This document shows positions 1 through 60,401 of a stretch of 60,401 bases of DNA, piece by piece. This DNA is from a virus. The stretch is taken from positions 1-60,401 of the IMG/VR virus record IMGVR_UViG_3300027974_000040; one strand, given 5' to 3'. The notes below the pieces were generated by a model, which did no database searches, was not told the origin of the DNA, and saw only the letters and a list, made by a program, of their open reading frames with translations. The position numbers and the translations under genes are program-made. Position 1 is the first letter of the stretch, and each line of letters opens with the position of its first letter.

Positions 1-1
1 T

Positions 2-103
2 GCAGACGGCAAGCGCACCGCGCAATTTGAACACACCGTGTTGGTCACTGAAACTGGTGTTGATGTATTGACAGGTGGACCAATCACCAAAGGGAAAAAA
101 TGA
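2..103 (+). CDS. map: Methionine aminopeptidase, C-terminal end (partial)
   Basis: Only the last 33 codons are in the window. They read ADGKRTAQFEHTVLVTETG and end LTGGPITKGKK. The (T/S)AQFEHT-(V/I)-LVTE block is the hallmark of the C-terminal strand of type I methionine aminopeptidases and contains the last metal-ligand glutamate (the E of QFEHT). The enzyme removes the initiator methionine in the cytoplasm. The stop overlaps the next start (ATGA). The catalytic core is outside the window, so the family is clear but integrity cannot be judged. Confidence 0.8.
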   Translation, partial: ADGKRTAQFEHTVLVTETGVDVLTGGPITKGKK

Positions 104-153
104 GAGTATGGATTGACCAACACATTAACGACCATGCAAAGGGAGACGTCTGA
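100..153 (+). CDS. 17-residue peptide resembling the start of the downstream ferredoxin
   Basis: This short frame begins on the ATGA overlap with the map stop and ends on a TGATG overlap with the next gene, so it could be translated by coupling. It reads MRVWIDQHINDHAKGDV. Its first seven residues differ by one (R for K) from the ferredoxin at 635 (MKVWIDQ), but no cysteines follow. It may be the stub of a duplicated ferredoxin gene that lost its body, or a coupling peptide. Confidence 0.4.
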   Translation: MRVWIDQHINDHAKGDV

Positions 154-365
154 TGGCACCAAAGAAACCAGCAAAGCCGATGGCTAATCAGGTAGTCAAG
201 CAAGTAGTTCTTGACCCTGCTATCTATGGTTCATCAATGATGTATATCGGTTCAAAGAATGCGCCAAACAAATACCCCAAGTGCAACAAGCACACCGTAA
301 GGGGAATGGTCAGATACAAGGAGAATGCGCTTTTCTGTTCAGAAACGTGCGCTAAGTCTTCTTAA
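153..365 (+). CDS. Small zinc-finger-like protein, unknown function
   Basis: A 70-residue basic protein whose start overlaps the preceding stop (TGATG). The N-terminus is rich in Lys/Pro/Ala. The C-terminal part carries a Cys near residue 47, a His four residues later and a closing FCSETC, a spacing that could bind one zinc. I do not recognise the family. It sits in a tightly packed forward run with the holin-like and ferredoxin genes. Confidence 0.6.
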   Translation: MAPKKPAKPMANQVVKQVVLDPAIYGSSMMYIGSKNAPNKYPKCNKHTVRGMVRYKENALFCSETCAKSS

Positions 366-384
366 AAAACACGGGGGTGTATGA

Positions 385-651
385 GTGAAAACTATATTAT
401 TAAGAATTCTGGCAGTCTTTGCCGCATCGGGTCTGGGTGTTATTGGTGCTGGTACAATTGCTGGTGTCACCTTATGGAAAGCCTGCTTTATGGCTGGCAT
501 GGCTGGCGTCGCAACTGTTGTTGAAGGTCTCGCCAGAGAATTCTTAGATGACGGCAAACTTGAACTCGCTGAAATAAATGGAGTCTTTACAAAGGTTGAC
601 AAAAAAGCGCCTGTGAAAGCAAAGCAGACGAAACATGAAAGTTTGGATTGA
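385..651 (+). CDS. Putative holin-like membrane protein
   Basis: An 88-residue protein with a GTG start preceded by a G-rich ribosome-binding stretch. Two hydrophobic segments (about residues 4-28 and 31-46) are rich in Gly/Ala, followed by a charged tail with an acidic LDDGKLELAEI stretch and a Lys-rich end. Size and layout resemble the r1t-type holins common in actinophages, which form membrane lesions that release endolysin. No endolysin is next to it, so a different small membrane role is possible. Confidence 0.5.
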   Translation: MKTILLRILAVFAASGLGVIGAGTIAGVTLWKACFMAGMAGVATVVEGLAREFLDDGKLELAEINGVFTKVDKKAPVKAKQTKHESLD

Positions 652-880
652 CCAAGATTTATGTACCGGCGATGGCCTTTGCAGTGAGATAGCCCCAGAT
701 GTATTCGTAATGATGTCGGATGGTCTTGCCTATGTGCAAGAGAACGGAAAGATTTATGCGGCAGCAGCGGGCAATTTAGAGGGTTCCGCTGGCCTGGCTT
801 CTTTCTCAGACGACAGAATAAATGACGTGATTGAGTCTGCCGAAGAGTGTCCTGGGGAATGCATTTTCATAGAGCCCTAG
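635..880 (+). CDS. Small 3Fe-4S/4Fe-4S type ferredoxin
   Basis: An 81-residue ferredoxin-like protein, an electron carrier that usually serves P450s or oxygenases. Cysteines lie at 10 and 16 in C-TGDGL-C and at 72 and 76 in C-PGE-C; C-x5-C followed late by CP matches the single-cluster 3Fe-4S family of actinobacteria. The central IAPDVFVMMSDGLAYV is typical of the fold. The extra Cys76 could give a 4Fe-4S cluster. It overlaps the previous gene by 17 nt. No obvious redox partner lies in the window. Confidence 0.8.
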   Translation: MKVWIDQDLCTGDGLCSEIAPDVFVMMSDGLAYVQENGKIYAAAAGNLEGSAGLASFSDDRINDVIESAEECPGECIFIEP

Positions 881-942
881 TCATGACGCCCGCTCTGACT
901 TGATGATTTTGGCCTTCCGTGCCCGATTATCCTGCGAGCAGG

Positions 943-978
943 TTGACAAGTTAAGAATCGGCAGGTAGGTTAATCACC
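943..978 (+). promoter_or_regulatory. Consensus sigma-A-type promoter with leaderless start
   Basis: TTGACA at 943-948, a 17-nt spacer and TAGGTT at 966-971 (TAnnnT, the actinobacterial -10), followed by 7 nt and the ATG at 979. Transcription should begin at or next to the start codon. Unlike classes A and B it is an ordinary housekeeping promoter. Confidence 0.75.
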
Positions 979-1293
979 ATGACCGACATCACACTGGGAA
1001 AATCAAAAAAGAAATACCCCACGCTTTGCGTTCGTATTAATACCCCATTGCGCTCCAACCTTGACAATGCGGCGTTCGTGCATGGCATCACAAGAGGCGA
1101 GGTCGTTCGTCGGATACTCACCGAACACTTCAGTAATCCAACATTTGTGACTCGTAATCTTGGCTTATATGAGTCACGGACTCCAGCAGAACCGCCCGAC
1201 AGCAGACAGGGTCCTTCGGGTCCCTTTACGGACTTGTCCTTATTTGCAAAAGGCGCCAACGGACCAGCAGGTCCTAATACCCATCAACCCTAA
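979..1293 (+). CDS. Ribbon-helix-helix-like DNA-binding protein
   Basis: 104 residues. Residues 13-52 (LCVRIN-strand, two helices, then ITRGEVVRRILTEHF) fit the strand-helix-helix pattern of Arc/CopG-type repressors, which dimerise and bind operators with the N-terminal strand. The tail is Pro/Gly-rich and looks disordered. It is the first gene after a strong housekeeping promoter, so it may be expressed from the lysogenic or early state. The family call is by pattern only. Confidence 0.6.
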   Translation: MTDITLGKSKKKYPTLCVRINTPLRSNLDNAAFVHGITRGEVVRRILTEHFSNPTFVTRNLGLYESRTPAEPPDSRQGPSGPFTDLSLFAKGANGPAGPNTHQP

Positions 1294-1313
1294 CTAAAAG
1301 GATTATCATCATT

Positions 1314-1787
1314 ATGAAACGACTCGTACCATTCATTATCGGCACATTGGCATTAACCGCTTGTGGCACCTCGGCAACTGAAGCCCCTCGTACCGAAGCC
1401 CCAGACACGACGGTAGAGGTAGCCGAAACGACCGACGCACCAATCGCTACGGCCCCTCAAACAACCACAGCCCCAACAACCGAAGCGCCAGAACAAGGCA
1501 CACTTGGCGAGAGAAACGCAAAAGGCAATGCTGAAAGTTATTTAAATGCTATGTCCTTTTCAAAACAGGGCCTCATTGACCAACTTTTGTATGAAGGCTT
1601 CTCTCTAGCCGAAGCCGAATACGGTGTCAATGCCGTTGATGTTGACTGGAACGAGCAAGCCGCATTAAAGGCTCAAGATTATCTGGACACAATGTCCTTC
1701 TCCCGACAGGGTCTCATTGACCAACTCCTGTATGAAGGTTTCACACAGGCTCAAGTCGAGTACGGCGTAAATGCCGTCGGGTACTGA
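1314..1787 (+). CDS. Ltp-type host-surface lipoprotein, probable superinfection exclusion
   Basis: 157 residues. A signal peptide ends in a lipobox (LTAC, residues 14-17), followed by a Thr/Ala/Pro/Glu-rich spacer (18-62). Two tandem copies of the Ltp repeat follow (about 69-108 and 115-155), each reading A...YL..MSFS(K/R)QGLIDQLLYEGF...Q/EA.YGVNAV. This is the repeat of the Streptococcus phage TP-J34 lipoprotein Ltp, which sits on the host surface and blocks DNA injection by other phages. The function here is inferred from that family. Confidence 0.8.
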   Translation: MKRLVPFIIGTLALTACGTSATEAPRTEAPDTTVEVAETTDAPIATAPQTTTAPTTEAPEQGTLGERNAKGNAESYLNAMSFSKQGLIDQLLYEGFSLAEAEYGVNAVDVDWNEQAALKAQDYLDTMSFSRQGLIDQLLYEGFTQAQVEYGVNAVGY

Positions 1788-1812
1788 AACAACAAACAGA
1801 CAAGGAACTAAA

Positions 1813-2223
1813 ATGAAACGACTCATTCCGATTGTTATCGGTACACTCGCACTCGTAGGTTGCGGAAGCAAGACTTACTATGTGACCAGCACCGAAGCAC
1901 CCACTACGACAGTCAAGGTCGCTAAGACAACTGACGCACCGATTACCGCAGCCCCACCAGTTACATGGACTGACGAAGACGAGTTCATTGCAGACATTGA
2001 AAATGGCTACGACCGCCCTATTCTCCTAGAAGACTACGACATGATTGACACAGGATACGTAACTTGTGACGCCCTTCAAAATGGCAGTTCAGCGTACGAT
2101 GTGCTGGATGCAATCACTTCATCGGCACAAGGAGATTCGGATATTGAGGAACTTTTTGCCACCATTGTGGCATCGGCTGTTGTCAACTTCTGTCCTGAGC
2201 AGTCATATAAGTTTGACAATTAA
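1813..2223 (+). CDS. DUF732-like lipoprotein
   Basis: 136 residues from the ATG at 1813, which follows an AAGGA site. The signal peptide MKRLIPIVIGTLALVGC is almost the same as that of the preceding Ltp gene, so the two leaders look duplicated. A Thr/Ala-rich linker leads to a helical domain with paired cysteines (Cys near 88 and Cys near 128 in FCPEQ), the pattern of DUF732 proteins of actinobacteria and their phages. Probably surface anchored; role unknown. Confidence 0.65.
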   Translation: MKRLIPIVIGTLALVGCGSKTYYVTSTEAPTTTVKVAKTTDAPITAAPPVTWTDEDEFIADIENGYDRPILLEDYDMIDTGYVTCDALQNGSSAYDVLDAITSSAQGDSDIEELFATIVASAVVNFCPEQSYKFDN

Positions 2224-2346
2224 ATGAAGAACCGCTTTACTAAATTTCTTCATAAATTTGACGCACTTTTGGTCTGGTCATTATTGATTGTCTGTTCTTG
2301 GGCTGTAGTCATATGCTTCGCTTTGCTAATAATTTCTTTTATCTAG
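2224..2346 (+). CDS. 40-residue single-span membrane peptide
   Basis: The frame starts immediately after the DUF732 stop (TAAATG). It encodes a basic N-terminus (KNRFTKFLHKF) and then one long hydrophobic helix from about residue 13 to the end. No ribosome-binding site is visible beyond coupling to the upstream gene. It resembles many small phage membrane peptides, such as antiholin-like ones, but has no recognisable family. Confidence 0.45.
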   Translation: MKNRFTKFLHKFDALLVWSLLIVCSWAVVICFALLIISFI

Positions 2347-2365
2347 AACTCAATAGGAGATACTT

Positions 2366-2596
2366 GTGTCATATAATTCTATGAATCAGTTACCACCCCC
2401 ACCCCCACCCAGGGGAGAGGCAGGACAGAAGGAATTCGCCAAGAAGGCTGGCTGTATTGCTGCTGGTATTGGCTTTATTGCCTCACTAGTCAACACGGGC
2501 TACATTATTGATGGACTAATCAACGGAGCCATTTGGTTCGGCATTATCTACGGAATCACTCGCTTGATTCAGAGGAACAAGAATGGCCAACAATAA
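2366..2596 (+). CDS. Small membrane protein with poly-proline N-terminus
   Basis: 76 residues with a GTG start behind AATAGGAGATA. A run of seven prolines at residues 10-16 is followed by a basic segment, a Gly/Ala-rich hydrophobic span (about 28-46) and a second hydrophobic stretch (50-66). The last codons overlap the next gene by 14 nt. Family not recognised. Confidence 0.6.
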   Translation: MSYNSMNQLPPPPPPRGEAGQKEFAKKAGCIAAGIGFIASLVNTGYIIDGLINGAIWFGIIYGITRLIQRNKNGQQ

Positions 2597-2897
2597 AGGG
2601 ACGCTAGGCAACATACATATTGCTGGCAAGGACTTTGATGTTGTTTATGTTATTTGGCATACATCAGACCCATCTAAAAGATGGTTTGTGACGATAGAAG
2701 AAACTAAAGAGAGGGCGGTATTGCAATCACTAGTAGACCGCCGACCCCATCCCGCAAATATTGGATTCACTCAGGATGCATGGACATACGACATTGTCGA
2801 TGAAAAGACTTGGTTGAGAATGAACGCTGGCGGACTTCCAATACCGCCCAAAAAAATTTCTGCCTCGTACAGTGATGAAAATATACCTGCAAACTAA
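2583..2897 (+). CDS. Hypothetical small protein
   Basis: 104 residues, soluble and mixed alpha/beta by composition, with several aromatic pairs (VIWHTSDPSKRWFV). It overlaps the preceding gene by 14 nt, consistent with one operon. I do not recognise a domain. Confidence 0.6.
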   Translation: MANNKGTLGNIHIAGKDFDVVYVIWHTSDPSKRWFVTIEETKERAVLQSLVDRRPHPANIGFTQDAWTYDIVDEKTWLRMNAGGLPIPPKKISASYSDENIPAN

Positions 2898-2905
2898 AGG
2901 AACAT

Positions 2906-3496
2906 ATGCCCTACGATAAGAACAATAAATGGGTTAAAAGCCCAGGTAGGACCGCGCCTACCAATCATGTTCGGCCAGGAACAAGCAGACTAATCAAAGA
3001 TGACGACATGAGAATCTGGTTAATGCTTCAGACATGGTCTGATTTTGCTCAAAGCCTTTACGATTATTGCCTAACTCATGGCGGTTTCACTGAGAAACAA
3101 ATGTTGTCAGCAGAAAAAATGCGAATCAAAGTCGACCCCGAATACGACCCTTATGGCGAGGGTGTTTGGGAGGGGGTATACATGGATGATGAAGATAAAT
3201 ATATCTTCAAAATTTCCATTGTGACCAAAAATAATGACGAGCAAGTACGGTCAATCAGAAAACGTTTAATAGACATGCCTGGATGGTCGGACATCAAGTT
3301 AGCATCCAATAAAGCGTTGCTATTCGGGTGCATCAAGACCGGCACTTACCGCATGCTGAACGACGATGAACTCATAGATATTGGAAGAAGAACTGGCATA
3401 TGCTGCGATTGCGGAAAGGTTCTCGACAATCCTAAAAGTATTGCTGCAGGCATCGGACCGTATTGTGCAAAAATGCGCAGCCAAAGTAATCAATAA
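2906..3496 (+). CDS. Protein with C-terminal DUF6011-like zinc motif
   Basis: 196 residues behind an AAAGGAAC site. The C-terminal part (about 165-190) reads GICCDCGKVLDNPKSIAAGIGPYC: a CxxC pair, then 'L..P.S...GIGP.C', the signature of the short DUF6011 zinc-binding motif found in phage and plasmid proteins. The N-terminal 160 residues are charged and unrecognised. A nucleic-acid role is plausible but unproven. Confidence 0.65.
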   Translation: MPYDKNNKWVKSPGRTAPTNHVRPGTSRLIKDDDMRIWLMLQTWSDFAQSLYDYCLTHGGFTEKQMLSAEKMRIKVDPEYDPYGEGVWEGVYMDDEDKYIFKISIVTKNNDEQVRSIRKRLIDMPGWSDIKLASNKALLFGCIKTGTYRMLNDDELIDIGRRTGICCDCGKVLDNPKSIAAGIGPYCAKMRSQSNQ

Positions 3497-3508
3497 GAAG
3501 GAAACAAC

Positions 3509-3751
3509 ATGACCAGCAGAGACACCTACGACATTCTCACCTACGAAGAAGAAAAGGAAGAATCTATGAACGGAATTAATATACAAATCAATACCCTTGT
3601 TGACGCAATGATTGATGCGGAGAAGTGTTTATTCCATAACAGTGAAGCAAACCTCATGACAAACTCTCTCAAGAACCCTGTTATCGCAGAAAAAATTCCA
3701 TTTGTCTTGCGTGGGATACATCCAGTCCTTTCAGCGCAAAAGACACAGTGA
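3509..3751 (+). CDS. Hypothetical small protein
   Basis: 80 residues behind AGAAGGAAACA. The N-terminus is acidic (YEEEKEES) and the rest helical. The gene ends in a GTGA overlap with the next one. An in-frame ATG at 3566 is a possible alternative start. No family recognised. Confidence 0.5.
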   Translation: MTSRDTYDILTYEEEKEESMNGINIQINTLVDAMIDAEKCLFHNSEANLMTNSLKNPVIAEKIPFVLRGIHPVLSAQKTQ

Positions 3752-3945
3752 GATACCTCCTACCCGAACCGTTTTGTTGCGATACTCAGCGACCCGAAGG
3801 CTTCACCTATCACCAGTTCGTAACCGTATGCGATACATGCCTTACTCAGTTTCCGTACTACGATTGCTATTGCGAACTAAAGCACGATGATTGCAACAAG
3901 GATAGGCGACTCGCAAACATCGCATACCGAGAGGCTAATCGATGA
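3748..3945 (+). CDS. Cysteine-rich small protein
   Basis: 65 residues with a GTG start overlapping the previous stop. Six cysteines are spread as CC, C..C, C.C and C (VCDTCLTQ and YDCYCELKHDDC), suggesting one or two zinc sites. The stop overlaps the start of the next gene (CGATGA). Unknown family. Confidence 0.55.
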   Translation: MRYLLPEPFCCDTQRPEGFTYHQFVTVCDTCLTQFPYYDCYCELKHDDCNKDRRLANIAYREANR

Positions 3946-4568
3946 ACAAATTTCTAAAGTTATTTACCCACGAAATTTATATCGTAGCAATGCTTGGTAT
4001 TATTTCCGTGACTACGGCGTGGGCCGGAGTTCAATCATCACTTCACGGTGGGGCTTCGGATGAGGCGTACTCCGTTTATCAACTTGACCTCAGTGAATCC
4101 AACAACATGTGGATTACCTCTGAGGTTAAATACAGGGCTGACTTGACGGTTTGGAAAGACAAACAGGTGCGACTCTTGATTGATGGTGTCAGCAATGATG
4201 ATATTTATGCTGATATTCAAACATCCAATGGTTCATACGAGTTTTCTGTATATGCAACACCTTGCTTGATTGCGCAACCTCAGAGTTACCTTCCTGATTG
4301 CACTCCCTATATGGATGAGTTGTATGTCCCACAAGCAGAAGTCTGGGAAAGGGCATCCGAGTCACTCGCAGTGTCTGAGACCGAAGGTGGGCGCAGTGAC
4401 AGACTTCAGGTACTTACGGCATTATTCGCTATTTCTTTGTTTATGCTTGGTATTGCTTCGGTAATTAAGCGCAAAGAGTTGTTATTGCCATTGGTCGTCT
4501 TGGCTACGGCGCTATGGGTCTTTGGTTGTGCTGTTTTACTAAGTATCCCCAGTATCTCGTTCTTATAA
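3942..4568 (+). CDS. Membrane protein with extracytoplasmic domain
   Basis: 208 residues. A hydrophobic N-terminal segment (about 12-30) could be a signal anchor. It is followed by a roughly 115-residue soluble region with two cysteines (in TPCLI and PDCTP) likely facing outside, and then two closely spaced transmembrane helices (about 153-170 and 178-203) separated by KRKE. It is the last gene of the first forward block and converges on a reverse gene 2 nt away. Function unknown. Confidence 0.65.
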   Translation: MNKFLKLFTHEIYIVAMLGIISVTTAWAGVQSSLHGGASDEAYSVYQLDLSESNNMWITSEVKYRADLTVWKDKQVRLLIDGVSNDDIYADIQTSNGSYEFSVYATPCLIAQPQSYLPDCTPYMDELYVPQAEVWERASESLAVSETEGGRSDRLQVLTALFAISLFMLGIASVIKRKELLLPLVVLATALWVFGCAVLLSIPSISFL

Positions 4569-4570
4569 AA

Positions 4571-5080
4571 TTAAATAAACGTGTGGTCATTTGGAACAAA
4601 CTCACGTAATAATGAACAGTCCACAGTTCGTGTCGTATTTGTTTTATCGTAAGGCGCTGGTTTTCCCAATTCCCACGCCTCGTCATGGGGTAGCCATCCC
4701 AATATTTCCACTTGCATCAATTCTGGCATTATTGCTTTGGCTGCATAAATAAATAAACCTTTTCCGAGTTGACGTTCTCGTACCGCCGCACCATTGCCAG
4801 TGCGTACTCGACGAACTTCTACATTTTTCCCTACATCGGGAATGTCGCTATAACGTTTATGTTCTGATTTGTGCCAGACATGGGCGTGCCAATACCTATT
4901 TAAAGCCTTAGCAACCGCGAGTTCACAGACCGCTGCAGCCACCGTTGCAGTCCTGTCATCTTCCATGAATTCTTCATTATAATAAAGGGCATTTCGCTTT
5001 TCCCAATTTGCCACGAATCGCTCAATGCCTACATTATTGGCATGGACATATTCCCATGGCTGGAGTTTGATAATCGTCAT
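4571..5080 (-). CDS. Possible restriction-fold (PD-(D/E)XK-like) protein
   Basis: 169 residues from the ATG at 5080, chosen because it follows a good GGAAGGAAC site. The order 'CELAVAKALNRYW ... DIPDVGKNVEVRRV ... GLFIYAAKA' resembles a degenerate PD-(D/E)XK nuclease core (helical Glu, then D...(V)EVR with R replacing K). The gene diverges from the methyltransferase gene at 5134, a 53-nt intergenic region. The nuclease assignment is weak because the catalytic lysine is not obvious. Confidence 0.45.
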   Translation of the reverse strand: MTIIKLQPWEYVHANNVGIERFVANWEKRNALYYNEEFMEDDRTATVAAAVCELAVAKALNRYWHAHVWHKSEHKRYSDIPDVGKNVEVRRVRTGNGAAVRERQLGKGLFIYAAKAIMPELMQVEILGWLPHDEAWELGKPAPYDKTNTTRTVDCSLLREFVPNDHTFI

Positions 5081-5099
5081 ATGCAAGTTCCTTCCGTAA

Positions 5100-5133
5100 C
5101 GTGACAGCAATGTAGACGAAGTATAATTGGTAG
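5100..5133 (+). promoter_or_regulatory. Promoter with TATAAT and leaderless start
   Basis: A perfect TATAAT at 5122-5127 is followed by 6 nt and the ATG at 5134, the same -10 to start-codon distance as in class B. The -35 is weak (GTGACA-like near 5101). Transcription should begin at the start codon. Confidence 0.55.
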
Positions 5134-5772
5134 ATGTTAGAGAAGCACCTGAAATCAATAAATGAACGCAAATATTCTGGCGTTTACACCGACCAGGATA
5201 TTTCCGTACTCATGAACTATGGGCGCGTCGGCTCCAATCGTTACATGAATCGACAACTGGTGCACGAGCCAATGTTTCTCAATGCCCTAAGAATACTCAT
5301 TGACCAGGAGCGCCCGGAATATGTCTTTGAATTTGGAACATTCCATGGGGGGCTTTCGGCATACATGAGTGACGTTGCAAAAAATTGCGGTCATACCATG
5401 AAGATTATTTCATTTGATATTGACGTTTATGGGAATGAAATCAACCAATCAATTGATGGTGTGGAAATTGTTCAACTTGATGTTCTTGACATAAAACACT
5501 ACTTGACGTCTAACCATGACATAATCGCAAATATGAGTGGAGTGAAGTTGGTAATCGACGATGTCGGTATCAATTCCGCAGAATTATTAGATTCAATCAA
5601 TCCCTACATGAATAAGGGAGACAACTTTGTGTGCTGTCACACAATAAATGTTGCAACTCACGACTCGTTAATGGAAGCCGCCGCTAGTTCTTATTCCGTA
5701 AACACCCTTGCCTGCGACATGTTCGGGGAAAATTTTGTAGAAAATCCAAATGGATTTCTTGTAAAGAACTAG
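5134..5772 (+). CDS. Class I SAM-dependent methyltransferase-like protein
   Basis: 212 residues. Residues 66-80 read YVFEFGTFHGGLSAYM (motif I, E-x-G-x-x-x-G-G) and are followed by IISFDIDVYG (motif II acidic residue) and LVIDDVG (motif IV-like). This matches the class I Rossmann methyltransferases related to CmcI and Methyltransf_24 families, which often act on small molecules or sugars. The substrate is unknown; the usual DNA-methylase motif IV (NPPY/DPPY) is absent, so it is not an obvious partner for the nuclease-like neighbour. Confidence 0.7.
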   Translation: MLEKHLKSINERKYSGVYTDQDISVLMNYGRVGSNRYMNRQLVHEPMFLNALRILIDQERPEYVFEFGTFHGGLSAYMSDVAKNCGHTMKIISFDIDVYGNEINQSIDGVEIVQLDVLDIKHYLTSNHDIIANMSGVKLVIDDVGINSAELLDSINPYMNKGDNFVCCHTINVATHDSLMEAAASSYSVNTLACDMFGENFVENPNGFLVKN

Positions 5773-5778
5773 TCGGAA

Positions 5779-8352
5779 CTATTTATTTTTCTCTCGCATG
5801 TTCATTCGTGAATATAGTTTTTGGTATTGTGCTCCGTCTATATTCATCAATTCCATAACTTCTTGTTTGGACTTTCCGCTACCCCTTAGTGACTGAAATT
5901 CATTTTCCTCTGGTGATAACTCAATGGCTCGTCGTGCCTTTTGCGCTACTAGACCATCGATATTCACACCTAGGGAGCGTAATTTTTCAACCATACTTGG
6001 ACTCACGGCACTAATTCCGTTTTTTCTTATTTTCTGAATAGCGTTAAGGATTTCTGAACTCATTAACTCTTGGTCGAGTAATCCCATTTCGACCGTTGTA
6101 TCTAAGCGTTTCTGGAGCGCCTGTGGCGTTTTGACTCCAGGAATCATTGATGCGATTTCCGCACGGGTGTAGCCAGCCTTGATTAATGAATTGACTTGGT
6201 CGGCGAAATCTTGGTACGCCTTGTCGGCACCCATGCTTCTAGTATCGAGTCGTCGCTTGTATCCAGAAACTTGACCTGCAAAAAGCGCCATCAAGGGTTC
6301 CGGGAAATTATATTTCTCTGCGAGTTGACTAATCCCCTCATCGGTTCTTCCGATATCTGCAATTTCGTCAAAAGGAATCATCCATTCAGGGTCTGCGAAT
6401 GTTCCATCTTCAACGCGCTTTCGTATCTCGTCAATCAAGGCCAAGTGTTTTTGAACAATTGAAAGACTTAGCCCCAACTCGTTAGCAATTTCCCTATTTG
6501 CAATATCGTCGCGACCACTCACAACACTTCGTCGTGATGTCTTCATGTCAAGGATGTCATACGACTGACCGAGTGCTTCTCGTATCTTTTCTGTCTTGCG
6601 TATTTTTTCTTGCCGTGCCTGAGACACACGAAGACTCTCTTCTTTGCCAATGTCATCAATCACTGATGCACCCGCAATATCTGCCCCTTCGTCGGCAATG
6701 TCCCCTTGAGCAATCTCTGTTCCCAATTCCTCACCGGCCAACAAATACTCTTCTTCCATATTCCGGCCAGTATCACGAGCGGCATCGAAAGTTCCAACTC
6801 CTTGGGAGTAGCCAACAACACCCTCTCTCGATTCAACGCGACCTTTATCCCTGATTGACTCAAGATTTTTTGGACCAAATGTAGGTCTATTTAGTTTTTG
6901 ATTTGCTCTTATGGCGTCAATTACTTCTTCATCTGTCTTACCGGCGTCAACAAGGTCCCAAACTGCATTATTGAGACGACGATAAGCAACTTCTCTTGTG
7001 GGCATATTCCCCTGTTGCGCCGATTGCCTTCGCTCTGCATCAGTCACTGCCGTGCGAGCAACACGATTCACCCATGCTTTTGCTGGTGATGGAACTCCGT
7101 ATGTCCTGACATTGTCAACGGCCTCTGCTGTTGTCCCTGATATTCTGGCGATTTCTGCATCCAACAACCCATCATCAATGAGTGATTTAATTCTTTCTTT
7201 GATTCTATTTTCTTCGTAAAATGCATCAAGAGCGCTTATACCGTTATCCGAAATTTGTTGCATTAATTTTGTTGCGGCATCCTGAAATGCCTCTTGAGAT
7301 GCGTCTTCACTCTTTGCGCGAGATTTTTTACTCCACGCTTTTTGCGCTTCCTGAAAGAATGTCTCTAATTTGGCCTTATCTCTTCTAGATAGGTCAGTAC
7401 TACTGAGCATGCCAGAGTTTCTACTCGACATCCCACGCGCCGTACCCGAGCCAAATATAATGGTCTCACTCAGGTCTGGAAGTTGCGCTCCCGTAAAGTC
7501 GACACCAGTAACGTTGGCGCCGAATAAATTGGCACCACGAAGGTCGGCATCGATGAGGTTGGCATTAGTTAAGTCTGCACTACGAAGGTCAGCAAATGTT
7601 AAATCTGCTTCTGCAAGATTGGCATTTTTAAGATTTGTTCCCCTTAGTTTTGCGTCTATCAACAACGCGCCAGTCATATCGGCATTGTAGAGATTGGCAT
7701 CAGAGAGGTTTGCGCCGTTGAGGTTTGCGCTTTGCAATTTAGCCAAACGCATGTCAGCGGAAGTAAAATCCGCTCTATTGAGTTGCGATGCAGTTAAATC
7801 AATATTGAATAATTTTGCAAACGAGAAGTCTTTGCCACTTAATTTATCATTGCGTAAGTTCGTGCCAGTTAGGTCTGCTCCAGAAAAGTCCATACCAGAA
7901 TAGATGTCTTCTGGTTTCGGCTTTGCACCCTTCCACTTTGTTTCAGATAAATTACCGGCGGAGCGTGAAGCCATGCCGCCTTGAAGTGATGCAACAATGT
8001 TGTTGAATTTATCCTCATTGAACTCAATGTTTGTATTCCCAGCACGACGCTGCTTCTCAATTTCCATTGAGTCACCTTCAACCAGACGAGAAAGTTTCGC
8101 GGCTAGTTCCTTAGGGACTAGAAACTTTGGGATGATGGGCCTTTCCATCCCCGGAACTCCTTCAAATACAATTCCATCGGCATCGGCATCTACGCGACCC
8201 GTCACATCGACAAACGCCATTCCTGCTGGGGCGGAGCGCAAGCCGCCACCTATGCGTTGTCCTATTTTTGAACCAACAGCCTTTACGTCAACGTCATCTC
8301 CGATAACGATACGTGCGCCTTTTAATAGATGTGAAAAAAACGATTCAGCCAT
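5779..8352 (-). CDS. Pentapeptide-repeat protein with sigma-factor-like and HTH segments
   Basis: 857 residues. Residues 1-110 are unrecognised (with a DADADG run at 55-60). About 152-292 form some 28 pentapeptide repeats (A(D/N)Lxx), a right-handed beta-helix that in other proteins mimics DNA. Residues 346-364 (SEDASQEAFQDAATKLMQQ) resemble sigma region 2.2, and 425-442 (KAWVNRVARTAVTDAERR) resemble regions 2.3-2.4, separated by an HTH-like insert (393-417). Residues 615-646 (NREIANELGLSLSIVQKHL) look like a sigma region 4 or LuxR-type HTH. Further HTH-like segments lie at 470-485, 727-750 and 826-848. It could be a divergent sigma factor, a DNA-mimic regulator or a virion protein. Confidence 0.75.
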   Translation of the reverse strand: MAESFFSHLLKGARIVIGDDVDVKAVGSKIGQRIGGGLRSAPAGMAFVDVTGRVDADADGIVFEGVPGMERPIIPKFLVPKELAAKLSRLVEGDSMEIEKQRRAGNTNIEFNEDKFNNIVASLQGGMASRSAGNLSETKWKGAKPKPEDIYSGMDFSGADLTGTNLRNDKLSGKDFSFAKLFNIDLTASQLNRADFTSADMRLAKLQSANLNGANLSDANLYNADMTGALLIDAKLRGTNLKNANLAEADLTFADLRSADLTNANLIDADLRGANLFGANVTGVDFTGAQLPDLSETIIFGSGTARGMSSRNSGMLSSTDLSRRDKAKLETFFQEAQKAWSKKSRAKSEDASQEAFQDAATKLMQQISDNGISALDAFYEENRIKERIKSLIDDGLLDAEIARISGTTAEAVDNVRTYGVPSPAKAWVNRVARTAVTDAERRQSAQQGNMPTREVAYRRLNNAVWDLVDAGKTDEEVIDAIRANQKLNRPTFGPKNLESIRDKGRVESREGVVGYSQGVGTFDAARDTGRNMEEEYLLAGEELGTEIAQGDIADEGADIAGASVIDDIGKEESLRVSQARQEKIRKTEKIREALGQSYDILDMKTSRRSVVSGRDDIANREIANELGLSLSIVQKHLALIDEIRKRVEDGTFADPEWMIPFDEIADIGRTDEGISQLAEKYNFPEPLMALFAGQVSGYKRRLDTRSMGADKAYQDFADQVNSLIKAGYTRAEIASMIPGVKTPQALQKRLDTTVEMGLLDQELMSSEILNAIQKIRKNGISAVSPSMVEKLRSLGVNIDGLVAQKARRAIELSPEENEFQSLRGSGKSKQEVMELMNIDGAQYQKLYSRMNMREKNK

Positions 8353-8410
8353 GTAGTAATTATTCCATACAATACACCACTACATCGAAACTCCAATACC
8401 TGTACACCCA

Positions 8411-8578
8411 CTAGGAACTATCTCTCTCAACAAGCATGCAGACATACTCTGTAATGGTCATGTCAAAAGCCTGCGCTTGGGTAATAATTTTCCGCTTGAC
8501 ATCAGCATTGATTTTCATTGTGATTGTCGTGCGTTCACCTGTTGGCATCTTTGGCGGTCGACCCGTGTTCTTCTTCAT
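8411..8578 (-). CDS. Small ribbon-helix-helix-like protein with GRPPK motif
   Basis: 55 residues, starting on an ATGA overlap with the upstream gene. It begins KKNTGRPPKMPTGERTTITMKI: a GRPPK AT-hook-like tail, then a beta strand and helices typical of CopG-like proteins (strand TITMKI, then DVKRKIITQAQAFDMTITEYVCML). Probably a DNA-binding regulator. Short, but supported by coupling and family pattern. Confidence 0.6.
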   Translation of the reverse strand: MKKNTGRPPKMPTGERTTITMKINADVKRKIITQAQAFDMTITEYVCMLVERDSS

Positions 8579-9033
8579 ACCCTCACCTTATATACATCTA
8601 CCATGTATAAATTTAACTGCTCTGTATAAACGTTCATAAAATATTCTCGGTCCCCGTTTGTAGACAGGGTGAACGCTATGTCCCCCAGAACCTTAATCGC
8701 ATTCTGGAAGACTTCGTGGATGTCCATCACTTGATGAGTCCCACGATTCACGTCATCAGACATCTTACGCAATGCCGCCCATGCCTGCTGAGGTGAAGGG
8801 GGTGTTGTTTCCAAAGACTCTTCCACCACCGCTCTGCGTACCGCACCAGGAGTTGGCATCGTCTTCAACACCACAGCCATTTGGATAAATCTATCTCGAA
8901 CCAAAGCAATTTCTAAATCTTTAAGTAGACCCCACCATGCCCGCAAGATAACTTCACGGTCAGATTCATACAGCGTCTGGTTAAAGGAAGCAAACACTTC
9001 CCGGACGAAATCTTCCAATTCAACTTTTGTCAT
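8575..9033 (-). CDS. Helical protein, possible replication accessory
   Basis: 152 residues, almost all helical. The N-terminal 80 residues (WWGLLKDLEIALVRDRFIQMAVVLKTMPTPGAVRRAV) follow the pattern of phage helicase-loader or inhibitor N-domains, where a helical bundle precedes a 'P.pg.ir' turn. It lies directly after a protein with a replisome-organiser-like ending (9033) with stop/start overlap, which supports a replication role. The family match is tentative. Confidence 0.5.
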   Translation of the reverse strand: MTKVELEDFVREVFASFNQTLYESDREVILRAWWGLLKDLEIALVRDRFIQMAVVLKTMPTPGAVRRAVVEESLETTPPSPQQAWAALRKMSDDVNRGTHQVMDIHEVFQNAIKVLGDIAFTLSTNGDREYFMNVYTEQLNLYMVDVYKVRV

Positions 9034-9446
9034 CAGAAATCACCAGTTTTCCTTTTATTTTCGACTCGCGCCAAAAACATATCGACTTGCTTCTGGTTGC
9101 GGAAGATTAACTCTAAGTCGTCGTAGCGTTTGTTCCCTGGATTGCGGCCCATGTGCCAGTCAGATGCCGCACAGCCGTCGATGGCTCTCATGCAGTCTTC
9201 GAGGCCGTAATCAGCAATCGCCGCCCGTACAACCAATTCTCGCTTGTGGTCCAGAGAAGGAACTCGCTTGCGCCCAGGCCGCATGACCGAACACCAGTAC
9301 TGATAGACCTGGTCAACGTCGCTTTCCGCCACCGTCAATCCCTTGCGAATCTGACCCTGCTTCTGTTTCTTGGGACCAGACTGTCCGCCGCGCTTCTTTG
9401 GTTCGTGTGGTATCTCTTCCATATCAAGAGTCAGTATATAGACCAT
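9033..9446 (-). CDS. Replisome-organiser-like phage protein
   Basis: 137 residues. A Lys/Gln/Gly-rich N-terminus (KKRGGQSGPKKQKQG) is followed by a helical domain ending CMRAIDGCAASDWHMGRNPGNKRYDDLELIFRNQKQVDMFL. That ending is common in phage replication and DNA-binding proteins, where the same 'AI.G...s..H.g.n..gkkY.dL..I.r....v' block occurs. An in-frame ATG at 9422 is an alternative start. A motif C copy (9322-9336) lies inside the gene and encodes TVAES. Confidence 0.55.
   Translation of the reverse strand: MVYILTLDMEEIPHEPKKRGGQSGPKKQKQGQIRKGLTVAESDVDQVYQYWCSVMRPGRKRVPSLDHKRELVVRAAIADYGLEDCMRAIDGCAASDWHMGRNPGNKRYDDLELIFRNQKQVDMFLARVENKRKTGDF
9322..9336 (+). repeat. Motif C copy (CTTTCCGCCACCGTC)
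   Basis: Exact copy, lying inside the reverse gene 9033-9446. Confidence 0.7.
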
Positions 9447-9995
9447 TCGAAACCCCTTTCGATAGATAAAAAAATGTACAACTTTTGCAAAGGTTCAAAG
9501 TTCTCTTCAATAGAGATTCCCTAGAAAGGTATATTCATTTCTCAATGAAATTATTGCATTGAAGAAAAGAGTAATGATGCCCCCCTCCTTTGGAGGGGGT
9601 CCGGGGGAACCTTTTTTTTGAATCGCTATGTTTTTGCGCACCACAAAGAGAACTTTCGGCGGTTGGCCTAAAGTTTCCTCAAAGCGCGGGCGCCCTTCAA
9701 GTTGTGACTCGGAAAGGTACTGACTGTAGAGCACCACGTCAAGTCGCGAAAGCAAGTAAAAGAAAAATTTTCAAAAAAGGCCCTGCTCAGCGCACATAAA
9801 ATTAAAATAAATATTTAACAACAGAGGGCACATTAGGGGTACTAAGTTTCGTTTAGTCGAGAGAGGTTTCCCCTTTCCTTCTCTCGGCGCCCGGGTTGAT
9901 GCCTGGGGTTGACTATCAGCAGGTGGTGTCGACTCCAGGCTCCCTACCTTTAGTATTTTACCAGGCCAATCCGGCACTAAAGCATCGCGAAGATG
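9447..9995. other. Non-coding stretch with hairpins
   Basis: About 550 nt without a convincing gene. It holds a terminator-like hairpin (9581-9619), an AT-rich patch near 9795-9825, a hairpin with stem CGAGAGA/TCTCTCG near 9858-9886, and G/C-rich palindromic pieces (gcccgggttgatgcctgggg). The frames crossing it run through the terminator and look like chance. Confidence 0.5.
9581..9619 (+). terminator. Rho-independent terminator-like hairpin
   Basis: The stem CCCCCTCC/GGAGGGGG (9581-9588 with 9592-9599, 3-nt loop) is followed after 12 nt by eight T (9612-9619). The T-run is on the + side although no + gene lies directly upstream, so it may insulate the reverse operon or end an unannotated + transcript. 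Confidence 0.6.
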
Positions 9996-10568
9996 TTAAG
10001 CAAGTCGCAAAAAACCTAACATTCCGGCATTTAGACCCGAATCTGGTTCGCTTTCCGCCACCGTCGAAGGTTGCAACGCGAGAAGGAAGGAACCTTCCTC
10101 CCACATCGCGGCGACGATTGAATAACCAATCACATCGAGAACGTTATCCTCAATGGATTCATGATTCGGTAGATGACCGGCACCCAGAAGATTCTCCAGA
10201 CGTGCAATCTTGTCGTGCACCCGGACCAAAAGTCCCATGCGGCCAAAGCGTGCAATATTCTCGTGGCCGTAATCGCGCTGTTTGCGCACAACGATGTCGA
10301 GAACACGACCGTGGTCTTCGCCGAATACCGGGGAAAAGTTCAAATAATCACTCGTGGCTCCTAAGGACCGGGCCAGTTGACCCAGTTTCACCCAGGATTG
10401 ACGCATTCTCTGGCTGCCGCCCGCGGCCACGTCCCCGCCGGTCGGTAAATACTTCTCGATAAGGCCATCCAGATGGCTCCTAAGCGCTTCGACACTGCAG
10501 GGCTGCACCTCCGCTGCGAAGATTTCTTTAACGGCCACCTCAGCGGCTGCATTCCAGGATGTGTGCAC
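9996..10568 (-). CDS. DUF1599 / nucleotide-modification-associated domain protein
   Basis: 190 residues. The block from about residue 92 (VVRKQRDYGHENIARFGRMGLLVRVHDKIARLENLL ... SIEDNVLDVIGYSIVAAM) is the DUF1599 (Nmad1) signature: K..DYG..N...FG..G...R..DK..R..nL, then 'ESIeDt..DviGY'. These proteins are helical, MazG-like, and occur in phages beside nucleotide metabolism or modification genes. No base-modification enzymes are recognisable nearby. A motif C copy overlaps the 3' end. Confidence 0.75.
   Translation of the reverse strand: MHTSWNAAAEVAVKEIFAAEVQPCSVEALRSHLDGLIEKYLPTGGDVAAGGSQRMRQSWVKLGQLARSLGATSDYLNFSPVFGEDHGRVLDIVVRKQRDYGHENIARFGRMGLLVRVHDKIARLENLLGAGHLPNHESIEDNVLDVIGYSIVAAMWEEGSFLLALQPSTVAESEPDSGLNAGMLGFLRLA
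10051..10065 (+). repeat. Motif C copy
   Basis: Exact CTTTCCGCCACCGTC, followed by GAAGGTTGC. Inside the 3' end of the DUF1599 gene, antisense to it. Confidence 0.7.
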
Positions 10569-10571
10569 GTG

Positions 10572-11018
10572 TTACTCCTTAAAAAAGTTCGAATAGTCTT
10601 CCGGTGGATTGTCGTCGAATTTCTCCGAGATGGTCAAAGCGTACTCGGTCATCAGGTGGTGCCAAGCATCGTCGCGTTCTTCAAGGTCATCAAAAAGCCC
10701 CGCAATCTCATCAGCATCTCTTTGGATAAATTCATCTGAAAGCGCACCAAGAATCACAAATTCTGAAGCCGAGGGCAAAATAACGGGGCCATCTTCACCC
10801 AGTACCTCACGAGGGTAGTGGAGACACTTCACTAGGCGGATGCCATCAGACCCTACGAACAGCAAATCCTTCGGCGGCGACATCTGCTCGACTAGTTCTC
10901 CAGCCAGGGAACTCAACAACTCGGACAAGGTCTTACGTTCATCGCCGCTCATCTTCGCGGTGAACTCAGCAAACCTGGCTATGTCCTCAAACGCGTCATT
11001 ATCATCATCATCGAACAT
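10572..11018 (-). CDS. Acidic hypothetical protein
   Basis: 148 residues with a strongly acidic N-terminus (MFDDDDNDAFED) and acidic tail. The middle has a 'KDLLFVGSDGIRLVKCLHYP' strand pair. It lies 3 nt from the DUF1599 gene and is probably co-transcribed. Its start region contains a motif C copy (11029-11043). Family not recognised. Confidence 0.6.
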   Translation of the reverse strand: MFDDDDNDAFEDIARFAEFTAKMSGDERKTLSELLSSLAGELVEQMSPPKDLLFVGSDGIRLVKCLHYPREVLGEDGPVILPSASEFVILGALSDEFIQRDADEIAGLFDDLEERDDAWHHLMTEYALTISEKFDDNPPEDYSNFFKE

Positions 11019-11028
11019 GATTTAGTCC

Positions 11029-11043
11029 CTTTCCACCACCGTC
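11029..11043 (+). repeat. Motif C copy between divergent genes
   Basis: CTTTCCACCACCGTC (one change), followed by GATTGTTGCACG. It lies 11 nt upstream of the reverse gene 10572-11018, where it could act as an operator. Confidence 0.65.
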
Positions 11044-11098
11044 GATTGTTGCACGTGATATCCACTACGAGAACCCTTTAACTACTAGTGTTTCCCTT

Positions 11099-11479
11099 AT
11101 GAACAACACCACCCGGTTCAATATCTACCAGGCCGCCCTCCAACAATACATCAGTCGCGAAGGTTCCGCCACGGTTCCTGCACATCACGAAGAACATGTC
11201 GACGGCAAGTCGGTGCAACTCGGCACGTGGGTCGGATATATTCGACAACGTTACAAAAACAACAAATTGGGCGAAGACCGCATTAATATTTTAAACAGTA
11301 TTCCGGGATGGTCCTGGGGCCCTCTGCGGCCAGGTCCCAAACCTAATACCTCCAGAAACGCGGAAATCAAGAATCTCAGCGAAGACGGCCAATCGCTCAC
11401 ACAAATCGCCGACCGTTATAACCTCTCCAGACAAAGGATTCACCAAATTGTCAAACCGGCAACTAAACAACCTCAATGA
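11099..11479 (+). CDS. Helicase-associated (HA) domain plus HTH protein
   Basis: 126 residues. Residues 8-72 (YQAALQQYISREGSATVPAHHE ... LGTWVGYIRQRYKNNKL..DRINILNSIPGWSWG) match the helicase-associated domain found in tandem in actinobacterial helicase-like proteins and in phages. Residues 92-118 (SEDGQSLTQIADRYNLSRQRIHQIV) are a sigma-region-4-like HTH. It probably binds DNA; it is the last gene before the origin-like region. Confidence 0.75.
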   Translation: MNNTTRFNIYQAALQQYISREGSATVPAHHEEHVDGKSVQLGTWVGYIRQRYKNNKLGEDRINILNSIPGWSWGPLRPGPKPNTSRNAEIKNLSEDGQSLTQIADRYNLSRQRIHQIVKPATKQPQ

Positions 11480-11504
11480 ATCAAACTCCAGTACAGGGAC
11501 TACC

Positions 11505-11693
11505 ATGGCTTTAATCTTCCTATGGGGGCTAACAGTCTTAGTGACCCAGACGGCTATCTGGTCAACATCGCGAATTCTTGACCACGCCAACGCAATTGAG
11601 AATGACATCACCTGGAGACAGGCAGGATTACTCTCGCTTATCTGGGTGTTCACCAAAACCTGGCACAAAGCGCTTAGTACTACAAAGCAGTAA
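11505..11693 (+). CDS. Small membrane protein
   Basis: 62 residues from the ATG at 11505. One clear hydrophobic helix spans residues 2-20 (LIFLWGLTVLVTQTAIW), with a second weaker amphipathic segment (42-53). It follows the HA-HTH gene by 25 nt. Unknown role. Confidence 0.45.
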   Translation: MALIFLWGLTVLVTQTAIWSTSRILDHANAIENDITWRQAGLLSLIWVFTKTWHKALSTTKQ

Positions 11694-11741
11694 TACTCCC
11701 ATTACGGAGCAAGCACGTGTCGAGACGCTTCGAGCGAATTG

Positions 11742-11756
11742 CTTTCCACCACCGTC
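11742..11756 (+). repeat. Motif C copy
   Basis: CTTTCCACCACCGTC (one change), followed by AAAGGTTGAAG. Non-coding, 145 nt before the LexA boxes. Confidence 0.65.
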
Positions 11757-11900
11757 AAAGGTTGAAGAACATAGAAGATGCTGCCCCCACCCCGTTTGGA
11801 TAAATCTATCCAGAGTAAGCCGACATTAAAAATAGTTTGTATGCCCGCCCAGCCAATATCTATATTCTCAAAAAGTTCGGGGCTTCTGGGGTCATGGATA

Positions 11901-11978
11901 CGAACACTTGTTCGCACGAACACCTGTTCGCTTTTGACCTTCCAAAGTACGAACACCTGTTCCCCGAACATATGTTCT
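11901..11978. promoter_or_regulatory. Array of four LexA-type SOS boxes
   Basis: Four palindromes fit CGAAC-N4-GTTC(G): 11901-11914 (CGAACACTTGTTCG), 11917-11930 (CGAACACCTGTTCG), 11950-11963 and 11965-11978. The first two match the Gram-positive and actinobacterial LexA box exactly; the last two differ at the final base. The spacings are 16, 33 and 15 nt. The array abuts the first DnaA box at 11978, so LexA binding could control origin firing or a transcript entering the origin. Confidence 0.75.
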
Positions 11979-12257
11979 GTGGATAAGTCTGTTGATAACC
12001 CTGTGGATAAGTGCCTACGGATGTGGACGAAGCCCCGACTTTATACACACCCTTGTTGATAACCCCTTTTTACCCTACTTTATCCCCAACCCTGTTGATA
12101 ACCCTGTTGATAACCACCTTAATCAACCTGTTGATAACCCTTACTTATCCACATACCTGTTGATAAACCTGTGTATAACCCTTGCTTATCCTAAGATAGA
12201 CAGTCGTAGAGGATGACAAAAAAGTTTATCCACACCCTTATCCACACCTTATCCACA
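11978..12257. other. Putative replication origin (DnaA-box cluster)
   Basis: Perfect DnaA boxes (TGTGGATAA/TTATCCACA) lie at 11978, 12002, 12145, 12226, 12238 and 12249. Many one-mismatch boxes also occur: TGTTGATAA at 11990, 12054, 12093, 12105, 12129 and 12159; TGTGTATAA at 12170; TTATACACA at 12041; and TTATCCCCA at 12080. There is no gene here. Such a density on both strands is typical of a chromosome- or plasmid-type DnaA-dependent origin. Low-complexity DNA follows immediately. Confidence 0.75.
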
Positions 12258-12299
12258 AGCAAGACACGGCATTACATATGTCGTACACATTGACAGCGT

Positions 12300-12870
12300 T
12301 GCCCCATTCATCATCACATTCATTATCAGGTATCACAAAGTATTACTGAGTATCACAAAGTATTACAAAGCATCACATCATCGTCATCGTCATTGAGTCA
12401 TCGTCAATAGCATTGAGTCATCGTCATATCGTCATCATCATTGACTCGTCATCATTACCATCATTGACAGTCAAGTCATTGAGTCGTCATCACTAAGTCG
12501 TCATCGCTAAGTCATTGAGTCGTCGCAATGCTCACGGGTATATCACGGGTATATAAGTAGTACCCCTATACCCCTACCCCTATACCCCTATACCCTCATA
12601 CTCGTATACATATAGGTACATCATCATTACCCCATCATCACTTCGTTCTCATCATCGTTTCATCATTAGTAAAAAAAGTGCCTACGGGTATTGCTATGGG
12701 TACTACCACTACTACTACTACCACTACTCATCTAACACATACATACATACATCACTACTACCTACCTACCTACCTACCTACCTACCTACCTACCTACCTA
12801 CCTATATCATCATCATCACATATCACTCACTCATTACATACACGCCACTACTTACTCACTTGATATATAC
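12300..12870. repeat. Low-complexity repeat region next to the origin
   Basis: No gene. It holds TATCACAAAGTATTAC repeats (about 12330-12375), many ATTGAGTCATCGTCAT-type units (12375-12530), CCCCTATA repeats (12560-12600), ACT triplets (about 12700-12725) and a TACC tetranucleotide run (12758-12804, about 12 units). It could be an unwinding or iteron region, or simply slippage-prone filler. Confidence 0.7.
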
Positions 12871-12950
12871 AAAAGAGAGTAGCCACTCAAGTCACTGACC
12901 ACCAATGACTAGAGGACTACTCTCCACTTACCTTATAGGGAAGGCAAGAA

Positions 12951-14441
12951 CTATGCGACCAACCTATCTCCAGTCGCCAACTCGTATGCCCGTTTCATGA
13001 TATGAGGGAATGACTTAGCAGGTCGCATACCATTGCTCAACTCGGTCAGGTACTTCACAGCCGACTCAGCATCAGGCACGATAGAGATACCGTGAGCCAA
13101 GCAATACTCAACCGCCTGAAGCGTCAGTGTCTCGTGAGCCACATCACCATGACCAGTCACATACCCATCACATACCCACACGACAGGAGTGCGACTACTT
13201 CGTCGTTCACTCACTGCCCACTTCAGCACAGGTAGGTCTACAGCATTAGCAGAGCCGAACTCAGGCATCTCGTCCACCATACGACCACGACTAGCAAGGA
13301 CATAAGCATTGGTCTCAATAGCCTCGCCATTATCGTCAATGCCGAATGAGGGGACACTATAAGACAGCACAGTACATCCAGGCGATGCCATAACGATACC
13401 CATTACATCATCACGGTCAAGACGCATAGAGCCACTAGTGTCAATGACAACGATGCCACCTTGACCACGAACCGTCTTATCAAAGACACGCTTCTGAGGG
13501 TCAGTCAAGTAACGATGAAGGCGACGAGGATGTTTGCCACTATTGGATGCGACACGCTTCTTACCTAGTGACCCACTCAATACTTCAGGCATAGGCAACC
13601 GTTCCACCTTAAGAGGGAACCAAGAGGGGATAGGAGTCCTATCAACGAGAGTCTCTTTACGAGACTCAGCAAGAGCCTTATCTATCTCGCCCTTCTCATC
13701 TCTCTTTGACTCATCAGTATCAGAGGTATCAGCATCAGAGTCGTCCTTATCAGAACTATCAGTACTGTCACTCTTATCACTCTTGTCATCAGGTTGCTTA
13801 TCGCATAGGCGGTCAATCCAAGAAGCAATACTTTCGGTATAACCAAAGCCTTCTATCAGACCATCAGCAGTGAGAGAGGTGCTAGTGAGTTTGTTCCGTG
13901 GCACTTTCTTTATCTCTCTCATCGCTCGCTTACTAATGTCGGCAAGCACACTGCCCCATACCTTGTTATGTCGGCGCACTCCAGCGATGAACTTCTTATG
14001 ACCGCCCGTACCAACAGTGGCGATAGCGAACTGAACAGCATTGTTCCAGTCACCCATAGCAACGAGGCGTTCGCCTAACTCTTTCTCGCCACCATCACTA
14101 AGAACACTCATGTCATAACCCAAGTGAGTAGCGAGGTAGTTCACTCGCATCTCCTCAACAGAGCGCAGTGACTCCTCAGTTGCGAAACCCCTAGCAATGA
14201 ACGGACTCAAGTCCTTAGGGGACACCTTCGCATGAACCATCTCATGAATACGAATGACCGTAGACAGAGCGTCGCCCGACATAGGTACATTCATAAAGCG
14301 ACCCTCAACAGAGGTCACGGGTAGTCCACGGGTAGGTGGGCAGGCTTCTACAGTCCACGCACCGCCCTTGTCTACATCACCACGACCCAATACTTCAGGG
14401 AGAGGTCGGCGTGATACATCATGCTTGACCTTCACGCTCAC
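12951..14441 (-). CDS. VWA protein with N-terminal HExxH (CobT/DUF2201-like)
   Basis: 496 residues. An HEMVH motif at 66-70 (HExxH, metallopeptidase-like) lies in an N-terminal helical domain. An extreme Asp/Ser/Lys linker spans 215-250. The C-terminal von Willebrand A domain carries the MIDAS motif DTSGSM at 334-339. This order fits 'putative metallopeptidase + VWA' proteins and CobT-like partners of MoxR/CobS ATPases. It overlaps the ATPase gene by 4 nt (ATGA), so the pair is translationally coupled. Probably an ATP-driven remodelling complex; the target is unknown. Confidence 0.8.
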   Translation of the reverse strand: MSVKVKHDVSRRPLPEVLGRGDVDKGGAWTVEACPPTRGLPVTSVEGRFMNVPMSGDALSTVIRIHEMVHAKVSPKDLSPFIARGFATEESLRSVEEMRVNYLATHLGYDMSVLSDGGEKELGERLVAMGDWNNAVQFAIATVGTGGHKKFIAGVRRHNKVWGSVLADISKRAMREIKKVPRNKLTSTSLTADGLIEGFGYTESIASWIDRLCDKQPDDKSDKSDSTDSSDKDDSDADTSDTDESKRDEKGEIDKALAESRKETLVDRTPIPSWFPLKVERLPMPEVLSGSLGKKRVASNSGKHPRRLHRYLTDPQKRVFDKTVRGQGGIVVIDTSGSMRLDRDDVMGIVMASPGCTVLSYSVPSFGIDDNGEAIETNAYVLASRGRMVDEMPEFGSANAVDLPVLKWAVSERRSSRTPVVWVCDGYVTGHGDVAHETLTLQAVEYCLAHGISIVPDAESAVKYLTELSNGMRPAKSFPHIMKRAYELATGDRLVA

Positions 14442-15154
14442 GACAGTGAGTCCACTCGCATCGCATCCATGATTGCGCCAGCACGGTCACCGAACACAAT
14501 CTCCGCACTCTCCTCAACAGAGAGGGATGAACGCAGTTGGTCAAAGGCGTAGAACGCTCGCAGTGAGATGCGCTCCTTGCCAGCATCAGCCATACGAACA
14601 GCGATACCACGCAGGTCTACTGACAAACGCTCAATCGCATCAGGGTGCGGTTCGTCAATGCGAATACGAACAGGGAAGCGGTCAGTGAGTGCCGTTGGCA
14701 ACTCTCTCATGTTCTCAATGTTCGTGGTCATCACCACAGAGAAACCGTTACGAGGCTTATGGATATTGCCAGTCTCAGGGTGTTCCCACGAGGCAGACTC
14801 AGGTGAGTCAAAGAACGAGAGCAAGGTAGCAAGCACATCGCCACCAGCCTTGTCAATCTCGTCAGCAACGACTCGTCCACCTGAGTAGCCGTTACCTTCC
14901 CAAGCCCTCAGTGCCGAACCGCTAACCCATGAGAAACCGCCATTAGCGGAAGGCATGAATGAACCCGATACATCGGCGTTTGTCATATCCTCAGTACATA
15001 CGAGTCTGAAAGCACCGCCACGGGTATCTCCGTAGTTGAGTCCCCCGTAGGTCTTGCCCGTACCCGATGGTCCGAACAGAATGATGCGGTCAATACCGCC
15101 CTCAAGTGCGTTCTTGTACTTCTGCCAACACTTTGGCAAGTCAATGGTGGTCAT
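14438..15154 (-). CDS. MoxR/CobS-like AAA+ ATPase
   Basis: 238 residues from the ATG at 15154, chosen because AGGGAGAAAACA precedes it; an upstream in-frame ATG at 15184 lacks a site. Walker A is GPSGTGKT (28-35), Walker B is VVADEID, sensor 1 lies in VVMTTNIEN, and an arginine-finger region reads LTDRFPVRIRI. MoxR/CobS-type ATPases work with VWA proteins to remodel other proteins, and the VWA partner follows directly. Phages carry such pairs, but their role is not established. Confidence 0.85.
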   Translation of the reverse strand: MTTIDLPKCWQKYKNALEGGIDRIILFGPSGTGKTYGGLNYGDTRGGAFRLVCTEDMTNADVSGSFMPSANGGFSWVSGSALRAWEGNGYSGGRVVADEIDKAGGDVLATLLSFFDSPESASWEHPETGNIHKPRNGFSVVMTTNIENMRELPTALTDRFPVRIRIDEPHPDAIERLSVDLRGIAVRMADAGKERISLRAFYAFDQLRSSLSVEESAEIVFGDRAGAIMDAMRVDSLS

Positions 15155-15194
15155 TGTTTTCTCCCTATTTGTAGTAGTGGGCATTTGCCCTTGT

Positions 15195-15229
15195 AGTAAC
15201 AGTGAACAGGCTATTAGTTATAACAACAA
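15195..15229 (-). promoter_or_regulatory. Class B promoter, leadered
   Basis: TTGTTG (15224-15229), 17 nt, TTCACT (15201-15206), predicted start at 15194. It is followed by a short leader with a GGGCAAATGCCC hairpin before the ATPase start at 15154. Confidence 0.65.
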
Positions 15230-15233
15230 CCTA

Positions 15234-15731
15234 TTACTGAGATTTTTCTAACTTCTTTGACTCAATGCGTAAGGCGTTGTAGTCACGGCACTCATACAGA
15301 CCCTTCTTGATACGAATGAAGTTGGGGTCAGAGTCCACGAACTTCAGCGTCGTTTGATACGAGAAGCCCGATGCCTCAACTAGTTGGTCGGTAGTGAACT
15401 GCTCACGGTCATGCTCGCAAGCCCACTTAGTGAAAGCCTTGTATTGGTCGGAGCGACTAGTCCTAGGGGTAATAGTCCCCACTTCCCCGTCTACTCCGAT
15501 ACTAGACATGACACGCTCAATGATGGTTGGTGACACCATGTATTGACTAAGTATCTGCCGTGTGACAGCACCCTCATGTTTCAGGACAATGTAGTACGCC
15601 CGTAGTTCCTCAGATATATCTCGCAACTCAGCGGACGGGATATTGCTATGCCCGCCCCATTTCTCGGCAAGGTCACGAACGCCCTGCTTGTAGCGATTTT
15701 CTGCTTCAGTTTGTGTCATCTGAGTAGTCAT
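15234..15731 (-). CDS. HTH-type DNA-binding protein
   Basis: 165 residues, leaderless from class A. Two helical segments look like winged-helix or HTH units: ILSQYMVSPTIIERVMSS (about 61-78) and FTTDQLVEASGFSYQTTLKFVDSDPNFIRIKKGLYEC (about 113-149), where the second ends in a wing-like strand pair. It is probably a regulator or replication initiator-like protein. It is transcribed towards the AAA/VWA genes but separated from them by a class B promoter. Confidence 0.65.
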   Translation of the reverse strand: MTTQMTQTEAENRYKQGVRDLAEKWGGHSNIPSAELRDISEELRAYYIVLKHEGAVTRQILSQYMVSPTIIERVMSSIGVDGEVGTITPRTSRSDQYKAFTKWACEHDREQFTTDQLVEASGFSYQTTLKFVDSDPNFIRIKKGLYECRDYNALRIESKKLEKSQ

Positions 15732-15765
15732 AACTCCCTATCGGTTTGGTTGTTTCACTAGTTGT
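15732..15765 (-). promoter_or_regulatory. Class A promoter, leaderless start at 15731
   Basis: CAAC-N17-CGATA, start codon 7 nt after CGATA. A perfect DnaA box (15774-15782) lies 8 nt upstream, with a second one in the opposite orientation at 15787-15795. Confidence 0.75.
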
Positions 15766-15841
15766 GTGGTACTTTATCCACAGGGATGTGGATAAGTTAG
15801 GTATCATGGTATCCACACTTACAACTAGCGAGGTTTCTATC

Positions 15842-16090
15842 ATGCGTAAACTCACCCCAGAACAGCGAGAAGTCAAGAAGTTAGCCTATCTCGCCGAAAA
15901 CGCCGTAGCCGAGGAGCACACCCACGACGAAAACTGTGGACACTTAGAGGTAGCCCCAGTAGCCGAGGAAGCCCCGTCTGCTGAAGTGCCTACTGAGGAC
16001 GCTTCTCCCGAGGAAGCCCCAGCCGACGATAAGCCAAAGCGTAAGTCCACAAAGAAAGCCGACGCTGAAGAGACTTCAGAAGAAGTCTGA
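15842..16090 (+). CDS. Acidic, Ala/Pro/Glu-rich small protein
   Basis: 82 residues from the ATG at 15842. After a basic helix (RKLTPEQREVKKLAYL) comes EEHTHDENCGHLE, a His/Cys cluster that may bind metal, then a long Ala/Pro/Glu stretch and a Lys/Thr/Glu tail; most of it looks disordered. It is a lone forward gene among reverse ones and converges on 16115. Unknown function. Confidence 0.55.
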   Translation: MRKLTPEQREVKKLAYLAENAVAEEHTHDENCGHLEVAPVAEEAPSAEVPTEDASPEEAPADDKPKRKSTKKADAEETSEEV

Positions 16091-16114
16091 GAAGCCTCAC
16101 GGGTGACCTACGGG

Positions 16115-16852
16115 TCATACATCCACCTTCGGTAGCAGTCCCAACTCAACCAGTTTGTCGTTCACTTGAGTCTCTAACCAGCCGAGAACATCACTGTCAA
16201 GTTCGCTCATCTCGTCCCAAGCGTCGTAGCCGACAGCACTTACGCCAGTCTCTATGTCCTTGTCTATCCTCGCATAGTCCTCACGGAACTGTTCGGGAAC
16301 TTTGTTGGGTTCTAGTTCGCAACCAGCCTCAGCGACCATCTCGCCATTACTGAACGCCGAAACACAAGAGAACGAGCGACCTTCCTCGTCAGATGAAACC
16401 GTGAACAGAAGTGTCGGGAACTGCCTGCTCACTTCACGGATAAGTCCGTCAGCAGGTGACCACGCAGTTTCGTAGTACGCATAGATACCAGCACCGCCAT
16501 CAAAGTGGTCAATGATTTCCCATTCCTCAATACGAGGCGACCACTTCGTACCCCAGTTCTCAATAGCCCAGTCATACCAAGTGGTGTGACCGTACTCCGC
16601 CTTATTTGCTTCGTACTTTTTGAGAAGTTCTTGATATTCAGGGTCAGTGCTATCGGTATTAAACATGACGGCACGAATAGCCAACGGTTCAGGAACAGGG
16701 AACAAGACAGATAGGTCGTAGTCCACTTGCTCAACGCCCATTGTTGTCTCAGCGAGCGACGAGTCGTACTGACGGGTAATCGCTTCAGTGAGTTTGACTA
16801 GTGAGTCACGGTCACCCGCAACATTCATTCGGTTATAGCACCAGTTCGGCAT
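16115..16852 (-). CDS. YubB/Api92-like ferredoxin-fold protein (DUF1281-like)
   Basis: 245 residues beginning MPNWCYNRMNVAGDRDSL, the 'MPNWC.N.l.V.G' opening of the DUF1281/YubB/Api92 family found on phages, plasmids and aphid endosymbiont phage APSE. Conserved aromatic segments follow (WYDWAIENWGTKW and YAYYETAWSPADGLI). The family is widespread on mobile elements but has no known activity. The start follows an AAAGGGGA site. Confidence 0.8.
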   Translation of the reverse strand: MPNWCYNRMNVAGDRDSLVKLTEAITRQYDSSLAETTMGVEQVDYDLSVLFPVPEPLAIRAVMFNTDSTDPEYQELLKKYEANKAEYGHTTWYDWAIENWGTKWSPRIEEWEIIDHFDGGAGIYAYYETAWSPADGLIREVSRQFPTLLFTVSSDEEGRSFSCVSAFSNGEMVAEAGCELEPNKVPEQFREDYARIDKDIETGVSAVGYDAWDEMSELDSDVLGWLETQVNDKLVELGLLPKVDV

Positions 16853-16880
16853 AGTAGTCCCCTTTAGTAGTAGTGTTTGT

Positions 16881-16915
16881 ACTTTCAGTGAACAGTCTAG
16901 TTATTGTAATAGCAA
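16881..16915 (-). promoter_or_regulatory. Class B promoter, leadered
   Basis: TTGCTA (16910-16915), 17 nt, TTCACT (16887-16892), predicted start at 16880. It is followed by a 27-nt leader with AAAGGGGA before the ATG at 16852. Confidence 0.65.
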
Positions 16916-16964
16916 CCCGACTAGATGGATTTATCAGGGGCAGGTTTCCCCACCCCTGACACAA

Positions 16965-17306
16965 TCACTTCTTGACGGTGACCTTCTTGGCAGTCGCCTT
17001 CTTGACGGCTACCTTCTTGTTCGCCTTCTTGTTTGCCTTCTCCGCAACACGAGTCTTGGTTGCTTCCACGCCCAAGTACATCATGTAAACAGTATGAGTC
17101 TTGCCATCGCTATTCGCACGAACGGCGATTTTGAGGTTACCCATCTTGCTCGCCACTGTGTAGTAGTAGGAGATGTGATTGGCACTACGGGTATAGACAG
17201 CCCACTTGTCGGGGGTCTCGCTCAGTTTGGTGATGAACTCTTGTACAGCCCCGCCACTGCGTCCACGCTTGGCGACGGTGGGGTTCTCAAATACGATGCG
17301 CTTCAT
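16965..17306 (-). CDS. Small protein with histone-like Lys/Ala tail
   Basis: 113 residues. The globular part (1-75) has several beta strands with Tyr runs (ISYYYTVASKMGNLKIAV). The last 35 residues are almost pure Lys/Ala/Val/Thr (KKANKKVAVKKATAKK), like histone H1 tails, and suggest nucleic-acid binding. The start overlaps the upstream stop. Confidence 0.65.
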   Translation of the reverse strand: MKRIVFENPTVAKRGRSGGAVQEFITKLSETPDKWAVYTRSANHISYYYTVASKMGNLKIAVRANSDGKTHTVYMMYLGVEATKTRVAEKANKKANKKVAVKKATAKKVTVKK

Positions 17307-17695
17307 TTAATTGTTTCCTTTGTTTCTGTGGCAAAGTTGCCGTTGTTGATTTGGTTCAGCAGTCGCTGAATGAGGTCGGCATTAACCGACCCATTTTCCC
17401 GAGAAGCGTCAATCGCTCGTTGAGCAATCTGCTCTCGGACTGTCATTGCTTGTGTTGGTATGACTTCTGTAGGCACTGGCTCGCTCTTGAGTTCCACCTT
17501 GCGGCTTTCCATCCAACGAGAGCCTTCGCCGTTAAGCGGCTCAACGCAGAGGTCTAGTCGTCCAAAGGACTGGCGAGCGTCAATCACCTTGATAGTGAAG
17601 GTCATGCCCGTTAGTCCGATACTTCCCTCTAGTCCCTTGTATGCGTCAAAATCAACAGTGCCGTTTGGCTTGCGAACAATGTTTGTTGTATTCAT
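17303..17695 (-). CDS. Hypothetical protein
   Basis: 130 residues from the ATG at 17695, which follows AAAGGGAAAT and a class B-like promoter; the longer frame upstream has no site. The first half looks beta-rich (GSIGLTGMTFTIKVIDARQSFGRLDLCVEPL) and the second helical (VREQIAQRAIDASRENGSVNADLIQRLLNQI). No family recognised. Confidence 0.6.
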   Translation of the reverse strand: MNTTNIVRKPNGTVDFDAYKGLEGSIGLTGMTFTIKVIDARQSFGRLDLCVEPLNGEGSRWMESRKVELKSEPVPTEVIPTQAMTVREQIAQRAIDASRENGSVNADLIQRLLNQINNGNFATETKETIK

Positions 17696-17716
17696 ATTTC
17701 CCTTTCGTTTACTTGA

Positions 17717-17751
17717 TAGTTGATAATAAGAACAGATAGGCGTAATCACAA
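17717..17751 (-). promoter_or_regulatory. Class B-like promoter with TATTAT -10
   Basis: TTGTGA (17746-17751), 17 nt, TATTAT (17723-17728), predicted start at 17716. A short leader with AAAGGGAAAT precedes the ATG at 17695. Confidence 0.6.
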
Positions 17752-17770
17752 CCTGAGTGACTAACGACAC

Positions 17771-18004
17771 TCATAGTGCTAAGTCAGACCACTCTTCATA
17801 AGTGCGACCAAGCGAACGAACAAGTTCACCATCTTCAAAGAAGTCCAAAACAATACCTTCTTCAGTAAACACAACACAACACACGGGTTGCTCGTATTTT
17901 GCGTCGGGGTCTGTAGGTAACTGTACGATTACCTCTTTACGAGAGTCTTTAGCACAATCAAAGTCCATACGGATGACCCCCCTATAATCGTGGTATTCAC
18001 TCAT
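17771..18004 (-). CDS. Hypothetical small protein
   Basis: 77 residues from the ATG at 18004, chosen because AGGAGAGTGACG precedes it and it overlaps the upstream stop. Beta-rich with a CC pair (QPVCCVVFTEEGIVLDFFEDGELVRSLGR). Part of a coupled reverse operon. No family recognised. Confidence 0.6.
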   Translation of the reverse strand: MSEYHDYRGVIRMDFDCAKDSRKEVIVQLPTDPDAKYEQPVCCVVFTEEGIVLDFFEDGELVRSLGRTYEEWSDLAL

Positions 18005-18272
18005 CGTCACTCTCCTCAACTAGGCGAGTGTATTCGTCGTCCTTCATTTCATAAAGAGCGAAAGCGTCCTCACCCGTTAGAGATACAAGAGCGTCCACGC
18101 ATACTCCAACGACCTTGACATTCTCGGTATCTTCCCATACGGGGTTCACATCAACCCGAATGGGGAAGTCAATGAATGAGTTTTCCATATCCTCGTACTT
18201 GTAGTCGTCGGGGACTTGAGTCTCAATGGATACGATGAGTTCGTATGTTTGTGTAACGGTGATAGTTCTCAT
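17997..18272 (-). CDS. Hypothetical small protein
   Basis: 91 residues from the ATG at 18272, on an ATGA overlap with the upstream gene. The opening MRTITVTQTYELIVSIET is a strand pair, followed by an acidic region with DDYKYEDMENSF. Resembles the 'Y.v.v..' small proteins at 19880 and 20074 in its start, but is longer. Confidence 0.55.
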   Translation of the reverse strand: MRTITVTQTYELIVSIETQVPDDYKYEDMENSFIDFPIRVDVNPVWEDTENVKVVGVCVDALVSLTGEDAFALYEMKDDEYTRLVEESDDE

Positions 18273-18583
18273 CGTGCGAATGTCACCCCAATAGTGAACA
18301 GTTCCTCGGCGGTCTGAATGAACCACTCATGGTCGTTGTCGGTGAGTTCTTTCGTCATGTACGAAACCTTGACGCACGGGTAGTCCGTGATGGGGTGAGA
18401 GGAGATGATTGCCCAGCCTCGCTCGTCCGACCACTTCTCAATGTTGGCATACGACTGAACATCGTAAGCATTGCGACGAATGTTCGCTCGTAACCGATGG
18501 ACTTGCTTGTTGCTGTATTCACGGATTTGTTGCCAATACCAAGAGTTGTCGGCGTTCCGTACGGATAGGTCTATTTCACGCAT
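18269..18583 (-). CDS. Hypothetical small protein
   Basis: 104 residues from the ATG at 18583, which follows AAGGAGACTCTGTA and overlaps the upstream stop (TAATG). Tyr/Trp-rich start (NSWYWQQIREYSNKQV) and a later HEWFIQTAEELF helix. No family recognised. Confidence 0.6.
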   Translation of the reverse strand: MREIDLSVRNADNSWYWQQIREYSNKQVHRLRANIRRNAYDVQSYANIEKWSDERGWAIISSHPITDYPCVKVSYMTKELTDNDHEWFIQTAEELFTIGVTFAR

Positions 18584-18939
18584 TACAGAGTCTCCTTGAT
18601 GTTCTCGCCGTATTCGGCTTTGCCGTGCTTCGCTTCGTCGTAACACTCGGTATGAAAGTTGCCGTAGTGGTACTTGTCACTCTCGTCCTGATAATCCACA
18701 CGGGTTTCGCAGTCAAGGTAAATCGGCTTATCGCACTCGTCGCACCCATACCCAGCGCACTCGGCACACGCATACCCGTCTTTGTATTCGCCCGTTTCCT
18801 CGTCCATAGTGTCAGCAGGAATACGGTTCACGAACTTGCCGACGAGCGTTCCGTCCTCACGGACAGAGCCAAACGCAGTGGGTTCTCCGCAATGGATACA
18901 AGGGTCAATGATGGTGGTCACGATTGGTTCACCCGCCAT
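18583..18939 (-). CDS. Zinc-ribbon-like cysteine-rich protein
   Basis: 118 residues with CIHC near 14-17, then CAEC, CDEC, a further YLDCET and HTEC, enough for two or three zinc sites. The 'GYACAECAGYGCDECDKPI' block is reminiscent of DnaJ-type and LIM-type zinc knuckles but does not match either fully. It overlaps its upstream neighbour by 22 nt. Confidence 0.6.
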   Translation of the reverse strand: MAGEPIVTTIIDPCIHCGEPTAFGSVREDGTLVGKFVNRIPADTMDEETGEYKDGYACAECAGYGCDECDKPIYLDCETRVDYQDESDKYHYGNFHTECYDEAKHGKAEYGENIKETL

Positions 18940-19124
18940 TCGGATTGAGGTGAACAGCCAAGGTCAAAATAGTCCTCTAGTCCCTCTGCCGTTCCGCAGT
19001 CTGAACAGATGTAGGTCTTGTTATCGGTGCGTGATAATGCTCCGATGTACTGACCTCGCTGTAAGTCATTAGGGATACCCCCGAAACAACGAGGGCAAGT
19101 GTGTTGGTCAAGTGTGATGGTCAT
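18918..19124 (-). CDS. Small zinc-finger protein, leaderless
   Basis: 68 residues with HTCPRCFGGIPN and YICSDCGTAEGLEDYF, a two-CxxC zinc ribbon. The 'G.....ALSR.d..T.iCsdCGt.Eal.D' pattern is widespread in small actinophage zinc-ribbon proteins. The ATG lies 6 nt after a class B -10 at the predicted transcription start. Confidence 0.7.
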   Translation of the reverse strand: MTITLDQHTCPRCFGGIPNDLQRGQYIGALSRTDNKTYICSDCGTAEGLEDYFDLGCSPQSEWRVNQS

Positions 19125-19159
19125 AAGTTCATTGAACTCTCTATTAGTAGTAACAACAA
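19125..19159 (-). promoter_or_regulatory. Class B promoter, leaderless start at 19124
   Basis: TTGTTG (19154-19159), 17 nt, TTCAAT (19131-19136), 6 nt, ATG. AATAAATCT lies upstream. Confidence 0.75.
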
Positions 19160-19173
19160 CCTGTCGGACAGAT

Positions 19174-19455
19174 TTATTGGAGAACTCTCCATCCGTCGTG
19201 ATGTCCTGTGACGAGAAGTTCTTTCCATTCTTGTTCGGACTCGCAGTAGTAGAAGATGTCGTCGTCCCACGCAGACCACATATCGTGTTCGGAGTGGTCG
19301 GGGTCTGACAAAATATCCGTCACCCGTACGGCGTTCTCATCAACAATGATACGAACACCCTCTGTTGCTTCGGGAGTGTCGTCCCAAATAATCTCTACCT
19401 CAACGCCGTTGAGTGTAAATCCATCTTCGGGTGTATGAAAAGCGATGAGTCCCAT
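19174..19455 (-). CDS. Hypothetical acidic small protein
   Basis: 93 residues, acidic and aromatic (MWSAWDDDIFYYCESEQEWKELL). The start overlaps the upstream stop. No family recognised. Confidence 0.55.
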   Translation of the reverse strand: MGLIAFHTPEDGFTLNGVEVEIIWDDTPEATEGVRIIVDENAVRVTDILSDPDHSEHDMWSAWDDDIFYYCESEQEWKELLVTGHHDGWRVLQ

Positions 19456-19883
19456 TACTTGCTCTCCTTAGACCATCTGTAACCTTGGCGCATACCGTCC
19501 ATTACCGTCGTGTTGTATTCGTTCCACATTGTGTCGTCATTGAGAATGTAGTCAGCAACACCGCTCAGTTCGTCATCAGTGGCTACCTCGGCAGTCCAAG
19601 TCAGATACGCAATAGCGTCATCGTCAGTGGCGTAACCGTTACTCAACTGTTCCTCTGCTTCGCTACGGAGAGATGATGGAGAGAACGCCACCGTATTGCG
19701 ATAGGTCAAGTCCGTCAGGTTGAGTGGCTTACCGAGTCGTTCGGCAATCTCAACAAGGTCAGAGTCATCACCATCGTTCACGAGTGTCGTGTCGTGGTCG
19801 TCCAGTTTCTCCACATCAACGATAACGCATTCGTCAGCGTCAATAATAGTCCCTGTACCAATATGAACAACGAGTTTCGTCAT
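19455..19883 (-). CDS. Hypothetical acidic protein
   Basis: 142 residues, very acidic, with an N-terminal strand region (KLVVHIGTGTIIDADECVIVDVEKL) and helices after it. Stop and start overlap both neighbours (ATGA type), so it is co-translated with them. Unknown function. Confidence 0.55.
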   Translation of the reverse strand: MTKLVVHIGTGTIIDADECVIVDVEKLDDHDTTLVNDGDDSDLVEIAERLGKPLNLTDLTYRNTVAFSPSSLRSEAEEQLSNGYATDDDAIAYLTWTAEVATDDELSGVADYILNDDTMWNEYNTTVMDGMRQGYRWSKESK

Positions 19884-20077
19884 TTCGCCTTCTCCTGAGC
19901 CATCATTTCCAAGAAGTCCAAGTCGGGGTCAAGTTCTCTGTCCTGAGCCTCAAACTCGTAATCGTGCGTCTTGATTGCGCCCTCAATAACAATGTCACGG
20001 GCTTGGCGTATTGCTTCGTCCTCGTTCTCTGCTTCCACATTCACGGACGCAAAAATGCCTACACGGTAATACTTCAT
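19880..20077 (-). CDS. Small 'Y-x-V ... A-x-x-E-x-E-A' protein (PcfM/DpnD-like)
   Basis: 65 residues: MKYYRVGIFASVNVEAENEDEAIRQARDIV, then acidic. The strand - 'veAeneeEAi..A' - helix opening is shared with the next gene (20074) and with small proteins related to DpnD/PcfM on mobile elements. The two adjacent genes look like a duplicated pair. Function unknown. Confidence 0.6.
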   Translation of the reverse strand: MKYYRVGIFASVNVEAENEDEAIRQARDIVIEGAIKTHDYEFEAQDRELDPDLDFLEMMAQEKAK

Positions 20078-20259
20078 TCGGTTTCTCCTAAGTAGTAGTC
20101 GTCGGTTAGTGCTATCTCAATATCTAAGAACTCGCAACAGTTAGCGAGTCCGTCACCGTCAAGGGCGTGAAGTTCCTGCGAGCCGAGTTTTAGTGCCTCG
20201 TCCTCGCTCTCAGCCTCTATCTCTAAGTGAATGATGTACTCAATGTGGTAGGTGGTCAT
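20074..20259 (-). CDS. Small paralogue of the 19880 protein, leaderless
   Basis: 61 residues: MTTYHIEYIIHLEIEAESEDEALKLGSQEL, the same strand - 'EAESEDEA' - helix layout as 19880. It starts at the predicted transcription start of a class B promoter, and its stop overlaps the 19880 start. Confidence 0.65.
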   Translation of the reverse strand: MTTYHIEYIIHLEIEAESEDEALKLGSQELHALDGDGLANCCEFLDIEIALTDDYYLGETE

Positions 20260-20294
20260 AGTTACAGTGAACTCCTTATTAGTAGTAATAACAA
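20260..20294 (-). promoter_or_regulatory. Class B promoter, leaderless start at 20259
   Basis: TTGTTA, 17 nt, TTCACT, 6 nt, ATG; GAAATCT upstream. Confidence 0.75.
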
Positions 20295-20313
20295 CCTCAC
20301 GGGTGAGATTTCT

Positions 20314-20568
20314 TTAGCAATAATGAATGTTGGTGATACTCGTTAGCGTGATTTCCATTTCTGCCCACGCATTGCCAAGATTGCTATTGGAGAGGACGAG
20401 TATTCCGTTCTCAACGGCAAGCACCTCGCCCTCGTAGATGTCGCCATCAAGTGTTGTGACCAAGACGGTACTGAATGTCTTGGCTAATGCCTTCAGAAGT
20501 GATGAGTCACACCAAGACGAGGCTTCATCGTGATGGGTAATGGTGAATGGTGCTTTGTCGCTTCTCAT
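20314..20568 (-). CDS. Hypothetical small protein
   Basis: 84 residues from the ATG at 20568, on an overlap with the upstream stop. The C-terminal half (STVLVTTLDGDIYEGEVLAVENGILVLSN) looks like a small beta-barrel of Sm or ribbon type ('G..yeG.v.....g.l.L'). Family not confirmed. Confidence 0.55.
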   Translation of the reverse strand: MRSDKAPFTITHHDEASSWCDSSLLKALAKTFSTVLVTTLDGDIYEGEVLAVENGILVLSNSNLGNAWAEMEITLTSITNIHYC

Positions 20569-20909
20569 GCCAGTTCCTTGCGGATACGGCGAGCGAGTTC
20601 GTCTGCCTGCGAGCCACGCCCGTTGTAGTCGTTGTGAGAGTTGATACCAAGCGCACCGCAGAGCCAATACAAGAAAGTGAGGTTGTACACGCCCTTGAGT
20701 TTCTCCATCGGCTTACCGTCCTTGCCAAAAATGGTGGACTTGTGGTCAGACTTGTCTGACTTGAAAGTTTGGATGAGTTTCGCTTTACTCAGTTCGTCCT
20801 CACTGAAGTGAGGGGCGTAGAAGTCGGGATTGAAGATGGTATGCCCGTCGCCAATGATTTTCCCGTCAGCGATAGCGTCTTTGGTTCGTTGTAAGAGTGT
20901 AGTGGTCAT
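20565..20909 (-). CDS. Hypothetical protein, leaderless
   Basis: 114 residues from the ATG at 20909, set by the class B promoter rather than by the longer frame. Basic and helical, ending DYNGRGSQADELARRIRKEL. Related frames are not seen elsewhere in the window. Unknown function. Confidence 0.6.
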   Translation of the reverse strand: MTTTLLQRTKDAIADGKIIGDGHTIFNPDFYAPHFSEDELSKAKLIQTFKSDKSDHKSTIFGKDGKPMEKLKGVYNLTFLYWLCGALGINSHNDYNGRGSQADELARRIRKELA

Positions 20910-20944
20910 AGTTCTATTGAACTTCCTAATAGTAGTAATAACAA
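20910..20944 (-). promoter_or_regulatory. Class B promoter, leaderless start at 20909
   Basis: TTGTTA, 17 nt, TTCAAT, 6 nt, ATG; AATAAATCT upstream. Confidence 0.75.
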
Positions 20945-20958
20945 CCTGTGATTTAGAT

Positions 20959-21342
20959 TTATTCAATGGGCGTACAACGGAGATGAGCAACGCCGTCCTC
21001 ACCGTAGGAAGTTGGTTGGTCGCCGTCATACTTGCCACCCATCGGGTCACCGCATTGGTCGCACGAATGTCCGTCCTGCCAAGAGATAGGCTCACGGAGA
21101 GTCCCCAAACTCACCCAGTTGGAGAAGTCGGTATTCCATTCACCATTAGTGAATGTCATCGGGTAGGCATTGACACGGATTTCCTCGCTCATATCGGAAC
21201 GCCAAATGTTGATATCCCAATCGTTGTCATAGGACTCCCACCAATCGTCGGAGAACTCCAAGTAGCCGACGGTGGCAAGTTTGTTCTTAGCCCATTCCAT
21301 AATGGCAATGGCTGTTGCTTCGGGCATAGTAAGTGTGTTCAT
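20959..21342 (-). CDS. Hypothetical protein with CxxC...C, leaderless
   Basis: 127 residues. The C-terminal part has HSCDQCGDPMGG ... HLRC, a possible zinc site; the N-terminal part is helical with Trp/Asp-rich segments. Its start lies at the predicted transcription start of class A (21343-21376), and a class B promoter lies further upstream, so two promoters may serve it. Confidence 0.6.
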   Translation of the reverse strand: MNTLTMPEATAIAIMEWAKNKLATVGYLEFSDDWWESYDNDWDINIWRSDMSEEIRVNAYPMTFTNGEWNTDFSNWVSLGTLREPISWQDGHSCDQCGDPMGGKYDGDQPTSYGEDGVAHLRCTPIE

Positions 21343-21376
21343 AGTGGGGTATCGGTTCTGCTATTTCGTTAGTTGG
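21343..21376 (-). promoter_or_regulatory. Class A promoter without DnaA box, leaderless start at 21342
   Basis: CCAAC-N17-CGATA, then 7 nt, ATG. The upstream flank is AATAAAAACTGA instead of TGTGGATAA. Confidence 0.7.
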
Positions 21377-21394
21377 GTCAGTTTTTATTTTTGG

Positions 21395-21408
21395 TATCCG
21401 CCACCGTC
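21395..21408 (+). repeat. Motif C copy (truncated at 5' end)
   Basis: TATCCGCCACCGTC followed by GGGCGTTAG, lying between the tandem class A and class B promoters of the reverse gene. Confidence 0.55.
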
Positions 21409-21415
21409 GGGCGTT

Positions 21416-21450
21416 AGATACAGTGAACCGCCTAGTAGTAGTAACAACAA
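21416..21450 (-). promoter_or_regulatory. Class B promoter upstream of class A
   Basis: TTGTTG (21445-21450), 17 nt, TTCACT (21422-21427), predicted start at 21415. It reads through motif C and the class A element into 20959-21342. Confidence 0.65.
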
Positions 21451-21533
21451 CCTCGCTAAATGATTTATCCAAAGACTCAGACCGAGCCCCGCATTTTTAT
21501 TCAGTTGTCCACAGCCTGTGGATAAAGTTACGC

Positions 21534-21567
21534 CCAACTACGGTAACTGCCTAACCGATACTTAGAT
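21534..21567 (+). promoter_or_regulatory. Class A promoter without start codon
   Basis: DnaA box 21517-21525, 8 nt, CCAAC-N17-CGATA; the predicted start position is AAA, not ATG. A class B promoter follows 17 nt later and serves the gene at 21641. Confidence 0.65.
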
Positions 21568-21583
21568 AAATCCCACGAACAGG

Positions 21584-21618
21584 TTGTGTTGTGTAAACCT
21601 ACGCTGTTCACTGTAAAT
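21584..21618 (+). promoter_or_regulatory. Class B promoter, leadered
   Basis: TTGTGT (21584-21589), 17 nt, TTCACT (21607-21612), predicted start at 21619. A 22-nt leader with GAAAGGAAACTCC precedes the ATG at 21641. Confidence 0.7.
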
Positions 21619-21640
21619 ACAACGACGAAAGGAAACTCCA

Positions 21641-21949
21641 ATGGGAATGGATATATACGGCAAGAACCAAACGAGCGAAAAGGGGAGTATGACACACCTA
21701 GACATCAAGCCCAAATATGACATCAGCCTTAGCACTTGTGGAATGACCGACTCCGAAATCATCGCAGAGGTCACTCACCTTCTCCGACGAGAGGGAGTCC
21801 CCCAACACGAAATTGAGGAGTTCCGCACTCAGACTCATACATACTCGCCAAACGACTACTCCGTTTTTCTCCGCATCATCCTTTCTTGGGTGAGGGTTAT
21901 TGAGATGGACGAAAGCCAAGTCGCCTGCCTTGAGGAAGGTGACAACTAA
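21641..21949 (+). CDS. 'MGMDIYGKN' phage protein, short paralogue
   Basis: 102 residues. The first 16 residues (MGMDIYGKNQTSEKGS) nearly match the next gene (MGMDVYGKNTTSEKGS), the opening of a widespread phage family that starts MGMDVYGK. After that the two differ; here the body is helical without cysteines. Probably a duplication followed by replacement of the body. The stop and the next start share TAATG. Confidence 0.65.
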   Translation: MGMDIYGKNQTSEKGSMTHLDIKPKYDISLSTCGMTDSEIIAEVTHLLRREGVPQHEIEEFRTQTHTYSPNDYSVFLRIILSWVRVIEMDESQVACLEEGDN

Positions 21950-22467
21950 TGGGTATGGATGTATACGGCAAAAACACAACGAGCGAAAAAGGTTCTTACT
22001 TCCGCAACAATGTTTGGTGGTGGCGACCACTATGGAACTACTGTGAGGAACTACACGGCGACATCGCTCGTAAAGTTGATAGCGGATACTCCAACGACGG
22101 TGATGGTCTTGACGCAGATGACGCACTCGCTCTCGGTCAGCGACTACTCAACGACCTCGCTACGGGTGTAACCGCCAAGTACGAAACCGAATACCGTGAA
22201 CACCTAGCCTCGCTACCAACATCGGACTGCGACTACTGTCAAGGTACGGGTATCCGTTCGGATACTGTCGGCGTTGATAACGGTATGCCCGATAAAGAAC
22301 TAGAGGAAGCGGACGCAATCATTCTCGGACGCACTCACGGGTGGTGTAATGCCTGTCGTGGACACGGCAAGGTAGAACACTTCGCAACAAACTACCCATT
22401 CTCAACGGAAAATGTCCAAGAGTTTGCTGAGTTCCTGCTTGACTGCGGTGGATTTGAGATTTGCTGA
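21949..22467 (+). CDS. 'MGMDVYGKN' phage protein with zinc-ribbon motifs
   Basis: 172 residues. A Trp-rich N-terminal domain (YFRNNVWWWRPLWNYCEEL) with a DADDALALGQRL helix is followed by CDYCQGTGIRSD and CNACRGHGKVEHF, two CxxCxGxG knuckles as in the DnaJ cysteine-rich domain, which would bind zinc. This layout is typical of the phage family that starts MGMDVYG. Function unknown. Confidence 0.75.
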   Translation: MGMDVYGKNTTSEKGSYFRNNVWWWRPLWNYCEELHGDIARKVDSGYSNDGDGLDADDALALGQRLLNDLATGVTAKYETEYREHLASLPTSDCDYCQGTGIRSDTVGVDNGMPDKELEEADAIILGRTHGWCNACRGHGKVEHFATNYPFSTENVQEFAEFLLDCGGFEIC

Positions 22468-22796
22468 TGAAACTCCGAGACTTACACCCACTGGTTGCCG
22501 ATAAAGTCGCAGACGCTATGTGCGATGCTCTCCTTGTCGCTTGGGACGGTTGCCACAAAATCTATGTGGCTCTAGACGACGAGCAGGCACAGTGGTTTGA
22601 GGAAAACTACGAATACTCCGTACGGGGGACAAGCGACGAAATGCTTACCGCACTTGACTGTTGGTACACCAACTCTTGCGGTCTGAGGTTTGTCAATGCT
22701 GTCGCCACTAATCACGCCGACCCGAACGCTGGTTTCATCAGTCTCATTAGTCAGGGTGACTCTTGGGATTACGACGACGAACAGGATGATGAATGA
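22467..22796 (+). CDS. Hypothetical phage protein, paralogue of 39514
   Basis: 109 residues from the ATG at 22467 (TGATG overlap). Blocks DALLVAWDGCHKIYVALDDEQAQWF and CGLRFVNAVATNHADPNAGFISLI recur almost unchanged in the gene at 39514. The acidic tail DDEQDDE is also shared. No known family, but clearly conserved within the genome. Confidence 0.7.
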   Translation: MKLRDLHPLVADKVADAMCDALLVAWDGCHKIYVALDDEQAQWFEENYEYSVRGTSDEMLTALDCWYTNSCGLRFVNAVATNHADPNAGFISLISQGDSWDYDDEQDDE

Positions 22797-22981
22797 CCTA
22801 CAACCACGCTTTCACCATCGCATTCTCTGTCAGTGGCTCGCAATACGAGGACTGGACGGAATGTGTTACCAACGAGAAGGCACTAGTGATGGCGGGGCTA
22901 TACGAACGCCTTGCTCAACTTGGGTCGCCTTCCTCTGAGTACCCCGAAGCCCTTGACGGGTTTGACACCTATGAGGAATAA
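22793..22981 (+). CDS. Hypothetical small protein
   Basis: 62 residues, ATGA overlap with the upstream gene. Mixed composition, ending in an acidic DGFDTYEE. Its last codons run into the AATAAATCT flank of the next class B promoter. Confidence 0.55.
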   Translation: MTYNHAFTIAFSVSGSQYEDWTECVTNEKALVMAGLYERLAQLGSPSSEYPEALDGFDTYEE

Positions 22982-23007
22982 ATCTTTCCGATAAATCTCA
23001 ACTGAGG

Positions 23008-23042
23008 TTGTTATTACTACTACTAGAAGGTTTACTGAACCT
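23008..23042 (+). promoter_or_regulatory. Class B promoter, leaderless start at 23043
   Basis: TTGTTA, 17 nt, TTTACT, 6 nt, ATG; ATAAATCT upstream. Confidence 0.75.
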
Positions 23043-23348
23043 ATGACTACCAATATGAAATACCTAGAGATGACCCCGACACGGGGACGCAAGTGGAACG
23101 AGGAAGTTCGTCAGTCTATGACTGCTGGCTACAACAACTCTTGCCTACCTGAGAAGTTTCGTGGCAAGTCGCCTCATATGGTGAACACGGTTATCCACTT
23201 GGGCTGGAACGAGGACGACGCTCTCGCTCTGCTCAACTTTGCCGATAAATCGGGCGACCACCCTGATTGGTCTGAAGCCGATTGGGACGAACTCCTCTTT
23301 CACTTTCAGCAGATTGAGCCTCTCGCTATTGACTTGGGGGACAAATGA
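23043..23348 (+). CDS. Hypothetical small protein, leaderless
   Basis: 101 residues. First of a coupled run of six genes (23043-24402). Contains HMVNTVIHLGWNEDDALALLNFADKSGDHPDWSEADWDELLFHF, a helical acidic block. Unknown function. Confidence 0.6.
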   Translation: MTTNMKYLEMTPTRGRKWNEEVRQSMTAGYNNSCLPEKFRGKSPHMVNTVIHLGWNEDDALALLNFADKSGDHPDWSEADWDELLFHFQQIEPLAIDLGDK

Positions 23349-23620
23349 CTATCGGCTACAAGGTTTGCGCCGAGCAGACTTACCCATCGGGTATTAAGAC
23401 CTTTGAGTGGAACTACTACACGGTCATTGACGAGTCACTTATGCCCTCTGCTTGGATAGGAATGTCCGACGATGACAGGGCGGAGTATCTCAATGAGGAC
23501 GCTAACTGCCATTGGGTCAAGGGCTGGGTTGAGTGCGACGATGATGACGGGCTTGACAAGATTGCGGATGACGAGGCTGGCTTACAAGATTACAAAGTCA
23601 TCTCATTGGAGAAATGGTAA
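23345..23620 (+). CDS. Hypothetical small acidic protein
   Basis: 91 residues, overlap ATGA upstream and TAATG downstream. Trp-rich and acidic (NCHWVKGWVECDDDDGLDKIADDEAGL). Unknown family. Confidence 0.55.
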   Translation: MTIGYKVCAEQTYPSGIKTFEWNYYTVIDESLMPSAWIGMSDDDRAEYLNEDANCHWVKGWVECDDDDGLDKIADDEAGLQDYKVISLEKW

Positions 23621-23814
23621 TGAGCGACCTCACAGTACGACACATTGTCATTTACTATGACGCAGACATGAAAGACGCAGACGGACTTGGTTGGTGTGTG
23701 GAACTCCAACCTTCCTCTACAACCCATCGGTTTGCGACCTTTAGTGACGCAACGATGTTCATTACCGACAACTCTTGGTGGTTTATGCCAAGCATTCATG
23801 GAGTGAAGCAATGA
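23620..23814 (+). CDS. Hypothetical small protein
   Basis: 64 residues from the ATG at 23620 (TAATG); an ATG two codons earlier (23614) is possible. Beta-rich start (LTVRHIVIYYDADM), helical end with FITDNSWWFM. Unknown family. Confidence 0.55.
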   Translation: MSDLTVRHIVIYYDADMKDADGLGWCVELQPSSTTHRFATFSDATMFITDNSWWFMPSIHGVKQ

Positions 23815-23933
23815 CTATCAAGGTCTTTGAGTCCAATCCGTCCTACGACCAATGGTGCGAAGCCAATGGTTTTGACCCCGACGATGACGAAACCTACAAC
23901 GCCTACTGCGAATGGAGAAGCAACAACCGATGA
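23811..23933 (+). CDS. 40-residue acidic peptide
   Basis: MTIKVFESNPSYDQW..., with an Asp/Glu run and two cysteines. It is bounded by ATGA overlaps on both sides (23811 and 23930), which is the main support for translation. Confidence 0.5.
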   Translation: MTIKVFESNPSYDQWCEANGFDPDDDETYNAYCEWRSNNR

Positions 23934-24187
23934 GTGACTTACTACCTCAACGAATAAATGTTATGAAAGTCGTTACTTACGATGTTGCTGGCATTGTTCA
24001 GCAACTCCAAGACGAGCGTGACTCCGAAATCATCTACGACAAAGACGGTTCTCATCGTCTATCAGCGGACGAACCATTCACGATTGAGCAAATCATTGAC
24101 CGTGTTGAGTCATATGTAGAGGACGACTTCGCTGGTATGCGATTGAGTGAACTTGTATTCCAAGACGAGGACGGGAACGACCTATGA
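23930..24187 (+). CDS. Hypothetical small protein
   Basis: 85 residues from the ATG at 23930, overlapping the upstream stop. Strand and helix segments (MKVVTYDVAGIVQQLQ) and an acidic C-terminus (RLSELVFQDEDGND). Unknown function. Confidence 0.55.
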   Translation: MSDLLPQRINVMKVVTYDVAGIVQQLQDERDSEIIYDKDGSHRLSADEPFTIEQIIDRVESYVEDDFAGMRLSELVFQDEDGNDL

Positions 24188-24402
24188 ACCACACGGGTAA
24201 CGCACCTAAGCACCTGCTCGCCCTTATCGGCAAGCGAGTCCGACTTCAGTACACCAACGACCCATACACGGGGCTCCGCCAAGGTAACGAGGGAGTAATC
24301 AAGTTCGTGGATGACACGGGTACTGTCTCTGTGAACTGGGACGATGGTTCGTCTTTGGGGCTGAACGCCGAGTTTGGCGACAGATGGACGGTCATTGACT
24401 AG
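24184..24402 (+). CDS. DUF4314-like small protein
   Basis: 72 residues: LIGKRVRLQYTNDPYTGLRQGNEGVIKFVDDTGTVSVNWDDGSSLGL, the SH3-like barrel of DUF4314 ('GkrVrL......DPy..L..G..GtV..vDd.g...V.WDnG..L.l'). Common on plasmids, ICEs and phages; function unknown. Motif C starts 2 nt after the stop. Confidence 0.75.
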   Translation: MNHTGNAPKHLLALIGKRVRLQYTNDPYTGLRQGNEGVIKFVDDTGTVSVNWDDGSSLGLNAEFGDRWTVID

Positions 24403-24403
24403 C

Positions 24404-24418
24404 CTTTCCGCCACCGTC
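24404..24418 (+). repeat. Motif C copy
   Basis: Exact CTTTCCGCCACCGTC followed by GCTTGTAG, 2 nt after the stop of the DUF4314 gene. Confidence 0.7.
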
Positions 24419-24516
24419 GCTTGTAGAAGCAATCATCACGGGTGCGCTCACGGGTGATGCACGGCTACTACATATGTGCCGACCTGTCGTCCACAGTCCT
24501 GTGGATAAACTTACAC

Positions 24517-24550
24517 ACAACTACTGTAACTCTTATACCGATACACGGAT
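24517..24550 (+). promoter_or_regulatory. Class A promoter without leaderless ORF
   Basis: DnaA box 24500-24508, 8 nt, ACAAC-N17-CGATA. The expected start codon position is GGG; an ATG two bases earlier opens only 10 codons. A class B promoter follows for the gene at 24646. Confidence 0.65.
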
Positions 24551-24610
24551 GGGCTACCGAACGCCCACACAACCAAGGTAAACATTCCTAAAGAAAGTTT
24601 GCTTTATAGG

Positions 24611-24645
24611 TTGTGAAAGTTATGAATAGGGAGTTCACTGAACTT
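24611..24645 (+). promoter_or_regulatory. Class B promoter, leaderless start at 24646
   Basis: TTGTGA, 17 nt, TTCACT, 6 nt, ATG. Confidence 0.7.
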
Positions 24646-25056
24646 ATGGAAACTACTACATCAACCACATCCGACGCTGAAAAGGCAACCATCCAGTATC
24701 TCCGTGCTTTGGAGATGAAAGAGTCCGTAGAAAAGGCAATGGAGACTGCGAAGTCCCTAATGCTTGAGTCCTACGCTTCTGCGGGTATTGACGAGTGCGT
24801 CGTTGAGGGTAAGCGAGTTGTCGCTGTAGAAGCAGTGCGTCGCAACTTTGACGCTAAGGCACTCCGCACCCTCGTCAGCGAGGACACTTTCGCAATGGTC
24901 ACCAAGACCAGCGTTGAGAGCAAAGCCTTTGATAAGGCAATGGAAAAAGGACTCATCGCTCCTGAGATTGAGCAGGCAGTCGTGAAGCCAACTTTCTACA
25001 CGGCAGTCCGTGTCAGCGACAACGCTGTATCAACGGCTGAGGAACTATCAGTCTGA
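24646..25056 (+). CDS. Helical hypothetical protein, leaderless
   Basis: 136 residues from the ATG at 24646, set by the class B promoter (an earlier in-frame ATG at 24613 would lie inside the promoter). Thr/Ser-rich N-terminus, then long helices (EKATIQYLRALEMKESVEKAMETAKSLML). A 'FDAKALRTLVSEDTFAMVTKTSVESKAFDKA' block looks like a phage structural-helper or coiled-coil fold. Unknown function. Confidence 0.65.
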   Translation: METTTSTTSDAEKATIQYLRALEMKESVEKAMETAKSLMLESYASAGIDECVVEGKRVVAVEAVRRNFDAKALRTLVSEDTFAMVTKTSVESKAFDKAMEKGLIAPEIEQAVVKPTFYTAVRVSDNAVSTAEELSV

Positions 25057-25157
25057 AATGAGTGAGTGGGGTGGGAAAATCCTGCCCCACTGCTCGTTTG
25101 GGCAACATCAAACATAATCAACACCTGAGGCTAACCGCCTAAACGAAAGAAGAAGCA

Positions 25158-25553
25158 ATGTCTCCTGACCACGAAACAGAATACGCACACCCATCCGCAC
25201 ACGAAGGACTCATCGTTCTTGACGAAGTACCTCACCGCAACATCAGAGGGGCTAATCGCTACACCTATCGTGTTGGCGTGGTTCAGAAAATCATCAGCGA
25301 GGTAGCCCTACACCCAAACAAGTGGGTACTCGCACGGCGGGACTCACCGAACCGCACTTCTCTCGCTTCAGCCTTGTCCAAATACAAGCAACTCCGATGG
25401 TGTTCACGAAAGAACGACAATGGTCTGATTGACATTTGGGTTTCGTACACCCCTAATCCAGACGGAAGTATGGATGGTCGGCTTGACGCAGACATTCAGT
25501 CGTGGAAAGCCCGTGAGGTAGAAGGTCGTGACCGACCCGATGTTGTTGGCTGA
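25158..25553 (+). CDS. Hypothetical protein
   Basis: 131 residues behind AAAGAAGAAGCA. Basic middle (RRDSPNRTSLASALSKYKQLRWCSRKND) followed by a strand (GLIDIWVSYTPN). It overlaps the next gene by 26 nt. Family not recognised. Confidence 0.6.
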   Translation: MSPDHETEYAHPSAHEGLIVLDEVPHRNIRGANRYTYRVGVVQKIISEVALHPNKWVLARRDSPNRTSLASALSKYKQLRWCSRKNDNGLIDIWVSYTPNPDGSMDGRLDADIQSWKAREVEGRDRPDVVG

Positions 25554-25806
25554 TAAAGGACAGCGACTCCGTGACCTGCTCTTGACTAGCCGTGCTTGCG
25601 TTTGTGTGCCGACTTCTGAGTATGCGGAGTACCTTGCCTTTATGAATAAGATAACTTCAGAAGCCACCAGCCCCGAGCAGAAGTTCTTGCTTTGGCTTCG
25701 CTACGAGTTTCGTGGCGATGAATATACTGTTTGCGATACTTGCGATGCCATCAACGAATGGGACGCAACACTGCTGGTTTCACAGTCAGAAAAATCCGAG
25801 ATATAG
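25528..25806 (+). CDS. Hypothetical small protein with CxxC
   Basis: 92 residues with a GTG start (ATG at 25540 is an alternative). Helical, with CDTC near residues 72-75. Probably co-transcribed with 25158. Unknown function. Confidence 0.5.
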   Translation: MTDPMLLADKGQRLRDLLLTSRACVCVPTSEYAEYLAFMNKITSEATSPEQKFLLWLRYEFRGDEYTVCDTCDAINEWDATLLVSQSEKSEI

Positions 25807-25820
25807 AACAAAACAGGAAT

Positions 25821-25889
25821 ATGAACTCACTAATCATCATCATCATAATCATTACTCTCACATTTCTCTACAACAAAAGGCAATGGTGA
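25821..25889 (+). CDS. 22-residue hydrophobic peptide
   Basis: MNSL, seven isoleucines in a row, TLTFLYNKRQW: one transmembrane stretch with a basic end. An AACAGGAAT site precedes it, and the next gene encodes a lipoprotein 6 nt away. Comparable in form to small toxin-like or regulatory membrane peptides; no family assigned. Confidence 0.45.
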   Translation: MNSLIIIIIIITLTFLYNKRQW

Positions 25890-25895
25890 CCTCAA

Positions 25896-26315
25896 ATGAA
25901 ACGCTTACTACCACTAACAGTTCTTCTCCTCGTTGGTTGCTCGTCGGGAGCAACTGACGGGGAGAGTACCCTCGCCCCACTACCCACAACGGGCATCCCT
26001 GTCATTGACACAATCCCGACTACGGACAGAATATTCACAGAGGAACAAACATCCTTCATAGATGATGTGTACTTCCTATACGGGGCTACGCCACCAATGG
26101 CTGACGACGAAATCGTAGAGATGGGTGAGTTGTGGTGTCAGTTGATGACCGATGGTATGACCGCCGATGATGTGATTGGTCGTATCAACGAAGGTGCGAT
26201 TGACAATGATGACGCAAAACTTCACCGCTCCATCGTTCAGGCTGGCGGAGAGAACTTGTGTAAAGACCAATTCGCCAAGGCAGAGGAAATCGCCCTGCGT
26301 CCTCTAGTCCACTAG
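25896..26315 (+). CDS. DUF732-like lipoprotein
   Basis: 139 residues with a short signal peptide and lipobox (LVGC, 12-15), a Ser/Thr-rich linker and a helical domain with one pair of cysteines (LWCQLM and NLCKDQ). Same layout as the lipoprotein at 1813 and the same MKRL.P start, so probably a divergent copy. Surface anchored; role unknown. Confidence 0.65.
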   Translation: MKRLLPLTVLLLVGCSSGATDGESTLAPLPTTGIPVIDTIPTTDRIFTEEQTSFIDDVYFLYGATPPMADDEIVEMGELWCQLMTDGMTADDVIGRINEGAIDNDDAKLHRSIVQAGGENLCKDQFAKAEEIALRPLVH

Positions 26316-26316
26316 T

Positions 26317-26331
26317 CTTTCCGTCACTGTA
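26317..26331 (+). repeat. Motif C copy (diverged)
   Basis: CTTTCCGTCACTGTA followed by CCTTGTTGCG, 1 nt after the lipoprotein stop. Three changes from the consensus. Confidence 0.5.
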
Positions 26332-26359
26332 CCTTGTTGCGTATATGAGTGCGGGGCTC

Positions 26360-26373
26360 CGAACACTTGTTCG
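26360..26373. promoter_or_regulatory. LexA-type SOS box
   Basis: CGAACACTTGTTCG, identical to the first box of the origin array, lying 23 nt upstream of a DnaA box and the tandem A/B promoters of the gene at 26534. Confidence 0.65.
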
Positions 26374-26412
26374 CCCCTAGCGGTTGTCCACAGGCTGTGG
26401 ATAAGTTTCAAG

Positions 26413-26446
26413 ACAACTAACGAAACTGTTGTACCGATACACAGGT
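26413..26446 (+). promoter_or_regulatory. Class A promoter without start codon
   Basis: DnaA box 26396-26404, 8 nt, ACAAC-N17-CGATA; the expected start is ATA. A class B promoter follows at 26499. Confidence 0.65.
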
Positions 26447-26498
26447 ATATCCATCGCTACCTACTCAGTAAACAATCTCAAATAAATCTATATTGAGG

Positions 26499-26533
26499 TT
26501 GTAGTTGTAGTAGTTAGCCTGTTCACTGAAAGT
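26499..26533 (+). promoter_or_regulatory. Class B promoter, leaderless start at 26534
   Basis: TTGTAG, 17 nt, TTCACT, 6 nt, ATG; AATAAATCT upstream. Confidence 0.75.
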
Positions 26534-26875
26534 ATGAACACTATGACCACCACAGAAATCACCATCAACAAAACCGACACGGGCTACTTCATTGACAGTG
26601 AGAAGTCGTCATTCGTGGCTGGTATCCATCTCCACGCTATGCCCGATACCGACAAGATGTTGGTTGTCGTGGCTATGAAAGATGGTTCGGTCTATGCCTA
26701 TACGGGCGAGAACCTGACCTACTCAAACATCTTGGCGAGTTTGTTCTCGTCTGAGAACCTGTCCATTGGCAAGTGGGTCAATGCTTTCATCAAGAAAGAC
26801 AACAACTGCCTCAAGGTCGTAAGTGCCAACAGCGCACTCCGTAGCAAAGTCCGTGACCGCTTCGTAGCGGTCTGA
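26534..26875 (+). CDS. KTSC-domain-like small protein, leaderless
   Basis: 113 residues. VAGIHLHAMPDTDKMLVVVAMKDGSVYAYTGENLTYSNILASLF ... IGKWVNAFIK fits the KTSC domain pattern ('i..v.yd....L.v.f.dG..Y.Y..vp...y..l..a.S.G..fn..Ir'), a short domain that accompanies nucleic-acid enzymes on phages and plasmids. A SOS box upstream (26360) suggests it may be damage-responsive. Confidence 0.6.
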   Translation: MNTMTTTEITINKTDTGYFIDSEKSSFVAGIHLHAMPDTDKMLVVVAMKDGSVYAYTGENLTYSNILASLFSSENLSIGKWVNAFIKKDNNCLKVVSANSALRSKVRDRFVAV

Positions 26876-26893
26876 AAATAGGGGGAATATAAA

Positions 26894-27358
26894 ATGGGAT
26901 TAGACCAATACTTGTACGCAAAGAAGTTTGCCCACAGCGGAGACTGGGGCAATGACGAGAGCAAGCAACTGTTTGCCTCGCTTGTCGCTCTCAGTAAGGT
27001 TGAGGAGTTTATGGAAACAGACTTCCCAACGGCTTTTATAGAAGTGAAAGTCGCTCAATGGCGCAAGCAGAACGCTATCCATAACTGGTTTGTTCAGGAG
27101 TGTCAGGGTGGTGAGGACGAATGTCAGACGGTTTTTGTCGGGCGTGAGAAGTTAGAGGAACTGCGAGACACTTGCCGTAAGGTACTTGCCGATACCACGC
27201 TCGCCAATGAACTGTTGCCGACTTCTAACGGTTTCTTCTTCGGCTCAACGGACTACAGCGAGTGGTACATAGAGGGCTTGACCTATACCGCCGACACTAT
27301 TGACCGTTTGCTCACTATGCCCAACGATTGGGACTTTGAGTATTCATCGTCGTGGTGA
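26894..27358 (+). CDS. 'MGLDQYLYAKK' phage protein
   Basis: 154 residues, opening MGLDQYLYAKKF like the widespread phage family that starts MGLD.YL. The rest is helical with several Trp-rich turns, including IHNWFVQECQGG and STDYSEWYIEGLTYTADTIDRLL. A GGGGGAATATAA site lies upstream of the ATG. Function unknown, but such proteins are common early phage genes. Confidence 0.75.
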   Translation: MGLDQYLYAKKFAHSGDWGNDESKQLFASLVALSKVEEFMETDFPTAFIEVKVAQWRKQNAIHNWFVQECQGGEDECQTVFVGREKLEELRDTCRKVLADTTLANELLPTSNGFFFGSTDYSEWYIEGLTYTADTIDRLLTMPNDWDFEYSSSW

Positions 27359-27376
27359 GTCCGAATAAATAACCGA

Positions 27377-27410
27377 ACAACTAGCGAAACTTCCTAACCG
27401 ATAGGTATAT
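27377..27410 (+). promoter_or_regulatory. Class A promoter without DnaA box, leaderless start at 27411
   Basis: ACAAC-N17-CGATA, 7 nt, ATG; AATAAATAAC flank. Confidence 0.75.
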
Positions 27411-27722
27411 ATGACTACTGAAACAATCACCGAATACGACCACACCACTGCCGACATCGCAGTAGGCACACGCCTCTACAACGAGGCAACTGTCATTGCG
27501 TTCCGCAAGGTTCAGGACTTCCGACCTGCCGAACCATCACAATGGGGTGGCGCAAGTTTCTCTACTTGGGAAGTAGTGGCAGTCCGTGAGGGTAAGAACT
27601 TTCACGCCTACGCCTCTTGGACGGTTATCGCCAATGACAACGGCTGGTACATCTGTCACGGGCATTACTTCCACGACATTCAGGAAGCACTCGCCCACAT
27701 CGGGATTGGAGTAGGGCAATGA
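27411..27722 (+). CDS. Hypothetical small protein, leaderless
   Basis: 103 residues: Trp/Phe-rich, probably beta (STWEVVAVREGKNFHAYASWTVIANDNGWYICHGHYFHD). First of a coupled run (27411-28568). Unknown family. Confidence 0.6.
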   Translation: MTTETITEYDHTTADIAVGTRLYNEATVIAFRKVQDFRPAEPSQWGGASFSTWEVVAVREGKNFHAYASWTVIANDNGWYICHGHYFHDIQEALAHIGIGVGQ

Positions 27723-27967
27723 AAGTTTCATCTCTCCTGAAAATCCTAGAGGGTAAAAGCCCTGACGAAAACATCTGCGCTCTCATATGGCTCAAAGAGA
27801 ATATGGAGTACCCAACGATTGACGAACACACCCTCACCGATGAAGCGTGGGCAGAAATCTGTAAGGAGTTTGACGAATGGGACAACGCAGGAAACGATGT
27901 ATCCGAATGGATTGCCGACGCAGTTGTAGAAAAGTCCGAAATCAACGAAACAGGAGAAACGGAATGA
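27719..27967 (+). CDS. Hypothetical acidic small protein
   Basis: 82 residues, ATGA overlap both ends. Helical and acidic (DEAWAEICKEFDEWDNAGNDVSEWIADAVVEKSE). Unknown function. Confidence 0.55.
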   Translation: MKVSSLLKILEGKSPDENICALIWLKENMEYPTIDEHTLTDEAWAEICKEFDEWDNAGNDVSEWIADAVVEKSEINETGETE

Positions 27968-28377
27968 CGAATATCACCGCAATGGCAATGACTATTGACG
28001 ACTTGGTTCACAACCACACAGACGACCCGTTTGAGATAGACGCTCTGCTTTACGCCTGCGACAACGACGGGGCTTATCTGCTGGGAACAAACCCTAACCC
28101 TTACGAGTTGTTAGAGGAAACTCAACGACCCTCGTACATCAACGCCGTTGCGTTAGTGATGGTTGGATACGCCTCGCCTCACAATCCCGAAAATCCTGAC
28201 GGTATCCGTCCGAGTCAGCACCCTGACCGTTACCGTATCCGTATCGTAACTATGAAAACGATTGACGGGTTCTCAAACATTATGCGCCGTGAGGACGACC
28301 CTGACGAGCCTCAAGACTTAGGTGGCGATGGTCAAGGTGCGATTTGTGATGCCCTGAACGAATGGTGGACAAAATGA
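27964..28377 (+). CDS. Hypothetical protein
   Basis: 137 residues from the ATG at 27964 (ATGA overlap). Begins MTNITAMAMTIDDLVHNHTDDPFEID; a later DRYRIRIVTMKTIDGFS strand and an acidic DDPDEPQD loop. Unknown family. Confidence 0.6.
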   Translation: MTNITAMAMTIDDLVHNHTDDPFEIDALLYACDNDGAYLLGTNPNPYELLEETQRPSYINAVALVMVGYASPHNPENPDGIRPSQHPDRYRIRIVTMKTIDGFSNIMRREDDPDEPQDLGGDGQGAICDALNEWWTK

Positions 28378-28568
28378 GCAAGACTTTCTCTCTCGTCGTA
28401 AACTTCGCTAGCCGTGATGAAGTGGAGAACTTCGCCAAGATGTTTCTCTCGTCCGATGTTTCTCTGTATGAGGCTGATGTGCTTGACCCCGAATACAAGG
28501 GTAGGTCGTGTGCCAACTCGTTCGTACTGCGTCGCAAGGGACACAAGCCTGACAATATGGAAGTATGA
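28374..28568 (+). CDS. Hypothetical small protein
   Basis: 64 residues from the ATG at 28374 (ATGA overlap). A FSLVVNFASRDEVENFAKMF strand-helix start. Unknown function. Confidence 0.55.
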   Translation: MSKTFSLVVNFASRDEVENFAKMFLSSDVSLYEADVLDPEYKGRSCANSFVLRRKGHKPDNMEV

Positions 28569-28571
28569 CCG

Positions 28572-28850
28572 ATGGTTCACGCAATAACCATCAAGGACAC
28601 ATTCCGTCCACCCGAAATAGCCGAACTGCCCGATAACGAGTTTGCTATCCTGCTGAAAGAAACAAAACGGTTCGCTGAAACACGCTGGTCGCCAAAAATT
28701 AGGAGAGTCAATGTTACGGACACAAATGGGACTACCGCCCCTCTACACCTGTTCCAAGTGTGGGCTGGAAGTAAACCTGAAGTCGCAACAGACACTTCAG
28801 ATGATAAAGGGCTGGGCAAAACCCAACAAGAAAACCATTGTGAAGATTGA
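28572..28850 (+). CDS. Hypothetical small protein overlapping the next gene
   Basis: 92 residues, starting 3 nt after the previous stop. Its last 140 nt overlap 28711-28923 in another frame, which is unusual. Either both are translated or a frameshift truncated this one and only the first half is real. The N-terminal half looks protein-like; the end does not. Confidence 0.35.
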   Translation: MVHAITIKDTFRPPEIAELPDNEFAILLKETKRFAETRWSPKIRRVNVTDTNGTTAPLHLFQVWAGSKPEVATDTSDDKGLGKTQQENHCED

Positions 28851-28923
28851 GGACGAGTTCCCTTCCTATGTTCACGAATATTGCCTCATCTCCGTAGGCA
28901 TAACGATGAACTCGTTGTTCTAA
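28711..28923 (+). CDS. Zinc-ribbon-like small protein
   Basis: 70 residues with CSKCGLEVN and a later HEYC, a plausible zinc ribbon. AGGAGAGTCA precedes the ATG. The stop overlaps the next start (TAATGG). Better supported than the overlapping frame 28572-28850. Confidence 0.6.
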   Translation: MLRTQMGLPPLYTCSKCGLEVNLKSQQTLQMIKGWAKPNKKTIVKIEDEFPSYVHEYCLISVGITMNSLF

Positions 28924-29315
28924 TGGACAAGAGTGACCGACGCAGATTGCGTTACCTCTCAGCAACGCTTAGGCGACACGGTGAACACGGGACTCTTTGG
29001 CGACCCAATGGTGCGGTTATTGCCAATGTCGCAGTCCGTCTTTTGCGTACCATCGCACTCAACGACAACATACCCTTCACTAAAGGCATCACAACTCTCT
29101 CAAAGGAAAGCGGTATTAGCGAGGACGAACTCCGTTATCTGTCCGACATTGGTGAATGGCTCTTGCTTGATAGGGGCGTTCGTGAAATGGACGATGAGGA
29201 GTACGAGGAGTTTTGGGAGACTGACGAAATAGACCTACGGGGACTTATGCTGACAGCCCCGGGTTTGGTGAACGACGAGGTAGATGAACTCAGGCTGATG
29301 TGGGGCAACCCATAA
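28923..29315 (+). CDS. Hypothetical protein
   Basis: 130 residues from the ATG at 28923 (TAATG). Basic N-terminus (KSDRRRLRYLSATLRRHG), then acidic helices (REMDDEEYEEFWETDE). Unknown function. Confidence 0.6.
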   Translation: MDKSDRRRLRYLSATLRRHGEHGTLWRPNGAVIANVAVRLLRTIALNDNIPFTKGITTLSKESGISEDELRYLSDIGEWLLLDRGVREMDDEEYEEFWETDEIDLRGLMLTAPGLVNDEVDELRLMWGNP

Positions 29316-29341
29316 ATCTATGAGACTTTATCCACAGGGGG

Positions 29342-29376
29342 TTGTGGATAGTCAGATTAGATAGTTTGCTGTATGT
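29342..29376 (+). promoter_or_regulatory. Class B promoter merged with DnaA-box-like sequence
   Basis: TTGTGG, 17 nt, TTTGCT, 6 nt, ATG at 29377. TTATCCACA (a perfect DnaA box) lies about 13 nt upstream, and GTTGTGGATA forms the -35 itself. Confidence 0.65.
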
Positions 29377-29649
29377 ATGAAGCAAACATACATTAAGTTC
29401 CCCGATGAGAGCACAGACTTGTCTCACATCATTATCCTCGCTCATTATCCACTAAATCCTGATGACGAGGAGTTTGCTAAGGGCATCATAGAACCTGTTG
29501 AGTGGGAAATCCATAGCATCTCAAACTCTGACGAGCGAGAAGTCGCCGAAGCACGGGTGGATTACTACCGAGACAGGTACGCTAATGTCCAAGTGCGGGG
29601 CTGTACTCACGGTTCGCTGTTGCGCAGTTCCCTTTCCGCCACCGTGTAA
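29377..29649 (+). CDS. Hypothetical small protein, leaderless
   Basis: 90 residues, class B leaderless. Acidic and helical. The last codons (LRSSLSATV) are encoded by motif C. Unknown function. Confidence 0.55.
   Translation: MKQTYIKFPDESTDLSHIIILAHYPLNPDDEEFAKGIIEPVEWEIHSISNSDEREVAEARVDYYRDRYANVQVRGCTHGSLLRSSLSATV
29632..29646 (+). repeat. Motif C copy overlapping gene end and promoter
   Basis: CTTTCCGCCACCGTG, ending at the stop codon of 29377-29649 and touching the TAAAAT -10 of the next gene. Confidence 0.65.
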
Positions 29650-29658
29650 AATAGAGAC
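29647..29658 (+). promoter_or_regulatory. -10 element for leaderless gene
   Basis: TAAAAT at 29647-29652, 6 nt, ATG at 29659: same -10 to start spacing as class B, but the spacer region is motif C. This would allow a motif C-binding protein to block it. Confidence 0.5.
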
Positions 29659-29772
29659 ATGGCAAATGAACCCGAACAACCAGAACAACCAGAGGCTAAG
29701 AAGCCTGAGCGTCATCGTCCTGCCTATGTCCAGCGCATTGTCAAAGTGCGCCGATGTGGTGGCTGTAAGTAA
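29659..29772 (+). CDS. 37-residue peptide with CxxC end
   Basis: MANEPEQPEQPEAKKPERHRPAYVQRIVKVRRCGGCK: Pro/Glu-rich start, basic end with CGGC. It fits a small phage regulator or zinc-binding tail, but no family is known. Supported by the TAAAAT promoter with leaderless spacing. Confidence 0.5.
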   Translation: MANEPEQPEQPEAKKPERHRPAYVQRIVKVRRCGGCK

Positions 29773-29789
29773 ATAAATCTCACTATAGG

Positions 29790-29824
29790 TTGTTACTATT
29801 AATATTAGAGTGTTCAATGAAGTT
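29790..29824 (+). promoter_or_regulatory. Class B promoter, leaderless start at 29825
   Basis: TTGTTA, 17 nt, TTCAAT, 6 nt, ATG; AATAAATCT upstream. Confidence 0.75.
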
Positions 29825-30070
29825 ATGGACAACAACGACTTGATTGATGAAACCCACGAAAGCCTAGCCGAAGCAGAGTACGACGCAGAAGGCGAAGCCT
29901 ACGGAGAGTTCGTCATGAATTGGGTGATGGGTGGCGGACTTGCCAGCGACGCACCACAAGCGTGGCGACAGTCTCTTGGTGAAGAGCCCGTCCCTTACTA
30001 TATGGATATGACACCTGAAGAACGAGAGCGAGATAATATTCGCTTTGAGATGGAGCAGGAAGGGTGGTGA
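29825..30070 (+). CDS. Acidic helical small protein, leaderless
   Basis: 81 residues from the ATG at 29825 (class B). Acidic repeats SLAEAEYDAEGEAYGEF, then Gly/Ala turn and YYMDMTPEERERDNIRFEMEQE. Unknown function. Confidence 0.6.
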   Translation: MDNNDLIDETHESLAEAEYDAEGEAYGEFVMNWVMGGGLASDAPQAWRQSLGEEPVPYYMDMTPEERERDNIRFEMEQEGW

Positions 30071-30130
30071 AGCCCCCTGCCAACTACGGATACGGGGCTC
30101 CTGCTTCTGAGTCTGTGGATAAACTCTCAA

Positions 30131-30164
30131 CCAACTACCGTAACGAGAGAACCGATACTTGGGT
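30131..30164 (+). promoter_or_regulatory. Class A promoter, leaderless start at 30165
   Basis: DnaA box 30114-30122, 8 nt, CCAAC-N17-CGATA, 7 nt, ATG. Confidence 0.8.
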
Positions 30165-30371
30165 ATGAACGACACAACTAAAAAAATCTGCCCTGCCTGT
30201 ACGGGTCATGGTGGAGTGTGGACAGGACACGGCGACGCAACGCAATGCGATGTGTGTGATGGACGGGGAAACCTACTTCTCAATGTTTGCGTTGAGTGTG
30301 AGCGAGCGTTTGACCTTGCTAATGAGATTGACCACGCCGAGTGGCTCTACGGACACGACTGCGAGGTCTAG
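30165..30371 (+). CDS. DnaJ-zinc-knuckle small protein, leaderless
   Basis: 68 residues: KICPACTGHGGVWTGHGDATQCDVCDGRGN then NVCVECERAF. The first two CxxCxGxG knuckles match the DnaJ cysteine-rich domain and the third CxxC extends it; all would bind zinc. Small stand-alone versions are common in actinophages and may bind nucleic acid or protein. Role unknown. Confidence 0.7.
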   Translation: MNDTTKKICPACTGHGGVWTGHGDATQCDVCDGRGNLLLNVCVECERAFDLANEIDHAEWLYGHDCEV

Positions 30372-30373
30372 CA

Positions 30374-30649
30374 ATGGACGCACCTGAAATCCCCGAAGGC
30401 TTACAGTTCTATTTCCCCGTGATGGCGGAGATGCGGGACGGGCAACTGCGTTTCGTCGTACAGCCTGACATAGCCATTGACTCACAGCGAACCATTTGGA
30501 ACGACAGCGAGATGGAGTGGAGCCCCGTTACAGAGGAACTAGAGCAAGCAGACCTCGCAATCTACAAAATCCTACAAGGTCTTGTGGATAACTCTGTGGA
30601 TAAACCATCAACCAACTACCGCAATACTGATACCGATACATACTTATGA
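30374..30649 (+). CDS. Small protein whose C-terminus is encoded by a promoter
   Basis: 91 residues from the ATG at 30374, 2 nt after the previous stop. The last 21 residues (LVDNSVDKPSTNYRNTDTDT and two more) are encoded by two DnaA boxes and the class A element that start the next gene. Rest is beta/helix with no recognised family. Confidence 0.55.
   Translation: MDAPEIPEGLQFYFPVMAEMRDGQLRFVVQPDIAIDSQRTIWNDSEMEWSPVTEELEQADLAIYKILQGLVDNSVDKPSTNYRNTDTDTYL
30612..30645 (+). promoter_or_regulatory. Class A promoter with two DnaA boxes, start at 30646
   Basis: DnaA boxes 30583-30591 and 30595-30603 (12 nt apart), 8 nt, CCAAC-N17-CGATA, 7 nt, ATG. It lies within the coding end of 30374-30649. 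Confidence 0.8.
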
Positions 30650-31068
30650 CCACCACCATCAACATCACATGGCATCAACCCGACGAGCGTTCGCAAGGGC
30701 GTGAAGACTCTGCTTGGTACACACACTCAGCAGACCACCACGACATCGTGGCAAGCGTCAGCAACGGCGAGCGTACAGTCTATATCTACTCCGATGGGGA
30801 GCAGAGGGCACACCTCGCATACGACCCCACCGATTGGAGCAAAGGTCACGAAGTTATCAGGTATTGCGACCAATGGGGCGATATCAAAAACGACAACGAC
30901 ATTTACGAGGCTTCCGAAAGTGGTCGCCTTGATTGGATAAACAACTCTTGGTTTGACCTATATGCCGAAGAGCAAGGTTGGAGTGACTGCGTACAGCACA
31001 CTCTCACCGAGGCTATTGCGTCAGCAACAGAACTGCTTGCCGACGACGAGTATTGGGAGACAGTATGA
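30646..31068 (+). CDS. Hypothetical protein, leaderless
   Basis: 140 residues. Trp/His/Asp-rich (WYTHSADHHDIVASVSNGERTVYIYSDGE); ends acidic. Its stop overlaps the next start (ATGA). Unknown family. Confidence 0.6.
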   Translation: MTTTINITWHQPDERSQGREDSAWYTHSADHHDIVASVSNGERTVYIYSDGEQRAHLAYDPTDWSKGHEVIRYCDQWGDIKNDNDIYEASESGRLDWINNSWFDLYAEEQGWSDCVQHTLTEAIASATELLADDEYWETV

Positions 31069-31310
31069 GTACGCCACTAGACAGAGCCGACAAAGTAATG
31101 GAATACTTCCGCAACCTGAGTTGGGAAGCGGACGGATACGGGACTCCTGATGGCGACCCCCGCAATAGCGAGGAACTACTCATTGACCTTATCTGCGACC
31201 TCTACCATTGGGCGTGGGAAGTGGACGAGGACTTTGAGAACTGCGTCGCCGTCGCAATCAAAAATGGCAGAACCCAACGAGCCGTCATCGCCTTCAGTAA
31301 GGGTGAATAA
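31065..31310 (+). CDS. Hypothetical small protein
   Basis: 81 residues from the ATG at 31065 (ATGA overlap). Helical with DLICDLYHWAWEVDEDFENCVA. Unknown function. Confidence 0.55.
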   Translation: MSTPLDRADKVMEYFRNLSWEADGYGTPDGDPRNSEELLIDLICDLYHWAWEVDEDFENCVAVAIKNGRTQRAVIAFSKGE

Positions 31311-31318
31311 AAAGTGAC

Positions 31319-31352
31319 CCAACTAAAGAAATCACGAAACCGATAGGGATAT
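31319..31352 (+). promoter_or_regulatory. Class A promoter without DnaA box, start at 31353
   Basis: CCAAC-N17-CGATA, 7 nt, ATG; GAATAAAAAGTGA flank. Confidence 0.8.
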
Positions 31353-31709
31353 ATGACAACAGCAATCATCATCACAGAGAACTCAGTAACCGCAAAGACC
31401 TTTGATGTGGGCGTGACCCATAGCGAAATCCACGAAATGGTGGGCGGTTGGTTTGACTGCGTTCGTAGCGAGACCATTATTGGCTATGTCCACGACACGG
31501 GTCTTATTGACGGACTCCCCGTTAATCCCATCGCTACCGCTTTGTTCGGGCGTATCCTCTGCGGAACTTGCGTCGTGTTTGGCGCAATGAACGAGAACGG
31601 GGAATACGACGGTGATGACCACGATGTTCCTGCTCATGACCTAGAAATCATCTCGCACCACTACGGTGTCTTGCGTATGGTGGCAGAGGCGGTTAGAGAC
31701 AGAGGCTAG
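31353..31709 (+). CDS. DUF3846-like protein, leaderless
   Basis: 118 residues: HEMVGGWFDCVRSETIIGYVHDTGLIDGLPVNPIATALFGRILCGTCVVFGAMNENG follows the DUF3846 pattern ('l...VgG.ie.v.......l.v.e.g...glp.N..At.l......i.G.vvv.g..'). The family occurs on phages and plasmids with no known activity. Confidence 0.7.
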   Translation: MTTAIIITENSVTAKTFDVGVTHSEIHEMVGGWFDCVRSETIIGYVHDTGLIDGLPVNPIATALFGRILCGTCVVFGAMNENGEYDGDDHDVPAHDLEIISHHYGVLRMVAEAVRDRG

Positions 31710-31743
31710 TGTTATTGTCTGTATCACTATCAAGGAGTAACTT

Positions 31744-31839
31744 ATGTCCGTGACACTTAACTTTGACTCTATTTTCTTATGTTTCGCTCTCGCTCTTGGA
31801 GTGGGGGGAATGTTCGCTATTAAGTATTGGAAGCGGTAG
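31744..31839 (+). CDS. 31-residue single-span membrane peptide
   Basis: MSVTLNFDS, then a hydrophobic helix (IFLCFALALGVGGMFAI), then KYWKR. CAAGGAGTAACTT is a clean ribosome-binding site. The stop overlaps the next gene's GTG start (TAGTG). Unknown function. Confidence 0.55.
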   Translation: MSVTLNFDSIFLCFALALGVGGMFAIKYWKR

Positions 31840-32177
31840 TGGAGTTTAATCCATTTCGCTATAAAGACGCATCAACCGAATACGACACAATGCCGAAAGG
31901 GGCAACCGTGATTACTAGAGCAATCATTGAAGAACAACTACAGGAAATGGGAGAGACCCCACTTCTCATGGACGGTTTTGATGAAGCCTGTATTGGCTAC
32001 TCGCAACGCATCAACGAACCACTCCTCGCCGTCTATTCATACGACAAGATGGTTGAGGTACTCATGAAGCGGGACGGCATGGACGACGAGACAGCGATGG
32101 AATACATTGACTTCAACTGCGTAGGTGCGTACATGGGAGAGACAACTCCCATTATCGTCATGCCCTTCTACACATGA
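31839..32177 (+). CDS. Hypothetical protein
   Basis: 112 residues with a GTG start at 31839 (TAGTG overlap); ATG at 31890 is an alternative. Acidic and helical with YDKMVEVLMKRDGMDDETAMEYIDFNCVGAYMGE, a pattern seen in phage proteins of unknown role ('...me.ia.e.id.n...ayvG..TPi'). Unknown function. Confidence 0.6.
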   Translation: MEFNPFRYKDASTEYDTMPKGATVITRAIIEEQLQEMGETPLLMDGFDEACIGYSQRINEPLLAVYSYDKMVEVLMKRDGMDDETAMEYIDFNCVGAYMGETTPIIVMPFYT

Positions 32178-32443
32178 CCTTAGCGACGGTACTCAGCGGT
32201 GGTCGGGCGTTGCCGTTCAACCCGTACCCGATTGTCGTTCGGCAGTCCCGTTATGGGGGCGCATACGAAGATGGTGCTTGGTTCGCTATTGCTAACTGTC
32301 ACGAAATACCCGAAGAGGCAATATCCGAGGACTCCGAGTGTCAAGAGTTTTGGTTGAGTGAAAAAGCGCAGTTCATTGGGCGCGGGGCTACGCCGAACGA
32401 CGCAGTCATAGACCTCGTCAGCCGTAACTCAAATAAACTTTGA
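32174..32443 (+). CDS. Hypothetical small protein
   Basis: 89 residues, ATGA overlap. Beta-rich opening (PYPIVVRQSRYGGAYEDGAWFAI) and a GATPNDAVIDLV end, like HicB-type or 'YGG..E.G.w.A......p.....D..eF' small mobile-element proteins. HicB identity is not claimed. Confidence 0.55.
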   Translation: MTLATVLSGGRALPFNPYPIVVRQSRYGGAYEDGAWFAIANCHEIPEEAISEDSECQEFWLSEKAQFIGRGATPNDAVIDLVSRNSNKL

Positions 32444-32444
32444 C

Positions 32445-32478
32445 CCAACTAATGAAATACCCGAACCGATAGGTAGGT
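32445..32478 (+). promoter_or_regulatory. Class A promoter without DnaA box, start at 32479
   Basis: CCAAC-N17-CGATA, 7 nt, ATG; AATAAACTTTGA flank. Confidence 0.8.
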
Positions 32479-32883
32479 ATGAGCAACTACGACGCATGGT
32501 TAGAACAACCCTTCCAAGACAGTATCCAACACGGAGAGGAACTAGAAGCCTTAGAGGACGAATACCTAGAGTCCGCTGAGTACGAGGAGAACTTTGAGGC
32601 TTGGCAACGAGATTGCCTGCCTGCCATTCAGGCTCGCCCTAATGGTATGCCTTTCATGGGTTCGGTAACGGACGCTTACCTCACTTCGCCTGAGTATTCA
32701 CAAGACTTGGACGCCTGGTTTGAGTCTTTGGTAGAAAACGAACCTTGGGCTCTTTACGAGGAGCACGACATTAAACTGTGGCACAGCGGTATTGGCTGGC
32801 GTTTCCTTCATCGGGTTCGGCGGTTCTTTAGTCGGCTGACAAACCTTCCCTTCTATCTAGTCAGGAGTAGGGAATGGCGTTGA
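32479..32883 (+). CDS. Acidic hypothetical protein, leaderless
   Basis: 134 residues, with a repeated layout: 'YDAWLEQPF ... YLESAEYEENFEAW' and 'YLTSPEYSQDLDAWF', so the two halves may be an internal duplication. The basic end (RFLHRVRRFFSRL) overlaps the next gene. Unknown function. Confidence 0.6.
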   Translation: MSNYDAWLEQPFQDSIQHGEELEALEDEYLESAEYEENFEAWQRDCLPAIQARPNGMPFMGSVTDAYLTSPEYSQDLDAWFESLVENEPWALYEEHDIKLWHSGIGWRFLHRVRRFFSRLTNLPFYLVRSREWR

Positions 32884-33053
32884 GCCTTGACTTGCTTATC
32901 CTTCGTTCCGTCAATGAACACGGGTGGTCACGCAAGTTTGCCACCGAATACATAATGGGCAAGCACATACACGGACTTAGTCACGACAGGGCGTATGCTC
33001 ATGCTATGAAGTCCCCTTATGTCAGGACATCAGAGAAACCGAGAAGCACATGA
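32874..33053 (+). CDS. Hypothetical small protein, paralogue of 42941
   Basis: 59 residues: WSRKFATEYIMGKHIHGLSHDRAYAHAMKSP. The 'L.G.SHDRA...AM..P' block recurs at 42941 in the same order. GTAGGG precedes the ATG; it overlaps the previous gene by 10 nt and the next by 4 nt. Unknown function. Confidence 0.6.
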   Translation: MALSLDLLILRSVNEHGWSRKFATEYIMGKHIHGLSHDRAYAHAMKSPYVRTSEKPRST

Positions 33054-33346
33054 AGCCCACAGGGACACTCAAAAAAGGCGCAAAGCCAACAGCAACCTTC
33101 GCCCTTCCTAATGGCGTTGAGGTCGTAGCCTTTCCGCAGAGCCCCGAGTTTTGTGTTCTGTCGCAATGGGAAACCGATGGTCGTTGTTATCGCTCTTACG
33201 CAACTAAGAAAGAAGCAATGGAACGAGTGTCCACCGTGCGGGGCTTGGTAGAACGCAACCGTCCGCAGTTCCCTAAGGGCTACACCTTGTATGTTATGGA
33301 GTTGGGCTCGGACTCCTACAAATGTATTGGCGACTACAAACTCTAG
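33050..33346 (+). CDS. Hypothetical small protein
   Basis: 98 residues, ATGA overlap. A strand-rich start (FALPNGVEVVAFPQSPEFCVLSQW) and a basic helix (TKKEAMERVSTVRGLVERN). It converges on the reverse gene with a 4-nt overlap. Unknown function. Confidence 0.55.
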   Translation: MKPTGTLKKGAKPTATFALPNGVEVVAFPQSPEFCVLSQWETDGRCYRSYATKKEAMERVSTVRGLVERNRPQFPKGYTLYVMELGSDSYKCIGDYKL

Positions 33347-33633
33347 TTATTCAACTGCGACGAACAAGTGTTCTGCTTGTCAGCAAACTTGTATGCTTCT
33401 CGCAAAGTGGAAAACTGCTGGAACTTACCTACGGTTTTAATTCTTCCTGTTTCCCAATCAATCACACGAACCGAGTAACAACGAACTCCCGAGGGGCCCC
33501 GCTCTGAGGTTGTGAAGTGAAACCCGTGAGTAGTCCTGTAAACCTTGCTGTTAAAGAAGTTGATTGTTTCCACATCAAAGAAGTGTTCATCTGCCTCTAT
33601 GTTGCGTTTTTTAATTTCTTTGATTGTCGGCAT
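33343..33633 (-). CDS. Conserved phage small protein ('HFF-E-FF' type)
   Basis: 96 residues: EIKKRNIEADEHFFDVETINFFNSKVY ... CYSVRVIDWETGRIKTVGKFQQFSTLREAYKFA. The same order (HFF....m.FF.s........F..se........y.vr..d..tg.i.tvg.F......a...A) occurs in small proteins on many actinophages and plasmids. Function unknown. It is a lone reverse gene. Confidence 0.65.
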   Translation of the reverse strand: MPTIKEIKKRNIEADEHFFDVETINFFNSKVYRTTHGFHFTTSERGPSGVRCYSVRVIDWETGRIKTVGKFQQFSTLREAYKFADKQNTCSSQLNN

Positions 33634-33653
33634 GGAATGTAACTTTATAGTTC

Positions 33654-33668
33654 CTTTCCGCCACCGTC
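33654..33668 (+). repeat. Motif C copy
   Basis: Exact CTTTCCGCCACCGTC followed by AAGCGTTGCG, then ccggggcttccccc, about 20 nt upstream of the reverse gene start. Confidence 0.7.
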
Positions 33669-33777
33669 AAGCGTTGCGTTATGAAGCCGGGGCTTCCCCC
33701 GTGCGTACACGCATCGTGAAATGTATGGCGTACTTATTGAAATCATCCTGTGGATAAATCTGTGGATAAACATTGAG

Positions 33778-33811
33778 ACAACTAACGCAATCGCCTAACC
33801 GATACTCAGAT
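33778..33811 (+). promoter_or_regulatory. Class A promoter with two DnaA boxes and no ORF
   Basis: DnaA boxes 33749-33757 and 33761-33769, 8 nt, ACAAC-N17-CGATA. The start position is G of GTAGCC, with no ORF following. Confidence 0.7.
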
Positions 33812-34045
33812 GTAGCCCACCAGCAACATCGGGGGGCGGACATAGCACCGCAAGCCTCTGAAGGTTACGACCGCCTCTGAGTATGCGATACTGGCTCTAC
33901 CTGTCCTAGGCGGTGTACCCAGTCCCTCCATCACTCACGCCACCCTCTGCCCGACACGCACCCGCAAGGACTATGAACGCCTCGGCTCTCTATCTAGATG
34001 GAGAGCAACCGATGGAGAGTCGCCCTCTCGTTGGTGGGCTTCTCT
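33812..34045 (+). ncRNA. Candidate non-coding RNA downstream of class A
   Basis: A 230-nt stretch with no sensible frame begins at the predicted start of a class A promoter. It can fold two good hairpins near the 3' end: GCTCTC...GAGAGC with an inner ATCTAGAT (33985-34006), and GAGAG-TCGCC-CTCTC (34016-34030). No known RNA family is recognised. The next class A promoter begins right after it. Confidence 0.4.
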
Positions 34046-34067
34046 ATTCCTGTGGATAAACTTTGAC

Positions 34068-34101
34068 CCAACTAAGGAAATCACCGAACCGATAGATGAA
34101 T
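34068..34101 (+). promoter_or_regulatory. Class A promoter, leaderless start at 34102
   Basis: DnaA box 34051-34059, 8 nt, CCAAC-N17-CGATA, 7 nt, ATG. Confidence 0.8.
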
Positions 34102-34362
34102 ATGACAAACAACTTGAAAATCGCACAGCAGGCATATCAGCGTGGCTACGAAATAGGTACAGCCGACGCAGTCGTTGGAATGTTCACGCTTGAGGACACC
34201 GAGCCTTGGGATTATGTTTCCGACCTATGGCTCATTGCCGTTGTGTTCGGGGACAATGACAACCCCAACAGCGACGAAAAAGTCAAGGCTGGACTCATTG
34301 CAATGTTTGAGAATGGCTACACACAGGGCTACGACGAAATAGCAGGAATGGTGACCAAGTGA
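34102..34362 (+). CDS. Hypothetical small protein, leaderless
   Basis: 86 residues from the ATG at 34102 (an ATG two codons earlier lies inside the promoter). Helical, Gly-rich (AQQAYQRGYEIGTADAVVGMF). Unknown function. Confidence 0.6.
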   Translation: MTNNLKIAQQAYQRGYEIGTADAVVGMFTLEDTEPWDYVSDLWLIAVVFGDNDNPNSDEKVKAGLIAMFENGYTQGYDEIAGMVTK

Positions 34363-34667
34363 ACACTCTCCCCAATGGCGTGTACGGCATCGTTGATGTC
34401 AAGACTGACCCCGTGTACGGGGCTGTCGGCGTTATGGCATTTTTGACTTATAGGTTCAGTTGGTTCAGTCCGCAGTTTTATCTGAACACGGGTCTTAACT
34501 CCGTTTGCGTTGAGCCAATCCGCAATAGGTGGCGCAATGGTGGGGCACCTCGCTATGTTCGCTTCGTGGGGACAGACAAGGTGTACCGATACAGAGGTTT
34601 AAGTGGGCTGTGGTACGGGCGTTCTCGCTCACTACTCATTCCCGTGACACACCCCTCAATGCGATGA
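34359..34667 (+). CDS. Hypothetical basic protein
   Basis: 102 residues, GTG start with GTGA overlap. Beta-rich; basic, aromatic end (RFVGTDKVYRYRGLSGLWYGRSRSLL). Unknown function. Confidence 0.5.
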   Translation: MNTLPNGVYGIVDVKTDPVYGAVGVMAFLTYRFSWFSPQFYLNTGLNSVCVEPIRNRWRNGGAPRYVRFVGTDKVYRYRGLSGLWYGRSRSLLIPVTHPSMR

Positions 34668-34852
34668 CATTCGCTGACTTCCTCAACGCCGTTCACCAGC
34701 GTTACCAAGAGTGCGGGGCTCACATTCCGTTCTCTGAGTGCTTCGTGATGGAACTCAAAGAACTCCGACCTGAGTTATTGCCTAAGCAACGGGTGAATAG
34801 GCGAGTCAGAGTAACTGAAAAGGACTTTGCTTACATACGCAAGGCGTGGTGA
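34664..34852 (+). CDS. Hypothetical small protein
   Basis: 62 residues from the ATG at 34664 (ATGA overlap). Helical start (TFADFLNAVHQRYQECGA) and basic end (RRVRVTEKDFAYIRKAW). Unknown function. Confidence 0.5.
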   Translation: MTFADFLNAVHQRYQECGAHIPFSECFVMELKELRPELLPKQRVNRRVRVTEKDFAYIRKAW

Positions 34853-34865
34853 CTAGCCCCGTTTT

Positions 34866-35093
34866 TTACCACCAAGAGTCAGGATTGCCGTTCGGGTCAT
34901 TTAGTTTGATTATCGCAACGCTGAAGTGTTGCTGTGACACCCACGAACGAACATCGTCAAGAGTGGCGAACGGACCCCAGTAAACAGTCGGACCCATTCG
35001 TGTCCGCATAGCCATAAATGGACCTTTGTTGAACTCTTCCATTTCCTCGGGGCTAGGAACGCCGTCAATAAAGACGCTGGCATTGTCATTCAT
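34866..35093 (-). CDS. Hypothetical small protein
   Basis: 75 residues from the ATG at 35093, which overlaps the stop of the upstream gene; the longer frame up to 35183 would run through that gene. Contains DNASVFIDGVPSPEEMEEFNKGPFMAMRTRMGPTVYWGPFATLDDV. Unknown function. Confidence 0.55.
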   Translation of the reverse strand: MNDNASVFIDGVPSPEEMEEFNKGPFMAMRTRMGPTVYWGPFATLDDVRSWVSQQHFSVAIIKLNDPNGNPDSWW

Positions 35094-35262
35094 CATCGCC
35101 GTAATCACATTCCTGCCCGTCGCACGAACCAAAGTTTTTACAGAACGACTCGTAGTTGAGACACTCAGGGTCACGACTTTCATTCACGACAACAACTTCG
35201 GAGTCCCGACTTCCACGACTCTTGCCGATTTTGTAGGCGACGATGTTAGAAATGATGCCCAT
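35086..35262 (-). CDS. Small cysteine-rich protein
   Basis: 58 residues: GIISNIVAYKIGKSRGSRDSEVVVVNESRDPECLNYESFCKNFGSCDGQECDYGDD. Four cysteines in 25 residues suggest a zinc or cluster site. The 'MGI..n...YkiGk....' opening with a later 'DPEC.ny..FC...GsC.g..C.Y' is typical of small phage/plasmid proteins. Couples to both neighbours. Confidence 0.55.
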   Translation of the reverse strand: MGIISNIVAYKIGKSRGSRDSEVVVVNESRDPECLNYESFCKNFGSCDGQECDYGDDE

Positions 35263-35468
35263 TACTTCTCCTGCTCAGGTTTGGGGCAACTTCCGATGTG
35301 ATAGTTACCCTTGCCACGAACCCAAGTAAAGGTTTCGCCCTCAGCAATGAGCCTATCGCAACGGCGACATTTAGTGCCACCATCGCTAACGAACGCCTTA
35401 ATGCCCGAGCGGTTAAAGTTGTTTATGTTGGCTACTTTGCCAACTTCGGGATAGATAAACTCTGTCAT
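35262..35468 (-). CDS. Small zinc-finger protein, leaderless
   Basis: 68 residues from the ATG at 35468 (class A, DnaA box). CRRCDRLIAEGETFTWVRGKGNYHIGSC is a C-x2-C ... H-x3-C zinc finger, similar in layout to the one at 58919. Unknown function. Confidence 0.65.
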   Translation of the reverse strand: MTEFIYPEVGKVANINNFNRSGIKAFVSDGGTKCRRCDRLIAEGETFTWVRGKGNYHIGSCPKPEQEK

Positions 35469-35502
35469 ACTCACTTATCGGTTCGGGAGTTTTATTAGTT
35501 GT
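35469..35502 (-). promoter_or_regulatory. Class A promoter, leaderless start at 35468
   Basis: DnaA box 35511-35519 at 8 nt, ACAAC-N17-CGATA, 7 nt, ATG. Divergent from the next class A copy. Confidence 0.8.
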
Positions 35503-35539
35503 CTCAGAACTTATCCACACCTTGTGGATAAACAAACAC

Positions 35540-35573
35540 GCAACTAACGAGATACCCATACCGATACATAGAT
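35540..35573 (+). promoter_or_regulatory. Class A promoter, leaderless start at 35574
   Basis: DnaA box 35523-35531, 8 nt, GCAAC-N17-CGATA, 7 nt, ATG. Back-to-back with the reverse copy; only 3 nt separate the two DnaA boxes. Confidence 0.8.
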
Positions 35574-35780
35574 ATGACCACCACCTACGCCGAGCGCACA
35601 ACGCAGGCAATGACCATTTCCGAACTCATCAGCGCAATCGCTGGAGTCCAAGCCCTCATCTCTGCTGGAGTTGAGTCACCGTTCTGCCCTTTCGTCACCA
35701 ACGAAAACTTGGGCATAGCGTACGCCAGACTCAGCGAGACAATGGCTCGTATGGCTAGTCGTATGGCTAACGAACTCTGA
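35574..35780 (+). CDS. Small helical protein, leaderless
   Basis: 68 residues: MTISELISAIAGVQALISAG ... LSETMARMASRMANEL, almost all helix. Unknown function. A row of hairpins follows. Confidence 0.6.
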   Translation: MTTTYAERTTQAMTISELISAIAGVQALISAGVESPFCPFVTNENLGIAYARLSETMARMASRMANEL

Positions 35781-35793
35781 GTCACGGGCTAGG

Positions 35794-35905
35794 GGGTGGG
35801 GCGCAAGCCCTGCCCTAAGACATCTCCCCCGACAACCTTCACCTAATCCCTGTTATGTCGGGGAGACGGCACCCTCACACCCTCGACTTGGTGTGGGGGT
35901 GCTTC
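35794..35905 (+). terminator. Cluster of three strong hairpins
   Basis: GGGTGGGGC-GCAA-GCCCTGCCC (35794-35815), TCTCCCCCGACA...TGTCGGGGAGA (35823-35866) and GCACCCTCACACC...GGTGTGGGGGTGC (35869-35902) followed by TTCGCTTT. Three in a row without a gene suggest a terminator plus a structured RNA end. Confidence 0.6.
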
Positions 35906-35954
35906 GCTTTATCCCCGTAAATGCTACTGTGACGGCGGGACCTCGGAGAACTCA

Positions 35955-36320
35955 ATGGCTGTCTATAACATCAACATAACCTTCACCACAGATGACGACG
36001 CAACTGACTTGGAACTCGGCGACTTGACCATTGGTATAGCGGACATACTCAACTGCCCGCAGGTTGAGAGCCCCGATGGTGAGTGGGTTACAGCCGATTA
36101 CGAGATTGACTCTTTTGTCTTGGACTTATACGAGGATAGCGGTGACCGTGTGTGGCGACATACGCTGAACCCACACAGATTATTGGAGATGGTTCACCAA
36201 CAAAACCTTCCTCATTGGAATGACTCTTTGCCAGAAAACGAAGAGCGGTCACGCTCGGATGCGGGACTCGGGTGGCTCAACCGACTGTTCGGGCATAAGA
36301 ATAAAAAGTCGCCCAACTAA
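35955..36320 (+). CDS. Hypothetical protein
   Basis: 121 residues behind CTCGGAGAACTCA. Acidic and beta-rich first half (INITFTTDDDATDLELGDLTI), then helical, basic tail. The end (KKSPN) is encoded by the next class A element. Promoter not obvious. Confidence 0.6.
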   Translation: MAVYNINITFTTDDDATDLELGDLTIGIADILNCPQVESPDGEWVTADYEIDSFVLDLYEDSGDRVWRHTLNPHRLLEMVHQQNLPHWNDSLPENEERSRSDAGLGWLNRLFGHKNKKSPN

Positions 36321-36346
36321 CGAAACTCCCATACCGATAGATAGGT
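36313..36346 (+). promoter_or_regulatory. Class A promoter with leader
   Basis: CCAAC-N17-CGATA, no DnaA box (AATAAAAAGTCG flank). Predicted start at 36347, then 26 nt with GAGAGGGAG before the ATG at 36373: one of the few class A copies with a leader. Confidence 0.7.
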
Positions 36347-36372
36347 ACACCTACAGAGAGGGAGTACCTATC

Positions 36373-36744
36373 ATGGGCTCACGAGGACATATCGGCATCG
36401 TTCAGAGTACGAACGCAACGCCTATCTACTTCTATACACATTGGCACGGCGATGACATTGCTCGCATATTGGCTGAAGGCTTATACAAGGCACACGATAA
36501 CGGCAGGCTTGACGATGAGACATACGCTAGTCGCATTATCTTTGACACCCTTACGGGTTGTACGGGCGAGGCAACGGGCTACGGCATTATGGTCGGAGAA
36601 CCAGCAGGCGATAATGAATACCCTATCCCTACAGTATTCTTTCAGGGAGATGGAGAGCCGTTCATTGTTTACGAGGATAAGCGATACTCAGCAAGAAACT
36701 TCATTGTCACCCACGCTGAGTGGAGAGCAAGTCTGATGACATGA
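36373..36744 (+). CDS. Hypothetical protein
   Basis: 123 residues from the ATG at 36373, set by GAGAGGGAG and the class A promoter. Opening GSRGHIGIVQSTNATPIYFYTHWHGDDIARILAEGL (a 'YtHw.G..l...l.....' pattern) is found in small phage proteins of unknown role; also ASRIIFDTLTGCTGEATGYGIM. Unknown function. Confidence 0.65.
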   Translation: MGSRGHIGIVQSTNATPIYFYTHWHGDDIARILAEGLYKAHDNGRLDDETYASRIIFDTLTGCTGEATGYGIMVGEPAGDNEYPIPTVFFQGDGEPFIVYEDKRYSARNFIVTHAEWRASLMT

Positions 36745-37130
36745 CCATTATCCATATTTGTTATCGCCCATTCTCACATTCACTCACGCTATGGAGTGAT
36801 GTAGATAACACGATGACTGACGAAGAGCGAGGCAGGTTGGATTGCTCATATATTGACGCACCCGAAAATGGGGACTGGCATGTCGCTATCGCCACTAGAC
36901 ACGCCGACGGGTTGGATTACTTTCACTCAATGACAGCACTTGATGTGTTTGAGAGCGGGGCTGGTTGGAACTTGTTTCTGAGCAACTACTTAGCCGATGA
37001 AGTCATTGAGGAAATATACGAACTCGTCTCCCTATGGGATAGCGTAGGAACGCCAAGCAACTTGCGTGAGGCGGTACTCATGCGATACATGGAAACGGTT
37101 GTCGTTGATGGCGACTGCCTAATCACCTGA
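36741..37130 (+). CDS. Hypothetical protein, paralogue of 43586
   Basis: 129 residues from the ATG at 36741 (ATGA overlap). YRPFSHSLTLWSDVDNTMTDEERGRLDCSY ... FHSMTALDVFESGAGWNLFLSNYLADE shares its order and the GAGWNLFL block with 43586. A conserved two-copy family of this genome; function unknown. Confidence 0.65.
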   Translation: MTIIHICYRPFSHSLTLWSDVDNTMTDEERGRLDCSYIDAPENGDWHVAIATRHADGLDYFHSMTALDVFESGAGWNLFLSNYLADEVIEEIYELVSLWDSVGTPSNLREAVLMRYMETVVVDGDCLIT

Positions 37131-37186
37131 TGCTGCCGAAGCCCCGAGTTATCCACACCCTGTGGACAAATAAATCTATACACAGG

Positions 37187-37221
37187 TTGTTTCTTATACC
37201 AATAGACAGTTTGCTGAAGTA
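37187..37221 (+). promoter_or_regulatory. Class B promoter, leaderless GTG start at 37222
   Basis: TTGTTT, 17 nt, TTTGCT, 6 nt, GTG; AATAAATCT upstream. A DnaA box (TTATCCACA) and a one-mismatch copy (TGTGGACAA) lie about 20-40 nt further up. Confidence 0.65.
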
Positions 37222-37572
37222 GTGAACACAACACATCGCAGGATGTTCTTGCTTGCTGGCTATTTGACCTCTGTTTACATAGGCGCAATAGCAACCTATG
37301 GAGTCACAGAACACCACAATGCTTGGGACTCTGCTTGGTGGGGAATGATGACGCTTACCACTGTTGGCTACGGCGACGAGTACCCTCACACTGTCAGTGG
37401 CAGGATTATGGGCATACTGTTAGTTATGTCTGCCGTGTTCGTGGTTGTACCAACGATTACGGCGTTCATCGCAACCAAGTTCATAGTTGATGACGACGCT
37501 TGGACTCACGACGAACAAGAGCAAGTCAAAGACGACCTCAAAGAAGTCTTGAGAATACTCAAGGGCGAATAA
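37222..37572 (+). CDS. Two-TM potassium channel-like protein
   Basis: 116 residues with a leaderless GTG start. TM1 spans 8-27; a pore helix (about 34-45, AWDSAWWGMMTL) leads to the selectivity filter TTVGYGD at 46-52; TM2 spans 60-84; an acidic/basic coil follows (96-114). This is the KcsA-like pore domain with all filter residues intact; four copies would form a K+-selective channel in the host membrane. It is close to minimal size, like viral Kcv channels, although those come from algal viruses. Confidence 0.9.
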   Translation: MNTTHRRMFLLAGYLTSVYIGAIATYGVTEHHNAWDSAWWGMMTLTTVGYGDEYPHTVSGRIMGILLVMSAVFVVVPTITAFIATKFIVDDDAWTHDEQEQVKDDLKEVLRILKGE

Positions 37573-37580
37573 ATAATGAC

Positions 37581-37614
37581 CCAACTAACGGAATAGTGAT
37601 ACCGATATATGGAT
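37581..37614 (+). promoter_or_regulatory. Class A promoter without DnaA box, start at 37615
   Basis: CCAAC-N17-CGATA, 7 nt, ATG; GAATAAATAATGA flank. Confidence 0.8.
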
Positions 37615-37998
37615 ATGACCACCACAACAACCGCCACACTCACCAATACTTGTACCTGCGTCACTTACAACGATGACTCAGGCGACTGGGATGAAGCCCC
37701 CGAATGTTGGGGAGACTGCTGGACTGACCAAGTTGAGCATTTTCAGGAAATTACGGAACACTTGTTCACCGAAAACAACCAAGAGTTTCGCATTGAGGGC
37801 TTCCCCCGATGGGATGGAACGGTCAGCGGAACATTTCACGCCCGAACCGCCGAAAAATTGCTTGAGTCAATTACGCCTGACCGCACTGAATGGCGTTTAG
37901 AACTTACCGTTCACGCCACTCACCTGACGGGCTTTCTTTCGCACCACGACGCTAGCGGAACTATCACCGTCACTCCCATTGAGGTGAATGACGAATGA
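37615..37998 (+). CDS. Hypothetical protein, leaderless
   Basis: 127 residues from the ATG at 37615. Cys/Trp-rich opening (CTCVTYNDDSGDWDEAPECWGDCW), then strands (FRIEGFPRWDGTVSGTF and WRLELTVHATHLTGFLSHHDASGTITV). The later part looks like a small beta domain. ATGA overlap with the next gene. Unknown family. Confidence 0.6.
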   Translation: MTTTTTATLTNTCTCVTYNDDSGDWDEAPECWGDCWTDQVEHFQEITEHLFTENNQEFRIEGFPRWDGTVSGTFHARTAEKLLESITPDRTEWRLELTVHATHLTGFLSHHDASGTITVTPIEVNDE

Positions 37999-38201
37999 AC
38001 CCGTACACCGTCACCTTCATTGGCGACTACTTCACGCTAATAACAAGCGTGGAACTTGACCCCGAAGAACCCGATATAGCGGGCATGAGCCCCGACGAAC
38101 TGTTGGAGGTCGCAACCGAACTTGCGTCGAGGTGCCTCACCTTCCAATACGGCTGGGATGTCAGGTCTGTCTCAACTGAAATAGAAACTCTCGTAGGGTA
38201 A
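37995..38201 (+). CDS. Hypothetical small protein
   Basis: 68 residues, ATGA overlap. Strand-helix-strand with acidic loop (DPEEPDIAGMSPDELLEVATELASRC). Motif C begins 2 nt after the stop. Unknown function. Confidence 0.55.
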   Translation: MNPYTVTFIGDYFTLITSVELDPEEPDIAGMSPDELLEVATELASRCLTFQYGWDVRSVSTEIETLVG

Positions 38202-38203
38202 TC

Positions 38204-38218
38204 CTTTCCGCCACCGTC
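38204..38218 (+). repeat. Motif C copy
   Basis: Exact CTTTCCGCCACCGTC followed by ACTTGTTGCG and, 12 nt later, CGGGGCTCC. Confidence 0.7.
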
Positions 38219-38340
38219 ACTTGTTGCGTAACACAAGAACGGGGCTCCGCCCCCGCATACGCACGAGGGCGCACGCTCGCACGCACCCGCTGGGGACACC
38301 ACCCCGTGGGCGAGTGGCGACTCTGTGGATAAGTGGCGAC

Positions 38341-38374
38341 CCAACTAACGCAACACCCGAACCGATACTTAGGT
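38341..38374 (+). promoter_or_regulatory. Class A promoter, leaderless start at 38375
   Basis: DnaA box 38324-38332, 8 nt, CCAAC-N17-CGATA, 7 nt, ATG. Confidence 0.8.
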
Positions 38375-38533
38375 ATGACAGGGAACGGAGGTGAAAATAT
38401 GAAAGTCTCATACCGAGTGGCTATGGCGCAGGAACTCTTGCGCTTGCTCGCTGAGGCGCAGTCGGCTCACGGCAATGACTGCCATCGCCTACAGGCGTTG
38501 GTGGCTCGCCAAGTGGCTGAACTGCTCGCCTAG
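38375..38533 (+). CDS. Small helical protein with two possible starts
   Basis: 52 residues from the leaderless ATG (MTGNGGENM...) or 44 from the second ATG at 38399, which has GGAGGTGAAAAT in front. The coding start therefore doubles as a ribosome-binding site. Body: VSYRVAMAQELLRLLAEAQSAH, helical. The same MTGNGG start occurs at 42334. Confidence 0.6.
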   Translation: MTGNGGENMKVSYRVAMAQELLRLLAEAQSAHGNDCHRLQALVARQVAELLA

Positions 38534-38748
38534 CACCGAGCGCACATAGCCCCCAACACAGGGGCGCAGGGGCTTGACCCCAAGGTAGGGGGGCTGGATA
38601 AGCCCCCTAGTGCCGTTCTCGGAAACATCACACACGACCCCACGACCGCATTGGCGTGACAGCCCCGAGTTTCCATTCCGCCCCGTTTCGTTCGGCACAC
38701 AGGTGCGGGGCTCTCATTCGCACGCACCGACCCCGAATAAATAACCAC

Positions 38749-38782
38749 CCAACTAACGAAACATCGCAACCGATACCTAGAT
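38749..38782 (+). promoter_or_regulatory. Class A promoter without DnaA box, start at 38783
   Basis: CCAAC-N17-CGATA, 7 nt, ATG; GAATAAATAACCA flank. Confidence 0.8.
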
Positions 38783-39064
38783 ATGAAAACCACCGCACAC
38801 TTCACAGAAATCGTCAGAGGCATCATCGCAGACGCATACGATGCGAGAAACATCGGAGAATGGCACGCGCTATTCAACTGGTACGACGAAACAAAGAGCG
38901 ACAAAATCCCACACGACACATTCGCCGATATCCTGAACACACGGGTGATTGAGGCAATGACCGAAATCTATAACGAGATTGAAAAAGAAATCCGAGATGC
39001 CGACGAGCAGGCTCGCTGGGAAACCCGCTACTGGCACGAGCGTGACTACGGCGGTCGTCTCTAA
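38783..39064 (+). CDS. Helical hypothetical protein, leaderless
   Basis: 93 residues, charged and helical (EAMTEIYNEIEKEIRDADEQARWETRYWHERD), likely a coiled coil. Unknown function. Confidence 0.6.
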   Translation: MKTTAHFTEIVRGIIADAYDARNIGEWHALFNWYDETKSDKIPHDTFADILNTRVIEAMTEIYNEIEKEIRDADEQARWETRYWHERDYGGRL

Positions 39065-39111
39065 GAGAGTGGAACTCGGGGCTAACAAACTGCGCTCTAG
39101 GTTCACCTATA

Positions 39112-39447
39112 ATGGATAAGAATGGAAAACAGATGAGCGACCTGCGATGTATCACTGAACTTGTACACGACACCTTGATAAAAGGTTACGAGCAAGAGAG
39201 TTCTCTTGGTGCGGTAGCCCCGTGCGCTCACTTCAACCTTGACATCTACCACTACTTGCTTGTTCAGGTGTGGGATTACTTTGATGGCGACAACGACCCT
39301 ACTTGGCATTACTCATTGTGGTACTTCGGTGACGAAGCAACAAAGTTATGCGACTTCCCCGAGCACAAGTGGGAAGACGGGGCTCCGTGGGTTGAGGCTG
39401 CGGTCATTGCTCAGAACCATTCCGACTTACACATTGATAGCCGATGA
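39112..39447 (+). CDS. Hypothetical protein
   Basis: 111 residues; the start could be 39112 or the ATG at 39133. TATAAT (39109-39114) overlaps the first ATG, so if it is the -10, transcription starts inside and 39133 is used. Contains NLDIYHYLLVQVWDYFDGDNDPTWHYSLWYFGDEAT. Unknown family. Confidence 0.55.
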   Translation: MDKNGKQMSDLRCITELVHDTLIKGYEQESSLGAVAPCAHFNLDIYHYLLVQVWDYFDGDNDPTWHYSLWYFGDEATKLCDFPEHKWEDGAPWVEAAVIAQNHSDLHIDSR

Positions 39448-39479
39448 CACTGTGGATAAACCTGTGGATAAACTTAGAC

Positions 39480-39513
39480 ACAACCAACGCAACGACAGAA
39501 CCGATACCTGAGT
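39480..39513 (+). promoter_or_regulatory. Class A promoter with two DnaA boxes, start at 39514
   Basis: DnaA boxes 39451-39459 and 39463-39471 (12 nt apart), 8 nt, ACAAC-N17-CGATA, 7 nt, ATG. Confidence 0.8.
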
Positions 39514-39879
39514 ATGACCAAAACACTTGACGAATTATTTGACCGAGTAGAAACTGCTGTTGAGGACGCACTCCTCGTAGCCTTTGACGGTTGCCACAAA
39601 ATCTATGTGGCAATGGATGAGGAACAAGCAGACTGGTTCCGTCAGAACTACAACGGTAGAAGTTGTACCGACCGCACTTTCACGGGGACTCCCGAGGAAA
39701 TGTTCGCCACCCTAAAAGTCTGGTGGGACGAGTCTTGCGGGCTAAAGTTCATCAACGCAGTCACCACAGACCACGAGAACCCGAACGCTGGCTACACAAG
39801 TCTCATCGGGCAGGGCGACTGGATGACCGATGAGGAGTTTCTCAGTCAAGACGATGAGGATGACGAGGACGAGGAATGA
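39514..39879 (+). CDS. Hypothetical protein, paralogue of 22467
   Basis: 121 residues: DALLVAFDGCHKIYVAMDEEQADWFRQNY ... CGLKFINAVTTDHENPNAGYTSLIGQGDW, and an acidic tail, matching 22467 block by block. The shared tail and the 'DGCHKIYV' core suggest a conserved binding role; no known family. ATGA overlap with the next gene. Confidence 0.7.
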   Translation: MTKTLDELFDRVETAVEDALLVAFDGCHKIYVAMDEEQADWFRQNYNGRSCTDRTFTGTPEEMFATLKVWWDESCGLKFINAVTTDHENPNAGYTSLIGQGDWMTDEEFLSQDDEDDEDEE

Positions 39880-40097
39880 GCAAAATGACAAACTCACACA
39901 ACATCATTGACGACACCGCAACTATTGTTGAGATGGCAGTCGGAGAGCGGGACTTAGAAATCACCGCCATCCGCAAGTCACTCGCAATTATTGATGGCGT
40001 ACTGAAGGACATCGGCAACACGAACATCTGTTCGTCATCGGAAATGACCGACTCTCTCCTTGACTTGCGCAACATACTCAAACCACTCTTAGACTGA
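39876..40097 (+). CDS. Hypothetical small protein
   Basis: 73 residues, helical (DDTATIVEMAVGERDLEITAIRKSLAIIDGVLKDI). A LexA-type box (40021-40034) lies inside the gene. Unknown function. Confidence 0.55.
   Translation: MSKMTNSHNIIDDTATIVEMAVGERDLEITAIRKSLAIIDGVLKDIGNTNICSSSEMTDSLLDLRNILKPLLD
40021..40034. promoter_or_regulatory. LexA-type box inside a gene
   Basis: CGAACATCTGTTCG matches the CGAAC-N4-GTTCG consensus. It lies within 39876-40097, about 160 nt before the next class A start, so it may be coincidental. Confidence 0.4.
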
Positions 40098-40147
40098 GAA
40101 GCCCCGAGTTTCGAGCACATCTTCGTTGGGTGTGGATAAACTCTCGC

Positions 40148-40181
40148 CCAACTAATAGAATACTGAAACCGATACACAGGT
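40148..40181 (+). promoter_or_regulatory. Class A promoter, leaderless start at 40182
   Basis: DnaA box 40131-40139, 8 nt, CCAAC-N17-CGATA, 7 nt, ATG. Confidence 0.8.
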
Positions 40182-40199
40182 ATGGAGATGAAACAATGA
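40182..40199 (+). CDS. 5-residue leader peptide MEMKQ
   Basis: The leaderless ATG of class A opens only M-E-M-K-Q-stop; the stop overlaps the real gene start (CAATGA). It seems to deliver ribosomes to the next gene by termination-reinitiation. Confidence 0.45.
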   Translation: MEMKQ

Positions 40200-40405
40200 A
40201 CATTTGCGTAGACTGCGCTATGGCGCACGCCAACAACGACTTCTCGGGTATGGACTCGGAGACTGAACTCCGTGTCAAGTCGGGGATAGGGCGCACGGGA
40301 CCCCTAGTGGTGGACTCAGTAGATACAACTGACTTCTCTTGGAGTCAATGTGATGCCTGCGACTCCGCTCTTGGTGGAGCACGGTTCGGAGCCTCATCCA
40401 TCTAG
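40196..40405 (+). CDS. Small zinc-ribbon-like protein
   Basis: 69 residues from the ATG at 40196, coupled to MEMKQ. CVDCAMAHANNDFSGM and QCDACDSALGG form two CxxC knuckles, as in small actinophage zinc proteins ('iCv.C...hANgd......W....C..Cg..l.G.r......'). Function unknown. Confidence 0.65.
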   Translation: MNICVDCAMAHANNDFSGMDSETELRVKSGIGRTGPLVVDSVDTTDFSWSQCDACDSALGGARFGASSI

Positions 40406-40426
40406 CCCAAGCGAATAAATAATGAC

Positions 40427-40460
40427 CCAACTAACGTAACTCTCATACCGATACATAAGT
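40427..40460 (+). promoter_or_regulatory. Class A promoter without DnaA box, start at 40461
   Basis: CCAAC-N17-CGATA, 7 nt, ATG; GAATAAATAATGA flank. Confidence 0.8.
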
Positions 40461-40583
40461 ATGAACAACACATCAACCCCAGCCCAAGATAATGACGAGC
40501 CTGTCTGCCAAGCCTGCGAAGTCGTAGAAACCGACTGCGAGTGCCGAGATGGCAGAGTTGAGCGAGTACTACGGTCGCTCTGA
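40461..40583 (+). CDS. 40-residue cysteine-containing peptide, leaderless
   Basis: MNNTSTPAQDNDEPVCQACEVVETDCECRDGRV: a CQAC and a CEC, possible zinc. Supported by the class A leaderless start. Ends before a strong terminator. Confidence 0.5.
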   Translation: MNNTSTPAQDNDEPVCQACEVVETDCECRDGRVERVLRSL

Positions 40584-40693
40584 CCCACCTCCCCCTAGTT
40601 CCCTGCCGTTCATCACGGTGGGGAACTTTCGCATATCTACACTCTCCGTTTCTAAATCCGAGGGAGCCCCGTTTCTAAGTCCGAGCAAGCACA

Positions 40694-40731
40694 AAAGCCC
40701 CCCACCGCTGATTGACTTGGTGGGGGGCTTT
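40694..40731. terminator. Bidirectional terminator
   Basis: A perfect stem AAAGCCCCCCACC/GGTGGGGGGCTTT (13 bp, 12-nt loop) with T-rich sequence downstream (TTTCGTTTTG) and A's upstream. It separates the forward genes from the reverse pair at 40816-41123. Confidence 0.85.
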
Positions 40732-40815
40732 CGTTTTGTGGTGTGGAGGCGTTGGCTTCCGACCTGCTAACCACACTCACATCTCAAGAATAGCCGGGGC
40801 TTCCGCTTATCCTTG

Positions 40816-40995
40816 TTACGCCTGTTCGCCATCCTCAAAGATGTGGACGACGATGGAGTCTTGGTCAATGTTGTAAGACTCTTCCAACTGTCCGAGGAAA
40901 CGGGCAGCCCCGTGTTCCGTGCGAAAGAAAGAAACTCCCTGACTGCCGACAAAGAGTCGGTCATCGTGGCGTGTGTATGTAACTCGGTACTTCAT
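40816..40995 (-). CDS. Hypothetical small protein
   Basis: 59 residues from the ATG at 40995, which has AAGGGAACGGAC in front (the ATG at 41010 that overlaps the upstream stop is an alternative). RVTYTRHDDRLFVGSQGVSFFRTEHGAARFLGQLEE, ending in acidic residues. Unknown family. Confidence 0.55.
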   Translation of the reverse strand: MKYRVTYTRHDDRLFVGSQGVSFFRTEHGAARFLGQLEESYNIDQDSIVVHIFEDGEQA

Positions 40996-41006
40996 GTCCG
41001 TTCCCT

Positions 41007-41123
41007 TCATTGGTCGTCATCGGGTAGGTTGGTGAGTAGCGTAATCGCCAATGGCGAGATACACAATGCCCACGCTGTTAGTGTGCCGACGATGTATGCA
41101 ATTTCTTTTATAAGGTCAATCAT
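41007..41123 (-). CDS. 38-residue membrane peptide, leaderless
   Basis: MIDLIKEIAYIVGTLTAWALCISPLAITLLTNLPDDDQ: one hydrophobic span (about 9-31) and an acidic tail. Its ATG sits exactly at the class A start. Unknown function. Confidence 0.55.
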   Translation of the reverse strand: MIDLIKEIAYIVGTLTAWALCISPLAITLLTNLPDDDQ

Positions 41124-41157
41124 AATAAGGTATCGGTCTCAGTGTTGCGGTAGTTGT
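41124..41157 (-). promoter_or_regulatory. Class A promoter, leaderless start at 41123
   Basis: DnaA box 41166-41174 at 8 nt, ACAAC-N17-CGATA, 7 nt, ATG. Divergent from the next. Confidence 0.8.
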
Positions 41158-41195
41158 GCGGCACTTTATCCACAGCCCTGTGGATAAACTCTGAC

Positions 41196-41229
41196 CCAAC
41201 TAAGGGGATAGACATACCGATACCCAAGT
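41196..41229 (+). promoter_or_regulatory. Class A promoter, leaderless start at 41230
   Basis: DnaA box 41179-41187, 8 nt, CCAAC-N17-CGATA, 7 nt, ATG; back-to-back with the reverse copy, only 4 nt between the two DnaA boxes. Confidence 0.8.
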
Positions 41230-41445
41230 ATGGAAACAACTACAACCCACGAAGAAAAGTACGCCCAGTACGCCCAAGAGACCTGCGAAGCAATCCGTGC
41301 TGGTCTCAAGGCTTGGGACGAAATTGACAACTACTTGCCGTTGGCAACGCCACGGGCATTGAAGAACGCCATTCAGACTGCTCTCGTTGGCGGTCTCAAC
41401 ATGAGCCAAGACATTCTCCGCATCATCAACAAGGAAGGACAGTAA
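41230..41445 (+). CDS. Helical small protein, leaderless
   Basis: 71 residues, helical (HEEKYAQYAQETCEAIRAGLKAWDEIDNYL ... ALKNAIQTALVGGLNMSQDILRII). The stop overlaps the next start (TAATG). Unknown function. Confidence 0.6.
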   Translation: METTTTHEEKYAQYAQETCEAIRAGLKAWDEIDNYLPLATPRALKNAIQTALVGGLNMSQDILRIINKEGQ

Positions 41446-41699
41446 TGACACCCACGACAATCCATAAGGGCGATATCACTGCCATCCGTATCCTTGACAC
41501 CGAACTCCACTTTTGGTTTCGGTCACCTACGGGTGATGAATGCGACTCAGGCATTATGACCATGCCCTGCTTCAACAAGGAGCAGGCAACCGCCATTGCC
41601 CAGCGTTACGGCGTACTGTTGGGCATTGACCCCCAGTTCGTTCGCTGTTGGGAGGACTCGTACTGGGGAGTAGATGGAGCGACGCTCCCCCTGCCCTAG
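41445..41699 (+). CDS. Hypothetical small protein
   Basis: 84 residues, TAATG overlap. Strand-rich first half (DITAIRILDTELHFWFRSPTGDECDSGI), then a helix and a Trp-rich end. Unknown function. Confidence 0.55.
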   Translation: MTPTTIHKGDITAIRILDTELHFWFRSPTGDECDSGIMTMPCFNKEQATAIAQRYGVLLGIDPQFVRCWEDSYWGVDGATLPLP

Positions 41700-42064
41700 T
41701 AACTAATCTCAACCAAGCAATTCCCTGTCAGTGGTCAGCCTCACGCCAAACGGTGTGGGGCTGATTACTATGTCGGGGCTGTGAAGGTACTCAAAAACGG
41801 AGTGCTATCACCCCTAGGCAACCCACCCAGTACCCCTGTTTCCCGTGCCTCTGGAGTCCCGTCTTTTGTCGTTGATTTTGTTGTTAGAAAAGACCAGCGT
41901 AACGGCTATTTATTTCCGTGCCTGTGGGCATTTTCCTTTCCGCCACCGTCGTTGGTTGCGCAACACATAATCGGGTTGTAAACCCGGGGCTATCCGTACC
42001 GAGTAAACACTCCTGCGAAACTGCTGATATGAGCCTGTGGATAAATCTGTGGATAAACTTCTAG
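41700..42064. other. Non-coding stretch
   Basis: About 365 nt without a convincing gene; a GTG frame at 41781-41981 runs through motif C and is probably chance. It holds motif C (41936), several CGGGGCT heptamers and two DnaA boxes of the next promoter. Confidence 0.5.
41936..41950 (+). repeat. Motif C copy
   Basis: Exact CTTTCCGCCACCGTC followed by GTTGGTTGCGC. Confidence 0.7.
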
Positions 42065-42098
42065 CCAACTAACGCAATACTGAAACCGATACTTAGAT
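42065..42098 (+). promoter_or_regulatory. Class A promoter with two DnaA boxes and no ORF
   Basis: DnaA boxes 42036-42044 and 42048-42056 (12 nt apart), 8 nt, CCAAC-N17-CGATA. The start position is ATC with no following ORF. Confidence 0.7.
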
Positions 42099-42264
42099 AT
42101 CAGGGTAGCCCCCATGTGACCCGACCGAGCCAGTGAGCGAGCGATATCATCGCGCCGACCTCAATGCTGGCTGAGGGACAGAGTGCTGAGAGGGCATGGC
42201 ACGGCTACTTTGATACTTGTCCATCGTGGCAGGGTGGGGAGGGAGCATCGACCGCTCTCTCCCC
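42099..42264 (+). ncRNA. Candidate non-coding RNA ending in a hairpin
   Basis: About 165 nt from the predicted class A start to a strong hairpin (GGGGAGGGAGC...GCTCTCTCCCC, 42236-42264, 11 bp including one G-T pair). Every frame is closed soon. This could be a stable small RNA; it has no recognised family. Confidence 0.45.
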
Positions 42265-42299
42265 ATAATGCTATTTCCGCCCTGTGGATAAATCCATAG

Positions 42300-42333
42300 A
42301 CAACTAACGGAACTCTGATACCGATACCTAGGT
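42300..42333 (+). promoter_or_regulatory. Class A promoter, leaderless start at 42334
   Basis: DnaA box 42283-42291, 8 nt, ACAAC-N17-CGATA, 7 nt, ATG. Confidence 0.8.
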
Positions 42334-42501
42334 ATGACAGGGAATGGGGGTGACCAAATGACAGAACCTACGAAACAGTGGCAAGATTTTCTTGACCCTG
42401 ACGCTCCTTTGACAGAGGATGCCGTGTGGCAGGCAATCGCTGATGCGAATGACCTTGACTACAGCGAAATCGCTGACGGAGACCTCTTTGAGTGGCTCTG
42501 A
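42334..42501 (+). CDS. 55-residue acidic protein with MTGNGG start
   Basis: MTGNGGDQMTEPTKQWQDFL then acidic helices (AVWQAIADANDLDYSEIADGDLFEW). The first 20 nt match those of 38375 except two bases; GGGGGTGA provides a site for the second ATG at 42358. Bodies differ, so the start cassette itself appears to be copied. Confidence 0.6.
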   Translation: MTGNGGDQMTEPTKQWQDFLDPDAPLTEDAVWQAIADANDLDYSEIADGDLFEWL

Positions 42502-42603
42502 GTAGTTGATAAGGGGGTGAGGGGCAACCCTTCCCCCCAAACCATTACACGAACACAGAAACGGGGCTATCATTCCCCTAGATTTACCGAAAGGACAACC
42601 CTC

Positions 42604-42888
42604 ATGAAGCACGACAATCTCCATTACACCCTACCCAGCGGAGATACTTTCTCTATGACCGCTATTGACGGGCGTTACGAAGTCGCCGTGTTGCGCACCA
42701 GTAGCCCCGATTTCTCCTTTGTCCCTGTGGCAGAGTGGCTTGGGAAAGAACACGATAATGGTGATGACATCTATCCCACCAGTAATGATGCGAAAGTGCT
42801 CATTCAGATACTCGGGGCTGCTATCAAGTGGTCGGAGTGGGAAAAGGCACGCCTCTTGATACTTGCCATTGACCAATCACTATCCTGA
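42604..42888 (+). CDS. Hypothetical small protein
   Basis: 94 residues from the ATG at 42604 behind GAAAGGACAACC. Beta-rich start (LHYTLPSGDTFSMTAIDGRYEVAVLRTSS), helical end. Unknown function. Confidence 0.6.
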   Translation: MKHDNLHYTLPSGDTFSMTAIDGRYEVAVLRTSSPDFSFVPVAEWLGKEHDNGDDIYPTSNDAKVLIQILGAAIKWSEWEKARLLILAIDQSLS

Positions 42889-42906
42889 CTGTGGATAAAG
42901 TGTTAC

Positions 42907-42940
42907 CCAACTAGCGTAACTCCCAAACCGATATCTGAGT
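42907..42940 (+). promoter_or_regulatory. Class A promoter, leaderless start at 42941
   Basis: DnaA box 42890-42898, 8 nt, CCAAC-N17-CGATA, 7 nt, ATG. Confidence 0.8.
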
Positions 42941-43117
42941 ATGAGCGAGATAAGCATAAAACACCTGACACTTCGCACGAAAGCCAAGTACGGCTGGAGT
43001 ATGCCGTTCAGTGAGGCTTACACCCTAGAGCGACACCTCAACGGCGTAAGCCACGACAGAGCGTTTCGTGAGGCAATGAACAACCCCTTAGTCAAGCAAG
43101 GCGACAAGCCAAAGTAA
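42941..43117 (+). CDS. Small protein, paralogue of 32874, leaderless
   Basis: 58 residues: WSMPFSEAYTLERHLNGVSHDRAFREAMNNP shares order and the 'LnGvSHDRA...AM..P' block with 32874. Supported by the leaderless class A start. Unknown function. Confidence 0.65.
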   Translation: MSEISIKHLTLRTKAKYGWSMPFSEAYTLERHLNGVSHDRAFREAMNNPLVKQGDKPK

Positions 43118-43189
43118 GGGGAATACCTCTGCTATCACCGCCGTTGCGTGACCGTAGAAACGGGGCTACTATTCCCTGAGAGTCAAACT

Positions 43190-43262
43190 GTCTCAGTGGC
43201 GCAATGGATAGCGCAACAGACTTCTAATCTGTAGGTTGTAGGTTCGACCCCTGCCTGAGACG
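43190..43262 (+). tRNA. tRNA-Arg (anticodon TCT)
   Basis: Acceptor arms GTCTCAG/CTGAGAC pair fully; D-arm GCGC...GCGC; anticodon stem ACAGA/TCTGT with loop CTTCTAA (anticodon TCT, 43223-43225); T-arm with GTTCGACC. No CCA is encoded. It reads AGA, a rare codon in many GC-rich actinobacteria, so it may help translate AGA-containing phage genes. 73 nt. Confidence 0.95.
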
Positions 43263-43277
43263 CAAGAGTCCCCATTT

Positions 43278-43475
43278 TCATTCCCCCGAAGAGTCCCACG
43301 CTTTCCAACGAGGCTTCTCTACAAATCTAAATAAACCCTGCGAACCCTCGGGACGGGGCTGCGTCAGCGTCGTATCCAGCCAAAGTCGGGCGACATCACG
43401 GCACAGAAACTCCACCTCAGCCTCAAGGACAGCCAACTTGGCATCCAATTCAGCGAAACGGTCGTTTAAGTCCAT
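43278..43475 (-). CDS. Coiled-coil small protein
   Basis: 65 residues: MDLNDRFAELDAKLAVLEAEVEFLCRDVARL has a clear heptad pattern, then a basic tail. It converges on the tRNA. Unknown function. Confidence 0.5.
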   Translation of the reverse strand: MDLNDRFAELDAKLAVLEAEVEFLCRDVARLWLDTTLTQPRPEGSQGLFRFVEKPRWKAWDSSGE

Positions 43476-43551
43476 ATGCCCAATGTAGCACGGGGAGCCC
43501 CGGTTGCGAAGTCCCCCTATAGGGCGATAATCTGCCCGAATAAAAAGTGAC

Positions 43552-43585
43552 CCAACTAACGAAACAGACCAACCGATACCTAAGT
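43552..43585 (+). promoter_or_regulatory. Class A promoter without DnaA box, start at 43586
   Basis: CCAAC-N17-CGATA, 7 nt, ATG; GAATAAAAAGTGA flank. Confidence 0.8.
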
Positions 43586-43933
43586 ATGGAAATCAACATC
43601 ACATACCGCCCACTGACAGGAAGTATCTCTGCGTGGAATACGCTTGACGACATTATGTCTGACATAGACCGCAAAGACATTGAGCGTGCCTACCAAGACG
43701 GTAACGATGAGGGCTGGTTCGTCGCTATGGACACCTACAAGGGTCATTTTCACTCTGTCACAGTCCTTGACTGTCACGGTGCTGGTGCTGGCTGGAACTT
43801 GTTTCTCACGGAACGACTGAACGACAGCACGATTAGTGCCATCTACGAGCAGGTCACTAAGTGGGAAACTGCGACCTCTAGCGATATAGCAACCCGAGTT
43901 CTCACTCACTACCGAACAACGGTGAGCGTCTGA
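43586..43933 (+). CDS. Hypothetical protein, paralogue of 36741, leaderless
   Basis: 115 residues: YRPLTGSISAWNTLDDIMSDIDRKDIERAY ... FHSVTVLDCHGAGAGWNLFLTERLNDS, aligned along its whole length with 36741. The stop overlaps the next start (TGATG). Unknown function. Confidence 0.65.
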   Translation: MEINITYRPLTGSISAWNTLDDIMSDIDRKDIERAYQDGNDEGWFVAMDTYKGHFHSVTVLDCHGAGAGWNLFLTERLNDSTISAIYEQVTKWETATSSDIATRVLTHYRTTVSV

Positions 43934-44232
43934 TGGAACGGTATCACCACTACATTCTGAAGTTGGTCAAGGTTTCTGCCGACCAATGGGACAACGAGCA
44001 GGTCGGTAAAACCGTCTATCGGGGCTCATTTCGGGACATTCACGACTCTGCTATCACCGCTCTGAACGCTCTTGGTGGTGGAGATGAGTACCGTGTCTAT
44101 ATCGGGCGCGAAACCTACGACCCCCAATGGCAGGACTACTTTGCCGACGAGCGTATGGAACACCTCGTTATCAGCGTTTCTGCTGGTCAGGAGCAGATTA
44201 CTGTTCTGAACGAAGGCTTCCTCGTCCACTAA
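43933..44232 (+). CDS. Hypothetical small protein
   Basis: 99 residues, TGATG overlap. Strand and helix pattern with YIGRETYDPQWQDYFADERMEHLVISV. Unknown function. Confidence 0.55.
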   Translation: MERYHHYILKLVKVSADQWDNEQVGKTVYRGSFRDIHDSAITALNALGGGDEYRVYIGRETYDPQWQDYFADERMEHLVISVSAGQEQITVLNEGFLVH

Positions 44233-44271
44233 AAGGGAACACAGACGATAAAAGCGGGCGTATTTCCCTCA

Positions 44272-44508
44272 ATGGATATCAACTCCAGTGTTGGCAAACT
44301 CTCTAATACCTACAAGAGACAGAAAGACATCACTATGGAGAACGACATACAAGACGAAGAGCAAATCAAGTTCCGTATTACATGGACGGGCTATGACGAC
44401 AAGCAACACTCACGGGTAGTCCCGTTATCGTGGTCAAGCAAGTACATGATGCTGATGAAGGGTATGACAAGGGATAACGAAAGTATCAGAGTAGGAGAAG
44501 TGAACTAG
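44272..44508 (+). CDS. Hypothetical small protein
   Basis: 78 residues; the ATG at 44335 is an alternative start. The conserved-looking part is FRITWTGYDDKQHSRVVPLSWSSKYMMLMKGM. TAGTG overlap with the next gene. Unknown function. Confidence 0.5.
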   Translation: MDINSSVGKLSNTYKRQKDITMENDIQDEEQIKFRITWTGYDDKQHSRVVPLSWSSKYMMLMKGMTRDNESIRVGEVN

Positions 44509-44768
44509 TGAGCCTGAGCGACATCACCGAACCAACCGAAGTCCTCGTCTCAATAAACGGGGCTACCGCATCTAAGAGAACCCGCAACCGAGTGAAAGAA
44601 CATGGACCTCGCTTCGTCTATGTGCCGAACAAGAACCGTGCTGACCAAATCCTCTTGAAAGGGGTTAATGGGAAGGGATGGAATGGCTGGCTATCCCTAT
44701 GGGAAATCAAGGTAAGCCGAGCCCCGTCGGAAAGCACACCTGAGGAAATGGGTGCTATACACCTTTAG
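44508..44768 (+). CDS. Hypothetical small protein
   Basis: 86 residues, GTG start with TAGTG overlap. A basic middle (ASKRTRNRVKEHGPRFVYVPNKNRADQILLKG) and Trp-rich end. Unknown function. Confidence 0.5.
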   Translation: MSLSDITEPTEVLVSINGATASKRTRNRVKEHGPRFVYVPNKNRADQILLKGVNGKGWNGWLSLWEIKVSRAPSESTPEEMGAIHL

Positions 44769-44991
44769 ACCTCACGGAGAGTGGTGAAGAATCACGCTCT
44801 GCGTTCGCAGCAAAAGACCTGATAGGGGACGAAATACTTGCGAATTCTCGGCATTTTCAAATATTTCGGAGTTTTGTCGCTCTTTTAGCCCCCTACGACC
44901 CCCAATATCACTCAGATAGATTTATCTAAGCGTGTTAGTGGGATGCGGGACTCTCACTCTCGGTGGTTTTCTCACTCAGAGTGGTCGCCCA

Positions 44992-45186
44992 CTAGTGGGA
45001 GTTGTGGGCACAGGCGTAGTCCCCGTCGCAGGCTGAGGTGCATTCGCCCCCCATGAGAGCGTCACGGGTGAAGCACTCGTCGCACAGGTTCCAAAAGAAC
45101 TCGTCATGGTCGTACCAGTCCATGGTTGGCTCGTGGAGACTACAGGCATCGCACAGGGGGGAGGGGGTGTAGGTGGAGTGGCTCAT
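44992..45186 (-). CDS. Cysteine/histidine-rich small protein, leaderless
   Basis: 64 residues: LCDACSLHEPTMDWYDHDEFFWNLCDECFTRDA ... CTSACDGDYAC. Eight cysteines with CxxC pairs suggest two zinc sites. ATG at the class A start. Unknown function. Confidence 0.6.
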   Translation of the reverse strand: MSHSTYTPSPLCDACSLHEPTMDWYDHDEFFWNLCDECFTRDALMGGECTSACDGDYACAHNSH

Positions 45187-45220
45187 GTCTATATATCGGT
45201 AGGAGTATTACGGTAGTTGT
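45187..45220 (-). promoter_or_regulatory. Class A promoter with near-DnaA box, start at 45186
   Basis: TTATTCACA (one mismatch, 45229-45237) at 8 nt, ACAAC-N17-CGATA, 7 nt, ATG; divergent from the next. Confidence 0.7.
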
Positions 45221-45257
45221 CTCATACTTTATTCACAACCTGTGGATAAACATTCGC

Positions 45258-45291
45258 CCAACTAAGGTAACGGCTGTTCCGATACCTAAGT
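45258..45291 (+). promoter_or_regulatory. Class A promoter, leaderless start at 45292
   Basis: DnaA box 45241-45249, 8 nt, CCAAC-N17-CGATA, 7 nt, ATG. Confidence 0.8.
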
Positions 45292-45498
45292 ATGAACAAC
45301 CTCACCTACTCAGTCAATCTAGAAACCAACATCATCTCTGTCACGGCTGTCGTGACCGACGGTAAAGCCTGTGGAGCCTTTGAGTTCACTCGTGAGTACC
45401 CCTTTGATGACATCGGTTCGTGGCTCATCTCGTTCGCCTACGACCTCCGCTATGCGGGCAAGACACTCCACTCCCGTGAGTACGAAGGGGCAGTGTGA
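45292..45498 (+). CDS. Hypothetical small protein, leaderless
   Basis: 68 residues, strand-rich (LTYSVNLETNIISVTAVVTDGKACGAFEF), ending DDIGSWLISFAYDLRYAGKTLHSREYEG. Unknown function. Confidence 0.6.
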   Translation: MNNLTYSVNLETNIISVTAVVTDGKACGAFEFTREYPFDDIGSWLISFAYDLRYAGKTLHSREYEGAV

Positions 45499-45580
45499 CG
45501 GTTCGGGCTGGATAGGGGAGCGAGTCAGCCCCGGAGATTCGGTACTTGCTTCTCAACGGCTTTGTGGGTAGGGTGCGGAC

Positions 45581-45796
45581 ATGAAACATCAACCGCTCCT
45601 CAATGGACTTGTCTATCTGATTCGTATCGCTCCTGTGCGGGGCTCTGAGGTTCTGGGGACGCTGGAGAATAAAGCCACGGGTGAAGTTGTCTTTGAATCA
45701 GTGTTCCCTTCTTACAAAGATGCTTACTGGGCGTTGATGGAGATGGATGGCAATGAGTTCCTTGGTTCTCTTGCGAGTCGCCCTCTCTCTGTGTGA
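45581..45796 (+). CDS. Hypothetical small protein
   Basis: 71 residues: LNGLVYLIRIAPVRGSEVLGTLENKATGEVVFESVFPSYKDAYWALMEM. Possibly a single small beta-alpha domain. No clear promoter. Unknown function. Confidence 0.5.
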   Translation: MKHQPLLNGLVYLIRIAPVRGSEVLGTLENKATGEVVFESVFPSYKDAYWALMEMDGNEFLGSLASRPLSV

Positions 45797-46002
45797 TTGT
45801 CTCTATGCTGGTGAGCCCCGTTCTTTCCATTGAGGAAGAAATGTTTCGCCTTCTTCGTAAGGATGGTGGGAGATGCCACGGTTTGCCCTTTCAAATGGCT
45901 CCATCCTCCCTCCCTTTCAGCATCTAGTCGTTTCGCTTCTAGATGTATGCGCTTTTCCATTGCGAGCACGAAGGGGAGGGCGAATCTCCTATCAGCAAGT
46001 TG

Positions 46003-46017
46003 CTTTCCACCACCGTC
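46003..46017 (+). repeat. Motif C copy
   Basis: CTTTCCACCACCGTC (one change) followed by ATTTGTTGAG, in the non-coding stretch 45797-46149, where I see nothing else. Confidence 0.65.
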
Positions 46018-46149
46018 ATTTGTTGAGGGTAGATTTATCGGGACTCTTACCCCTTATACCTTATAAGCGTCACATCTATATCATTTTGATATGTTTGTGC
46101 CTTCGTGTAAATGTAGGGTCTACTTCTCAGCCTGTGGATAAACTATCTG

Positions 46150-46183
46150 ACAACTAGCGTAATACTGTTACCGATACTAAGGT
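46150..46183 (+). promoter_or_regulatory. Class A promoter, leaderless start at 46184
   Basis: DnaA box 46133-46141, 8 nt, ACAAC-N17-CGATA, 7 nt, ATG. It is the last class A copy on this side. Confidence 0.8.
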
Positions 46184-46387
46184 ATGGAACTCATCAAGAA
46201 ACATAAACTGTTCGTAGCCATCCTGCTGGGATTATTTTTGCCGACCAGTCAGATTATTTTCGGAGTGCTTGGGTTTGCCTCGGGCTTCGTGAACTGGGGA
46301 GTCGCCTTCCTCGTCGGATTGGTGTTCGCTGTTCGTTGGGCGTATCCACGGTTGCGAGACTTTGCTGATGATGCTCTTGATAGTTGA
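46184..46387 (+). CDS. Two-TM small membrane protein, leaderless
   Basis: 67 residues: two hydrophobic helices (about 8-29 and 33-52), short basic N-terminus and acidic C-terminus. It immediately precedes the helicase, which probably shares its promoter. Unknown function. Confidence 0.6.
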   Translation: MELIKKHKLFVAILLGLFLPTSQIIFGVLGFASGFVNWGVAFLVGLVFAVRWAYPRLRDFADDALDS

Positions 46388-46410
46388 CGGGTCGTATGGG
46401 CGGGGCTAGG

Positions 46411-48393
46411 ATGAGTGGCATGAAGAAGCGGTTGGGTGATGACAAAGGGGATGAGGCAAGTACTCTCACTTTGGTTGATGACATCATCGTTGCGGAGTTT
46501 CCCTATGACTCTGACTTGGTTGCAGAAATTAAGTGCATACCTTCAGCGAAATGGGACAAGGTTGCCAAAGTATGGCGCACTCCGCTAACAAGCCTCAGGC
46601 AAATGCGGGACTTCGCAATCAAGTACGACTTCATCATCTCAAACGAAATCTTGGCTTTTGATATTCCTGACCACAAAAACCCAGGAGATGGTCTCTCTGT
46701 TAGGGGGAAGTATGTCTACCTCTCCTTTAAGTACGACCCTGTGATGGTGCGCTCGGTGAAGCAAATTGAGGGGATAACTTGGGACTCTAAGACCAAGGCT
46801 TGGAAGGCTCCGATGACAGCGATTGAAACCGTAGTCAAGTGGGCGACTACTTTCAAGGTTGATGTCCCAAATGATGTTCGTGCCGAGGCAGAAAGAATTA
46901 GTACGAGCCAAAGCGAACGACGAAGTGCTAGTCGTGAAGTTGATGCAGAGATAGATATCCCGGGGCTACAGGGGACACTCCTTCCATACCAAAGAGCAGG
47001 AGTTGCATACGCATCAGCAGTAAAGAGGGCATTCATCGCAGACGAAATGGGACTTGGCAAGACCCTGCAAGCGATTGCAACACTAGAGAACCTTCACCTG
47101 CAACGAGAAGATGGCGAGGCTAGTCCCGTATATCCAGCAGTAGTGATATGTCCGAGCACTCTTGTACTCAACTGGAAGAACGAATACAACCGATGGCTCC
47201 CCGAAAAAATCGTTGAGGTTGTCAAGAACCGCAAAGAGATACCTATGTTCGGTACATACGATGTTCTCGTCATTGGCTACTCCAATATAACTGCGTGGGA
47301 AAACCAGTTGATGAATCATAACGCTTATGTGTTTGATGAATCGCATTACTGCAAATCAACGGATGCACAGCGCACGAAGTCAGCAAAGAAGATGACTAAG
47401 TCAAACAAGAACGCAGTTGTTCTCTGCTTGACAGGAACTCCAGTAACTAATAGACCAGCAGAATATGCTTCGCAACTAGACATCCTTGGGCAACTTGATG
47501 CGTTTGGTGGACTATGGGGCTTCTATCGTCGCTACTGCAGTGCATATAAAGACAAATGGGGTCAATGGCATCTTGAAGGTCATTCCAACTTAGAAGAACT
47601 TAATGACAAACTGAGAGCAAACTGCTACATCAGAAGAACTAAAGACCAAGTGATGAAAGAGTTACCACCAGTCATCCATAATCCTGTTGTCGTAGAGGGC
47701 GTGCCCACTGTAATGAAGGAATATGCAAAGGCTAAAGATGACATCGTTGCTTACTTAGTGGAACGAGCAAAGCAGATAGCCAAAGAAATGGGCGTTCCGG
47801 TCGGGGCTGCCGCTGTATCAGCACGCTTGAGGGCTGAATCAAATGAGCATCTCGTGAAAGTGAGTGTCTTACGCAAGATTGCGGCTAAGGCAAAGATGCC
47901 AGCGGTTGAAGAATGGATTGACGCTCGCGTGCAAGACGGAAAGAAAGTTGTCGTTGCGGCTCACCACAGAGAAATCGTAGACATGCTCGCAAACAAATAT
48001 GGCGGTTTGAAGATTCAGGGTGGAATGTCTATTGAAGATATTGAAGAGGCTAAGTGGAAGTTTCAGAACATGACCTGTGAGGAAGCCCCGGTTATTGTTC
48101 TGTCAATCCAAGCGGCTAAGACTGGACATACTCTTACGTCGGCTCAAGATGTTCTGTTTGTTGAGTTCCCTTGGACACCAGCAGACATTGACCAGACATA
48201 CTCACGCTGTCATAGAATCGGTCAGTTGGGTTCCGTCACATCTACGTACATGATGACAACTGGAACCATAGATGAAGATATCTACTCGCTCATTGATAAG
48301 AAGAGGGTTGTAGTTAATAGGGCTGTAGAGGGAGATATTGCGTTCACTGAAGATAACGCTAGTAACATCTTGATGAAATTCTTAAATTTCTAG
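46411..48393 (+). CDS. SNF2/SMARCAL1-like helicase
   Basis: About 660 residues; candidate starts are 46396, 46411 and 46420. Residues 20-150 contain two HARP-like repeats ('IPSAKWDKVAKVWRTPLTSLRQMRDFA' and 'IEGITWDSKTKAWKAPMTAI') as in SMARCAL1. Then come Walker A (DEMGLGKT, about residue 211-218), a DESH Walker B (FDESHYC), LTGTPVTN and a motif VI (QTYSRCHRIGQ) near residue 595. It should be an ATP-driven DNA translocase or annealing helicase for replication or repair. Its first 120 nt occur again inverted at the window end. Confidence 0.9.
   Translation: MSGMKKRLGDDKGDEASTLTLVDDIIVAEFPYDSDLVAEIKCIPSAKWDKVAKVWRTPLTSLRQMRDFAIKYDFIISNEILAFDIPDHKNPGDGLSVRGKYVYLSFKYDPVMVRSVKQIEGITWDSKTKAWKAPMTAIETVVKWATTFKVDVPNDVRAEAERISTSQSERRSASREVDAEIDIPGLQGTLLPYQRAGVAYASAVKRAFIADEMGLGKTLQAIATLENLHLQREDGEASPVYPAVVICPSTLVLNWKNEYNRWLPEKIVEVVKNRKEIPMFGTYDVLVIGYSNITAWENQLMNHNAYVFDESHYCKSTDAQRTKSAKKMTKSNKNAVVLCLTGTPVTNRPAEYASQLDILGQLDAFGGLWGFYRRYCSAYKDKWGQWHLEGHSNLEELNDKLRANCYIRRTKDQVMKELPPVIHNPVVVEGVPTVMKEYAKAKDDIVAYLVERAKQIAKEMGVPVGAAAVSARLRAESNEHLVKVSVLRKIAAKAKMPAVEEWIDARVQDGKKVVVAAHHREIVDMLANKYGGLKIQGGMSIEDIEEAKWKFQNMTCEEAPVIVLSIQAAKTGHTLTSAQDVLFVEFPWTPADIDQTYSRCHRIGQLGSVTSTYMMTTGTIDEDIYSLIDKKRVVVNRAVEGDIAFTEDNASNILMKFLNF
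46419..46538 (+). repeat. Inverted 120-bp repeat, copy 1
   Basis: Identical, in reverse complement, to 60282-60401. It covers the first codons of the helicase from the ATG at 46420. Confidence 0.95.
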
Positions 48394-48467
48394 CAGATAT
48401 AGGTTGCACGAAGCAAAGTATGTAAGTAGTGTTAATAGAGGACAAAGCCCCCCGAGTCCAAAGCGTT

Positions 48468-48501
48468 GAGCCCCACTCGTCACCCCCTGACAGTGGGGCT
48501 C
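48468..48501. terminator. Terminator between converging genes
   Basis: GAGCCCCACT/AGTGGGGCTC (10 bp, 14-nt loop) followed by CGTTATTTATT. It lies between the helicase stop and the reverse gene at 48504. Confidence 0.75.
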
Positions 48502-48503
48502 CG

Positions 48504-48785
48504 TTATTTATTGGCTTGCTTGATGCCTGACTTGTACTCTTCCCAAGGAATTTCTTTGGGAATACAGCCATTACGCACATCGTCGCACGGGTAGTACGCC
48601 ACATTTGATGATGCCAATACCCTGCAATCAGCACACTCAATAACTTCACCCATGTCTTTGACGCCAAACCGAATTGACAAATCAACATTCCGCCAACTAT
48701 GCGATTCAACATTCTTCTTTATCTCTTCGGCACTTCCTTCAAATGGAGGAGTGACCTTGATAATCTTTTCCCAGAAACGAGACAT
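48504..48785 (-). CDS. Small protein with four cysteines
   Basis: 93 residues: CADC near 52-55 and two later cysteines (YYPCDDVRNGC), a possible zinc site. The N-terminus is helical. The stop lies next to a terminator. The start overlaps the upstream stop. Unknown function. Confidence 0.6.
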   Translation of the reverse strand: MSRFWEKIIKVTPPFEGSAEEIKKNVESHSWRNVDLSIRFGVKDMGEVIECADCRVLASSNVAYYPCDDVRNGCIPKEIPWEEYKSGIKQANK

Positions 48786-49213
48786 TAGTTCTCGCCTTCC
48801 TCTTTTTCTAACTCAGCGAGTTCAAGTTCGTCGTCCATGATTTCGTCGATAATGAGTCCCGCATACTTCTTGCGGAGTCTCCAAATCTTTTTGTTCAGTT
48901 CTAGGAGTTGTTGCGAATTGCGTGCCTTGTCAACAATTTCCTCATCGTAATGCAGGTACTTGGCAAAAAGTGCATTATTAAAGTCTGACTGTTCAAAGAT
49001 GATGTCAGAAATCCAGCCAGCACGGCGGTCAATCTGCATCATTAATTCGCATAAACCTTCGGGACCAAATTCTTCAAAGACGCGACCAACGATAATTTTA
49101 CAGAGATGACCCCTGTAAATAAGTCCTGAATCTTTGTTCTGAGTTAAGAATTCCCCAAGGAAATTAACCAAATCCGCACGGGATATCTCGTTGTCTTCAT
49201 CGTCGTCCATCAT
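48785..49213 (-). CDS. Hypothetical acidic protein
   Basis: 142 residues, acidic at both ends (MMDDDEDNEIS and LELAELEKEEGEN). Helical core (FLGEFLTQNKDSGLIYRGHLCKIIVGRVFEEFG). Unknown function. Confidence 0.6.
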   Translation of the reverse strand: MMDDDEDNEISRADLVNFLGEFLTQNKDSGLIYRGHLCKIIVGRVFEEFGPEGLCELMMQIDRRAGWISDIIFEQSDFNNALFAKYLHYDEEIVDKARNSQQLLELNKKIWRLRKKYAGLIIDEIMDDELELAELEKEEGEN

Positions 49214-49277
49214 CGCACATCAGTCCTTCTAGGAAACGCGTGTGGTGCACACGATTCAATTGTCCCACGACCTAGAC

Positions 49278-50315
49278 CTAGATTAGTGCAAGAATGGCCG
49301 ACTGGGTCTCATGCTTCTTTTTAGTAACCCATGAATTTGGGTCCATAGAAGAGATGGCGCGTTCCGTGGGCTTGGCATCACGATAGTGGTCAAAGTACTC
49401 AACAACAGTGTTGTAGAGCGCCCAACCATTAGCCCCGTAGCCACCAGCGTTTTTCTCAGAGATATAAAGCGCACGGATAAGTGCGTTAACTTCTTCACGG
49501 TTATCGCGTTGGCGGTCAGTTTCATCTTTCTTCTTGACAAATACCGTATTGAGAACTTTGTCAATACTCAATGAACCAACAGGGACCTTGATGCTGAGTA
49601 ATTTTTCTGCAGTACGAGTAAACTCATCTGCCCATGCAGTGGAAAGTTCAAGAACTTTTTGTGCTTCATTGATGGCGGTGTCTTGATTGCGGGTGTGTCG
49701 TGCAGTGAACACTCGGATAGCCGAATTCATTCCAGCCATAACAGTGTTCTTGCAGACTGCACGAATAGAAGTGTTGGCATAAGTGATAGGCGTCTTGCCA
49801 TCATGTCCATTGCGGACCAATAGATAGCGTTCAATCTTGTCGTTTATGCCAGTTGGGTCAATGATAAGTCCGCCCATATCAATAGACGCAAAGAATTCAC
49901 GCCCACCATTAAGTACCCCACATGTGTCTACGACAGCATCACCCTCAGTCGCACCAACAATAGCAAGAGCCTTGAGTAGGCAGTCAGAGTTCTGCTGAAC
50001 CACAAAGCGAGTGCCTACCGTTGACAGGCTGTCGTAGGTGCCGTCATGATTAATGCGCACAGTTGCTCGGCTGTCTGCCACAGTTAAAGGAACGCTAGCC
50101 CCGTCTTCGTTGGTCGTCATGATGACCTGCCCGTCAGTGTCCACAGCGGCTACTTCGGTAAGAACTACCGTATAGTCGGCTTCTGCGGCACGGAGCATTT
50201 CCTCAGCGGTTTGAAGACCATTCATAGGAGTACCGAGGCGGTGCCAAGGAACTTCGTGGTCCGCATAAGCCATGCGGACTTTTCCTGCTCTGGTTGAATC
50301 TAGGTCGTGAGGCAT
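49278..50315 (-). CDS. DUF932 phage/plasmid-like protein
   Basis: 345 residues: MPHDLD...VPWHRLGTPMNGLQTAEEMLRAAEADYTVVLTEV, then 'DGTYDSLSTVGTRFVVQQNSDCLLKAL' and 'LRGG.EFF' type segments (NGGREFFASIDMGG), closing with NAGGYGANGWALYNTVVEYFDHYR. This is the DUF932 family found on phages and plasmids and linked to recombination or repair. AAAGGAGATAGCA precedes the ATG. Exact activity unknown. Confidence 0.85.
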   Translation of the reverse strand: MPHDLDSTRAGKVRMAYADHEVPWHRLGTPMNGLQTAEEMLRAAEADYTVVLTEVAAVDTDGQVIMTTNEDGASVPLTVADSRATVRINHDGTYDSLSTVGTRFVVQQNSDCLLKALAIVGATEGDAVVDTCGVLNGGREFFASIDMGGLIIDPTGINDKIERYLLVRNGHDGKTPITYANTSIRAVCKNTVMAGMNSAIRVFTARHTRNQDTAINEAQKVLELSTAWADEFTRTAEKLLSIKVPVGSLSIDKVLNTVFVKKKDETDRQRDNREEVNALIRALYISEKNAGGYGANGWALYNTVVEYFDHYRDAKPTERAISSMDPNSWVTKKKHETQSAILALI

Positions 50316-50404
50316 TGCTATCTCCTTTAGATAAATCTATTAGAAGAAGATTAGCCTCTCAGTACCTATTGCAGTAACACCTCAGGAAGATTTCTTTAAA
50401 ACTT

Positions 50405-50689
50405 TTATCTTTTCCGAAGACCAATGGGAGAGTTTAAAATGAATCCCGCCTCATGGCGCTCTAACTCAGTCTCTCCGCCCCACACGCCGTATTCCCGATT
50501 ATTCCTGCCGTACTCTCGACACTCTGTAGATACGGGACATTGCTGACAAATCATAGCGGCTTTGGCTTCACGGCGAACTCGTGTTTGTGGTCTCTCTCCG
50601 ATAGGAGGGAAGAACAAATCCAACTTCCCGTGACAGATGGCGAGTCTAGACCAATCCATGTCTGTTCTAGTCTCAGTGTCTATGTTCAT
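50405..50689 (-). CDS. WhiB-family iron-sulfur regulator
   Basis: 94 residues: ICHG near 18-20, then ICQQCPVSTECREYG and GVWGGETELER. The C...CxxCx5C and GVWGG(T) turn are the WhiB-family signature (4Fe-4S, binds SigA). Found only in actinobacteria and their phages. One of three in the window. Confidence 0.9.
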   Translation of the reverse strand: MNIDTETRTDMDWSRLAICHGKLDLFFPPIGERPQTRVRREAKAAMICQQCPVSTECREYGRNNREYGVWGGETELERHEAGFILNSPIGLRKR

Positions 50690-50733
50690 GACTAAAGAAT
50701 AACGGCACTAAACAGAAAAAGCAATAGTATTTA

Positions 50734-50892
50734 CTAATCTTCGGCGGAGCGGTCCATCTCTTGCTTAAGGGATTCCCATTGGCGGTGCCACGACTTGGCT
50801 TCTTCTTCAGCATCCCATAGTTGCGGGGCCGATGCGAGTCTCCACGTAATGTATCCGCTAAGAACTCCTGCTAGATAAAAAAATAGGCACAC
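50734..50892 (-). CDS. Small membrane protein, GTG start
   Basis: 52 residues from a GTG at 50892 with GAAGGTGG upstream. One hydrophobic helix (CLFFYLAGVLSGYITW), then a charged coil (AEEEAKSWHRQWESLKQEM). Unknown function. Confidence 0.5.
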   Translation of the reverse strand: MCLFFYLAGVLSGYITWRLASAPQLWDAEEEAKSWHRQWESLKQEMDRSAED

Positions 50893-50911
50893 AATCGCAC
50901 CACCTTCTATG

Positions 50912-51190
50912 TCATTGAGGATTGTTCTCCTCGGTGAATTTAATAAGAGCCGAGCGCATATACATATCTACTGCTTGTTCTATGACAATGGTCGCTTCGG
51001 GTCCCTCAATAGTACACATTAATTCACCTGAACTTGAGTAAATCTCAACCTTGTCTTTCAGTTCCTCTAATATCTCTCTTAGGAACGATGTCTCAAAACG
51101 AACAATCCCAATTCCTAAATCATCCATTGTTTCCTGTGCCTCAACGAGGGTCTGGAGCGTTTCAATGAGTTCATACTTTTTTTCAGACAT
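50912..51190 (-). CDS. Hypothetical small protein
   Basis: 92 residues, helical start (YELIETLQTLVEAQETM), then strands (VEIYSSSGELMCTIEGPEATIVI). Overlaps 51183 by 8 nt. Unknown function. Confidence 0.55.
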   Translation of the reverse strand: MSEKKYELIETLQTLVEAQETMDDLGIGIVRFETSFLREILEELKDKVEIYSSSGELMCTIEGPEATIVIEQAVDMYMRSALIKFTEENNPQ

Positions 51191-51449
51191 CAGATGACTT
51201 CCTTAAAATGGCATATAGGGACACCTTGCTAATCATCATCCTTTTAGAGACTTTGATAGCCGCATAACGAAGGGAGAACACGCCGAACTCATCAAGTTGC
51301 CGAACGACATCCATTCTGAGTTTCGGAGACTCCAACTCCCCTAGTGAAACGCCTATCTTTCTCTCAACTTCGTCACACAAGAAGTCAACGAGTTGATTCA
51401 TATTCTTTACCGTTCTACCAAAGGCATATATCTGGTCTGATTGGTTCAT
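51183..51449 (-). CDS. Hypothetical small protein
   Basis: 88 residues, mostly helix, basic. ATGA overlap with 51446. Unknown function. Confidence 0.55.
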   Translation of the reverse strand: MNQSDQIYAFGRTVKNMNQLVDFLCDEVERKIGVSLGELESPKLRMDVVRQLDEFGVFSLRYAAIKVSKRMMISKVSLYAILRKSSDV

Positions 51450-51973
51450 TCTGATACCTTCTCATCAAATAATGGCGAATATTGAAGAGTAGGGATATCA
51501 CTAGCAACGATGCGAAGCCCAAGAGTTGGGACCTGTCCGCTGGCATTGCCAATCATGTATCCAGATTCCTTGGAACCAGAGGGAAGGATGGAAGTCCCGT
51601 GTTTTGACTTGTGCCATTGTCGGTACGAGTTGAGTCTTGCTGTCGGGAGTATGAGGGCACTTCTAAAATTGCCCTCTTCTGAAACCTTTAGGTACATCCA
51701 GTATTGGGCTTTGGTGACATTGAGCCCAGAATGGACCCAAACAAAGTCGCCGTTCTCTTTTAAGACGCGATTAGGGCAATGGGCGAGTTCAACAAAGATG
51801 TTGCCGTTCTGAAATGCATCAGACTTTACCTCTATCCATCCGTCAAGCATTGCCTGAACGAGTTGAGAAGCGATGTTCTCGCCGTGCTCACCAAACTTTA
51901 AGTCAGTCTTAAACTGACCCTTTTGGTCCCCACGAATATCAGCGGATGGGTCGTACCCTTGACTTCGTTGCAT
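51446..51973 (-). CDS. Possible PD-(D/E)XK-type nuclease-like protein
   Basis: 175 residues. GEHGENIASQLVQAMLDGWIEVKSDAFQNGNIFVEL reads as helix-E, then (I)EVK, the core of a PD-(D/E)XK nuclease (the EVK of strand 2), although the first acidic ligand is uncertain. The rest has YRQWHKSKHG. It could be a Holliday junction or RecB-type nuclease. AAGGTCACCCA precedes the ATG. Confidence 0.5.
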   Translation of the reverse strand: MQRSQGYDPSADIRGDQKGQFKTDLKFGEHGENIASQLVQAMLDGWIEVKSDAFQNGNIFVELAHCPNRVLKENGDFVWVHSGLNVTKAQYWMYLKVSEEGNFRSALILPTARLNSYRQWHKSKHGTSILPSGSKESGYMIGNASGQVPTLGLRIVASDIPTLQYSPLFDEKVSE

Positions 51974-52015
51974 TGGGTGACCTTAACATAAAGTTAGTTG
52001 CTGTGTCCAGCATTC

Positions 52016-52528
52016 TCAGCAACGAGTAGCCCAAGGGCGCCATCCACACTTATTGTGTTGCTGGCTGTAGTTCCACATTGCCAGTCCCGCACGAAGGTTT
52101 ACCTCAGGGATAAACAAGTCTTCGCAAGTATTGAGGATTCCCTGAGCCTGAAGCCAGCCACTCGGGTTGTACTGATTCTTCTTGCACCAGTACCCGTTGA
52201 TTTGAATAAGCCCACGACTTCCGCCATTCGGGTCAGTCTTATTGAACGACAGCATATTGCAACGAGATTCACGATTCATCACAAAACTCAATTTAGACCA
52301 TTGCTTCTCGGTCCAGCCGACCTTAATTGCTAGGTCGTGATACTCACCGCATCTTCCATACATGAAGCGGGCTAGTTCGGTCCAGTTGACTCCCGAAAGG
52401 TCAATGGGGGCAACAGTCTCCGTGGGCTTCTCTGCTTTAACTTTCCCGCCCTCAGTCCCGCAGGTAGCGACGACCACAACAAGGAAAGCCAAACTAACTC
52501 CTATAAACCATTTATGAAATAATCTCAT
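52016..52528 (-). CDS. Secreted lysozyme/SLT-like protein
   Basis: 170 residues from the ATG at 52528, behind GAGGGGAAATAAG. Signal peptide with a possible lipobox (VATC), then a domain with FVMNRESRCNMLS (catalytic Glu) and SRGLIQINGYWC, the motifs of the SLT/transglycosylase fold, which cuts peptidoglycan. Paralogue of the next gene. Possibly used for cell-wall passage or lysis. Confidence 0.75.
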   Translation of the reverse strand: MRLFHKWFIGVSLAFLVVVVATCGTEGGKVKAEKPTETVAPIDLSGVNWTELARFMYGRCGEYHDLAIKVGWTEKQWSKLSFVMNRESRCNMLSFNKTDPNGGSRGLIQINGYWCKKNQYNPSGWLQAQGILNTCEDLFIPEVNLRAGLAMWNYSQQHNKCGWRPWATRC

Positions 52529-52539
52529 CTTATTTCCCC

Positions 52540-53079
52540 TCACTTGCATTTCCGTGACCAAGGGATGAATCCACAGCCCTGATGGTCGTCATACCATCTG
52601 TACATTTCCCATGCCCAAGCAAAGTTATAGGCAGGAATATTAACTACTTCCCAAGTGCCGTACTTTGCTTCAATATCATCAAGCCAAATTTGGTTGATTT
52701 GAAGTGGTCCTCGGTCCACTCCGTTCCATTGCGGGTGACCCTCAATGACATTTTGGCAACGAGACTCAGACCACACTTCACGGAGAAGTTCAGGGAGTAG
52801 GTGCCAAGGCCATCCAGCATCCAATGCTGTTTGTGTCCACTCTTGGCACGGTACATCGGCGTCAAGGGCAGGCATATAGAAGCCTTCAGGAAGCGTGACC
52901 ACAGTCGTTGTAGTGACTGGAACAACAGTTGTCGGCGGTGTCGTTGTTGAGACGGCAGGGGCGACAGTTGTCGTTGCTGGTATCGCGCTTTGTTCTTCCT
53001 TTCCTTGAGCATTAACTCCTACTGCAAGAGTGAGAAGTATGGCGGGTATTGAAAATAGAAGTCTTAGCGGATGATTCAT
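52540..53079 (-). CDS. Secreted lysozyme/SLT-like protein, Thr-rich linker
   Basis: 179 residues: signal peptide (about 1-24), a Thr/Pro/Val linker (30-62), then an SLT-like domain with REVWSESRCQNV (Glu) and DRGPLQINQIW. Paired cysteines (CQEW, CGFIPWSRKC) also occur in its paralogue at 52016 (CGWRPWATRC). Probably an exported peptidoglycan hydrolase. The two share operon and fold but differ in anchoring. Confidence 0.75.
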   Translation of the reverse strand: MNHPLRLLFSIPAILLTLAVGVNAQGKEEQSAIPATTTVAPAVSTTTPPTTVVPVTTTTVVTLPEGFYMPALDADVPCQEWTQTALDAGWPWHLLPELLREVWSESRCQNVIEGHPQWNGVDRGPLQINQIWLDDIEAKYGTWEVVNIPAYNFAWAWEMYRWYDDHQGCGFIPWSRKCK

Positions 53080-53228
53080 TTGTCTCCTGTGTTTGGTGGA
53101 TACGGCTGGAGACTTAGTCCCCGTGTGGCAAACACTAGCAGGTGCGCCATCTAAATATTACCATTTGGTTACAGTCCAACAACCCATTGACAGACAAAAA
53201 TTGCAAAAAGCGCTCTCTACCAGGGGTT

Positions 53229-53663
53229 TTAGAGTGAGTCGTCTATAGACACGACGCCCCCAGCGAGCCATTCGTTAATGTACTCAAGGGTGTCTCGGAG
53301 TTTAAGGGTAACCGTAATAGAGTCGCCCTCTACGCTCTGAACCTCTAATCCAAGCGAGCCCATGAGGCACTCGGAATAGTTCTCTCCACGTTCACGGAAC
53401 TCTTCAATCATTGCGGGAGTCCAGTCTCCTGGGTCTTCGGTGTCCATGAAGAATTGAACAAAGTGGTTGTAAATCTTAAGTTTTGCATCTTCGTTTGTCA
53501 TGAGTGTGTCCCTGAGTTCCTTAATTGTTTCCATGTTCTTGATGAACTTTTTTGCTGAATCTGGACTCACCACGACGATGTTGTTCTCTATTTTGAACTC
53601 GCCGCCAATAAGCCTGTTTTCATTGAGTTTTTGACGCATTGTATCTCTTAGAGCCTGAGTCAT
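53229..53663 (-). CDS. Hypothetical protein
   Basis: 144 residues behind AAGGTGTCTCA. Helical with strands (IGGEFKIENNIVVVSPDSAKKFIKNM; QSVEGDSITVTLKLRDTL). First gene of the reverse block, divergent from SSB. Unknown function. Confidence 0.6.
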   Translation of the reverse strand: MTQALRDTMRQKLNENRLIGGEFKIENNIVVVSPDSAKKFIKNMETIKELRDTLMTNEDAKLKIYNHFVQFFMDTEDPGDWTPAMIEEFRERGENYSECLMGSLGLEVQSVEGDSITVTLKLRDTLEYINEWLAGGVVSIDDSL

Positions 53664-53802
53664 TGAGACACCTTACATCATGATGGCAGAAATAGAAAGT
53701 CATCCCTCGGAAAAAAATCCTACGGAATGCCTTGCACGACCAATCCGTCGGTGCTACGGTCATTTTGACGGAAGTTGGGGCATGCCCCAGAAACGAGGAA
53801 AC

Positions 53803-54270
53803 ATGATTAACGCACAAGCAACCATCATCGGGAATGTCACGAATGACCCCGAACTAAAGTACATCGCAAGCGGGGCTGCGCTCTTACGCTTCACCGTTGC
53901 GTCAAACCATTACTGGACTGACGGAGATGGCGAGAAGAAAGAAAGCACCATGTTTGTTGATTGCACGGCATGGCGCTTCACCGCTGAGGATTCAGCGAAT
54001 GTGCTTGAAAAGGGAGTCGGCGTCATGGTCGTCGGTCGCCTTGAAGAGCAGTCATGGGAAGACAAGGAAACTGGCGCCAAGCGTTCAAAAATCTGCCTCG
54101 TTGCAGACAATGTCGCAATCTTGACGCGTTCAATTGAATCATTTGAGCGCAAGCGTCGTAGCAACAACGAAGGTGGCTCAGCATCCCCTGCAAAGAAGCC
54201 TGTTTCACCTCGTCAGGCGCAACAGCGTCAATCAGTCCCCACCATTCAAGACAATGAGGAGCCATTCTGA
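53803..54270 (+). CDS. ssb: Single-stranded DNA-binding protein
   Basis: 155 residues from the ATG at 53803 (CGAGGAAAC in front; the longer frame is not needed). OB-fold core: INAQATIIGNVTNDPELKYIASGAALLRFTVASNHYW, then FVDCTAWRFTAEDSANVLEKGVGVMVVGRLEEQSW. The tip ends DNEEPF, the acidic protein-binding tail of bacterial SSB. It coats single-stranded DNA in replication. Strong match. Confidence 0.95.
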   Translation: MINAQATIIGNVTNDPELKYIASGAALLRFTVASNHYWTDGDGEKKESTMFVDCTAWRFTAEDSANVLEKGVGVMVVGRLEEQSWEDKETGAKRSKICLVADNVAILTRSIESFERKRRSNNEGGSASPAKKPVSPRQAQQRQSVPTIQDNEEPF

Positions 54271-54449
54271 TGGAACAAGGTCAAAATGAAAGCCACGGTC
54301 GTGGTCGGGGTCGCCCTCGTCTCAACCCAAGCGAGAACTCACGCCGAGTCACTCTCACTTTCCCACAATCACTCATCAGCAAGTTAAGCGAAGAGGCCAA
54401 AGAGCGGGACATCTCGTTTGCCGCCCTTATTCGCGAAAAGATTGCTTGA
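54270..54449 (+). CDS. Ribbon-helix-helix protein with AT-hook-like start
   Basis: 59 residues (TGATG overlap with ssb). GRGRGRPRLNPS is AT-hook-like, followed by RRVTLTFPQSLISKLSEEAKERDISFAALIREKIA, the CopG/RHH fold. Likely a small transcription or partition-type regulator. It is followed by a terminator. Confidence 0.75.
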   Translation: MEQGQNESHGRGRGRPRLNPSENSRRVTLTFPQSLISKLSEEAKERDISFAALIREKIA

Positions 54450-54579
54450 TAACAACTACCGATAAACGTTCCAGCGAGAACGCTCGGCACAAGAACTACC
54501 GCCACATACCTGCGGTGGACGGAAAACTTATTAGTCCACTAACAAGTGAACCAATTACGGAAAGTTTTTCGGCAGAGAG

Positions 54580-54604
54580 CCCGCCCCACAAGGGCGGGTT
54601 TTTT
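54580..54604 (+). terminator. Rho-independent terminator
   Basis: CCCGCCC-CACAA-GGGCGGG followed by TTTTTT, downstream of the ssb operon. Confidence 0.9.
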
Positions 54605-54649
54605 GTTGTATCCACCGTTTCTATACACCCATCATCTATTGTCTTGTCA

Positions 54650-55072
54650 ATGGGAAAACGACAAGCACCGAAGCGTGAGATAAAAGACATCAGGCGCGTT
54701 GGTGCTTGGGGGAAGGTCCATTATGAACATGTTCTTGAGTGCGGTCACACAGAACGACTACCGCGTGCTTCTCGCGCAATAAAGATTGCTTGTTCATGGT
54801 GCGTTAAGGCTGAGCAAAAAGATGAAGAACTTCGTTCGCTGATACCGAAGCCCCGGTTATTGATGGACATCTTTGATGAAGAGGATATGAGTTCAGGCGA
54901 AGTTGAAGTAAGTAGGACCCGTGCCTCGCTTGCATCTATTTTGGGAATTCCTTTAGATGCTGTCGAAATACTTGCTATTGACTCTTTAGGTGTGCTAGAA
55001 ATTCGTTCCGCATACATCTTTTTGTCTGCGAGCGACATTCGCAAAGTAATTAACAAGGGGGCAACAAATTGA
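54650..55072 (+). CDS. Hypothetical protein with possible zinc site
   Basis: 140 residues from the ATG at 54650 (longer frame runs through the terminator). VLECGHTERLPRASRAIKIACSWC resembles a 'C.H......r......CxxC' zinc-binding block. C-terminal half acidic with SLASILGIPLDAVEILAIDSLGVLEI. The stop overlaps the WhiB TTG start. Unknown function. Confidence 0.65.
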   Translation: MGKRQAPKREIKDIRRVGAWGKVHYEHVLECGHTERLPRASRAIKIACSWCVKAEQKDEELRSLIPKPRLLMDIFDEEDMSSGEVEVSRTRASLASILGIPLDAVEILAIDSLGVLEIRSAYIFLSASDIRKVINKGATN

Positions 55073-55380
55073 ACACATCAGCACCACCGGATAACGGGGC
55101 TTGCAAAGGAAAACCAGTTCAGTGGTGGTTCCCGAATCTTTCAAACATGCTTAATCCAAAACAACGCTCCGAGATGCGCGAGTTAATGGCGAAGGCGGTA
55201 AACATTTGCAAGGAATGTCCCGTTCGCAATCACTGCCTTGAATACTCATTGCACTGGGAACCATTTGGCATTTGGGGTGGACTGACCGAGGGGGCGCGAG
55301 AGCGAATGCGGAAAGACCGCAACATCATCATGGCGCGTCCGTCAATCATTGACATTCTCGGTGGTGTGCCACGTGCTTGA
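55069..55380 (+). CDS. WhiB-family iron-sulfur regulator
   Basis: 103 residues with a TTG start behind AAGGGGGCAACAAA, overlapping the upstream stop. GACKGK (first Cys), then NICKECPVRNHCLEYS and FGIWGGLTEGARERMRKDR: CxxCx5C and the GIWGG turn with basic tail. A 4Fe-4S WhiB regulator. It lies upstream of the primase-helicase, which may be its target. Confidence 0.9.
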   Translation: MNTSAPPDNGACKGKPVQWWFPNLSNMLNPKQRSEMRELMAKAVNICKECPVRNHCLEYSLHWEPFGIWGGLTEGARERMRKDRNIIMARPSIIDILGGVPRA

Positions 55381-57184
55381 ACATACAAGTAATTTACTTT
55401 CACGACTCAATGGAGTTGTAAAGACGGGTAATGGATGGGACGCATGTTGCCCATGTCGCACTGATGATGAAAACCCATCGTTATCAATCGCAGAAGAACG
55501 GGATGGGAAGATTCTTGTTTACTGTCATCGCGGTGGAGGCTGTCATGCACCTGAAATTGTGAAGTCGGTTGGTCTTTCTCTCTCGGACCTCATGCCACCA
55601 TCAGAGCGAATTACGTCAATGGACTCGTATGTTCCACGCAAAGAGACTCCTGTTGTAAAGCCTAAGAAAAAAGAGAAGTTACAACTCGTTTCAGAGTATG
55701 ACTACCACGATGAAAATGGGAATCTGCTATTTCAGAAGCGTCGTTTCGTTACCGAGTCTGGGAAGAAGACATTCCTTCAGCGTAGTCCCGATGGTTCGGG
55801 CGGTTGGGTAAACAGCATCCCTGATGAGATACCGCGAATTCTTTATAACCTTCCTGCAGTTCTTGAAGCAAAACGCAAGAAGCAATCAATATGGGTCGTC
55901 GAGGGAGAAAAGGATGCCGACACTCTCATTGCAATGGGAGCCTGTGCTACAACAATGCCAAACGGGGCTGGGACTTGGAAGCAGATACACACAGATGTAC
56001 TCGCTGGCGCAACCGTAGACATCATTGCCGATAACGATGAGTCAGGGAAGAAGCATGCTGCTTATGTCTTGTCCGAACTCAAGAATGCTGGCTGTGACGT
56101 TGCTGCATGGATAGCCCCTAAGGAAAAAGACATTACCGACCACCTTATGGCGGGTGGCGCAACCGAAGACCTCATTCGCTTCAATCCAACAGACGAAGAC
56201 CAAATCCCAATGGAGGAAGTTGCGGAGTTTGATAATACGGAAGAGGAACAGGACGCTGAACCACCCACGATGATGGACGTCGCCATTAACAAACTTCGTG
56301 AACTTCTCTTACGTGACGATATCTCTCCGACAACACTCATCAATCGTGCAACCCTCCTAGTCTCTTCAGCGCAAAATTCAAACTCAGTAACTTCAGTTGG
56401 TCGCATGGTGAACTGGGAAGAGTTCGTCAATGAGACAGATGTAGATACATACGATTGGTTAATCCCGGGACTTCTTGAGCGTCGCGAGCGAGTTATCGTC
56501 GTCGCTGCAGAGGGGGTTGGCAAGACAATGCTTGCTCGTCAGGTGGCTATCACGACGGCATGGGGCGTACAGCCCTTTACATTCCAACGGATGCCTGCAA
56601 TCAGAACGCTCACAGTGGACTTAGAAAACCCCGAGCGTATCATTCGCCGTTCTTCGCGAGACATCATGAGGGAAGCACAGAACATGGGCTATTCCCTAAA
56701 AGGAAGAGCGCACTTGCTCATCAAGCCAGACGGGCTCAACCTACTCATGGCTTCCGACAGACTCCTCCTAGAGAACTACATGGATGAAATCCAACCCGAA
56801 CTCCTCGTACTAGGTCCTCTCTATAAATCCTTCCTAGACCCAGGGACTAAAACGTCAGAGGCTGTGACCATTGAGGTAGTCAGGTACTTGGATACATTGC
56901 GTGCGGTCTACGGTTGTGCTTTATGGCTGGAACACCATGCTCCGCTAGGGGAGTCGCTGACAAACCGTGTTCTGCGACCATTTGGTTCTGCTGTATGGTC
57001 TAGATGGCCTGAATTTGGTATTTCTTTACAACCAGACCCCACTTCTATGGGAGAATATGTATATGACGTCAAGCATTTTCGCGGAGAACGCGACGAACGA
57101 CATTGGCCCACGAAGATGAAGCGTGGTAAGAAATGGCCGTTTGAGGCGCTTGAGTTTAAGAGGCATGGCGATGACAGAACGTAA
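55373..57184 (+). CDS. Primase-helicase (CHC2-like zinc, Toprim, RecA/DnaB-like)
   Basis: About 603 residues; GTG at 55373 overlaps the WhiB stop (55361, 55364 or a TTG at 55349 are alternatives). Zinc motif CCPC...C...C near 25-56; Toprim (VVEGEKDADTLI ... DIIADNDESGK) at about 175-230; acidic linker (EEVAEFDNTEEEQDAEPP); then Walker A AAEGVGKT (about 378-385) and a RepA/AAA_25-like ATPase (LTVDLENPERIIRR; LVLGPLYKSF). It should make primers and unwind DNA at forks. Confidence 0.9.
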   Translation: MLEHTSNLLSRLNGVVKTGNGWDACCPCRTDDENPSLSIAEERDGKILVYCHRGGGCHAPEIVKSVGLSLSDLMPPSERITSMDSYVPRKETPVVKPKKKEKLQLVSEYDYHDENGNLLFQKRRFVTESGKKTFLQRSPDGSGGWVNSIPDEIPRILYNLPAVLEAKRKKQSIWVVEGEKDADTLIAMGACATTMPNGAGTWKQIHTDVLAGATVDIIADNDESGKKHAAYVLSELKNAGCDVAAWIAPKEKDITDHLMAGGATEDLIRFNPTDEDQIPMEEVAEFDNTEEEQDAEPPTMMDVAINKLRELLLRDDISPTTLINRATLLVSSAQNSNSVTSVGRMVNWEEFVNETDVDTYDWLIPGLLERRERVIVVAAEGVGKTMLARQVAITTAWGVQPFTFQRMPAIRTLTVDLENPERIIRRSSRDIMREAQNMGYSLKGRAHLLIKPDGLNLLMASDRLLLENYMDEIQPELLVLGPLYKSFLDPGTKTSEAVTIEVVRYLDTLRAVYGCALWLEHHAPLGESLTNRVLRPFGSAVWSRWPEFGISLQPDPTSMGEYVYDVKHFRGERDERHWPTKMKRGKKWPFEALEFKRHGDDRT

Positions 57185-57803
57185 ATCACAAGTTATGACA
57201 CGGGAGTTCTTGGCGGAACGAGATGCCCGTATGTTCAAAATGCGTCAGGCAGGAGTTGCCGTAGGAGACATTGCCAAGAGATTTGGCATATCCCCAAAGG
57301 CCGTACATACTGCCATGCAACGCCAGTTAGAGAAACTGAACGGCGAGGCACTGATGGCGTACCCAGATGTGCTTCGGATGGAGTTAGAACGACTAGACAA
57401 CCTCCAAGCCGCAATCTGGCCCCTTACTCAGCATCGGAAAGTCAAGATGGATGACGGGACTGAGATTCAGGTTGAACCAGACCTCAAGGCTATTCAGCAA
57501 GTTCTGCTCATTATGGACAGAAGAGCCAAACTTCTCGGCATGGACCAGAAGAATGTCAATATCCAAATGGAAGTTAATAACAATCAGAACATTAAGGCAT
57601 CTTTGTCTGGGTCTATTCAGGCAATGGCGGTTGATGCGTTTGACCCCGAAAAAGAAGCCAAGCAGTTGCTTGAGATTATGGGTAGGTCTGGCGTTCTCCC
57701 TCAAGACATGATTGACAATCTTCTTGGAGGAAAGGGCGAAGTTATCGTTATAGAGCCCCGTATTGAACTAGAGTTACCGATGGAGGTAGATGAAGATGAG
57801 TGA
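57171..57803 (+). CDS. HTH protein, terminase-small-subunit-like
   Basis: 210 residues from the ATG at 57171 (AAGAGG in front; overlap with the helicase). Residues 23-45 (GVAVGDIAKRFGISPKAVHTAMQRQLE) form an HTH; then a helical region with ELERLDNLQAAIWPLTQHRKVKMDDGTEIQVEPDLKAIQQVLLIMDRRAKLLGMD, as in small terminases and related phage regulators. No large terminase is nearby, so a replication regulator is equally possible. Confidence 0.65.
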   Translation: MTERKSQVMTREFLAERDARMFKMRQAGVAVGDIAKRFGISPKAVHTAMQRQLEKLNGEALMAYPDVLRMELERLDNLQAAIWPLTQHRKVKMDDGTEIQVEPDLKAIQQVLLIMDRRAKLLGMDQKNVNIQMEVNNNQNIKASLSGSIQAMAVDAFDPEKEAKQLLEIMGRSGVLPQDMIDNLLGGKGEVIVIEPRIELELPMEVDEDE

Positions 57804-58191
57804 CATTGAATTACCACAGGAAGATAACGTAGAATTGGCGATGAATAAAGTCGTAGAGACGATGGACTTGTCCATATCTACAAATCTTGGCGAAGACGGA
57901 CCATCAAACAAGCAAATCATTGTTCGTACAACAGACAGTGACCACGAGCGATGGAAGTTGGCATCGCACAAAGAAGGCAAGAGTATGTCGCAGTTCATTC
58001 GCGACACCATCAATGAAAAAGTCATAGATGTACTTGATTGCTCTCACCCTATTGAGATGCGCAGGTACTACCCGTGGGCAGAACACTGCCTCCGATGCAA
58101 TGCTCGCCTATCTGAATCAAGCAAGAACAAGAGACACCCAACCCAGGGCATTGACTATGCGGGGATGCAGAAAGACAAAGAGAACAAGTAA
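57796..58191 (+). CDS. Ribbon-helix-helix-like protein with Cys end
   Basis: 131 residues from the ATG at 57796 (GGAGG at 9 nt). QIIVRTTDSDHERWKLASHKEGKSMSQFIRDTINEKV fits RHH. The C-terminal half has DCSHPIEMRRYYPWAEHCLRCN, a C.H...C..C that may bind zinc. Probably a DNA-binding regulator. Confidence 0.65.
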   Translation: MSDIELPQEDNVELAMNKVVETMDLSISTNLGEDGPSNKQIIVRTTDSDHERWKLASHKEGKSMSQFIRDTINEKVIDVLDCSHPIEMRRYYPWAEHCLRCNARLSESSKNKRHPTQGIDYAGMQKDKENK

Positions 58192-58554
58192 CTATCTCTT
58201 TGCTCGCCTCTGAGCCATCTTCTTGAGAGCCAGTCGCCGTGATGCTGGATTCAAGTCCATAATCTGAAGGTATTCAATCTCGTTCTTTACCGTCTGTAGC
58301 GTCTGATTGTAGCGACCAGGTCGGCGCTCACTAGGGGTAGTCCCGCCCCAGATACCAAACTCTTCCTTGTTGTCGTATGCGTTGACTAAACATTCCAGTC
58401 GCACAGGGCACTGTCGGCAAACATCTTTTGCGTGCTTTGAGTTGGCATATGTCCCCGTACCGCCATCATCTTGCTCAGTAAAAAAGAGCCCTGGCTCTAG
58501 CCCAAAACAAATGGCTTGTTGTCGCCACGATTTGCTGATGTCAATGATGGTCAT
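58192..58554 (-). CDS. WhiB-family iron-sulfur regulator
   Basis: 120 residues: AICFGL, then DVCRQCPVRLECLVNAY and FGIWGGTTPSERRPGR. The arrangement C...CxxCx5C and GIWGGT followed by RR is the canonical WhiB, the third copy in the window. The reverse run from here to 60263 may be its operon. Confidence 0.9.
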   Translation of the reverse strand: MTIIDISKSWRQQAICFGLEPGLFFTEQDDGGTGTYANSKHAKDVCRQCPVRLECLVNAYDNKEEFGIWGGTTPSERRPGRYNQTLQTVKNEIEYLQIMDLNPASRRLALKKMAQRRAKR

Positions 58555-58562
58555 TATTTCCC

Positions 58563-58895
58563 CTATCGCGCGTCTGGCTCTTTTTTGTTCATATACTCTT
58601 TCAACTCTTTATAGCCTCTGTCGTATGCCCTGTCCGCAATAAGAAGCGTATAAGAGGACAGGCGGTCGGAAACGCTTGATGGATTGTCCCAACCATTGTC
58701 GCGCAGGAGCATTTCATACAACTCAAACACCGCATGCTCTAACAGTACAATTTGTTTTTCTTGAGACCTCGGGATGGGACCCAGTGGCGCAATACCCATA
58801 TGGTCCATGTCGGCGAGCGGTCCATAATACCAATTTATTTTCTCCATTGCTTTCCCCTTTTTCGGTTTTGATGGTCGTGAGTTCTGTCGTGTCAT
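58563..58895 (-). CDS. Hypothetical protein
   Basis: 110 residues from the ATG at 58895 (AAAGGGACAAC). Basic start (RPSKPKKGKAMEK), then YYGPLADMDHMG and helices (LLEHAVFELYEMLLRDNGWDNPSSVSDRLSSYTLLIADRAYDRGYKELKEYM). Unknown function. Confidence 0.6.
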   Translation of the reverse strand: MTRQNSRPSKPKKGKAMEKINWYYGPLADMDHMGIAPLGPIPRSQEKQIVLLEHAVFELYEMLLRDNGWDNPSSVSDRLSSYTLLIADRAYDRGYKELKEYMNKKEPDAR

Positions 58896-58918
58896 GTTGT
58901 CCCTTTCGCTTTGGATTT

Positions 58919-59236
58919 TCATTCTAGCGAGTTCTCGCGGTCTTTGCCAATGCATCTAGGGTGGACTACTCCCTTCATTCGGCTCTTAGATACCCATTCC
59001 CCTATGGCGATTGGCTCACTACATGCCTTGCACTTGCCCGCGTACTTGCTCAGGAATAGCCCCGGTAATTGCGACGCACTTGGTTTACTGCGGACGGTCT
59101 TTTGAATTTCAACCGTACGCTTTCCAAGAACACCTTTAATGGGATTCGGGTCCCAATCAACATTGCCTTGACCATTGTTCCGCTTCTTTCGTTTGCGTCT
59201 TGAAGAACGGGATTGCCTCCAGCCGTCATCGGTCAT
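58919..59236 (-). CDS. Small zinc-finger-like basic protein
   Basis: 105 residues: very basic first half (RSSRRKRKKRNNGQG), then KCKACSEPIAIGEWVSKSRMKGVVHPRC, a C-x2-C...H-x2-C finger like the one at 35262. A nucleic-acid role is plausible. Confidence 0.6.
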   Translation of the reverse strand: MTDDGWRQSRSSRRKRKKRNNGQGNVDWDPNPIKGVLGKRTVEIQKTVRSKPSASQLPGLFLSKYAGKCKACSEPIAIGEWVSKSRMKGVVHPRCIGKDRENSLE

Positions 59237-59250
59237 TTAGCCCTCTGCTC

Positions 59251-59811
59251 TCAGTACCCTAGGTGACGAATTGAGAAGTCCGTCAAAGACCAGTAACGAA
59301 GAACGGTGTCCTCATACTCGAACCAGTCACCCTCAAATAAGTCCACTGTGTGTCTTGTGCGAGGCTCGCCTCCAGAGCAGCAAAACTCAAGCACGAACCA
59401 AAATTCATCATCGTCTACTGAGCATTTTTCTTTAATCTCAAGCCCCCATTTTCTAATAAATTGGGAGAAGGGCGTTTTATTCTCATCTTCTTCAAATGAT
59501 GAATAAATATTGTATACGGCAGTCCACTCTCCTACGGGGTCTACTTCATGTTCGTTAAGGAATCTGATACCACTGGTATGCAGAAAAATCATGGGGTGTG
59601 GAAAACTGTTCCAATCTTCCTCAAAATTAGCGAGCATAAGTTGTTCTGGCTCAATGCGATTACTCACATACCAATCAACGATGCTCATGAACATATCTTC
59701 GGTGAGTCCATCATTGCGAAGCACGTCAGGGATAGATGATGGGTCTGTGACGCAGAACTCACTACGAGTTCGTGTTTGCGTTGTATTAGGAACGGGATAT
59801 TCCCTTGTCAT
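59251..59811 (-). CDS. Hypothetical protein
   Basis: 186 residues from the ATG at 59811 (AAAGGAACAATA; stop of the upstream gene overlaps). Acidic and aromatic (NFEEDWNSFPHPMIFLHTSG; EFWFVLEFCCSGGEPRTR). Unknown family. Confidence 0.6.
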   Translation of the reverse strand: MTREYPVPNTTQTRTRSEFCVTDPSSIPDVLRNDGLTEDMFMSIVDWYVSNRIEPEQLMLANFEEDWNSFPHPMIFLHTSGIRFLNEHEVDPVGEWTAVYNIYSSFEEDENKTPFSQFIRKWGLEIKEKCSVDDDEFWFVLEFCCSGGEPRTRHTVDLFEGDWFEYEDTVLRYWSLTDFSIRHLGY

Positions 59812-59993
59812 TATTGTTCCTTTCTTTGTGCCTGTATAACTTGCCATAACGGGCAATGGTCTTCGTGCTTGACGCTCATCACAAATATATTTGCACCTTC
59901 GCTCTTCATTTCGGCGTCGGCTGTGCAATACGGGCAGACTTTAGTTTCTTTATGTTCACCATCAAGGCTGTGTAAATACTGGTTAATAGTCAC
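59811..59993 (-). CDS. Zinc-ribbon-like small protein, copy 1
   Basis: 60 residues: VCPYCTADAEMKSEGANIFVMSVKHEDHCPLW, CxxC then H..HC. Same order and many same residues as the next gene at 60000, so a tandem duplicate. Probably a zinc finger. Unknown function. Confidence 0.65.
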   Translation of the reverse strand: MTINQYLHSLDGEHKETKVCPYCTADAEMKSEGANIFVMSVKHEDHCPLWQVIQAQRKEQ

Positions 59994-59999
59994 GGGGAA

Positions 60000-60263
60000 T
60001 CAATCTTCAGTGTTGTCAAGCAATTTGCGATTATTTACGACTCGCACCCACTGACAACTGTCTTGGTGTTTGATGGTTATCACAAACTTATTACTGCCAT
60101 CGTTTTTTATTACAACATCCGCAGTGCAATGCGGGCAAATTCTGTCCTTTTTGCGCTTGCCATCAGGGATGAGTAAATAATATTGGTTCATAGGAGCAGG
60201 GGATATCCCAAGGGCAATGTCTCTGAACTCTTTGAGGTCTGTAATTTTGGGTCTCATAGTCAT
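60000..60263 (-). CDS. Zinc-ribbon-like small protein, copy 2
   Basis: 87 residues (starts at 60263 or 60257). Its C-terminal half ICPHCTADVVIKNDGSNKFVITIKHQDSCQW is the paralogue of 59811. The N-terminal part (ITDLKEFRDIALGISPAPMNQYYLLI) is extra. Confidence 0.65.
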   Translation of the reverse strand: MTMRPKITDLKEFRDIALGISPAPMNQYYLLIPDGKRKKDRICPHCTADVVIKNDGSNKFVITIKHQDSCQWVRVVNNRKLLDNTED

Positions 60264-60274
60264 AGAGGATGAAG

Positions 60275-60400
60275 TTATCGGATGCACTTAATTTCTGCAA
60301 CCAAGTCAGAGTCATAGGGAAACTCCGCAACGATGATGTCATCAACCAAAGTGAGAGTACTTGCCTCATCCCCTTTGTCATCACCCAACCGCTTCTTCAT
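60275..60400 (-). pseudogene. 41-codon inverted copy of the helicase start
   Basis: MKKRLGDDKGDEASTLTLVD and onward is identical to the helicase start at 46420, then reads CIR and a stop where the two copies diverge. It may be a real gene fragment, an inversion remnant or a chimera at the contig end. Confidence 0.6.
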
Positions 60401-60401
60401 G
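60282..60401 (-). repeat. Inverted 120-bp repeat, copy 2 (window end)
   Basis: Exact reverse complement of 46419-46538; identity stops at 60282 and cannot be followed beyond the window end. Confidence 0.95.

What the first reader, a model, noticed from the sequence alone, without database searches (positions are those of the whole stretch)
11901..11978. Four LexA-type boxes abutting a DnaA-box origin
CGAAC-N4-GTTC(G) palindromes at 11901, 11917, 11950 and 11965 sit directly against the first DnaA box (11978). Two are exact SOS boxes. Replication of the element, or a transcript through the origin, may be released by DNA damage, which would be a simple lysogeny-to-lytic switch without a phage repressor.
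Basis: partly seen in the sequence, partly recalled or inferred. Interest (0 to 1): 0.7.

Follow-up and report, generated by a model that had tools for sequence, protein, structure and literature searches.

The report
LexA sites beside phage DnaA boxes
A family of uncultured viruses, probably of freshwater Acidimicrobiia (actinobacteria), carries copies of its host's DNA-damage-repressor (LexA) binding site packed against a cluster of replication-initiator (DnaA) sites, so host DNA damage may tell the virus when to replicate.

Summary
Four CGAACANNTGTTC(G) palindromes lie at 11901, 11917, 11950 and 11965, and the last ends exactly where the first of 14 DnaA-type boxes begins. The core GAACANNTGTTC occurs 8 times in the window; about 0.06 are expected. 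The sites match the LexA boxes found in 22 of 22 scored lexA promoters of Acidimicrobiia, the probable host class; 11902 and 11918 score above the median host lexA box. The arrangement is not private to this contig. LexA boxes abut DnaA boxes in near relatives, in two distant ones (78-kb and 105-kb contigs) and in about 17 distinct contexts across viral contigs, against 3 hits for a reversed-DnaA control and 2 of 296 host genomes. In a sister clade a single box instead overlaps the leaderless promoter of an HTH gene (11 of 11 sampled members). I conclude that these are host-LexA operators in a LexA-DnaA control region, probably an origin. Direct gating of replication, a lysogenic state and SOS induction are inferred, not shown. 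No coding gene or sigma-70-like promoter lies downstream of the window's boxes, no integrase was found, and GC skew does not confirm the origin. Closest precedent: phage GIL01, whose promoters are repressed by host LexA.

The parts
11901..11914 (.). LexA box 1, CGAACACTTGTTCG (exact)
   Evidence: PWM 22.8 bits vs host lexA boxes 17.4-24.5, median 21.5
11917..11930 (.). LexA box 2, CGAACACCTGTTCG (exact), 16 bp after box 1
   Evidence: PWM 22.6 bits
11950..11963 (.). LexA box 3, CGAACACCTGTTCC (1 mismatch)
   Evidence: PWM 18.7 bits
11965..11978 (.). LexA box 4, CGAACATATGTTCT (1 mismatch), 15 bp after box 3; core ends at 11977, directly against the first DnaA box
   Evidence: PWM 18.4 bits; same abutment in L253 and other viral contigs
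11978..12257 (.). Array of 14 DnaA-type boxes (TGTGGATAA, TGTTGATAA, TTATCCACA), mostly in 12-bp register; putative origin
   Evidence: clusters next to LexA boxes in L003/L004, L005, L012, L013
12330..12804 (.). Non-coding tandem-repeat region (units of 4, 8, 10, 14, 20, 28 bp) beside the DnaA array
   Evidence: G+C 0.37-0.48
11099..11479 (+). 126-aa protein with a helicase-associated (HA) domain and a sigma70-r4/resolvase-like HTH. In a sister clade its orthologues' leaderless promoter carries a single LexA box
11505..11693 (+). Small putative membrane protein (62 aa), conserved after the HTH gene
12951..14441 (-). 496-aa protein of unknown function (phrog_33218), convergent with the HTH gene across the control region
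14438..15184 (-). AAA_5 ATPase, used to find relatives
9033..9446 (-). Replication-initiation-like protein (phrog_16167); a homologue lies on composite-bearing contigs L256 and L285
26360..26373 (.). Further exact LexA box, next to a pair of DnaA-type boxes (26384, 26396) and a repeated early-promoter element
   Evidence: PWM 22.5
33361..33374 (.). Further LexA-type box (1 mismatch), at the 3' end of gene 33343-33633
   Evidence: PWM 19.7
37755..37768 (.). Further LexA-type core, inside gene 37609-37998; weak flanks
   Evidence: PWM 11.7
40021..40034 (.). Further exact LexA box, inside gene 39885-40097, about 110 bp upstream of a DnaA-box/early-promoter element
   Evidence: PWM 20.9

Best explanation
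The four palindromes are operators for the host's SOS repressor LexA. They form one control region with the abutting DnaA-box array, most likely an origin of replication, of a large uncultured actinophage whose host is probably in the Acidimicrobiia. In an undamaged host, LexA dimers fill the tandem sites (15-16 bp apart). Because the last core ends exactly where the first DnaA box begins, bound LexA would hinder DnaA assembly or strand opening there and keep phage replication low. When host DNA damage triggers RecA-stimulated LexA cleavage, the array is freed and replication rises. A sister clade places LexA control on a different step: one box at the promoter of a leaderless HTH-regulator gene. 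SHOWN by sequence: the sites, their match to host-class lexA operators, their enrichment, and their recurring abutment to DnaA boxes. INFERRED: host identity, LexA occupancy, origin function, steric blocking, SOS release and any dormant state.
For: (1) 8 GAACANNTGTTC cores vs about 0.06 expected; 48 GAACRNNYGTTC vs 0-5 for permuted palindromes in relatives. (2) lexA promoters of Acidimicrobiia carry the same boxes, 1-3 each, with similar flanks. A matrix trained only on these gives the four window boxes 18.4-22.8 bits, inside the host range of 17.4-24.5; 7 window sites score at least 14 vs 0.33 expected. (3) Host hint: the window's ferredoxin is about 73% identical to Acidimicrobiia proteins; AAA-gene homologues of 46-62% occur in Acidimicrobiia genomes; two WhiB genes. 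(4) LexA+DnaA composite conserved as a unit: L003, L005, L012, L013, L235 and L253; in G057 the only dense DnaA cluster of 105 kb abuts two boxes 15 bp apart. (5) Collection scan: 32 loci (17 contexts) vs 3 for the reversed-DnaA control; only 2 of 296 host-class genomes have it. (6) Sister clade: box at the HTH promoter in 11 of 11 members, one clade at 100/98 support. (7) Phage GIL01 shows that host LexA can run a lysis/lysogeny switch (PMC6182141, PMC4551915).
Against: No binding, expression or replication data exist. Origin function is not confirmed by GC skew. DnaA-type boxes also occur in many early-promoter elements of this phage, so the array may be a regulatory or titration element. 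In L008-L011 the tandem boxes persist without a DnaA cluster, and in L007 they lie several hundred bp from it. Three of the other four window sites lie inside coding sequence. No integrase was found. The host is inferred from similarity only.
Confidence: 0.45

Rival explanations
1. LexA operators that control transcription only: the boxes repress a promoter in the control region (a small RNA, an antisense transcript or transcriptional activation of the origin), as SOS boxes usually do, with no direct effect on DnaA.
For: In the sister clade the box clearly overlaps a promoter, just upstream of a -10-like hexamer 6-7 nt before the ATG. LexA normally acts at promoters.
Against: No sigma-70-like promoter was found in 11450-13000, though leaderless or phage-specific promoters would be missed. 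No credible coding gene starts downstream within 900 bp on either strand. The conserved neighbour is the DnaA array, not a start codon.
Confidence: 0.25
2. Titration or decoy: multiple LexA boxes per genome, amplified by replication, soak up host LexA and derepress the SOS regulon to the phage's benefit.
For: Window-clade contigs carry 6-10 sites in 47-64 kb, some inside coding sequence, where an operator role is unlikely.
Against: Long (145-158 kb) sister records carry only 2-3 sites, one of them always at the HTH promoter. Decoys need not abut DnaA boxes or keep 15-16 bp spacing.
Confidence: 0.12
3. The palindromes are sites of a phage protein (an iteron-binding initiator, the HA-HTH protein, or a truncated LexA-like protein) that only resemble LexA boxes.
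For: Tandem 15-16 bp repeats beside DnaA boxes look like plasmid iterons. Five relatives encode a short LexA-type DNA-binding protein without a peptidase domain, one of them (G037) with boxes beside DnaA boxes.
Against: The HTH recognition helix SRQR[VI]HQI is invariant in phages with and without the box. No LexA-type protein was found in the window-clade records. The match to host lexA operators extends to the inner A/T and outer C/G.
Confidence: 0.13
4. Chance palindromes in a repeat-rich region, without function.
For: The neighbouring region is full of short tandem repeats.
Against: Strong enrichment against shuffles and permuted palindromes, conservation across divergent phages and a viral-versus-host contrast.
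Confidence: 0.03

Closest known systems
Bacillus thuringiensis phage GIL01 (Betatectivirus), LexA/gp7-controlled switch
   Same: Host LexA binds palindromic CGAAC-N4-GTTC-type boxes in the phage genome, including tandem boxes, and a truncated phage-encoded LexA homologue (gp6) exists; here some relatives encode short LexA-type DNA-binding proteins (PMC6182141, PMC4551915).
   Different: GIL01 is a 15-kb linear genome capped by terminal proteins, with boxes at promoters P1 and P3. Here the boxes abut a DnaA-box array in a much larger actinophage, and no LexA-type protein was found in the window clade.
Vibrio filamentous phage CTXphi (LexA plus RstR at the rstA promoter; from memory)
   Same: A host LexA site controls phage replication functions.
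   Different: A promoter site, integrated prophage and phage repressor; no DnaA array. Not tested here.
CtrA-controlled Alphaproteobacteria phages ('lytic deferment')
   Same: Host regulator sites concentrated in one intergenic region of a phage genome, proposed to time lysis by host state (PMC9437464).
   Different: Regulator is CtrA (cell cycle), sites in promoters; here LexA (DNA damage) beside DnaA boxes.
Actinobacterial LexA/SOS box (Streptomyces tCGAAC-N4-GNNCGa)
   Same: Core CGAAC-N4-GTTCG (PMC9380542).
   Different: Outer T/A of the Streptomyces box is absent; phage and Acidimicrobiia boxes both have other flanks.

Membership tests
LexA operator (SOS box) of Acidimicrobiia | GAAC-RNNY-GTTC core with C/G just outside, as in lexA promoters | tested here: met
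   11902, 11918 and 26361 score above the host median; 11951 and 11966 (one mismatch) lie within the host range
LexA operator (SOS box) of Acidimicrobiia | bound by LexA and released after DNA damage | not testable with these tools
   needs a binding assay and an infected host
LexA operator (SOS box) of Acidimicrobiia | located at a promoter (usual, not obligatory) | tested here: inconclusive
   window boxes: no sigma-70-like promoter or downstream gene seen, but other promoter types are not covered; met in the sister clade
GIL01-type LexA-controlled temperate phage | host LexA boxes in a phage control region | tested here: met
GIL01-type LexA-controlled temperate phage | dormant extrachromosomal state induced by DNA damage | not testable with these tools
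   only hints: no integrase, ParA-like proteins in three sister phages, Ltp lipoprotein
GIL01-type LexA-controlled temperate phage | phage co-repressor (gp7-like) and truncated LexA (gp6-like) | tested here: inconclusive
   LexA-type short proteins in five relatives, none in the window-clade records, which may be fragments; gp7 not searched
DnaA-dependent replication origin | cluster of DnaA boxes beside an A+T-rich or repeat-rich non-coding region | tested here: met
DnaA-dependent replication origin | GC-skew turning point (supporting sign, not obligatory) | tested here: not met
   no clear turning point at the array in the window, G037 or G057
DnaA-dependent replication origin | supports autonomous replication | not testable with these tools
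   needs a plasmid test

The most novel reading that the evidence does not exclude
Host LexA directly gates a phage replication origin: LexA dimers on tandem boxes abutting DnaA boxes exclude DnaA, so SOS induction licenses phage replication without any phage repressor or promoter. The same LexA-DnaA composite would then be a widespread device among uncultured actinophages.
Probability: 0.3. Interest if true: 0.82.

Novelty: new variant of a known kind. Interest (0 to 1): 0.62.

Why it matters
Use of host LexA in place of a phage repressor is known from a few small phages, at promoters. Here LexA sites are joined to a DnaA-box array in large, uncultured actinophages, in near relatives and in distant contigs, while a sister clade puts the same site on a regulator's promoter. 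If LexA gates replication directly, host DNA damage (for example by sunlight in surface water) would set viral timing in a group of common freshwater bacteria whose phages are barely known. The idea can be tested with purified proteins and short DNA.

Tried and rejected
- Near-identity search of phage records with window 1-25000, and tblastn with the AAA protein: no match. - Auto-regulation by the HA-HTH protein: disfavoured, since its recognition helix is invariant whether or not the box is present. A structure search of its model found only generic HTH folds, no E below 0.001. - The composite as a copied host arrangement: rejected, only 2 of 296 host-class genomes carry it. - Integrated prophage: no PF00589 integrase in 19 records; serine integrases were not searched. 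- GC skew as proof of an origin: uninformative. - Some low-G+C hits of the collection scan (for example L260/L275, a LexA box between TTGACA and TATAAT) look like ordinary SOS promoters in which the DnaA match is coincidental. - Literature: of the open papers held, none combined LexA, SOS box, DnaA box, origin of replication and phage except one unrelated genome paper.

Full report
WHAT WAS CHECKED. The window is a 60.4-kb record of an uncultured virus. The core GAACANNTGTTC occurs 8 times in the window, against about 0.06 expected (60401/4^10). Four copies lie within 78 bp, in two pairs spaced 16 and 15 bp. The last core ends at 11977 and the first DnaA-type box, TGTGGATAA, begins at 11978. 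From there to 12257 there are 14 such boxes, mostly in 12-bp register, followed by a non-coding stretch of short tandem repeats to 12804. The whole control region (11694-12950) has no credible gene and lies between convergent genes.

WHAT THE SITES MATCH. The phage's ferredoxin gene has its best relatives (about 73% identity) mostly in records labelled Acidimicrobiia or Ilumatobacteraceae, and homologues of its AAA gene (46-62%) occur in genomes of that class, one on a contig over 1 Mb. I therefore read the lexA promoters of such genomes: lexA was found in 23 of 29, and every lexA locus carries GAAC-N4-GTTC boxes, 1-3 upstream of lexA where the gene start could be located. A matrix trained on 37 distinct boxes from 22 genomes gives the window sites 22.8, 22.6, 22.5, 20.9, 19.7, 18.7 and 18.4 bits, within the host range of 17.4-24.5 (median 21.5). 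Seven window sites reach 14 bits where 0.33 are expected. The training boxes were selected by their core, so the fair part of this test is the inner A/T preference and the flanks. Both agree, and both lack the outer T/A of the Streptomyces box (PMC9380542).

CONSERVATION. Eighty relatives were found through the AAA gene. Near relatives (L003/L004, L005, L012, L013) carry boxes against a DnaA cluster, often four in tandem with some degenerate, even where a methyltransferase-like gene stands between the HTH gene and the module. In L007 the boxes and the DnaA cluster are several hundred bp apart, and in L008-L011 the boxes remain but the DnaA cluster is missing. Two distant relatives (G037, 78 kb; G057, 105 kb) have the module elsewhere in the genome. 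In G057 two boxes 15 bp apart abut the only dense DnaA cluster of the contig. Across 566 kb of representative loci there are 48 GAACRNNYGTTC sites against 0-5 for eight permuted palindromes, and 17 of 48 lie within 60 bp of a DnaA-type box, against 2 of 20 controls. A scan of all viral contigs for the composite gave 32 loci in 17 contexts, against 3 for a reversed-DnaA control. Only 2 of 296 Acidimicrobiia genomes have it. Some of the low-G+C hits are probably coincidental SOS promoters.

A SISTER CLADE USES THE SAME SITE DIFFERENTLY. In 11 of 11 sampled members of one clade (support 100/98), a single box lies about 15-20 bp upstream of the ATG of the HA-HTH gene, directly before a -10-like hexamer with a leaderless start. 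Their long records (145-158 kb) hold only 2-3 boxes in all. The recognition helix of the HTH protein is the same with and without the box, so the HTH protein is unlikely to be the binder. In other clades (G034, G037, G043, G052, G053) a short LexA-type DNA-binding protein is encoded, recalling gp6 of GIL01 (PMC6182141).

MECHANISM. The most likely reading is host-LexA control of a DnaA-dependent region. Zero-gap abutment, together with the 18-20 bp footprint expected of a LexA dimer (PMC4551915), makes steric competition at the first DnaA box plausible. No sigma-70-like promoter and no downstream gene is seen. Direct origin gating, promoter control of an unseen transcript, LexA titration and a phage-encoded binder all remain open; I give them about 0.45, 0.25, 0.12 and 0.13. 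The first figure covers LexA control of the DnaA array in any direct form; the stricter claim in the section on the most novel reading is put at 0.3. Evidence for a dormant state is thin: no integrase in 19 records, ParB-type genes in 11 of them, ParA-like proteins in three sister-clade phages and an Ltp-type superinfection-exclusion lipoprotein in the window.

NOVELTY. Host-LexA control of phages is known (GIL01; CTXphi from memory), and host-regulator timing of lysis has been proposed for CtrA (PMC9437464). A recurrent LexA-DnaA composite in large actinophages was not found in the open literature searched. I class it as a new variant of a known kind.

Noticed in passing
window 15782-46133, e.g. 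26396-26445, 34051-34100, 40131-40180: More than 20 copies of an early-promoter-like element: TGTGGATAA (often paired 12 bp apart) or GAATAAA, then about 9 nt, CAACTAACG, about 10 nt, ACCGATAC, mostly with an ATG a few bases later (leaderless). The -10 resembles FliA/WhiG-type promoters, and DnaA-type boxes are part of many copies.
   Followed up: partly
L215-L219 (G034, G037, G043, G053, G052): Relatives encode short LexA-type DNA-binding proteins (PF01726) with no sign of a peptidase domain; they were not found in the records of the clade whose HTH promoter carries a LexA box.
   Followed up: partly
L295, L296, L297: About 200-aa ParA-like proteins in three 151-158 kb sister-clade phages without a detected integrase; possible plasmid-like maintenance.
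   Followed up: partly
window 1314-1787: Lipoprotein_Ltp (superinfection-exclusion type) gene, a kind best known from temperate phages.
   Followed up: no
window 60275-60400 and 46420-46545: The contig's last bases encode, inverted, the same protein start as the helicase gene at 46420; probably an assembly artefact or a terminal inverted repeat.
   Followed up: no
window about 11040, 11740, 33655 and upstream of many HTH orthologues: A recurring intergenic motif CCTTTCC(A/G)CCACCGT(C) near gene ends; function unknown and not counted.
   Followed up: no
L260 and L275: A LexA box exactly between TTGACA and TATAAT upstream of a small gene in another, low-G+C virus: an ordinary SOS-type phage promoter.
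   Followed up: no
L003, L012, L013: A DNA methyltransferase-like gene with a leaderless start stands between the HTH gene and the LexA-DnaA module.
   Followed up: no

Follow-up and report, generated by a model that had tools for sequence, protein, structure and literature searches.

Bacterial promoters regulated by DnaA, such as those of nrdA, glpD, polA, fliC and dnaA in E. coli (PMC8203912, PMC11317965), carry DnaA boxes upstream of or within the promoter, paired at 2-3 bp in E. coli, and DnaA either activates or represses them. Its mechanism of activation has been described as poorly understood (PMC11317965). These promoters are a compact set, scattered and with boxes at varied positions, unlike the viral promoters analysed here (class A), which are of one type and, in 21 of the 30, have the box precisely equally far from the promoter.

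Bacteriophage lambda uses DnaA, the bacterial initiator of chromosome replication and otherwise an occasional transcription factor, at one locus with boxes of low similarity downstream of pR, whereas the present virus has perfect boxes upstream of many promoters. Transcriptional activation by DnaA at pR/oriLambda was reported by Szalewska-Palasz et al. (1998), as cited in PMC8203912 and PMC3985674, and the boxes are located downstream of pO (PMC3985674). Like the scheme that we propose for class A promoters, lambda is a phage relying on host DnaA for transcription, and contact with the RNA polymerase beta subunit has been proposed. Cluster K start-associated sequences and L5 stoperators are likewise repeated elements directly upstream of many small phage genes; they are not known to be DnaA boxes at a fixed distance from a complete -35/-10 promoter. 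To judge from searches of the open-access literature, a phage with a perfect DnaA site in two thirds of its promoters of one class, placed to the exact base, would have no genome-wide precedent.

The window, a complete IMG/VR record of 60,401 nucleotides, comes from a freshwater virus of actinobacteria. A matrix scan detected exactly 30 class A promoters in it. Their layout is NCAAC-N16-CCGATA, with CCAAC as the -35 block and CCGATA in 30 of 30, and an ATG lies 7 nt beyond CCGATA in 24. The box TGTGGATAA is present at 21 of the 30. Twenty copies match the DnaA-box 9-mer consensus TTATCCACA exactly and one (TGTGAATAA, upstream of the minus-strand element at 45220) has one mismatch; the distance from box end to NCAAC is 8 nt in all 21. 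The remaining nine elements have AATAAA in the box register. A sequence-only reading had described 21 boxed elements among about 30, all at 8 nt and one with a mismatch, and the scan returned the same picture. A strict full-element pattern gave 20 matches in the window and the reversed-pattern control none; every boxed element of the matrix scan except 45194..45237 also matched the strict pattern.

Four boxed elements, all on the plus strand, have tandem DnaA boxes 12 nt apart: 30583..30638, 33749..33804 (followed by an ATG-TAG start-stop), 39451..39506 and 42036..42091 (ATG absent from the usual place). These same-strand second boxes had been noted before at the same spacing and were found again. 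The plus-strand elements 21517..21560 and 26396..26439 have an inverted box, TTGTCCACA, 3 nt upstream, and both are without the ATG in the usual place. The minus-strand element 15739..15782 (box 15774-15782) has an inverted second box at 15787-15795 with a gap of 4 nt. Three divergent pairs, each of a minus- and a plus-strand element, are formed by 35476..35519 and 35523..35566 (boxes inverted, gap 3), by 41131..41174 and 41179..41222 (boxes inverted, gap 4), and by 45194..45237, which carries TGTGAATAA, and 45241..45284, which reads TCCGATA. The other boxed elements are on the plus strand at 24500..24543 (coding ATG absent from the usual place), 30114..30157, 34051..34094, 38324..38367, 40131..40174, 42283..42326, 42890..42933 and 46133..46176. 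In the last of these the box spans -51 to -43 if the A of the ATG (46184) is taken as +1. The elements with AATAAA and no box are 21350..21389 on the minus strand and, on the plus strand, 27364..27403, 31306..31345, 32432..32471, 36300..36339 (usual-place ATG absent), 37568..37607, 38736..38775, 40414..40453 and 43539..43578.

Exact copies of TGTGGATAA number 33 in the window against 0.45 expected, in agreement with the earlier estimate that a given 9-mer should occur less than once per 60 kb by chance, and 33 copies were reached in 0 of 100 shuffles. All 33 belong either to an oriC-like array (11978-12257) or to the small-gene region of 15.7-46.2 kb; positions 1-11,900, 12,301-15,700 and 46,201-60,401 contain no exact box. 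A comparison set of 46 phage loci with a related helicase and without the class A promoter type had a mean of 2.2 boxes per 60 kb. The array, which is an addition to the earlier observation, comprises 6 exact TGTGGATAA and about 10 one-mismatch DnaA boxes, many of them 12 nt apart; such a cluster of 16 boxes with at most one mismatch, weaker variants included, resembles that of an oriC-type origin. Given this array, one host protein probably governs both phage replication and the class A genes.

E. coli DnaA prefers box pairs 2-3 bp apart, and altered spacing abolishes binding (PMC11317965). Fourteen of the 21 boxed window elements have a second box within 25 nt, inverted or on the same strand, with a gap of 3 nt (10 cases) or 4 nt (4 cases, one beyond the E. 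coli preference), and no other gap occurs up to 25 nt. The sister phage G001 has second boxes at a gap of 3-4 nt in 17 of 25 elements, plus one at 2 nt. A second box is missing in 7 of the 21 window elements; these single-box elements count against a DnaA model, E. coli DnaA mostly needing a pair.

Orthologs of 29 of the 30 class A promoters exist in G001, and there too the boxes are kept in a fixed register, 1 nt shorter. The -35 block of G001 is TGAAC everywhere, versus CCAAC in the window, and the 1-nt spacing change is common to all its promoters, the box having moved along with the -35 block. Across the 18 pairs boxed in both phages, 161 of 162 box positions (99%) and 107 of 108 CCGATA positions agree, against only 29% identity in the linker that joins the box to the -35 block. 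TGTG is invariant across the 46 boxed elements of the two phages, and the base 3' of the box is free in G001 (A, C or G). Six of the 29 orthologous pairs are switched, most of them by an exchange of box and AATAAA. The boxed element 34051..34094 has an ortholog with AATAAA in place of the box, that of 40131..40174 has neither, and those of the box-less elements 27364..27403, 37568..37607, 40414..40453 and 43539..43578 are boxed.

The phage records contain no DnaA gene. DnaA is encoded in all five candidate acIV hosts, and TGTGGATAA/TGTGGACAA boxes adjoin dnaA in the hosts examined; acIV is a candidate assignment, which rests on a shared element and actinobacterial marks. A tRNA-Arg compared in search of the host was uninformative, the best identities being 79-84%. 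DnaA as the ligand, which the sequence-only reading had proposed, is well supported as far as sequence can support it, by the exact consensus, the pair spacing, the array, the conservation in G001 and the boxes beside host dnaA.

These data suggest that the virus switches its own genes by means of host DnaA. We consider it rather probable that host DnaA on the upstream box recruits or stabilises polymerase at non-housekeeping class A promoters, with AATAAA substituting elsewhere. Class A elements would be phage promoters, mostly for leaderless small genes. At two thirds of them host DnaA, single or paired, would occupy the consensus box, which spans roughly -51 to -43 and adjoins the -35 block, and at the other third the AT-rich AATAAA would take over its role at the same position. 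As phage copies accumulate, the boxes, of which each genome has 33 or more exact copies, may soak up DnaA, and both class A output and host initiation would be lowered. The phage would gain a simple sensor of the host replication state, possibly through DnaA-ATP, and of its own copy number. Dozens of promoters of the same geometry, with the 1-nt spacing variant of G001 and the exchanges of box and AATAAA, make up a natural test set.

DnaA might instead be a repressor or delay switch that blocks upstream contacts of the polymerase, the genes coming on once replication of the phage has diluted DnaA or converted it to DnaA-ADP. Repression by DnaA is known from several promoters (PMC8203912, PMC11317965), and the box register and pair geometry, by which activation and repression look alike, are compatible with either sign. 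However, the box overlaps neither the -35 block, which it precedes, nor the -10 block, and repression would tolerate varied positions, whereas the fixed register and the swap for AT-rich AATAAA point to the need for an activator or an UP-like element. We regard repression as unlikely.

Somewhat less likely still, the boxes could be operators of a phage-encoded regulator that prefers TGTGGATAA, like multi-copy actinophage operators, with DnaA uninvolved. Phages often repeat one operator at many promoters, and in a relative (L048) a different word, CTAATAGATAAC, occurs about 40 times, in several cases directly upstream of a repeated promoter-like stretch. The window also encodes small DNA-binding candidates, for example an HA/helix-turn-helix protein at 11099-11476. 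Such a regulator would not account for the exact universal DnaA consensus with DnaA-like pair spacing, for an oriC-like array with DnaA-type variants, or for the same boxes next to dnaA of candidate hosts.

That the boxes chiefly titrate DnaA from the host origin, their promoter location being incidental, appears improbable to us. At least 33 predicted high-affinity sites per genome copy would suit this function, and datA performs it in E. coli (PMC11317965). Yet titration needs neither a fixed register to the -35 block, nor a register that shifts with that block, nor replacement by AATAAA, and because of the fixed register we think a role in the promoter likelier than titration alone.

The WhiB7 site is AT-rich and lies upstream of the -35 block. 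WhiB7 acts as an activator and binds SigA, the primary sigma factor (PMC3905903). The sequence-only reading had offered, as its own alternative, that only the GATAAA/AATAAA core counts; AATAAA does occupy the box register wherever the box is absent and the phage encodes three WhiB-like proteins, but that the core alone serves alpha-CTD or an activator of the WhiB type as an AT-rich upstream element, the rest of the 9-mer being decoration, is very improbable, since this leaves the pair geometry unexplained and conflicts with the invariant TGTG and the free base after the box.

The reader of class A promoters would be a non-housekeeping RNA polymerase holoenzyme, ECF-like or sigma-28-like, recognizing the -35 block, the 16-nt spacer and the -10 CCGATA. 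Promoters of sigma-28/FliA/WhiG have TAAA at -35, a spacer of N15 and GCCGATAA at -10; the -10 CCGATA and the spacing of class A fit this, and the TAAA -35 does not. ECF sigma promoters (PMC8103513) have AAC in the -35 block, a short spacer and CGT in the -10 block. Class A elements share the AAC (CCAAC in the window, TGAAC in G001), but the -10 block is CCGATA instead of CGT in 30 of 30 window elements, for which reason we do not class them as proven ECF promoters; nor is a fixed upstream DnaA box known to be part of the ECF promoters described in that review. No Sigma70_r2 was found in 12 phage records, which are fragments, and the profile of the host sigma factor described below matched nothing in them. 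A separate search found no viral homolog of this host sigma factor. The absence of a fitting sigma factor from these fragmentary records counts against the model.

In about 85,000 bacterial genomes the composite element had only two convincing copies, both upstream of one type of acIV operon, whose genes code for two ECF-like sigma factors and a macro-domain protein. A close relative, with a sigma protein 92% identical, lacks some 370 nt that include the class A-type promoter and retains a conventional-looking promoter near the gene. A search for a host regulon with the promoter core in five acIV genomes gave counts at control level, save that two of them have a single perfect copy each; the class A core is therefore no general host promoter type. 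ECF sigma factors have no domains other than sigma2 and sigma4; in the operon's sigma proteins, sigma region 4 is weak in Pfam, and profile matches to sigma factors have E values of 0.002-0.02. The best structural matches of the host sigma model are ECF sigma factors, which is only supportive given its low confidence (mean pLDDT 47). PADLOC gave no hit for either the macro protein or the sigma proteins, and genes near the operon have weak matches to defence-associated families. Phage and host may, tentatively, share a private promoter code of DnaA plus an ECF-like sigma factor, in which either the phage requires both DnaA and the two host sigma factors, or a phage-type promoter placed before a response operon serves the host as an infection alarm.

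A distant blastn search of one window gene against named phages gave no match. Exact-pattern scans of IMG/VR returned only a near-duplicate of the window, G001, G002 and a single match in L175. A match in L103 (Saprospiraceae) was rejected as chance-like, lying in coding-like sequence of 37% GC. A loose scan for box, CCGATA and ATG yielded mostly single, chance-like matches, with G235 as the exception. In favour of DnaA acting at phage promoters, four TATAAT promoters of an unrelated phage have the same box 12-13 nt upstream of a TTG -35 block.

A matrix scan of the window found exactly 30 class A elements, repeated promoter-like units of roughly NCAAC-TA-nn-G-n-AA-N8-CCGATA. An ATG lies 7 nt past CCGATA in 24 of them and begins a frame of 38 codons or more at 23 of these 24; because of this constant distance and the frames that the ATG opens, the transcripts are probably leaderless. 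With the A of the ATG as +1, CCGATA occupies -13 to -8, NCAAC -34 to -30 and the DnaA-box 9-mer TGTGGATAA -51 to -43. The sequence-only reading had placed a box 8 nt upstream of the -35 block in 21 elements and AATAAA at the GATAAA position of box-less copies. Both held in the scan: the box ended exactly 8 nt before NCAAC in 21 elements (20 exact, one TGTGAATAA), and all nine remaining elements had AATAAA in register with GATAAA. The strict whole element gave 20 matches in the window versus 0 with the reversed control. The usual coding start is missing at 6 of the 30 elements, which possibly produce small RNAs. A start followed immediately by a stop (ATG-TAG) was seen at the leaderless position at 33810-33815 and, in the sister phage record G001, near 8414 (+).

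Exact copies of TGTGGATAA numbered 33 in the window versus 0.45 expected from dinucleotide shuffles, in line with the earlier estimate of less than one per 60 kb by chance. Within the window, which is a complete IMG/VR virus record of 60,401 bases with open ends, six lie in an array at 11978-12257, 27 at 15.7-46.2 kb and none elsewhere. The mean was 2.2 boxes per 60 kb in 46 phage loci with the same helicase and without this promoter type.

G001 (39 kb, IMG/VR 3300027732_000054) provided the count of boxes and spacing in a related genome that had been proposed as a check: 25 of its 31 such elements have a perfect box, which lies 7 nt before TGAAC in every case. An orthologous G001 promoter was found for 29 of the 30 window elements, two of which share the G001 site 8378. 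Across the 18 pairs with a box in both phages, the two sequences agree in 161 of 162 box positions and 107 of 108 CCGATA positions. Identity is 65% over the 20 nt upstream of the box and 29%, about the level of unrelated sequence, in the linker from box to -35. All window elements have a -35 block of the CCAAC type and all G001 elements have TGAAC, with a one-nt shift. Since block and spacing differ throughout, the two phages appear to have diverged in what reads the -35 and to have kept the same readers for box and -10. Only one phage has the box in 6 of the 29 pairs, and in five of these the partner has AATAAA: AATAAA stands in the window against a G001 box at 27377, 37581, 40427 and 43552, and the reverse holds at 34068; the window box at 40148 faces a G001 site with neither. 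The phage sample comprises two lineages, one with a near-duplicate. At the level of sequence, the architecture, conservation and geometry of the element are established.

The box 9-mer is the universal DnaA-box consensus. TGTG is without variation in 46 boxed elements, so the view that GATAAA alone matters finds no support. A second box, tandem or inverted, lies 3 or 4 nt away in 14 of the 21 window elements, with no other gap up to 25 nt; the corresponding G001 gaps are 3-4 nt in 17 of 25 and 2 nt in one. DnaA of E. coli favours a spacing of 2 or 3 bp between paired boxes, and altered spacing abolishes binding (PMC11317965). The oriC-like array of the window contains the DnaA-type variants TTATCAACA and TTATACACA, many at 12-nt spacing. 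No DnaA C-terminal domain was found in the phage records, and each of five candidate host genomes has one; TGTGGATAA and TGTGGACAA adjoin dnaA in candidate hosts. DnaA binds consensus boxes and can activate or repress promoters (PMC8203912). By this analogy DnaA would be expected to bind the class A boxes, and its action as a repressor or delay switch is the main rival to activation.

For activation, DnaA on the box most likely touches polymerase directly upstream of -35, where it would substitute for the AT-rich element of box-less promoters. Rising phage copies would then titrate DnaA and so give feedback. We infer activation, titration feedback and the sigma type alike. The class A core does not resemble a sigma-A promoter, with no TAnnnT at -10, and its -10 fits sigma-28 better than ECF. 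ECF promoters have AAC in -35 and CGT in -10 (PMC8103513); class A has the AAC and lacks the CGT. The phage records, which are fragments, showed no sigma gene, and terminase, capsid and tail proteins were absent from the families listed in PHROG scans of the window, at most 25 per scan. Twelve elements of the form GGTTG-N16-CCGATA, none with an exact DnaA box, occur in the helicase relative L023; -10 and spacer thus persist there and the -35 module is exchanged. These L023 elements, AGGTTGTGATTA..AT-AACCGATA (12 sites between 119 and 9258), have a -35 module like that of the window's second repeat class and a -10 like class A.

When 84,980 genomes were scanned for the combination of box, -35, spacer and -10, three matches emerged. 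One, in a Saprospiraceae bin, looks like chance. The other two occupy the same place in freshwater acIV-type Actinobacteria (BJGB01000015.1 and WLTJ01000016.1), and a scan of 222 genomes from the family that tolerated two mismatches found matches at these two places only; the core alone, scanned in five genomes, was otherwise at control level. With N8-GAAC, the host copy belongs to the G001 type. Both copies precede an operon that encodes a macro-domain protein along with two proteins, 215 and 204 residues long, that are weakly similar to sigma region 4. In the PDB, their profile matched sigma factors best (E 0.002-0.02), and the best matches of a weak fold model were ECF sigma factors of M. 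tuberculosis. Homologs of the operon occur in at least 8 further genomes. Ilumatobacter-type Actinobacteria have a conserved module in which a macro-domain protein is encoded together with two ECF-like sigma factors (loci L104, L105, L140-L147). In the closest relative, G067, the first sigma is 92% identical; about 370 nt that include the element are missing there, and a conventional-looking promoter beside the gene is kept. The phage may use the two host sigma factors, or the host may employ a promoter of phage type as an alarm; the sequences are compatible with both. The shared element and actinobacterial LexA-type boxes suggest an actinobacterial host, as do three WhiB-like proteins at 50408-50689 (-), 55069-55377 (+) and 58195-58554 (-).

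Box-carrying promoters were also found in G235, an unrelated virus record of 34.6 kb. Four TATAAT promoters there, at 16221-16270 (-), 16723-16772 (-), 16915-16964 (+) and 21022-21072 (+), have TGTGGATAA upstream of a TTG -35 at a distance of 12-13 nt (control, 0). The scan that found G235 required the box, so this record is uninformative on frequency; one of the four copies lies outside the scan pattern. Phages may have reached box-locked promoters more than once. Another phage relative, L048, has its own repeated box, about 40 copies of CTAATAGATAAC, several before a repeated promoter-like stretch, ctagtctgtac.

The phage may have its own initiator as well, because the protein at 9036-9446 (-) matches the replication-initiation families phrog_16167 and O-like phrog_18020. 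Near the DnaA-box array, 11099-11476 (+) encodes a helicase-associated DNA-binding domain with a sigma-region-4-like helix-turn-helix. Four LexA-type palindromes of the actinobacterial form CGAAC-N4-GTTCG stand in a row at 11901-11978, directly before the array, and others near phage genes at 26360-26373, 33361-33374 and 40021-40034; SOS control of the origin region is possible. A MoxR/CobS-like AAA ATPase and then a 496-aa partner, kept in G001, lie at 12951-15184 (-), and a surface-lipoprotein-like protein at 1314-1784 (+) matches superinfection-exclusion families. The right record end (60401) repeats, in inverted orientation, sequence from around 46419, possibly as an assembly end or a terminal feature. 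A second repeated element, AGGTTGTTRTTACTACTA..TAGG..GTTCACTG, which frequently has ATAAATCT some 10 nt upstream of it, precedes genes at 15231 (-), 19161 (-), 20296 (-), 20946 (-), 21452 (-) and 23006 (+), and occurs in G001 too.
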